Shown: positions 1 to 29,821 of the stretch, in pieces
Layout: each line of letters starts with the position of its first letter
How positions within the stretch are numbered: the first letter of the stretch is position 1
Assembly: GCA_002887195.1 (NCBI GenBank)
Contig: PJAB01000317.1
Span: 1-29,821 of the forward strand
Direction of reading: 5' to 3'
Length of the DNA: 29,821 nucleotides
Source of the DNA: Chrysochromulina parva
Taxonomy: Eukaryota > Haptophyta > Prymnesiales > Chrysochromulinaceae
Notes under the pieces: generated by a model
What the model saw: only the letters and a program-made list of their open reading frames with translations
Told to the model about the DNA's origin: nothing
The model's database searches: none
Position numbers and translations under genes: made by a program

Positions 1-383
1 AGCCCATTAGCCCTATCATATTATACGACCGGCATCCGAGCGTGTCATTATAACGAGTTATCGATTTCACACGCCGGACGCGTACGGTGGGGTTAGGCCT
101 CAGAGCCGACCGGTGTTAATCTTCAAGTGCCGGAATAGGCCGCAGCCTCCCCTGCTCTCTCTTCATTTGAGATGTGTGCATTGCGGCTGTCTTGTGTCTC
201 GCGTGTGACGGAGAATGCACACACAGCAGACCTAACCTTACATTGTGCTCCATAAAACGCTCAACGCAGCGCTCAGTAGCAACGGCCGTCGCCCGACCAT
301 CGCAGCGAAGCGCCGACGTTTGCGTCGCGGACACTCGCGCCGCCGCCGCCGACAACGAGATATAGGCACGGACCGCGCTCGCG
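1..383. other. Upstream flank of the TPR-CHAT gene
   Basis: No protein-coding gene is recognised here. The stretch precedes the ATG at 384 and probably holds the promoter and 5' UTR. The antisense reading frames across it and across exon 1 are compositional shadows of GC-rich coding sequence. No clear TATA box is visible close to the start codon. The first ~60 bases are less GC-rich than the rest of the window. Confidence 0.5.
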
Positions 384-3300
384 ATGTCGTCGACGCTGAA
401 TGCCATCGACATGACGCCCGACGAGACGCCGGCTGCTGAGAAGCCGACGATGACTGCGCCTGACCCCGAGGAGGCGGCGGCCAAGAAGCCGACGAAGCGC
501 TCCAACTCCTTCTCGCGCCGAGCCAACAGGGGTGGCAAGAAGAAGGAGGAGGATGCGATGCCAAACGCGGGTGGTGTCGGCGGGGGCGCCGCGGTGGCGC
601 CGGCCGCCGGCGGGGGCGCTGCTGCGGTCGAAGACACTGGCTACGTGGACGAGGAGGCGGTGGCAGCGAAGCCGTCGTTCAAGCTCGAGAAGCAGGGCAA
701 CCCACTCACGGACGCGATCCAAAAGGAGGCGGTCGAGCTCTTCGAGGCAGGCGCGTATGACGACGCGGGCGAGAAGTTCTACTACCTCGCCGAGGCCGCC
801 CACCAGGCAGGTGACAGGCAACAGGAGTGCACCGCGCTTCAGAACATGGGGACATCGATGGTGATGCTCGGGTCACTCTTCGAGGCGTCGCGCTGCTACG
901 ATTCGGCGCTGCGGCTGGCCGAGACGCCCGCCGCCGAGATCGAGGTCCTTGAGAGCCTCGTCTGGTGCCATTCGGAGCTGGGCGCCCTCGACAAGGCGGT
1001 GGCCGCTCTCCATCAGCTGCGGATGGTGCGCTGACGGCCGCTGATGACCGCTGATGGCCGCTGATGGCCGCTGATGACCGCTGATGGCCGCTGATGGCCG
1101 CTGTGACCGCTGATGGCCGCTGATGGCCGCTGACGACCGCTGATGACCGCTGATGCCCACCGCTGATAGCCACCGCAGATGTGCGCCGCTCTGAGCCATC
1201 GGTGATGGCCATCGCAATTTGCCATGGGCACTGATGCGCACTGATGGGCACTGATGGGCACTGATGGGCACTGATGGGCACTGATGGGCACTGATGGGCA
1301 CTGATGGGCACTGATGGGCACTGATTGCGCCTGTGCTCGGGAACACCTCGAGCCGCCTGTAGATGAGGCCGTGATCTCGGACTTAATCTCGCCTGATTGC
1401 GCCTGTGTCCTCAGGTGCATGAGTCCCTCGAGCCGCCTGATGATGAGGCCGTGATCTCGGACTTAATCTCGGAGGCGAGCTGCCGCGCGCAGCTCGAGCA
1501 GCACGAGGAGGCGAAGGAGGTACGTACGTACCCGGGACGACGCCCGCGCGCCATCTCGAGCGTCCAAGATGGTCTCTCCGATGTCTCTTGATCTCCCTAA
1601 TTAGGACATATCCCTATTAGGACATATCCCTATTAGGACATATCCCTAATTAGGACATCGTGCGTCGGACTGCCGCTGAGCACTTCTGGATTGCCTCCCT
1701 CATCAGGTGCTCGAGGCCGCGCTGCAGCGGGCGATGGAGAAGCTGCCCGAGGGCGCAGTCCGCTCCAAATGGCAAGCACGCGCCTCGTCCGATCTCGCGC
1801 AGGTGATGATGATGCCCTTGATTGTGATGGATGATGGCCCTTGATTGCGCCTCGTCCGATCTCGCGCAGGTGATGATGCCCTTGATTGCGATGGATGATG
1901 GCCCTTGATTGCGACGGATGAGTGCTGATGCTTCCCGTGCTTGCGCCTGAGTGCGTCTGAGAGCGCCTGAGTGCGCCTGAGTGCGCCTGAGTGCGCCTGA
2001 GTGTGCGTGCGTGTGCCCACGAGTGTAGGTGAAGCTGCAGCTCGGCGACGCACATGGCGCTCTCGCGCTGTACCGAGCGGTACTCGACCTCGCGCACGCG
2101 ACCAACGACGGCGAGCGCGAGATGCGAGCTCACGGCAATCTCAGCTTCGTCTACCGGCTGCTCGGCGACCTCGAGCCGGCAGTGAGCCACCAGCAGCAGG
2201 CGGTGGAGCAGGCGGCGGCTCTGAAGGACGTTTTCATGGAAGGACGTGGCAACCTTGATCTGGCGATGACTCTCCGCCTCCGGTAATGAGTCCCTAATGA
2301 GTCCCTGATGAGTCCCTAATGAGTCCCTAATAGCAACCTTGATCTGGCGATGACTCTCCGCCTCCGGTGCGCATGGCTGGGGTGGAGCTCTTTCCCACGC
2401 CAGCAGCCCCTCCCCCGCCCCGCCCCCGCCCCGCCCCCGTCCCTCTCCTTCTCTGGCTCTCTGGCTCTCCCCTCTCCACCTCTCCAATCTCCCCAAATCT
2501 CACCTAATTTCCCCTTATCTCCCCTTATCTCCCCTCATCTCCCCTTATCTCCCAATCTCGCAGCGGCTCGCTCGACGAGGCGGTCGTCGCGCTGCAGCGG
2601 GCGCTCGCGATCGCCTCGGAGCTCGACGATGACGAAGCCAAGGGCGAGTGCAACACGCGCCTCGGAGCCGTCTTCGTGCAGCAAAAGGAGTGGTCCAAGG
2701 CCCTCCCGTGCCTCCTCCAGTCCGCCAGTGTCTGGACCGTCCTGGCTGAGTCGCTGCATGAGACGCACAAGGAGCGCGTCGTCGCGGGCGAGGCGGGCGG
2801 TGAGTGCCACTGATGGCGCTGGACTGCGCTGATGACCACTGATGACCGCTGATGAGCGCTGATGACCACTAATGACCACTGATGACCACTGATGACCACT
2901 AATGACCACTGATTGCAGGTGACGACCCCGAGAGCCTCCAATTCTGATGACCACTAATGACCACTAATGACCACTGATTGCAGGTGACGACCCCGAGAGC
3001 CTCCAATTCTTCGACGAGCACGCAGACACCACCTCGCTCCTCGTGGCCAGCCTGATCGCGCTGCAGCCGCAGCATTCTCTGCCCTCGCTTCTCGCTGCCG
3101 AGGCGGGCAGGTGCGTGACCCTGCGACACCTGCTCGCGGACAACCCGATCCGCAATCTCGGCGCGACCTCGACCGAATCTCGCGTCAAGTATGGCGATAA
3201 CGTCTCGGACGCCCTCGAGGAGGTCGAGGAGGACGCGCCCGGCACGGCGCCCGGCGCCGCGCCGTCTGTGCCGGCGGGCCCGGCGCTCATCTCGACGCCT

Positions 3301-5395
3301 GAGCACGTGTCGGAGGCGCTCTCGCATCTCGGCGAGATCTCGGGCAAGAGTGGCGCCAAGTCGCCGGGCATGTGCCTGTACTATGCGTTGCTCGAGGCGG
3401 ACCGCGATGCCACGCCGCCCAAGACGACGCCCAAGCCGCCGCCCGGTGCCCAGGGCGACGCGTCCATGCAGCGCCTCGCTGAGGCCGATGCCGCCGAGGC
3501 GGAGCCGGAGCCGCCTGATGACGAGATCATCTTGTGGGTGCTCGACGGCGAGGGCAAGTGCGTGCTGCTCCACCGGACCCCGGCTCGTGCGAAGGATGGG
3601 CGCTCGTTCTCATCGCTCCTCTCCGACTACCTGACCAAAGTCTCTCTCTCCTTTGAGGGGCATCTGGTACGCGGACCGCCCGAATGAGCCCCGAATGAGC
3701 CCATAATGAGCCCCTGATGAGTCCCTAATGAGCCCCGAATGAGCCCCGAATGAGTTCCTAATGAGTTCCTAATGAGTCCCGAATGAGTCCCTGAGCGCCC
3801 TGCTCCCTTCCCCACAGGTACGTGGACCGCCGGAGAAGGAGGAGGTGCACGGCGCGCGCAAGGAAGAGCTCGCCGAGCGAGGGCAAGGCGCCGAGCCCGA
3901 CCCGTATGCCCCGGGTGTGAATGTCACTTCTGAGCTCACGATGATGTCGGACTTGCTCCTCGCGCCCGCGGCGGCGCTCCTGACGCCCGAGACGCCCCTG
4001 TTGATCATCACGCACCTTTCCCTCCAATGGGTGCCCTTTTGCGCCCTGCCCTTGCCTGCGGCGCACCCGGCGTCGGCGACTCCCTCGAGCGTTCGCACAG
4101 GCGCGTGCCTTGTCGACGTGCATCCGATCAGTTTCGCACCCTCCCTGACGGTCTACCGACATCTGGTGCATCGGGCCGCGCTGGCAGCGGCCGACACAGC
4201 GCCAGCGCCCCTTGACGAATCTCTCGTCGTCGGTGGGGCAATCCCTTCGCCTTCGTACGAGCTGCCCGATCTGCCGGTACGTCACTCTCTGATGGCCTCT
4301 CTGATGGCCTCCCTGACAGCACCTGCTGAGATTGGGCTGAGATTGGGCTGAGATTCGGCTGAGATTGGCTGAGATAAGGCTGAGATAAGGCTGAGATAAG
4401 GCTGATGGTGTGCGCGCAGGGCGCTCTGGTTGAGGCGACCAAAGTGGCGACTCTTCTCGGGATGGCGCCCGATACGGCGCTCACGGGCGAGGAGGCGACC
4501 GGGTACGCGGTGGGCTTGGCTCTCGGCGGCCGTCGCCGCCTCGTGCACATCGCGAGCCACGCGCGCCCCCGGGTGCTTGCGCTCACGCCAATGGTCGGTG
4601 AGGCCTCCAAGACGATGGCCAACGCCGCGCTCGAGGCGCAGCAGGTGGCGCGGGAGATGATGATGGCCGTGGAGCGCGGAGAACTCAGCGCTGACTCTGA
4701 GGAGGTGTGAATGCGCCCCTCGAGCCTGATGGCCTCTCTTTGATGACCTCTCTCTGATGGCCTCTCTGATGGCCTCTCTTTGATGGCCTCTCTCTGATGG
4801 CCTCTCTCTGATGGCCTCTCTCTGATGGCCTTTCCATTTGGCGCAGGTGAGGGGACAGCTCGAGCGCTGTGTGCTGATGACCACTGATGACCACTGATGA
4901 CCACTGATGACCAATGATTGCGTCCCTCATCAGGTGAAGGGACAGCTTGAGGAGGCCGAACAGATCATGGCCGAGGCCGCGCCCGCGACGGCGCTGGTGG
5001 AGCGCGCGCAGCAGTTGGGGCCGTTGGGCGACGGGTTGATCGTGGTGGATGCGCTCGCGGATCGGCCCCTCAAGGGATTCCCCACAGTCGTCCTGGCCGG
5101 CTCGCACTCGGGCTATGGCTCCATCTCCCACGACGGCGCCCTCGGCCTCCCGCGCGCGCTCCTGTGCGCGGGGGCGCGCGCCGTCGTGGGCGCGATGCAC
5201 GAGGTCGCCGACGCGCCCGCGACGACGCTCTTCGCCGCCTTCTACGAGGCGCTGACGAAGCCCGGCCCGCCGATCTCGCAGGCCGAGGCGCTGCGCCAGG
5301 CGATGCTCGCCACGCGCCAGGCGGACGGCGGCAAGTGGGCCCACCCCGCCTTTTGGGCCGGATTCGCCCTCATCGGCGCGGCGAAAGGCCTCTGA
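384..5395 (+). CDS. TPR-CHAT domain protein (nine exons, ~1073 aa), catalytic Cys replaced by Ser
   Basis: Inferred exons are 384-1025, 1415-1519, 1707-1802, 2029-2282, 2564-2799, 2984-3666, 3818-4276, 4420-4704 and 4934-5395; all joins keep frame and restore TPR helices. The N terminus (~90 aa) is low-complexity and rich in Lys, Ala and Gly. Tetratricopeptide repeats fill about residues 100-430 (exons 1-5), for example the AVELFEAGAYDDAGEKFYYL and GDAHGALALYRAVLDLA helices. Exons 6-9 carry a CHAT (caspase-HetF-associated) domain. The dyad His lies in VHIASHA (codon 4558-4560, ~residue 872). The motif VVLAGSHSG (~residues 972-980) aligns with the family's VLSAC-x-TG and has Ser (codon 5102-5104) where the nucleophilic Cys is expected. 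The downstream GARAVVGAMHEV and HPAFWAGFALIGA motifs fit CHAT strands. CHAT proteins are caspase-like peptidases; TPRs usually sense partners. This one may be a pseudo-protease or use Ser. The substrate is unknown. Confidence 0.85.
1026..1414 (+). repeat. Intron 1 of TPR-CHAT gene: two 10-bp minisatellites plus a broken copy of exon 2
   Basis: Donor GTGCGC, acceptor TCCTCAG, phase 0. Bases ~1030-1160 are about a dozen copies of CTGATGRCCG-like units. Bases ~1231-1325 are about ten copies of CTGATGGGCA. Each unit contains CTGAT, a match to the CTRAY branch-point consensus. Bases ~1348-1390 are a near copy of the start of exon 2 with an internal TAG. The intron's first four bases (GTGC) repeat the first four of exon 2. 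Confidence 0.85.
1520..1706 (+). repeat. Intron 2 of TPR-CHAT gene with CCCTAWTTAGGACATAT-type repeats
   Basis: Donor GTACGTACGTAC, phase 0. Bases ~1593-1660 hold four copies of a 17-18 bp unit containing CCCTAATTAGGACAT or CCCTATTAGGACAT. The intron ends in GATTGCCTCCCTCATCAG (1689-1706), an 18-bp terminus that recurs in introns of other genes in this window. Confidence 0.85.
1803..2028 (+). repeat. Intron 3 of TPR-CHAT gene with CCTTGATTGCG and CCTGAGTGCG repeats
   Basis: Donor GTGATG, acceptor GTGTAG, phase 0. The first half alternates CCCTTGATTGYG and GATGATGCC units and contains a second copy of the exon 3 end (CGCCTCGTCCGATCTCGCGC at ~1850-1869, original at ~1781-1800) followed by its own AG|GTGATGATG donor. 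The second half is a run of GCCTGAGTGC 10-mers (1945-2000). The intron start GTGA equals the exon 4 start GTGA. Confidence 0.85.
2283..2563 (+). repeat. Intron 4 of TPR-CHAT gene with duplicated donor region and CT-rich tract
   Basis: Donor GTAATG at phase 2, acceptor TCTCGCAG. The intron opens with CCCTAATGAGT units (CTAAT inside each). Bases 2333-2368 are an exact copy of exon 4's last 34 bases plus GT (2249-2284). The remainder is C-rich (CCCCGCCCC) followed by a CTCCCCTTATCT array, which gives a strong polypyrimidine tract. Confidence 0.85.
2334..2366 (+). other. Potential in-frame 33-nt cassette mini-exon inside intron 4
   Basis: Flanked by AG (TAATAG, 2327-2332; sequence TAG|C with G at 2333) and a GT donor at 2367, this stretch is an exact copy of the end of exon 4. 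The exact exon edge on the 5' side is ambiguous by one base. If taken as 33 nt it keeps phase 2 to phase 2 and would repeat NLDLAMTLRLR in the protein. It may equally be non-functional; the sequence alone cannot decide. Confidence 0.35.
2800..2983 (+). repeat. Intron 5 of TPR-CHAT gene with duplicated acceptor plus exon start
   Basis: Donor GTGAGT at phase 1. The body is CTGATGACCA/CTAATGACCA 10-mers. A 65-bp tandem duplication places the acceptor and the first 27 bases of exon 6 twice (2911-2945 and 2976-3010, 35 bp identical). The first copy runs into TGA if used as exon, so the second acceptor (2981-2983) is the productive one. Confidence 0.88.
3667..3817 (+). repeat. Intron 6 of TPR-CHAT gene, its start a copy of exon 7's start
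   Basis: The first 17 bases of the intron (3667-3683) match the first 17 of exon 7 (3818-3834) at 15 positions, so both read V-R-G-P-P-E. The rest is ATGAGCCCC/ATGAGTCCCTA units with CTAAT or CTGAT cores, then a C/T-rich acceptor ending CCCCACAG. Phase 0. Confidence 0.88.
4277..4419 (+). repeat. Intron 7 of TPR-CHAT gene with CTGATGGCCTC and CTGAGATTGGG units
   Basis: Donor GTACGT, acceptor GCGCGCAG, phase 0. The first third has CTCTGATGGCCT units. The rest is CTGAGATTGGG, CTGAGATTCGG and CTGAGATAAGG 10-11 mers. Confidence 0.85.
4705..4933 (+). repeat. Intron 8 of TPR-CHAT gene with CTCTGATGGCCT array and a copy of exon 9's start
   Basis: Donor GTGTGA (weak), phase 0. The array (4727-4831) has about nine copies of CTCTCTGATGGC. 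A second acceptor at 4844-4846 is followed by 4847-4870, a diverged copy of the first 18 bases of exon 9 plus six. This could be a 24-nt in-frame mini-exon (V-R-G-Q-L-E-R-C) with a GTGCTG donor at 4871. CTGATGACCA 10-mers follow, and the intron ends in GATTGCGTCCCTCATCAG. Confidence 0.82.
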
Positions 5396-6358
5396 GCTCC
5401 CGTGAGCTCCCGTGAGCTCCTGTGAGCTCCCGTGAGCTCCCGTGAGCTCCCGTGAGCTCCCGTGAGCTCCCGTGAGCTCCCGTCGATGAGAGGTTGCCCG
5501 ATGAGGCCACTGAGATGAGGGAGAGCTGAGCGATTGAGCCTCTGAGCTCCCAGTTGCATGCGCACATGTTGCCCAATTAGGCAACTGAGTGCATGCTGGG
5601 CGCCATGTTGGGCGCCTTGGAGCTTCCTGACTCGAGCTTCGGAGCTCCCTATTAGGCAACTGACTCGAGTTCCACGCATGCACGCCCACGGTGTGTGTGT
5701 GTGCGTGGGGGGGGGGGATGATGAGGGGCGACCGTCGATGCGTGGGGGGGTGGATGAGGGGCGACCGTTGAGCAGCATCCCTGACGCCTTTGCGACTCCT
5801 ACGTTGCGGAGGTGACGTGGCGGAATGCGACGGCGGCGGGCGTGGGGCAAGGTGGGAGGCCACATGCAAGGCGTGGCATGCCTCCCCTTGGCCCGTGGAG
5901 CGACGACGGGTACTACGCGCCTGGAGAGGCAGCAGCTTGGTGCATGCAGGCAGGCTCGACGTCTAGGTCGCCGCAGGTGCCTTATTTGGGTTCCACCCCG
6001 ACGGGCGCCATGACGGGCGCCATGACGGGCGCCATGATGGGCGCCATGACGGGTGCCGGCTTGGGGCGCCATGGCGGGCGCCGGCTTGGGGCGCGGGCGG
6101 GGCGACGGCCGATCGGGCATACTCATATTTAGAAACTCAGCGAGCGGCGTGAGCGATCTCGTTGAGCGATTTGAGGGTGACTTTGCAAGCGATCGGAAAG
6201 TTGAAGCATGAGTGTGTGCATCAGGGTGCCTGTCGGCGCCGATCGGTGCTAAGCTGGGCCTGTGACCCTTTGTTTGTGAAAGAGCGCCGTAGTGGTAGCT
6301 ACGAATTCCGCACCTGCTCCGCGCAAAGCCACTGACAGCACCGGACGTGAAGGTCACC
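5396..6358. repeat. Intergenic region with several short tandem repeats
   Basis: No gene recognised. Bases 5392-5481 are about nine copies of GTGAGCTCCC (one GTGAGCTCCT); the stop codon of the TPR-CHAT gene lies in the first unit, and each unit looks like a splice donor (GTGAGC). A small hairpin (GTTGCC-CAATTA-GGCAAC) lies at ~5569-5586. A (TG)n tract and a G-run lie at ~5692-5717, followed by two GGATGAGGGGCGACCGT repeats. Bases ~6000-6060 hold five 12-bp GACGGGCGCCAT-type units. The last ~200 bases probably include the promoter of the next gene, but no core element is clear. Confidence 0.6.
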
Positions 6359-9300
6359 ATGCTCGTCCGCCGTCGGTCTTTCCAGCTCATAGGTGGGCAC
6401 GCCGCCCTACGCCAGGCGATCCCACTTGCCACCTGCCGCCTCCTGTCGACGAAAGTGGACCAGAAGTCGGGCGTGAACACACGCCATCCGGGCGGCGTCC
6501 CCGATTGGATCCACCTCTGGACTCCGGCACACTTCTACAAGGGTGGATACGGTCTGATCGGGCTCACCGCAACGTCCGCGGTGCTAACATACGTGCACGA
6601 GATGAATGTGCTGGTGCCACCGCTCTTGGCTGCCTTGACCGCCGGCTACTGGTCGCTCGGCTTGAGCGATTTGCAGCAGAAGCATCAGGCGCTGCGGCGC
6701 AACTTCCCGGTGCTCATCCACATTCGGTACTTTCTCGAGTCGATCCGGCCCGAGATCCAGCAGTACCTGATCGAGAGCGACAACATCGCCGCGCCCTTCT
6801 CGCGGGAGGCGCGCACGCTCGTGTACAACCGCTCCAAGGGCCTACCCGACACGACCGCCTTCGGCACCAAGCGCAATGTGTACCTCGAGGGGCATGAGTG
6901 GGCGGCCCACTCGATGTTCCCCAAGCACCTCGACCCCGCGGTGGCCGGGCGCGTGACCATTGGAGGCAAGCTGTGCAAGCAGCCGTACTCGGCCTCGCTC
7001 TTCAACGTGTCGGCGATGAGCTACGGCGCACTCTCGGGCAACGCCGTCTCGGCTCTCAATCTGGGAGCCCAGATCGCCGGGTGCTATCACAACACAGGCG
7101 AGGGCGGCATCTCGCGCTTCCACAAGCTCGGCGGCGACATCGTGTGGAACGTGGGCACTGGCTACTTTGCATGCGGGTACACGGACAAGGACGGAGTGCG
7201 TCGATGGCTTCGGAGGGCGACTGAGATGGGGCCTGATGACCCTGATTGCGCCGGATGGCCTTTTTGTGCGCTTGCGTGCGCTTGCGTGCGCTTGCGTGCG
7301 CTTGCGTGCGCTTGCGTGCGCTTGCGTGCACCCGAGTGCGCCTGAGTGCGCTTTAGCGACCCTGCTGGAGCCTGATTGCGTGCAGGTGCGCCGATTCGAC
7401 GAGAAGCTCTTCAAAGCGAACGCGGCGCTCCCCCAAGTGAAGATGATCGAGCTCAAGCTCTCGCAGGTGATTGCCATTGATTGCCATGGGCTGCCATGGG
7501 TTGCCATGGGTTGCCATGGATGGCCATTTATAACCATTGATGGCCATTGATGAACTCCCCAAATGAGTCCCTAATGAGTCCTAATGAGTCCCTAATGAGT
7601 CCCTAATGAGTCCCTAATGAGTCCCTAACCTCTCTTGCAGGGAGCCAAGCCAGGCCATGGCGGCCTGCTGACGGCGGCCAAGATCACGGCTGTGATCGCC
7701 GAGGCGCGCGGGCTAGGCGAGCCACCCTATTCGGACTGCAACTCGCCCGCGAGCCACTCGGCGTTCAATTCGGTCTTTGGATGCCTCCAATTCATCGCCA
7801 AGGTGCATGCGATGGATGCGATGGATGGGCTCTGATTGCGGTGGATTGCGAGTGATCGCGCATGATTGCGATCGATAGCGAGTGATTGCGTCGCACCTCC
7901 CTCATTAGGGACTAATTAGGGACTCATTAGTGATTGCGTCGCACCTCCCTCGCATGGGCCTCGGGTGGCCCTCGGATGGCCCTCGGATGGCTGATGAGGA
8001 TGGCTGATGACCTCTGATGACCACTGATGACCTCTGATGACCTCTGATGACCTCTGATGGCCTCTGAGGATGGCTGCACTCCATGCGCTGTGACCAGCTG
8101 CGCGAGCTCTCCGGAGGCAAGCCCGTCGGCATGAAGATGTGCGTGGGGCAGCCCGCGGAGGTGGCCGCACTAGTGCATGCCATGCTGGACACCGGCATCA
8201 CGCCGGACTTCATCACGATCGATGGCGCCGAGGGCGGCACCGGCGCCGCGCCTCTAGAGTTCCAAAACTCCATCGGGTTCCCCCTCGCCGAAGGCCTGCG
8301 TCTCGTCAACTCGCTGCTGACTGGCGCGGGGCTTCGGAAGGAAGTGAAGCTGATCGCCAGTGGCAAGGTGTACGACGGCTTCAGCCTTGTGCGCACGCTC
8401 GCGCACGGCGCCGACGTGGTGAACGCCGCGCGGGCCTTCATGTTTGGCCTCGGGTGCATCCAGGCTCTTCAGTGCAACAGGTGATTCGCATGGGGTGGCA
8501 CGGGGTGACATGGAGTGGCACGGATATTGGCTTTCCACTGACACTCCTTCCCACCCTGCCCCAGCAACAAGTGCCCGACCGGCATCACTACTCAGGACCC
8601 TCGTCTCGAGTCTGGTCTCGACGTCGCAAGCAAGAGTGAGCGGGTGAGGGGAGCGACGAGAGACGACGAGCGACGACGCTGACTGATGGCCATTCATGAC
8701 GAGCGACGACGCTGACTGATGGCCATTGATGACGAGCGACGACGCTGACTGATGACCATTGATGACGAGTGACGACGCTGACTGATTGCCGTTGATGATC
8801 CACTGCTTGCCGCGGTTGCTTGACGACTGTTCTTGACGACGGATTGGCTCCCTCATCAGGCGGATTGCCTCCCTCATCAGGCGGATTGCCTCCCTCATCA
8901 GGCGGATTGCCTCCCTCATCAGGCGGGGGGGGGCTCCCTCATCGTGTGGATTGCCTCCCTCATCATGTGATTGCCTCCCTCATCCACCGATGGCCTCCCT
9001 CATCAGGTGGCCGAGCTCAAGATGACCTCTGATTGCCTCTTGATTGCCTCTTGATTGCCTCTGATTGCCTCTGATGACCTCGGAATGCCTCCCTCATAAG
9101 GTGGCCAACCTGCATCGCGCCACCGTCAAGGCCGCGCTCGAGATTGTGGGAGCTCTGGGCGTTGAGAGCCCTTCCATGGTCTCGGGCAAGCACCTGTACC
9201 GACGCGACTCAGGCATGCGCTCACCCCAATCCTAACACTTTCCGTAGCCCTCATCCGGCGAGCACCTGGACTGCATGCATGCACTTTCCTAATCCGGCGA

Positions 9301-9624
9301 GCACCTGTACCGTCGTGCCTGCATGCATGCACTTTCCTAATCCGGCGAGCACCTGTACCTTCGTGACTGCATGCATGCTGGAAATCCCTCTGATGACCTC
9401 CGATGGCCTCTGAGGACCAGTGAGACCTCTGATGACCTCTGATTGCGCGCCCTCACGTCTCAGGCATGCACACGGTACCCTTTTCGAAGTTGCATTCGGA
9501 GAACTTCCCCGCGCTCGAGACACCAGGGGTGCTGCTCGATAGCGCGATGCCCGGGGTGCCCGAGCAGCTCGCCCTTTGGTGGAAGCAGGGCGGCGAGCTC
9601 TACCGCTCGACGAAAGGTGTGTGA
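6359..9624 (+). CDS. FMN-binding glutamate-synthase-family protein (seven exons, ~604 aa)
   Basis: Exons are 6359-7195, 7386-7466, 7641-7802, 8098-8480, 8565-8643, 9101-9212 and 9464-9624. I chose ATG 6359 because the in-frame GTG at 6347 is not a eukaryotic start. The family resembles the FMN-binding synthase domain of ferredoxin-dependent GOGAT and bacterial YerD-type proteins. Diagnostic stretches are PYSASLFNVSAMSYGALSGN, NTGEGGISRFH, GAKPGHGG, TIDGAEGGTGAAPLEF and IASGKV. Three cysteines, C480-x5-C486-x4-C491 (CIQALQCNSNKCP), match the [3Fe-4S] ligand spacing of glutamate synthase. There is no glutaminase domain. The N terminus is Arg-rich (MLVRRRSFQL...) and could be a mitochondrial presequence. 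Two hydrophobic segments (~64-80, 84-101) suggest membrane anchoring. The physiological reaction of such short homologues is uncertain. Splicing of exons 6-7 uses a probable GC donor. Confidence 0.9.
7196..7385 (+). repeat. Intron 1 of glutamate-synthase-like gene with GCTTGCGTGC array
   Basis: The intron start GTGCGTCGATGG matches exon 2's start GTGCGCCGATTC at 9 of 12 positions, so both begin V-R-R. The array at ~7268-7330 is six copies of a 10-bp TGCGTGCGCT unit. CCTGATTGCG units flank it on each side. Phase 0. Confidence 0.85.
7467..7640 (+). repeat. Intron 2 of glutamate-synthase-like gene with TTGCCATGGG and GAGTCCCTAAT arrays
   Basis: Donor GTGATT, acceptor CTCTTGCAG, phase 0. Two unrelated arrays sit side by side: TTGCCATGGG/TGGCCATTGA (~7470-7550) and ATGAGTCCCTA 10-11 mers (~7562-7630). 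The second array uses the same unit as introns 4 and 6 of the neighbouring TPR-CHAT gene. Confidence 0.85.
7803..8097 (+). repeat. Intron 3 of glutamate-synthase-like gene with several repeat types
   Basis: Donor GTGCAT, acceptor TGACCAG, phase 0. It contains GATTGCG-rich units, two copies of GATTGCGTCGCACCTCCCTC, CTCATTAGGGA, three GGCCCTCGGATGG-like units and a CCTCTGATGAC array (~8008-8065). Exon 4 resumes at LRELSGGKPVG, which is conserved in the family. Confidence 0.82.
8644..9100 (+). repeat. Intron 5 of glutamate-synthase-like gene, the longest intron (457 bp)
   Basis: Donor GTGAGG, phase 0. Bases ~8653-8790 hold four ~33-bp GACGAGCGACGACGCTGACTGATGGCCATT-type repeats (broken here: GACGAGCGACGACG / CTGACTGATGG). 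Bases ~8840-9006 hold repeated CGGATTGCCTCCCTCATCAG units, i.e. tandem copies of the common intron 3' terminus, each a potential acceptor. At 9003-9020 one of these AGs is followed by GTGGCCGAGCTCAAG, resembling exon 6's start GTGGCCAACCTGCAT. Confidence 0.82.
9213..9463 (+). repeat. Intron 6 of glutamate-synthase-like gene: probable GC-AG intron with exon-derived repeats
   Basis: The reading frame requires joining ...CGCGACTCAG to GCATGCACACGG; the intron then starts GCATGC and ends CTCAG, phase 1. The sequence CTCAGGCATGC is repeated at both junctions (9209-9219, 9460-9470). Three degenerate units at ~9255-9380 repeat the 3' part of exon 6 (GAGCACCTGTACC ... TGCATGC), each with CTTTCCTAATCCGG between them. 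Confidence 0.75.
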
Positions 9625-10940
9625 GGCGCTTGCAGGGCATCAGACGGGGGCGGGGGGAGCTTGCAGCGCTCAGAACAGCGCGAATCAGCTATACCTTTGA
9701 GGCGGGAGGGTCGCGACACGAGGGGCGCTGTCTTGGGGGCGCTGTCATGGGCGCGTTGTCTTGGGCGCTTTGTCTTGGGCGCGCTGTCTTGGTCGCGCTG
9801 TCTTGGGCGGGAGAGGGTCGCGACACGAGGGCGCGCTTTGCTCCAAACCAAAGGATGGCGTCAGAGAGGCGACGCACTGCCGAGACTGATGGACGGACGG
9901 ACGGACGAGACGGACGGAGAGTTGTTGGATGCAGGTGCCACCGTGGCAACGACGGAACGAGCCGCGGACCCTAATTAGGAACGAGCCGCGGACGCGAGCT
10001 CCCAGCTTTGACGCGAGCGGCCAAGCGCAAGACGATCGTGTACTGTAGATGATCTCTGCTACACGACAGTGCAATGCTCAATGCTCAATGGGCGCAACAC
10101 GGACTGAGGGTGCGGGCCGGGCGTTTTCTGGCATTCCAAGCGACACACTCGGCGCGCGGACTTAGTACGACTCGCGGTCTGTGTTTCACATGGAGACGCG
10201 TGCGTGTGTGCCCTGTGGCCGTGTGCCCGGTGACCGTGTGCGAGCGCTCGCGGGGCTCGCGTTGGCCGTTCGTGCGCCGCGCGCGCGCGCGCGCCTGCTC
10301 TCTTTGCTTAGTTTGGTAACTTAGTTTACACACTGAGTACAACACGTCTTTTGTGTTTTGAGGAGAACAGGAGATTAGACACATATTAGGCACACACAGA
10401 CGGACAGTCGACAGTGAGACCCCGCAGTACACTTCCGCCGTCGCTAGCTCGCTAATACCGTACACAAGGCCAACTCCGCGCCAGAACGTTCTGGTCGTTT
10501 TCGATCGACGTTTTCGATGCACGACTACGAGCCGCGGCAAAGTAGATGACCTTCTCCAACCTTCTCCTTGCCGATCTTGGCAAGCAAATGAACTCCAGGT
10601 CGAAAGTATGACGAAATTTAGCACACTCGACAAAATGTGCTGCAGCTTTTTAGGAGCGCTGACCTGTAGGTCCGCGGGGCGGAGTCTTGCGTCTTGCGAT
10701 GAGGCGCGATGCCGTCCCCTCCGCAGGACTGTGGCCTCCGTCTGGTTGCTGTCCTTGTGTTGTAGTCTTGCTGTACCCGCGCTGAAGCAGCGCGCTGGAG
10801 TAGCGCTGTTCTACGTCTGGTTGTAGTCAGGTTGTAGTCCTGCAGCCATTCTGGTTGTGGTTGCAATTAGACCCCGACCCGAGAAGTTGGAGCTTGGAGC
10901 ACCGGGTGAGCGGGCTGGTACGCACAGCCACCGAGCCAGC
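9625..10940. other. Gene-poor region with short repeats
   Basis: No gene recognised. Bases ~9724-9810 hold an array of GCGCTGTCTTGGGC-like units bracketed by a 16-bp direct repeat GGGTCGCGACACGAGG (9708-9723, 9815-9830). GGAACGAGCCGCGGAC occurs twice (9954-9969, 9978-9993) around CCTAATTA. A (GC)n run lies at ~10278-10292. Bases ~10300-10640 are less GC-rich; reading frames there show no recognisable domain. Several TCTGGTTGTAGTC-like copies lie at ~10740-10860. Confidence 0.55.
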
Positions 10941-10944
10941 ACTC

Positions 10945-11060
10945 GCGGGCGGCGGTGTACTTGACCAACCTGGAGTTGGGCTGCAACAGACAACAGCATC
11001 GGCGACGACGGCGCCAAGGCCATCGCCGACTCCTCAAGTCGGGCACGGCCGTCGTGCCGT
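10945..11060 (+). pseudogene. Relic of a leucine-rich-repeat gene (frameshifted)
   Basis: One frame reads VYLTNLELGCN (10954-10986). A shifted frame then reads NSIGDDGAKAIAD (from ~10990), and a further shift gives LKSGTAV (~11032-11052). Together this is one ribonuclease-inhibitor-type LRR of the LTxLxLxxNxIGDxGAKAIAxxLKSGTAV kind, common in protist NACHT-LRR proteins. At least two frameshifts separate the parts, and no complete ORF surrounds it. Its SGTAV linker differs from the KVNAV linker of the intact LRR gene nearby on the opposite strand, so it is not a simple partial copy of that gene. Confidence 0.65.
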
Positions 11061-11727
11061 GCTTAGGGCACCAGCCGTCGCACAGCTCGGATCGCGAGGA
11101 AACAGCGCTCGCTTTGCGTAAATTTTTCCCAGCACCCTAGTATTGATTCCCTATTGAAACGCCTAATCCGGTAGCTTCCAAATTCGGAAATACCTTCAAC
11201 AGAACCCAAAGCAGCGATCCACACATGTTCACAGTGCTCGCACAATCATTTTCAACAGCTCCAACTCAAATCCACTCCTGCCCTTCACCGCATCTTGCAC
11301 CGCTGTTTTCCCCGTGAATCTCCCAAATTATTGCATCCAAAAGAATCCCGGCTGCGTACGACCCATTCTTTGATACATGTAATCGCTATATCGCGATGGC
11401 GTACCCCCGCCTGGCAAGTGGCATCTTTTGGCTCCTCGCCATTTTGGCGAGCTTGTCGGCGACAAGCATTGCGCGATCACGGATCAGGACCAGCATTTTT
11501 GGATTTTGCGCTTGAGTGGTGATGGCCAATTTTGGGACGGACGAGACTCGAGGACGAGACGCAATGAATTCAATGAAAATACATTCTTAGGAAGCGGGTG
11601 CAACATACGAACACATCTTCTATGAGCTGCGCCTCCGACCACGAGTCCGCTATTTTTATAGTCGCGTTTGAAATTCCCCGTTTTGTTTCAAGTAAGTCCT
11701 CAGTCCGACCCGTTGTACCCCTTCCAT
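11061..11727. other. 3' flank of the NLR-like gene, lower GC
   Basis: Nothing can be assigned with confidence. A 39-codon frame from ATG 11395 (+) begins with a hydrophobic stretch (IFWLLAILASLS). An overlapping frame (~11420-11550) reads HFGELVGDKHCAITDQDQ, which looks less random than its surroundings, but I do not recognise either. The stretch nearest 11727 is probably the 3' UTR of the minus-strand gene. Confidence 0.4.
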
Positions 11728-14700
11728 CTAGGGAAGGTCCATCGCGAGTTCTGGCAAGGGGGTGGGAAATGCAAGGAGCTTGGTCAGGACCGCGTTGACC
11801 TTCAGCGCCTCCGCGATCGCGATGGCTCCCTCCAGACCGATGTAGTTGTACTCGAGGTCGAGCTTGGTCAGGACCGCGTTGACCTTCAGTGCCTCCGCGA
11901 TTGCGATGGCTCCCTCCGGACCGATGTTGTTGCGGTTGAGCGACAACTCGGTCACGACCGCATTGACCTTCAGCGCCTCCGCGATCGCGATGGCTCCCTC
12001 TGGACCGATGTTGTTGTTGCTGAGCCACAACTCGGTCACGACCGCGTTGACCGTCAGCGCCTCCGCGATCGCGATGGCACCCTCCGCACCAATCTGGTTC
12101 AGGCCCAGGTCCAGGGTGGTCATCACCGCGTTGACCTTCAGCGCCTCCGTGATCACCTTGGCACCGTCGTCGCCGATGTTGTTGGCCCCGAGCCTCAGCT
12201 CGGTCAGGACCGCGTTGACCTTCAGCGCCTCCGCGATCGCGATGGCTCCCTCCGGACCAATGTTGTTGGTGTTGAGGTTTAGCTTGGTCAGGACCGCGTT
12301 GACCTTCAGCGCCTCCACGATCGCAATGGCTCCCTCCGGACCGATGTTGTTACTCCAGAGGTTTAGCTCGGTCAGGACCGCGTTGACCTTCAGCGCCTCC
12401 GCGATCGCCTTGGCACCCTCGTCGCCAATCTTGTTCCAACTCAACTCCAGGTTGGTCAGGACCTCGTTGACCTTCAGCGCCTCAGCGATTGCCTTGGCAC
12501 CCTCCGCACCGATGTCGTTGTTGTCCAGGCTCAGGAAGGTCAAGACCGCATTGACCTTCAGCGCCTCCGCGATCGCCTTGGCACCATCAACGCCGATCTT
12601 GTTGTACTCCAGGCGTAGGCAGGTCAGGACCACCGCGTTGACCTTCAGCGCCTCCGCGATCGCGATGGCACCCTCATCCCCGATGGAGTTGTTGAACAAG
12701 TCCAGGTTGGTCAGGACCGGCATGACGGCCAAAGCCCCAGCCACCTCTGCCGCACCTGTCGCGCCGAGATCATTCCAACTCAAGTCTAGGTGCGAGACCT
12801 TCTCAGCCAGCAGCAGCACGGCGCGCAGGGCCGTCGGCCCTTTCGCGAGTTGATGATTGAGCTTCAGCGACTCGCCCACACCGGCTGCGCGCAGCAGGCC
12901 GGCGCGGAACGCGGCGCCCTGCGCCTCGCCGATACGCAGCACATTCGCCCACCACGCCGTCCACTGCCACGGCAGCGCGCCAGCGGGCAGCGGCGCGCCA
13001 GCACAGAGCACACATGCGGTATGATACTCCTGGAAGGACAAGTGGGACGCCTGCAGGTGGAGCGGATTGGCCTGCAGCAGGCTCAGCAGCGGCAGGCGGC
13101 CGCGCCCCACGCGCTCGCGCACGACATCGAGCGCCTCACGCAACTCGACGGTCAGCGCATCGTGCGCCTCGCACAGCTTTCGGTGGTAGGCCGCGTCAAA
13201 ATCGGCCCTGCGCATGCCCGACGACGCGAGGTCCTCGGCTCCGAGTCCGTCGGCAGTGGTGCCGTCCTCAAACTTGACCTCGTATTCACGATAGCCATTG
13301 CCGGCTTTGCTGACCTCGCCACGCCGGCCTGCGTGCGCCCCATGCCGCACCTCTGCATACTCGCCCACGACTGGCTCGCCTGCATGTGCTGGCCAGCGGA
13401 TCGCAGCAAGGCGGTCGGCGGCGCTCGCGTGCAGCCCCACCGCCGCCGCAAGCATCTGATCCTCTTCGATGATCCGCCGGCCTGCCACGTGCGCCTCAAA
13501 GAAGATGGCCTGGACGATGCTCCTCACGTGCTCCACCCCCGCTGCGCCCCGCTCCTTGCGCTCCGCCCCCTCGAGCATCGCGCGCGATGCGGCCGCGTAG
13601 AGCTCCGCAATGTTGCGCGGCAGCGCGCCTCTCGCCTCGTACAGCGAGATCACCATGCTCAGCATCTGTGCGCGCGCGAAACAAGGGGGGGGCAAGGAGA
13701 GAGTGGAGGTGAGACGGTGCGACGCGGCGCGGCTGTGCGCGGGCGCTGCTGCTGCCGTGTACATACCAGTGGATTGCTCGTTACGAGCTCATTGTGCTCG
13801 TCGCGTGGCGCGGTCGCCGCAATCTCTCACGCCACAGCGCCTCGCCGAGCGCCCTTCCCACGCGCCGCTCGACAACGATGTGCTGCTGGGTCTCGTCGAG
13901 TGGCCGCAGCTCGAGCGCCAGAAAGTGCTCCTGAAAGCACGTCCTGTCGAGCCCATCGGGGCGCGACGTGACCAGCAGCACGTGTCCCTGTGGCGCGAGC
14001 ACCTCCGTCACGTGCCGCTCGATGGCCGTGCGCATTCGGCCGCCCTCGTCCATGCCATCGAGCAGCAGCAGCGCGCGTCGCGCGCGCATCGCGCCGCTCA
14101 GCATGCGGTACACATCTGCGTCGGCGCCGTGCACGCAGCGCAGGTATGCGTCGACCCAGTTCCACGCGGTGGCAAAGGTGTCTCGATGCTCCTCGAGGAG
14201 CAGCAGCCGCTGCAGCTGCTGCACGCGCACGAGCACGGGGACAAGCCGTCGATCCGGGTCCTCAAGCACGTGTGTCACGAGCTGCGAGATCAGGCACGTC
14301 TTGCCTGCTGCCGGCGGGCCGGTGAGCAGCACGCACCCACGCTTCTCGGCGACGCCCTCTTCGCATCGACCACGGTGGAGGGCGAGCAGCGTGGCCGCAA
14401 GGGCATCCACCTCGCCAAAGCGCTCCTTGCCCTCACCCGTGGCGACGGCGAGGGGCACGCACTGCTCACGCACGTCGAGTCGCTTGCCCGAGAGAGCGTC
14501 GACGATTGCGGCATGTGCCGTGCGCAGCGTGCGCTCATACTGTCGTCGCGCCGCGTCGTGGTCGTCTGCGGGCAGCTCGCGCAACCCATGATTCCACGGG
14601 TGGAGCGCCACCTGCTGTGCACGCGAGTCGTCGTCGAGCCAGACCAGGCGGTGGGTGCCACCACCGTCGGCGCCCTCGACGCGCGCGTCGCGCCATCGAC

Positions 14701-17700
14701 GTCCATCGACTGTGGCCGTCAGCAGCGTGCCCGATGCAAACGTACGGCCACCCGCCACGCCGGTCGCACGCCACGCTGTCACGCACTCGCGGTCGACATC
14801 GTGGCGCCAGAGGGCGTCGAGGATCGCACGAACCCGCGCCGCCTCCTGCAGAGCACGCTCCACTCTCTGATTGCCGCCACCACGCTCATCGCGTCGTCGT
14901 TCGGCGACCAATGAATCGAGCGCCGTTGCCGCCTTTGCCACCGCGCGGCGCGCGGCATCACTTGCCAGCGATGCGGCGCGCAGCGCGGTAGATGCTGTTT
15001 CGGCAGATGCTGTTTCGGCATCAAAAGGCATCGCCGCTCTGAGCGTCGCCACGTCCACCCGTGCGCGCTGCGCGTCCTCGAGCGCCACCACCCCATCTGC
15101 GCCCATGCGCCATGGCAGCACGACCTCACAGAACACATCCGACTCGCTCTGATGCTCAAGCCGCCCGCCTGGCGCGACGAAGTCCAGGCGCACATCGCCT
15201 TCGCCGCCGTCGATCAGGCTGCGCGTCACCACGACGGGCTGCCCAGCAGCCCATGGCAGTCCAGCAGTGCCAGTGGGTGGAGGGAGCGCAAGCATGCCCG
15301 GAACCATCACGGCTTTCGCCAAGTGGCGTTGAAGCGCCGTGGAGAGCTGGCGCACGGCGTGCCACGCGAGCCGCTTGTGCCGGCGCGAGAGCTGCGGATA
15401 GCGCAGGGATGCGAGCGCGCAGCCAAGGAGTGGCAGCAGCAGCAGCGACGGGTGGGCGTCGTCCGCCACTGCGTTCGCCGACTCCGCGCCAGCCGTCGCG
15501 CAGCACCGCGCGCAGAGCCTTCGGGTGCGCGTGGCCACGGCGGCGCACAGCTCGAAGACTTCGCGCACGCCCGTCGACCAGCTGGATGCTGCCTTCTTGG
15601 GCCGCTCTGGGGCCCACGGGTCGTCGCAGCCGAAGAGCGCGTCGACCACCTGCTCCATCTCGCGCAGTACCGCGTCCGCCGCGTGGTCGTCGCCCAGCCA
15701 CTCGTTGACCTTATGGCCGTGCAGGCGCGTCGTCGGCAAGGAGCCGCCGGCGCGGGCCGGGATCTGCAGCTGCTCTGCCTCGGCAGCACTCAGCCCGAGC
15801 ACGTCGACGAGCAGATTGGGCCGTGGCGCGCCGTCGACCTCTTCGAGCACGGCCGTGCGCACATCGTCGAGCGTCGGTGGGATGGGGGCGTGCTGGAAGA
15901 GCAGCCGCGAGATGAAGAAGGCTGCGTCGTCAGCCACGCTGCCGACGCTCGCCTTGGCAAAGTCGATGAGCCAAAGCTCGTCCTGCTTGTCGAGGAGCAC
16001 ATTGGCCAGGTTGAGGTCGCCGTGAACCTGCACCTGCAGCGGCGCCCATCTCGTTGCCCACGGCACGTCCAGCAGCCGCTCGAGCAGCGCGAGCAGCTCG
16101 TCGCACCACGTCTGAGCAGCCACGCGCTCCGCAGGCTCGAGCTCGTGCACAAAGCTGTCGGCGTACCGAGCCGCGTGCTTCTCCTCGAGCCACGCTGCGT
16201 CGCGTGCGGCGTCGCGCAGCGCCGTCGCGAGCGGTGAGGCCCTGTCGTCGGGGTGCACGACTACCGCGACAGCACGCGCCGCCAGCTCGGTGCGCCAGCT
16301 CCCAAAGTATTGGCCGGGTGGCGCGCGGCGCACTGAGCGCAGCGCGAGCGTGCTGATCGGGCCGCCCGGCCCAAAGAGCGCATGGATGGCGCTGGCAATA
16401 TCCGGAGCGTCATTCGAGCCGAAAAGTGTCCCCATCAGACTGGCGCGGCGCCACATGAGCCGGCGTGTGGCCCGCGTCTTGAGCGTGCTGATGAGCGTGT
16501 CGCCCGCCTGCTCGCTAAACTCGGGCATCAGCCAGCACGCCCCCGCCAACTCGAGCACGACTGCGCCGCGCCGCTCATCCTGTGTCGCCCGGGCGGGCTC
16601 GCGTGCCCAGCGCTCGAGGCCGTCGAGCACAACCGAGTAAAAGCCGGCGAGGAGCGCCTTGACTACGGGTTCGTCGCCCTTGCCCGTGAACACGGAGCTT
16701 CCAATCGCCGCCTTGGCGTTCGCGAGCTCGCGCTCAGGGCTATCCAGCACCACGTCCGCCACACTGCCGCCGCTGATGTCGATGACCTTGGCCCGGCTCT
16801 GCTGTGCCAGCTGGAAGCGCATGGGCAGGCGCGCCGTGGCCTCGGCCGCGGCGAGGTGCGCGGCCACGACGCGCGCGGTGCCCTGTTCCATCGATGTCCA
16901 TCCGCGCGCTCTGTACTCGCGTTCGTTGTACGTGCGGCATGCCCGCTCCTGGAGCGCCGCGTGTGCCGCCTGCGCCGAGAGCTCCGACTCGAAGGAGACC
17001 GTGGCTGTCTTGCCGCTCACCATGATGTCCGCCACTGTGCCGTACTGCGCCATCTCTTCGCGCAGTGCGGCTTCGTCAAACACATTCCACACGGTGAGCT
17101 GCCCTTCGTACTGCTGGGGCCGCGGCGGCACTTCCGTCTGAAGTAGGACGGTGGTGCTTGTCAGGCTGGCATACAAGAACGTCATCACATCAAGCCCGCG
17201 CCGGAAGGCCGCTGTCTCGTCGTCCGTCCGTCCGTACTCGGCATTGCGCTTCTGGTGGATCGATAAGAAGTCCCAAAAGAGCCCGCAGCCATCGGCGTCG
17301 CCCACCGTGTCCAGGTAGCTCCGCACGGCCGCGAGCGTCGTGCCGTGCGGGTCCGGGTGAAACGGCGTCTGCCACGCATGGCTCAGCACGAGGACCGAGC
17401 GGTCGTCGCGCCGCAGCATCTCGACCGCCTCGGCCGCCGGCACAAAAGCCTCGTGCGACAGTTCCTGCCGCCGCCTCACGACCACTGCACCATTCTTGTC
17501 GCGACCGAACGCCTTGTCCGCCTCGGCCGAGCGAAGCCACGAGCACCGCACCAGCCGAATGGAACCATCGCGCAACCGCTCTCGAAGCGGCACATCGATT
17601 TTGGCCTCGACGAAGGCGAGGCTGTGCGTCGTCTGCTCCTCGGAGAACAGGGGCCCACGGATCACACGCGCGACGGGCACACCAAGCCGAGCAGCTGCGT

Positions 17701-18673
17701 TTGTGCGCGCGACCTCGCTCATCAGCGTCGCGGCCACATCGAGCTTGGTCACGGTCGGCTCGTCGGGCGCATCGCCGTAGAAGGCCTGCGTGCGAAGCAC
17801 GAGCGAGCCTGAGAGGCCGCCGTGCAGCGCAGAGACACGCACGCGCGTTGCTCGCTCAAAGAGGCGCTCGATCAGGCGCACGTCGGCGTCACGCAGCACC
17901 AGACCGTCTAACGGTTGGACGATGGCGTCGCGCCACTGCCAATGGTGAATCTTATCGCCCTCGACCGTCTGGAACGCCGGCTGGAAATGCTCCTCCGTAA
18001 GGCCCCGAACGTTGAGAGCGTACTCGTAGAACGTGTACCGCGACATCAGCCCCGGGTACGACTCGCTTGGCTTCACTTCGACAGTGGTGTGCAGCAGCCG
18101 AGGATCGCCCACCACCTCCCACCCAAGCTCCTCTTTGACGCCACGCACGGCGCCCACCTCCGCCATCTCTCCGTGCGTCAGCTTCTCGCCGGGAACGTCG
18201 CCGCGAATCCGCTCCTCGCCGTTGGCCAGCGTCTGCTTCTGCTCGACGAGGTGCTGGGTCGACGCCGGATGCAGCACGCGCAGCTTCGCGACTCGCAGCT
18301 CGCGCAGCGCACGTCCCTCCTCGTACGTGAGGGTACACTCTCCGTGTTTCACCTCGGCCCAAAGCTGCCCCACGGACTTGGCGCTGCCCACTCCCCACAA
18401 GCCGGTGGGCACTTCGTGCTCCTCGAGCCATTGGCGCGTCGTCGCCTCTGTCCAGATGATAACGGGCTCGACTTGTGTTGGTTGAAGGTCGTCATGCGAT
18501 GCGCTCGTTGGGTCTTGTGATACGACGTCTGGCTGTTCGTTTGATGCTTCAAGTTGTTGTACCGCGACGGAGGGACGACCGCGCGCATCCATGGACGCGC
18601 GTTCATTCTTGCCGCTCGGCCGCCACCGGAGCGTCAAGCGGTGCCAAAGGGCCGTCAAAGAGCGGTGCCACAT
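11728..18673 (-). CDS. Giant NLR-like protein: NUDIX-like, split kinase-like, HET/TIR-like, NACHT and LRR (~2280 aa; probable frameshift)
   Basis: Exon 1 is 18673-13767, the intron 13766-13666, exon 2 13665-11728. I start at ATG 18673 because the longer frame begins with TTG. Approximate residues: NUDIX-like 140-250 (box 162-186 has R and EE but Gly for the following Glu); APH/TCAD9-like kinase N-lobe 280-375; HET/TIR-like domain 421-596 (VLVLSHAWQTPFHPD, GLFWDFLSIHQ) with an RRM-like fold inserted at 526-573; kinase C-lobe with VHGDLNLANVLLD and LIDFA at 883-905; Tudor-like 1309-1366; NACHT with Walker A GPPAAGKT 1452-1459, Walker B ALLLLDGMDE 1534-1543 and LLVTSRPDG 1566-1574. After the intron come the NACHT helical part (NPLMLSMVISLYEARG), a second SH3/KOW-like module (AEVRHGAHAGRRGEV) and 12 LRRs. 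The frame breaks at TCTCTC (13823-13828): without a 2-bp shift the protein stops at 13781. NLRs are signal-sensing STAND NTPases; the ligand is unknown. Confidence 0.8.
11760..12790 (-). repeat. LRR-coding repeats of the NLR-like gene, 84-bp units
   Basis: Twelve 28-codon repeats (one is 29 codons, with an extra Val at ~12630) encode KVNAVLTxLxLxxNxIGxEGAxAIAEAL. The DNA of the backbone is almost identical from unit to unit, while the codons for the x positions of the LxLxxN strand vary (DLFNNS, RLEYNK, SLDNND, NLWSNN, RLGANN, WLSNNN and others). The final unit is cut short and ends LAFPTPLPELAMDLP. The more N-terminal repeat (SWNDLGATGAAEVAGAL) is the most diverged. Confidence 0.92.
13666..13766 (-). 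other. Ordinary spliceosomal intron of the NLR-like gene (101 bp)
   Basis: Donor GTATGT and acceptor CGCGCACAG on the minus strand, preceded by a CT-rich tract (CTCTCTCCTTGCCCCCCCC). It has no minisatellite and no copy of exon sequence, unlike the introns of the other genes. Phase 0, joining VTSNPL to MLSMVISLYEARG, a join conserved in NACHT proteins. Confidence 0.85.
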
Positions 18674-18930
18674 CTTCGTTGGCGGTTGAATGCAAATTTG
18701 GGTGCACCTGTGGAAGGGAGAACGAAACAAAAGGGCGTTTCGCTGGTCGTCCTCTCGAGCTGACGTTCAATGTAACTGTGCGAGAAGTGGCAGTCTGCTG
18801 GATTTGACTTGACTTGACTTGTCCTTTCAGGACGCGAAACCCCTTGCTGCGGCTACTTTTTCGCGCGCGTCGCTCCGCCCCACCTATTCACCGGGCGCTT
18901 CGCAAAGAAGGCGAGGCGCGCTCCGGGCCG
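18674..18930. promoter_or_regulatory. Shared divergent promoter region of NLR-like and WDR90-like genes
   Basis: The two start codons (18673 minus, 18931 plus) are head to head about 257 bp apart. The region contains a TTGAC repeat run (~18804-18820) followed by CCTTTCAG at 18823-18830, which could be the acceptor of a 5' UTR intron of the plus-strand gene. On the minus strand CCCTTCCACAG at ~18714-18724 could serve the NLR gene similarly. No TATA box or ciliary X-box is evident. Confidence 0.45.
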
Positions 18931-21900
18931 ATGCTCGCGCACAAGTTCCCTGACCCGTACGTCGACATCCTCAAGCACTTCGCCTCCAGCGGCTTCGCCG
19001 ACGCGGAGAAGCAGGGCGACGTCTCAGAGGCCATCGACAAGACGATCGGCAAAAAGTGCGTCGCCATCCGTGGCAAGACGGCGGCAGCCAACTACCTCGC
19101 GTTGCCCAAGCCCGGCCCCATCGGGCTCGGACTGAGCGGCGCCTATCTCTACCTCGAGCTCTGCCTGCTTCCCGGCGCCGCCTTCACGCTGCACTTTGAC
19201 CTTCTGACCGACGCCAAGTTTGTCGTTCGCGTGACGCTCTCGAGCCGCTTCACGACGATCAAGCAGGTGGGAACGGTGGTGCAGATCCCGGGCGCGCAGC
19301 TCGCGGCCACCGCGGGCCGCTGGACCGTCCTCGCCGTCGACCTCGCCGCGCTCACCGCCGCCGTCGTGGCGTCGAGCAAGGGGCGGTTCGCAGCGCTCAA
19401 AGGCCTCGTGGCGTGCTGCTCGATGAACCTGCGCGCAGCGTTCACGTCGGACCTCGTGTACCAGTTCGAGACGCTGCCGCGCGAGTTTGCGATCCCGCTC
19501 CCCGCGGGCAAGGCCTTCGGCGACCTCTTCGAGTGGCGATGGCTCCCTGCGCCGCCGGCCGTCGCGCCGTTCTCGGCGGCCGATCTGGCTGTCTCTGGCG
19601 CCCCTCTGAGCGCACCACCGACGCGTGCTCTCAAGAGTGCCGGTCTTGGTGCGCCCGCCGGCGTGAGCCCGCGCACCGAGCCGCGCAGCAGCGCCGCCGC
19701 CGACGTCGACGAGGTCACACGGCGCCGTCGGCAGCGCTCGGGCGCCGCGCCTCGCGCCCTCTTCCCCCCACCCCCCAAGCCGACAGCCCCGGCCGACCCG
19801 ACGGTGCTCGCGCTGAGCCGCGTGCTGGGCTACTCGGGCGAGCGGAACGGGCTGCTCGTGTGGATGAAGGACGGGCGTCGCGTGCTCTACGCGGCTGCCT
19901 CATTGCTCATCCTGCAGGAATTGGACACGGGCGCCCAGCGGTTCCTGATCGGCCATACGGCCGACGTGTGCGCGCTCTCGGCGGCCTCGACGTCGCCCCT
20001 GATCGCGTCAGCGCAGGTGGGCGCCTTGCCGATCTTCTTGCATGCTTGCGGGCGAGGAGCAGCCTGCACGTGCTCACCACGACGCCCCCTCCACTTCCCC
20101 ACAGGTGGGCGCCTTGCCGATCATCCGGCTGTGGGACAGCAACACGTGCACGCCACTCGCGATGCTGCAGCAGCACGCGGCGGACCTGCACACCCTCTCC
20201 CTCTCGTCGGACGGTGCTCTGCTCGCCGCTGTGGGGAAGGACGCGCGCGGCCGGCAGCTGCTCGCCGTCTGGGACGTGACGCAGGCGGCGGCGCCGCTGC
20301 CCTCGTGCCCGCTGCTCGATGCCAAGGTGTCGTCCACCCACGTGCGCGTCATCCAATGGGTGCCTCCCGAGCCGATGGACGTCGCGCACGCCAAGGCCGA
20401 GGGGACGCCCCCCGCCGAGGGCCATCAGCTCGTCGCGTGCGGCTACGAGAATGTGCGCTTCTGGCGGCTGCGCCGCGGCAAGCTGCACTGCTGCGGCATC
20501 CCTCTGCAGCACGAGGCGGGCACGCTCTTTCTGTGCCTCGCCCTCGACGACCCCGCCCAACACGGCGGCGGCGCCGAACGCCAAAAGCAACGCCGCCTTC
20601 TCGTCGGCGGCTCCTCTGGCCACCTCTTCGTCATCGACCCGACGAAGCGCACGCTCGAGGTGCGATCTCGTTGAGATCTCGTTGAGATCTCGCTGAGGGC
20701 CGAGGATACGGCCGATGAATGCCGCTGAGGACAGATGATTGCCTCTGAGGTGATGATTGCCTTCTAAGGACCGATGATTGCCTTCTGAGGACCGATGATT
20801 GCCGCAGAGTGCCCCACCGCCACCGTCTTGCGTCGGTTCGCCCTTCCGATGGGCTCGGCGCGTGATGGCCTCCCTCATCACTGACTGGGCGCGTGATGGC
20901 CTCCCTCATCAGGCTGTGCACGCTCTCCACGAGGGCGCCGCCATCCACGCCGTCCACCTCTCCGCCGGCTTCGCGGTCACGGGCGCCGAGGATCGTCTGC
21001 TACGCGTGTGGCCGCTCGACTTTTCGGCGCACTTTCTCGAGACTGAGCACGAAGGGAGCGTAACGGCCATCGACGCGTCGCCCGATGGGTTGAAGCTCCT
21101 CATCGGGACTGCCTCAGGCACGATCGGGATGCTCGACGTGCCCACGCTCAAGCATGCAACCATCGTGCGCTCGCACACGGACATCATCTATGGGCTCGCG
21201 CTCGACCCGCATAACCGCGAGTTCGTCACCGCCTCCTGCGACGGCTCGATCCGCGTATGGGAGCTCGACGGCACGCAGGCGCAGCTGGTCGAGTTCGAGC
21301 TGCCCGAAGGGTGCTCGCGCTGTGTCGCGTACCACCCGACAGAGTACGTCATCGCCGCCGGCTTCGACGACGGATCGGTGCGCGTCTTTGACATCGCGTC
21401 CACGTCGCTGCTCGAGGAGTACACGCAGCACGCGGGGAAGGTCATGGACCTCGCCTACTCCGCCGACGGCGAGCGGCTCTATTCAGCCGGCACGGACTGC
21501 GGCCTCACCGCGTACGATGTGGTGCACTCGTACCAGCCCTCGCGCGCGTTTTCAGCCAAGGCGTTCCCGGACGCGAAGCCGTGCCTCGCCCTCACCTCTG
21601 ACGACAAGCTGCTGGTCGCTGGGGGGCTTCAGAATAAGGCGGTGCTCACCCTCGACGCGAGCACGCTCACAGTCCTCAATACCTTCTCCCTCTCGGCGAA
21701 CGCGACGGCGGTGGCCATGGGGCCAGGCCGCACGCTCTTCCTGGCGACGCTCGAGGGGACCCTGCTTTGCGTGCCGCTGACCGCAGGTGGGCTGGCGGCC
21801 TCCGAAGCGGCCGTGCTGCCTCACGCGCACACGGCGCCCATCGACGCGCTCGCCCTGGCACGCTCGGGTGCACACGTGGCCACCGGCGGCCATGACAAGA

Positions 21901-22279
21901 AGCTGCGCATGTGGCCGATGGCCACCGTGCGCGAGGGCGGCGCCGGCCCGGAGAAGACGCGCGGCTGTGGACCGGGCGCGTGCCAGCCGTTCATCGGAGC
22001 GCCCGACGTGATCACGAAGCTCGCCTTCTCGTCGGATGGCCAGACGCTCCTCATGGTCGGCGGCGGCGACACGGTCTTCGTGTGGGAGTACCGCGGACCG
22101 GCAGGGGCCGACCCGGAGGATGTTGTGGACGAGTCGGTGCGTCAGGCGGAGGCCGAGCGGGACGGGCGGCTGCTCGAGCTCGAGGGGCTCTACGAGCGCG
22201 CCAAGGAGCGCTTACCGTCGCCGTCGCAGGTGCTCGCCGGCGCCGCCTCGGGTGCGGACGGGGACGAGGACGAGGAGGG

Positions 22280-22324
<45 letters not shown>

Positions 22325-23856
22325 TGAGGACGCGGCGGGCGCGGCGGCGCCCAAGACGGCGCTCGCGGACGTGGGGCCGACGGCGGACGACTTTGAAGCG
22401 CTTCGTCAACGGCTGCGTGCTCTCGGGACGGCCGAGGCGGGGTACCTGATGGCTGGTGCGGAGGCGGGCCGCTCGGTGACGCTGTCCGACCCGGTCGTGG
22501 CGGCGGCGGTGGCGACCAAGCAGCAGCAGCAGGAGGAGGACCCGCAGGAGGAGGACGAGGAGGAGGAGGAGGAGGACGAGGACGAGGACGAGGGCGAGGA
22601 TGAGAGCCCGTTCCCTCGAAAGCGCTACCGGCTTCGCGTCGTGTACACCGACGACGCCCCCGTCGAGGCAGTGACCGACGCAGCCCTCGCCGAGGCCATG
22701 GGAGCTCGCGAGCTCGATGCGATCTCGGCGCATCCCGGTGGACGCTCCGCCCAATCAGCGGCCGAGGCCGTTACATGGGGTTCGTCAGTCGCCGCGTCGG
22801 TGGCAGAGGCGCGAGGGCTCGCGGCGGAGCACGAGGGCGACTCTCTCGCGACCCATGTGGCCTCCGGCCTCGAGCTGCTCCGACTGATCGGTTTCTCGAC
22901 GCACGCGCATGACCACGTCGTGTGGCAACCGAGCACGGCCACTCTCATCTACGCGAGCGGCGACACCCTCGTCGTCGACAGCCTCGCGCCCGGCACGGCG
23001 CCCGTCCACCTGACGGGCGGATCTGGCGAGATCTCGACGCTGGCGCTCTCCAACGACGGGCGCTTCGCCGCCGTGGGCGCGGGCAGCGACGCGCCGCTCT
23101 GCGTGTACGACCTGCATCCTCGCGCGGCAGATCTCGATCTCGCCGCGAGCTCCGAGAAGGCGAGCGCCGTGCTGCGCATGCGGCTGCCCGGCCACGAGGG
23201 CGGCGTGCAGTGCCTTGCCTTTCTAGGGCAGGCGGCGCTCGCGTCGCTCGGGTTGCACGACGGGCAGCTGCGCGTGCACAGCGTCATCTCAGGCGCGCTG
23301 CTCCTGAGCGCCTCCACGCCACCCGACCTGCACTGCCTCGCCGTCTCCGCCGATGGGCTTCAGATCTCCGCCGCGGGCAAGGGCGGCCTGTACACGTGGC
23401 GGGTAGCGACGCAGCCCGCGGCCTCACTACCCGCCGCGGGCGGCGACGAGGACGAGGGCGAGGACGAGCCGTCCGAGGAGCCTCGCGCTCGGCCGATGTT
23501 GCTGCCGCTCTCGCCCCGTCTCCTCCCCGCCGACGTCGAGGGCAACCCGGTGCACGCGACTGCCATGCTGCACCTGAGCCCCACCCTGAGTCTCACAGGC
23601 GACACCGAGGGCACCCTGTGCCTGTGGGGGCCGCCTCCCGCCGCCGCCTCGACGAGCGCCGCCTTTGCGTCGGCCGCCGCTTCGGCGCCGATTGGCGTCT
23701 TCACACTCTCGTCGCTCTTTGACGAAATCGACCTGCTGCACGCGTCGGTGGCGGTGGCGCCCGTCGGCGCCTCCGACTTCGCCTCCTGGCACTTGGTCGT
23801 CGGGGGCGCCTCGGCCACGCACGCGGTCTGCCGCTTCCGTCTCACCATCCCTCCTC

Positions 23857-23901
<45 letters not shown>

Positions 23902-25199
23902 TGGGCGGCCGGCCAGAGCTAGTGCTCACCCCGCTCGGGGAGATTGAGTTGGACGGCGATGCGATCGCGATGAGCTGGGCCGAGGACGGCACACAGGGCG
24001 TGGTGGGGACCGCCGCAGGCTCGCTGTGGCACGTGCAGTGGACTTCGGGTGCCGCCACGCTACTCACGGGTGCGGTGCCACCGCCGCTCGTCGCCCTCGC
24101 GGTGCCGCGCGCCCAGGACGGCGCGGCGCCTACGGTGCTTGCCTCGCTCTCCCTTGGCGAGATGCAGGGCGAATCATGCGGCGTGCTGCTCTGGGACGCG
24201 CGCCCAGGCGCGCCGTGCGGCGCGCCGCTCGCGCGCATTCATCAGCCGAATGAGCCCGCGACGGCGCTCGGCATCACGCCGACGACCGGCTGGGGGGGGA
24301 AGAGTGCAAAGGGGGTCGACGACCCGACGGCGGGGGGGCTGGTGGCGGTGGGCTACAGCTCCGGGCGCGTGCAGCTCGTCTCCATCGGCTCGCTGCAGCT
24401 GCTCACGCAGCGCCGGGTACACGTGGCGCCGATTGCCTGCCTCGCCTTTGGCCCTCGTGCATGCCTGCTCTCCGCCGCCGCCGACGGCGAGGTCCGCTTG
24501 CACTCGGCGGCCCTCGGCGAGCTGCTCGCGCCCTTGGCGACGCTCCGCCCCCCTACAAACGTGCCCGTGACCTGCCTCGACCTGAGCTACGGCGGGTACA
24601 TCATCGGCGACACGGCGACGCCAACGGGCGGCGCGCCCGTCGCCTTGTGGGCAGTCGCATCAGAGCATCAGCAAGTCGAGGTGTGGCCGCTCGTACGTGA
24701 CGCGCGCTCGGCAGCGGAGGCGACGCCGCTCGTCTCCCTTTCACTCGAGTCCGCCCCTGTGCTCAAGCTGCCCGCTAAGCTGGCGCCCCTCGGATGGAGA
24801 TGCCTCGTGAGCTTCCTCCCGGGACGACCCGGAGTCATCGCGTGCACCGGCCTCACACGCGAGCGACGGCTCACCTTGTATGACTTCCTGCAGCGTGTGC
24901 CCGTCGCGGCGCTCTCGCTCGATGAATGGCCCACCTCTCTGGCCGCATGCGACTGCGCGCCCCTGCTCGCTGTGGGCGGCGCGAGCGGCGCCGTGCAGCT
25001 GATCGAATACCTCGCTTCTCCGACGACTGCCGAGGAGGCGGCCGCTGAGGAGCGCGTGCTCGACAGGGGGGGTTCGGTGCTCATTGGGGCCGCCTCTGTC
25101 GAGCTCCACTGCCATAACGTGCGCTCACTCCATTTCGGTGGCAATCGGCTCTTCTCGGCCGCAGAGGACGAGGTGGCCGTGTGGCAGATGCCGATCTAG
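18931..25199 (+). CDS. WDR90: WDR90/POC16-like centriolar protein: CFAP20-like domain plus WD40 propellers (~1975 aa)
   Basis: Exons are 18931-20016, 20105-20659 and 20913-25199. I start at ATG 18931 (MLAHKFPDPYVDILKHF), which begins exactly at the CFAP20/DUF667 domain; a longer frame has no upstream ATG. Residues ~5-200 form the CFAP20-like domain (FPDPYVDILKHF, GDVSEAIDKTIGKKC, GLGLSGAYLYLELCLLP, NLRAAFTSDLVYQFETLP). A Pro-rich linker follows at ~215-300. WD40 repeats fill the remainder in several propellers (IRLWDSNT, IRVWELDG, VRVFDIAS, LRMWPMAT). Two Asp/Glu tracts (22258-22334, 22529-22605; ~residues 997-1022 and 1087-1112) and a Gly tract (~23858-23901) are insertions in loops. WDR90/POC16 binds the centriole inner scaffold and microtubule wall. 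The combination of DUF667 with multiple WD40 propellers is distinctive for this family, and human WDR90 is of similar size (about 1750 aa). Confidence 0.9.
20017..20104 (+). repeat. Intron 1 of WDR90-like gene flanked by a 21-bp direct repeat
   Basis: The intron (88 bp, phase 0) starts with GTGGGCGCCTTGCCGATC and exon 2 starts with the same 18 bases; CAG precedes both, so 20014-20034 and 20102-20122 are a 21-bp direct repeat. There is no internal minisatellite. The join restores IASAQ-VGALPIIRLWD, a normal WD40 strand. Confidence 0.92.
20660..20912 (+). repeat. Intron 2 of WDR90-like gene with GATGATTGCC repeats and common 3' terminus
   Basis: Donor GTGCGA, phase 0. It contains GTTGAGATCTC repeats, then five GATGATTGCCTTCTGAGGACC-type units (21 bp; core GATGATTGCC). 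A duplicated GCGCGTGATGGCCTCCCTC block lies at ~20859-20877 and ~20890-20908. Only the second copy ends in CATCAG; the first ends CATCAC and lacks the acceptor. Confidence 0.88.
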
Positions 25200-26403
25200 G
25201 TGTGACTGTGAATGGCGATTGGCCCCGCGTGGTGCATCTTGCCCCGAGGCGCCGTGCCGGGCGCCTTGCCGGGCGATCAGCCAGACGCAGAGGGGCGCCG
25301 TGCCGGGCGCCTTGCCGGGCGATCAGCCAGACGCAGAGGGGCGCCGTGCCGGGCGCCTTGCCGTGCGATCAGCCAGACGCAGAGGGGCGCCGTGCCGGGC
25401 GCCTTGCCGTGCGATCAGCCAGACGCAGAGGGGCTTCCTGGCCGCCGGCTGTGGGGTTTGTGACAGCAGGGGCCCCTTGGGGAGGGTGGGGCAGGTCATT
25501 CGGCAGGTCTTGACCCAAGGCGACCGTCCCAACGGCCAGAACAGCCACACCATTCAGGCGCGCGCGAGCAAGCGCGCAGCAGCATGTGGGGGCGAATGAC
25601 GGAGCAGCGGGCGTGGCAGAAGTGAGGGCACAGCATCAGTGGGCATACACCATGCGGTCACGGATGGTGCGACTCGCACGCGCTCGTGTGGGCCGAGGAC
25701 GGGCGGTCCCTCGCATGCTAAAGAGGCGATGACAGAGGCAGATCCCGGGCCAGTGACCACTTTCCCAAATGACTGATAGGCCAAGCCAATGACGCCGGGC
25801 CAATGACACTGGCGGCTCGGCTGCGAGGCCTATGAAACCATGTTGAATGTGTAACCCCCGGTTCCACCTCATTTGTGAGTTCTTGAAGGTCGCATCAAGG
25901 CGTACGACTCGTCCGGTCGTCCCGGCGGAGAAATTTCCGATGATATGATATGTGTCGTGTCCAATTATTATACCGCTCGCGTGTGACCGGTGTACTTTCG
26001 TGCCGAAAGTAAATTCAGTTCGAGCGACGAGCCCCAAACACGTTCCGTCCGCCGGCCGCTAAATTCTGTTGCTTCGCTTCATTCGCGGCACGCCAGGGGT
26101 AAAGCGTACGTCTCCTGACTCCTCCCACAGGCCACACACTTGGACCCCTGACCGAAGATATGAAGCTTGGGAGGCACATGCACCATGCACTGTAAAGAGG
26201 ACGAACATGTTGAGATTGAAAAGAGAGAAATAGGCGCTAAAGCGGCGCAGAGGCTGCGCAAGAGCCAAGACGCGAACAAGAGCCCGCAGCAAGCATGCTG
26301 AGGAGCCGGGTGGAGCCGCAGCGCGCCCAGGAGCCCAACACGGCGCACCAATGAGCACAAGACGAGGCGCCCAGCAGCGCCCAGCAGCAAGGAGCCCAGC
26401 TGC
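25200..26403. repeat. Intergenic region with a 46-bp tandem array
   Basis: Bases 25251-25434 are four copies of a 46-bp unit (GCCGTGCCGGGCGCCTTG followed by CCGKGCGATCAGCCAGACGC and AGAGGGGC). The units differ at one G/T position (copies 1-2 against 3-4). They begin ~50 bp after the WDR90-like stop codon, so the array may lie in its 3' UTR. From ~25640 the GC content falls; a perfect hairpin TACTTTC-GTGCC-GAAAGTA lies at 25993-26011. Reading frames here show no recognisable domain. The end nearest 26403 is the 3' flank of CFAP96. Confidence 0.65.
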
Positions 26404-27922
26404 TCACGCGCCACACCCGTTGTTGCCCGGCACGTGGAACATGATCGAGGGCGTCGGCGCGCCGGACGAGGGGCCGGTCGGCTTGAAGGGTGCTCCCAGG
26501 ATGGGATGCTTGGCGAACTCGTCGTGGGCCTTTTTGATCTTGAGAGTGTCCGGATCGTCCATGTACCTGATGAGGGAGGCCATCAGTGGTCATCAGAGTC
26601 AATCAGGGGTCGTCCATGTGTGTAATTGCGAGCACCACAGGGCGACGGCACTCAGGCGATCGGTGACTAGCCGTTAGCCGTTCGCCGTTCGCCGTTCGCC
26701 GTTCGCCGTTAGCGATCCGAGGGCCACTCGAGTGCCCCTCCGTCGCGGTACATTGCGAGGCACTCATCGGGCAGGTCGCGAGGTCCTAAATAGGTCCGAA
26801 TCGGGCGCGGCGTACACAGGGAATTTGCTGAAGGTTGCATGCGGGCCCGACTTGGGCGCCTTGGCGGGGAAGAAGGGTGCGTCTGAGACGGGCTTGCCGT
26901 AGGGCGCCGACTTGGGGCGCTCGGGGAGCCTCGGGTTCTCTGTGAAGATCTCGGGCGCCGCCACTCGCTTCTTGCCGTCGAAAAAGTCGAGCGCGTGGCA
27001 CCTGCGTGGCACGTGGAGATTCGTCATGATATTTGTCATGAGAGCGAGGCACCGGACATCCAGAACGTGCGATCCAGAACGGGACATCCAGAACGGGACA
27101 TCCAGAACGGGACATCCAGAACGGGAGATCTAGAACGGGAGTTCCGGAACGTGAGATCCGGGATGGGAGATCCGGAGCGCGACTCAGGCGCGTAGATCAG
27201 GCGTACATGGACACCAACGGTGGCCGCCCTTGAAGCGATTCAATGTGCTTCCTATGGTACTCCTGTTCTTTCTCGTGTGCCATTCCCCAAGGATCCTTCT
27301 CCCACTTGTACTCGCGACCGCCGTACTTGCCCAAACCAGACTCGTCCTTGAGTGGCCCCGGCCCGAAGATGCACCCAGGCGTCGACGCGCCGTACCCCTT
27401 CTTGCCCGGCATCGTCATCATCTGCTTCATCTCGTGTATGGTCCCTGCCGGTACCTTGCCTTTCTCGTCGATGGGTTTGCCGTTGAGTATGCCATCGTAG
27501 CCGTGAGGGAGCTTGGGCCCAATGCAACCCCAGTACGCGCCCACGCCCGAGTTCATCTTCGGCTTGCCCGGGTTCTTGAAGCCGTTTGTCGTCAGATCCC
27601 GCTTCCGCTCCTCCATGTTGACTTTTTGGAGCAGTTTGAACTCCTCGACGAATTTGATGCCCTCGTAGAGCGGCTTCACCGGTGGTCGCTTACCGTAGCG
27701 GCCTTCATTCCAATTTCCACCCGTCTGCCCTTTCTTCGATCGATTCGTGAACATCTGCGTGCCCTTGTCCCGGTCGAGAATCTGCCGGCTGTCATCGTAA
27801 GGCTCGCCGACGCCGTGGAACGAGGGCGTCGAGAAGGTGCCAAATTTTTTGAGCGTTGGGCGGCCATCCGCATACAGCTGCGGTGGAGGCGGACCGTCCC
27901 CGCCATGGCGCGCCCGTCCCAT
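26404..27922 (-). CDS. CFAP96: CFAP96-like cilia- and flagella-associated protein (three exons, ~354 aa)
   Basis: Exons (minus strand) are 27922-27207, 27001-26816 and 26566-26404. The joins are phase 2 and restore VSM-CHALDFFDG and KFPV-YMDDPDTLK. I start at ATG 27922 (MGRARHGGDGPPPP); the in-frame codon at 27937 is TTG. The protein is basic, Gly/Pro-rich and has no enzyme domain. It follows the CFAP96 (C4orf47/UPF0602) order: FGTFSTPSFHGVGEPY; NEGRYGKRPPVKPLYEGIKF; GVGAYWGCIGPKLPHG; TMPGKKGYGASTPGCIFG; EKEQEYHRKHIESLQGRPPL; then a C-terminal SGAPTPSIMFHVPG that fits the family's SRPVESIMTLNV end. The human protein is about 309 aa. CFAP96 is associated with ciliary or centrosomal microtubules; its molecular role is poorly known. 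Confidence 0.85.
26567..26815 (-). repeat. Intron 2 of CFAP96-like gene with GCCGTTCGCC repeats
   Basis: On the minus strand the donor is GTACGCC and the end is GATGGCCTCCCTCATCAG, the same 18-bp terminus as plus-strand introns of the other genes. The intron contains a short array of GTTCGCC units (plus ~26670-26712). Intron start and next exon start share GTAC, followed by a looser similarity around GATTCGGAC / GATCCGGAC. Confidence 0.85.
27002..27206 (-). repeat. Intron 1 of CFAP96-like gene with CCAGAACGGGACAT repeats
   Basis: Plus-strand 27057-27165 holds a GGACATCCAGAACGG array (about 15 bp, seven to eight units decaying to GGAGATCTAGAACGG and GTGAGATCCGGA). The minus-strand acceptor CCACGCAG is preceded by GTGCCACGC and followed by GTGCCACGCG, so the exon start is duplicated directly across the splice site. 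Donor GTACGC, phase 2. Confidence 0.82.
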
Positions 27923-28132
27923 GACGGGCAGGAGCAACGCGACGGTTGACGGTTGGTGTGCGGACTTTGAACGGTCGCACTCGTGAATTATAACTATTGG
28001 CTGTGAAGTGCTCTACACGGCGTTCAACGGCGACGTGTTCTTCATGCAACCCAATGTTTTTTCGCCGTGTCGTCCACACAGACGTTCACACTCTCTGCAT
28101 TCACACCTGGTCCTACTTCTCGGGCGCCGGAG
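27923..28132. promoter_or_regulatory. Divergent promoter between CFAP96-like and methyltransferase genes
   Basis: The two genes are head to head about 210 bp apart. Read on the minus strand, GCCAATAGTTATAATTCAC (plus ~27983-28001) has a CCAAT box directly followed by TATAAT about 65-75 bp before the CFAP96 ATG. This is a plausible core promoter for that gene, though in GC-rich protists such motifs are only suggestive. GACGGTTGACGGTTGG lies next to the start codon. Confidence 0.4.
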
Positions 28133-28443
28133 ATGGCGCCGGACGACCTGGCCCCTCGGCTTCACCGAGGAGCTCGGTCCACTCTCCTCACGATGCTTGG
28201 CTTTTGCCTGACCGTCTGCGTTGCTGCCTCGTCGAATCAAGAAACCGGCCAGTCCCAAGAGGCGGAGGTCAAGGAATTAGATCCATGTTGGTCTTCACCC
28301 AACAGCATGCCGCCGAGTTGCAACCCTAGCAAGGGACTGTGCGGGGTGTGCCGGCCCGACATTCCGTTTCGCAACAGGTTCTTCTCGGGTCGGACGCATG
28401 TGACGAACCTTGAGTACCTTTTGATTGCCTCCGTTGGCTACTG
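28133..28443 (+). CDS. Probable N-terminal exon of the FkbM methyltransferase (membrane anchor, Cys-rich stem)
   Basis: The frame from ATG 28133 starts MAPDDLAPRLHRG, has one hydrophobic segment at ~residues 17-35 (LLTMLGFCLTVCVAAS) and a Cys-containing stretch (CWSSPNSMPPSCNPSKGLCG), and stops at TGA 28442-28444. It overlaps the methyltransferase ATG by ATGA. An Arg-rich end before a hydrophobic segment suggests a signal anchor, as in Golgi enzymes. Joining it to the methyltransferase frame requires an intron or an indel: candidate donors are GTTCTT 28378, GTCGGA 28389 or GTACCT 28414, and candidate acceptors CAG 28468 or GAG 28484. No pair is convincing. The stretch ~28420-28455 (GATTGCCTCC, CTGATGGATGAT) looks like this window's intron sequence. 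Confidence 0.45.
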
Positions 28444-29304
28444 ATGGATGATCGGGTCGCATGTGCAGATTTTCTTCGGCTGAGCCGCATGGAGCGTGCC
28501 GTCGTCGTTGACGTCGGCGCAAATACTGGTGAATTCTCCAGGTGGATGACACTCCTTGCGAATATAGCGGCACGCCATCACAGTCGCAGCCATCTTATCG
28601 GTCAGCTCAATGTGACCATGCTCGACCCACAGCCCAGCATGGCGCCCGTTTTGACCAAGCTGGTGACTGATCTCAGAAGACGGACACCGAATGTCAGCGT
28701 GAGTTTCCTACCAGTTGCCGCGTGGACACGCAACGGCAACATGACCTTTTATTCCTTGAAGTCCAGTCAGGAATCTTCCCTCATGGCCGATGGTGCAGAC
28801 GCGAGCAGGATGGTCAAAAGCGGCCAAAAGACCATCGTCCCCACCATCGACCTCGCTGCTTGGCTGCTGCACGGCGCCTCCTTCTCGGATGCGTTCACAC
28901 TCCGGCTCCTCAAGATTGACATCGAGGGCGCAGAGTACGACCTGTTGCCCCACCTCATCGTGTCGGGGGCGCTGTGCCGGGCGACGCACCTCCTGGTCGA
29001 GTGGCATCTGAACAAGTTGCCCTACTCTCGCCGGCTACGTTTCCTCGGGCTGCGTCTCGCGTTCGACGAGCTCCTCACCAAGGGCTGCCAGTCATCCTGG
29101 GCTGCCCGGCGTCAGGCGAACGCGAGCTTCCCGCGGGTGATTGCGCACGACGAGTACGCGAGCAACAACTTCCATGCGAAGGTACCCGGTTTGGAAGAGC
29201 TGCTCTTCGCGCACAACGGCACATGGCCGCCCGACTGCTCCGAACACCGCGTCTGCATGAAAATGAAAGGCTTGTTTGACGGCTCGGAGGCATCGACCAA
29301 ATAG
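28444..29304 (+). CDS. FkbM-type SAM-dependent methyltransferase (286 aa as read, N terminus uncertain)
   Basis: Residues ~19-33 (VVVDVGANTGEFSRW) are the SAM-binding motif I of class I methyltransferases. LLKIDIEGAEYDLLPHLI (~155-172) is the FkbM-family signature in which the acidic residues follow strand 4. FLPVAAWTRNGNMTFY and TIDLAAWL are also typical of the family. FkbM enzymes O-methylate sugars or related hydroxyls; the real acceptor here is unknown. The ATG at 28444 lies only ~18 residues before motif I, shorter than usual, so the true protein probably includes the upstream membrane-anchor exon. The C-terminal ~70 residues (NNFHAKVPGLEELLF, CSEHRVCMKMKGLF) may form a lumenal Cys-containing tail. 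The stop is TAG at 29302-29304. Confidence 0.8.
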   Translation: MDDRVACADFLRLSRMERAVVVDVGANTGEFSRWMTLLANIAARHHSRSHLIGQLNVTMLDPQPSMAPVLTKLVTDLRRRTPNVSVSFLPVAAWTRNGNMTFYSLKSSQESSLMADGADASRMVKSGQKTIVPTIDLAAWLLHGASFSDAFTLRLLKIDIEGAEYDLLPHLIVSGALCRATHLLVEWHLNKLPYSRRLRFLGLRLAFDELLTKGCQSSWAARRQANASFPRVIAHDEYASNNFHAKVPGLEELLFAHNGTWPPDCSEHRVCMKMKGLFDGSEASTK

Positions 29305-29604
29305 GACCATGTGTTGTATGAATTTTACTCACTTTCGATTACCCGACGCGCGACGCGTGCGCGGCAGCTGCCACACCGATCCGCGCACCGGCACGTGACT
29401 GCTGACTCGCGGTGACCGTGACACAGCAGCAGCACCCGCGCCGCGCGCGCGGGTCCCGCGGGCGTGCATGCCATGCTTGGGCCAAATGGCCCGCGCGCAC
29501 AATGAAGTGTAATATTGAGACGACCAGAGCGGGTTCGATCCGCCGCCATCGCGGTCTGCATCTGCAAGAGCAGTAAAGCACAGCCTAACAGAGCTGCCTG
29601 AAAT
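29305..29604. other. Tail-to-tail intergenic region
   Basis: This separates the stop codons of two convergent genes by 300 bp. No gene is seen. It contains a GC-rich inverted repeat (GCGCGCGGGTCC ... GGGCCAAATGGCCC ... GCGCGC, ~29440-29500) that could fold as a hairpin. It presumably holds both 3' UTRs. Confidence 0.5.
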
Positions 29605-29821
29605 CTAATCAAAGGCACTGAGGTCGTCGTCGTCGCCAAAGACCATGTCGTCCTCGTCGTCGCCGGTGTCCTCGGGGAAGGCGCCGTGCTTTCGCAGGTA
29701 ATCGAAGGCGGCCGCCATGGCCGTGTCCTTGTCCTTGATCGCGTACTTGCCCGCCTCCGGGTTGGAGACGACGACCGCCTCCGCAAAGTGGCCGCCGTGC
29801 GGGCACGGGAAGGGCTTGCCC
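29605..29821 (-). CDS. C-terminal fragment of an unidentified protein with an acidic tail (runs off the window)
   Basis: Read on the minus strand, the frame enters from beyond 29821 and ends at TAG (29605-29607). It gives 72 residues: GKPFPCPHGGHFAEAVVVSN, then an EAGKYAIKDKDTAMAAAFDYL helix-like part, then a very acidic end (EDTGDDEDDMVFGDDDD) and LSAFD. I do not recognise the family. The acidic tail and codon use look like a real coding end rather than chance. It might be the last exon only. Confidence 0.6.
   Translation of the reverse strand, partial: GKPFPCPHGGHFAEAVVVSNPEAGKYAIKDKDTAMAAAFDYLRKHGAFPEDTGDDEDDMVFGDDDDLSAFD

Follow-up and report, generated by a model that had tools for sequence, protein, structure and literature searches.

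Introns of Chrysochromulina parva include elements that, judged from their sequence, are very probably introners, that is, introns made by insertion of short mobile sequences. Homologous introns are found at non-homologous positions in unrelated genes, and the first-pass annotation had taken them to be introns spread by copying. That reading is supported here and is extended by target-site duplications (TSDs) at the donor and by a second family of elements.

The window, as we call the whole stretch of 29,821 nt, contains 13 matches to an 18-mer when both strands are searched and as many as 3 mismatches are allowed, against 0.02 expected. The null consisted of dinucleotide shuffles (mean 0.02), and 0 of 100 reached 13. 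An 18-bp intron 3' terminus common to four genes on both strands had been claimed, and the motif is indeed present at every place named (Table 1). The copies at 8842-9006 have to be read as a 21-bp tandem array within a single intron. The window tally is five acceptor copies, this array and one further internal copy (20864). Of 17 window introns modelled, 12 end in something other than the 18-mer.

Table 1. Matches to the 18-mer and intron features in the window.
Feature	Position	Strand	Remarks
18-mer match	1689	+	0 mismatches
18-mer match	4916	+	1 mismatch
18-mer match	8842	+	1 mismatch
18-mer matches	8863, 8884, 8905	+	0 mismatches each
18-mer match	8949	+	1 mismatch
18-mer match	8969	+	2 mismatches
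18-mer match	8989	+	1 mismatch
18-mer match	9083	+	2 mismatches
18-mer match	20864	+	2 mismatches; internal copy, not acceptor
18-mer match	20895	+	1 mismatch
18-mer match	26567	-	1 mismatch
TPR-CHAT intron 2	1520..1706	+	acceptor GATTGCCTCCCTCATCAG at 1689-1706; gene model and motif; no TSD detected
TPR-CHAT intron 5	2800..2983	+	65-bp-period duplication across 3' end and 27 nt of next exon
TPR-CHAT intron 6	3667..3817	+	start GTACGCGGACCGCC copies exon start at 3818, 1 mismatch in 14; end CTTCCCCACAG
TPR-CHAT intron 8	4705..4933	+	acceptor GATTGCGTCCCTCATCAG at 4916-4933; gene model and motif
TSD copy 1 (GTGAGGGGACAGCTCGAG) within TPR-CHAT intron 8	4847..4864	+	copy 2 is exon start 4934-4951, 2 mismatches in 18
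Glutamate-synthase-like intron 5	8644..9100	+	acceptor GAATGCCTCCCTCATAAG at 9083-9100; gene model and motif
21-bp tandem array of acceptor motif, 8.0 copies	8840..9007	+	within glutamate-synthase-like intron 5
WDR90-like intron 1, second-family member	20017..20104	+	core GTGCTCACCACGACGCC, end CTTCCCCACAG; start is an exact 18-bp copy of exon start 20105-20122
WDR90-like intron 2	20661..20912	+	acceptor GATGGCCTCCCTCATCAG at 20895-20912; donor position judged by eye
CFAP96-like intron 2 acceptor GATGGCCTCCCTCATCAG	26567..26584	-	motif; by-eye spliced protein matches CFAP96-like

The spliced models of the TPR-CHAT gene (9 exons, 384-5395; Pfam CHAT, 4.8e-30) and of the glutamate-synthase-like gene (7 exons, 6359-9626; Pfam Glu_synthase, 3.2e-71) are open frames, and the CFAP96-like protein, whose exons were joined by eye, gives a match of 5.4e-29 over residues 24-339. 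These three gene models back the motif copies as acceptors. In the WDR90-like gene, with boundaries set by eye, the exon from 20913 stays open until a stop at 25200. TPR-CHAT intron 6 has a CTTCCCCACAG end like that of the second family, but its body is a different minisatellite; duplicated exon edges occur in TPR-CHAT introns 1, 3, 4 and 5.

Genome-wide, GATKGCCTCCCTCATCAG occurs in 1,041 exact copies and its reversed control in none. A random placement, with the motif equally common away from splice sites, is unsupported, as the next base is G in 887 of the 1,041 copies and the next two are GT in 671. Nor is the motif private to the introns first noticed, given this count and the TSDs detected at held-out sites elsewhere. 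The coding score downstream of the motif was better on the sense strand at 17 of 20 held-out copies, being positive at 15 and not positive at 5. Some 18-mer copies belong to minisatellite arrays inside introns, for instance at 8842-9006. When IMG/VR was considered as a viral reservoir, 0 exact 18-mer matches were found; the second-family core is present in 23 IMG/VR contigs, with one match each, which we take as chance in GC-rich coding DNA. Chlorophyll a/b-binding proteins account for 58 matches in the genome, which mark it as that of a photosynthetic eukaryote.

An in-register upstream copy of the downstream exon start was detected at 12 of 20 held-out sites compared with 11 of 380 mixed-pair controls at a score of at least 9, and at 10 of 20 compared with 2 of 380 at a score of at least 12. 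At score 9 such TSDs were absent from 8 of the 20 held-out sites and from 18 of the 42 sites of the first set. Only one of the five motif-ending introns in the window has one (4916-4933), none being detected at the other four. Across 16 curated insertions the TSDs of the first family measure 14-33 bp (median 21), the lower limit being set by the score of at least 12 required for curation.

In the anatomy read from the sequence, the upstream exon is followed by TSD copy 1 and a variable body, after which come GATTGCCTCCCTCATCAG, TSD copy 2 and the downstream exon. The donor lies at the start of the TSD and belongs to the target, as a GT or at times a GC or GA. The element supplies a CTGAT that resembles a branch point, as well as the pyrimidine tract and the CATCAG acceptor; with this arrangement, removal of TSD copy 1 and the element leaves a single target copy. 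Analysis of the 21 cases left by a script gave between -0.10 and 0.67 bits at left-aligned element positions, 18 of 20 being below 0.2, and no terminal inverted repeats (TIRs; 5.81 matches in 12, against 5.80 in mixed pairs). Uniformity of the right end is largely by construction, as most curated loci were retrieved by the exact 18-mer. Locus L061, read by eye as an insertion within an apparent existing intron, ends exactly at CATCAG and has an 18-bp TSD; this one case points to an intrinsic right end.

Predicted excision was compared with excision shifted by 1-2 nt at 9 loci. Exact excision brought a clear gain in open frame at L002 (982 codons versus 536-697), L012 (822 versus 510-625) and L020 (672 versus 487-496), and a slight one at L001 (223 versus 199-203), L005 (55 versus 48-52) and L029 (270 versus 177-267). 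No gain was seen at L021 (208 versus 204-212), and exact excision was worse at L017 (76 versus 79-106) and L009 (314 versus 316-389). At L005 and L017 the unspliced frame is longer than the spliced one. Pfam domains run across predicted junctions in L068 (U-box) and L020 (TPR).

The second family, unrelated to the first, is represented by 584 cores genome-wide, compared with 0 for the reversed core. TSDs of 12-36 bp were detected at 6 of its 7 tested sites and at 0 of 42 controls, shorter ones falling short of the required score of 12. The two families share nothing visible except splicing signals, and the predicted elements of the second are of the same design as those of the first.

Near-identical introns at unrelated positions, as found here, characterize the introners of Micromonas, Aureococcus, Symbiodinium, Chrysochromulina and others, and GC and GA donors are likewise common to both (available parts of PMC9860276 and PMC3879977). 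TIRs, absent here, are absent too from some known introner families. The present elements differ from known introners in being often shorter than 60 bp, of low complexity and without a conserved left end. Their TSDs also differ: the available text of PMC9860276 gives 3-9 bp for some earlier families, and 4 and 8 bp in figure examples, in contrast with 14-33 bp, variable, here. The introner elements of Amoebophrya have direct repeats at the exon/intron borders of repeated introns, as here; these are, however, of 3-5 nt, with inverted repeats of 8-20 nt inside the intron (excerpts of PMC7789003), whereas ours are long and inverted repeats are lacking. Introners with TSDs of 12-36 bp are not described in the available portions of PMC9860276, PMC7789003, PMC3443670, PMC11782384 and PMC3879977. 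According to its text, the survey in PMC9860276 admitted only introns that were similar at both ends, and families of low complexity were discarded manually. Similarity at both ends is not found in the present elements, as their left end is not conserved.

Retroposition of LINEs and SINEs by target-primed reverse transcription (TPRT) produces a variable long TSD, a fixed 3' end and a ragged 5' end, with machinery acting in trans. The mechanism that we prefer, and to which we give an even chance, is TPRT of intron-derived RNA by a LINE endonuclease and reverse transcriptase (RT) in trans. A nick in target DNA would expose a primer, from which the RT would copy an RNA derived from an intron, beginning at its 3' end with the terminal CAG. 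Synthesis would halt at variable points, which would make the left end ragged; the duplication, long and variable, would come from a second nick at a distance of about 12-36 bp. After insertion, slippage or unequal exchange may expand body and unit into minisatellite arrays. Long TSDs of variable length are found in both families, and RT and APE-type endonuclease domains occur together, as in LINE-like genes, on contigs C34, where one open frame of 2,660 codons includes both, and C324, with only 5 RVT_1 matches whose scores lie near the cut-off. None of these matches is linked to the elements by sequence, and a profile search of the genome gave no integrase match above the cut-off. The 5' end is variable; evidence for a fixed 3' end comes from the genome-wide 18-mer count and L061, most curated loci being 18-mer-fetched. 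Selection for splicing would likewise be expected to yield a fixed right end. LINE and SINE copies made by TPRT have a poly(A) end, whereas the present elements are short predicted spliceosomal introns ending in CAG. Taken as a whole, introners inserted by this route are the best explanation, one that we consider somewhat better than even. A further possibility, rather doubtful, is that excised spliceosomal introns are themselves retroposons, with LINE machinery copying their 3' tail, from the branch point as far as the CAG, at sites where exon DNA is nicked.

Repair of staggered breaks is the alternative that survives best, and we consider it unlikely if by no means negligible. Nicks about 12-36 bp apart would be followed by overhang fill-in, which would duplicate the target, and by capture of a short filler, which could be a piece of minisatellite or cDNA made from an excised intron; inserts with CAG right before the target GT would be kept because they are spliced out. 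Variable long duplications and ragged filler fit this scheme, and duplication plus filler without introner ends, in places that do not obviously look like introns, was seen by eye at C30 3150 and C150 6064, in 200 kb taken regardless of the motif. Break repair with short direct repeats is listed as a route of intron gain in the accessible part of PMC3443670, and the gains it describes, in Daphnia among others, have a duplicated target around the new intron, as here. The filler is, however, far from random: an identical element recurs with about 1,000 exact ends, there being 1,041 copies of the 18-mer and 584 of the second core. In one case, L061, the insertion ends exactly at CATCAG without obvious splicing need.

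Cut-and-paste (MITE-like) DNA transposition, the mode proposed for most described introners and reported as common in the available part of PMC9860276, is very unlikely here. MITEs often have direct repeats of 10-15 bp (PMC7789003, in part), and a TSD of about 14 bp alone is no exclusion. Yet there are no TIRs, the left end is not conserved, and instead of a fixed short TSD we find 14-33 bp in the first family and 12-36 bp in the second. A TIR transposon is largely ruled out by the absent inverted repeats.

Highly improbable is an origin without any mobile element, in which AGGT-containing exon DNA was duplicated locally in tandem or minisatellites expanded in old introns. Whole-unit arrays (L029, L025, L017 and window 8840-9007) and the exon-edge duplications in TPR-CHAT introns 1, 3, 4 and 5 agree with it. 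However, TSD copy 1 is exon-like while the body between the copies is no copy of the flanking exon, the body end recurs about 1,000 times genome-wide, and for 15 of the 16 curated insertions the sequence just before the first TSD copy is not the motif, cases directly after an exact CATCAG having been filtered out. Duplication of an already present acceptor explains the arrays and some individual cases: L056 follows CATCAA, L012 and L025 are the first units of arrays, and window 4847 is inside an intron. The other curated insertions among the 16 are not explained in this way. When 230 kb were scanned de novo, the search for duplications with AG in front proved unspecific (AG 28, versus GC 55, CG 55 and TG 28) because protein repeats dominate, and it was used for leads only. 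Barely credible is the idea that nothing was copied and that the 18-mer is this species' 3' splice consensus, fixed and unusually long: by eye the motif does form a full module of branch point, pyrimidine tract and AG, but 12 of the 17 modelled window introns end differently, and the TSDs and the second unrelated fixed end rule it out.

The origin of new introns is an old open question, and described introners mostly resemble DNA transposons (PMC9860276, available part). In this genome, two families that are unrelated to each other have a retroposition-like anatomy, with long variable TSDs, ragged left ends and no inverted repeats, and the pattern looks more like RNA-mediated copying than the cut-and-paste of most described introners. 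As the duplications are perfect in 10 of the 16 curated insertions of the first family, the process looks recent. Demanding similarity at both ends, or removing low-complexity sequences, would miss such introns, and the filters of the survey, as its available text gives them, probably did miss elements of this kind. If introns were themselves retroposons, a good tail would be enough for any intron RNA to seed new introns in trans. That the families share only splicing signals would then mean that the machinery recognizes the spliceosome product, not a transposon end, and the constant 18 nt would be the lariat tail.

The first-pass annotation had claimed that introns of four genes share an 18-bp 3' end, GATTGCCTCCCTCATCAG, and this was upheld: 13 matches with at most three mismatches lie in the window (0.02 expected), every named copy among them. 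Acceptor status was borne out by open spliced frames for the TPR-CHAT and glutamate-synthase-like models, which match the Pfam profiles CHAT and Glu_synthase, respectively; the CFAP96-like product, with exons joined by eye, fits its family. Copies at 8842-9006 form a 21-bp tandem array within a single intron. Across the assembly (45.07 Mb, 2,199 contigs, one of them the window), GATKGCCTCCCTCATCAG has 1,041 exact copies and the reversed control none. The base after the exact motif is G in 887 of the 1,041 (GT in 671). Variants ending in CATCAA/C/T number 115, and the places listed are often close together and array-like by eye; only 8 copies have an altered T at position -5. As exact copies outnumber variants, this first family is probably young. 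The same genome has 58 matches to the chlorophyll a/b-binding family, which indicates a photosynthetic eukaryote.

In a target-site duplication (TSD), one copy lies at the donor and the second is the downstream exon start. For each of the first 42 distinct sites, the 20 nt that follow the motif were compared with their closest upstream match, which agreed at 17 or more of the 20 positions in 23 sites. Substituting the exon of a different site gave 2 such matches out of 42, and using sequence from 60 nt farther 3' gave 7, which were put down to arrays. An in-register test of this set gave a score of at least 9 in 24 of 42, many of them array members. Among 20 held-out sites, 12 reached that score, compared with 11 of 380 mixed pairs, and 10 reached at least 12, compared with 2 of 380. 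TSDs at the 12 sites measured 9, 12, 18, 18, 19, 22, 24, 25, 26, 30, 31 and 58. When sequence 40 nt downstream was used as control, one held-out site scored high (31) and the other 19 scored 5 or less.

A TSD score of at least 12 was found at 41 of 88 CATCAG acceptor-like sites in the examined DNA of this genome. A script array filter left 21, and removal of five by eye (window 8880 and loci L017, L029, L054 and L063) left 16, a curated set in which the cut-off of 12 leaves out shorter TSDs and which overlaps the held-out count by eight sites (L051-L070). Curated lengths were 14, 17, 18, 18, 18, 18, 19, 20, 22, 24, 24, 25, 26, 30, 31 and 33 bp, and ten of these TSDs were perfect. Another unit or intron adjoins or encloses window 4933, L012, L025, L056 and L061, which make up five of the 16 sites. 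The first TSD dinucleotide (n=21) was GT in 13, GC in 5, and GA, CC and CT in one each. At locus L020 (1438-1518), the TSD of an intron-like insertion begins with GA, implying a GA-AG intron; several other TSDs begin with GC.

Within the window, the downstream exon start is copied in 4 of 17 modelled introns (score at least 9) versus 1 of 272 mixed pairs; among the five motif-ending introns, TPR-CHAT intron 8 alone has such a copy. The duplication signal would be expected to fade in older insertions. Separately, four TPR-CHAT introns contain exon edges duplicated over 32-67 bp, affecting both donor and acceptor sides.

Features located in the window and in two other contigs of the assembly
Feature	Location	Description
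TPR-CHAT intron 5		downstream exon-start copy, score at least 9
TPR-CHAT intron 6		downstream exon-start copy, score at least 9
TPR-CHAT intron 8		downstream exon-start copy, score at least 9
WDR90-like intron 1		downstream exon-start copy, score at least 9
TPR-CHAT intron 1	window 1346-1471 (duplication)	exon-edge duplication
TPR-CHAT intron 3	window 1780-1878 (duplication)	exon-edge duplication
TPR-CHAT intron 4	window 2249-2368 (duplication)	exon-edge duplication
TPR-CHAT intron 5	window 2879-3010 (duplication)	exon-edge duplication
84-bp (28-codon) repeat	window 11777-12685	about 10.7 copies; by eye, minus-strand LRR-like coding stretch
46-bp repeat	window 25248-25434	about 4 copies, 99% matches, directly 3' of the WDR90-like gene
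Endonuclease + reverse transcriptase	G000:C34:41247-43766	adjoining domains
Endonuclease + reverse transcriptase	G000:C324:5581-7396	adjoining domains

Exact excision was compared with excision displaced by 1-2 nt at nine loci, which are partly arrays or near other introns. Frames became much longer in L002 (982 versus 536-697 codons), L012 (822 versus 510-625) and L020 (672 versus 487-496), and slightly longer in L001 (223 versus 199-203), L005 (55 versus 48-52) and L029 (270 versus 177-267). No gain was seen in L021 (208 versus 204-212), and exact excision was worse in L017 (76 versus 79-106) and L009 (314 versus 316-389); the unspliced frame is longer in L005 (77 codons) and L017 (109). Predicted junctions fall within a U-box match in L068 (residue 75 of 51-108) and a TPR domain in L020 (residue 480 of 450-523); the Mob_synth_C and Radical_SAM matches of L060 are under their cut-offs. 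Downstream of held-out sites, the sense strand scores better as coding in 17 of 20 and positively in 15, with a calibration (297/300) run on the training genes themselves.

A second family is represented by the window intron at 20017-20104, which has GTGCTCACCACGGCGCC in common with others, often with GCATGCA or similar upstream and a pyrimidine-rich stretch plus CCCCACAG downstream. With one base free, its core has 584 exact copies and none reversed. Seven sites in the examined DNA combined a core of at most three mismatches with a terminal pyrimidine-CACAG and sufficient flanking sequence; copies lacking that end (two in L009, for example) were left out. Six of the seven had a TSD score of at least 12 (lengths 12, 16, 18, 31, 33 and 36), versus 0 of 42 mixed pairs. 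By eye, the two families look unrelated except for splicing signals. In the copy at L009 ~2805, it is the upstream exon's end that appears by eye to be duplicated, so that the duplication would supply the acceptor and the insert the donor.

Target-primed reverse transcription is marked by TSDs of considerable and variable length, ragged left ends and the absence of terminal inverted repeats. Left-aligned element positions carried -0.10 to 0.67 bits, 18 of 20 being under 0.2, and inverted repeats showed no excess (5.81 matches versus 5.80 in mixed pairs; n=21 for both). Right-aligned positions carried 0.98-1.9 bits as far as -19 (n=21), a uniformity largely by construction since most loci were fetched by exact 18-mer and the pattern fixes the last 9-12 nt. 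For this reason, confidence in what we consider the best explanation, introners with target-primed reverse transcription as insertion step, was lowered slightly and is moderate, and the main rival, break repair with captured fragments, is given slightly more weight than otherwise, while still being rather unlikely. At L002 (1453-1518), the piece after the TSD opens with (G)GTGATTGCC, which by eye resembles the donor ends of other introns here and looks like the insertion of an entire intron.

Under target-primed reverse transcription, the introners may have been moved by LINE-like genes, which the genome contains. RVT_1 has five genome matches, near cut-off. In contig C34, an APE-type endonuclease domain lies upstream of the reverse transcriptase on the same strand, both in a 2,660-codon open frame; in C324, the two domains are in different frames, with the endonuclease ~600 bp upstream. 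Both pairs seem to belong to APE-type LINEs whose open frames are long. The single integrase match in the genome is below cut-off. The constant 18 nt, which extend from a putative CTGAT branch point as far as CAG, might be a lariat tail, and their constancy could stem either from the template or from selection acting at the 3' splice site.

In the portions of PMC9860276 consulted, TSDs of 3-9 bp are quoted for some earlier introner families, unlike the 14-33 bp of our curated first-family set; Symbiodinium introners are described as having TSD-derived donors, RNA-based spread via reverse splicing is mentioned as proposed for fungi, and the survey rule asks for similarity at both ends, with low-complexity families removed by hand. 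Its main text contains neither 'non-LTR' nor 'reverse transcri'. The introns described in the sections used of PMC7789003 have direct repeats of 3-5 nt plus inverted repeats, whereas no inverted-repeat excess is seen here. We would thus file the elements of C. parva as introners of a new sort, the retroposition step being a proposal.
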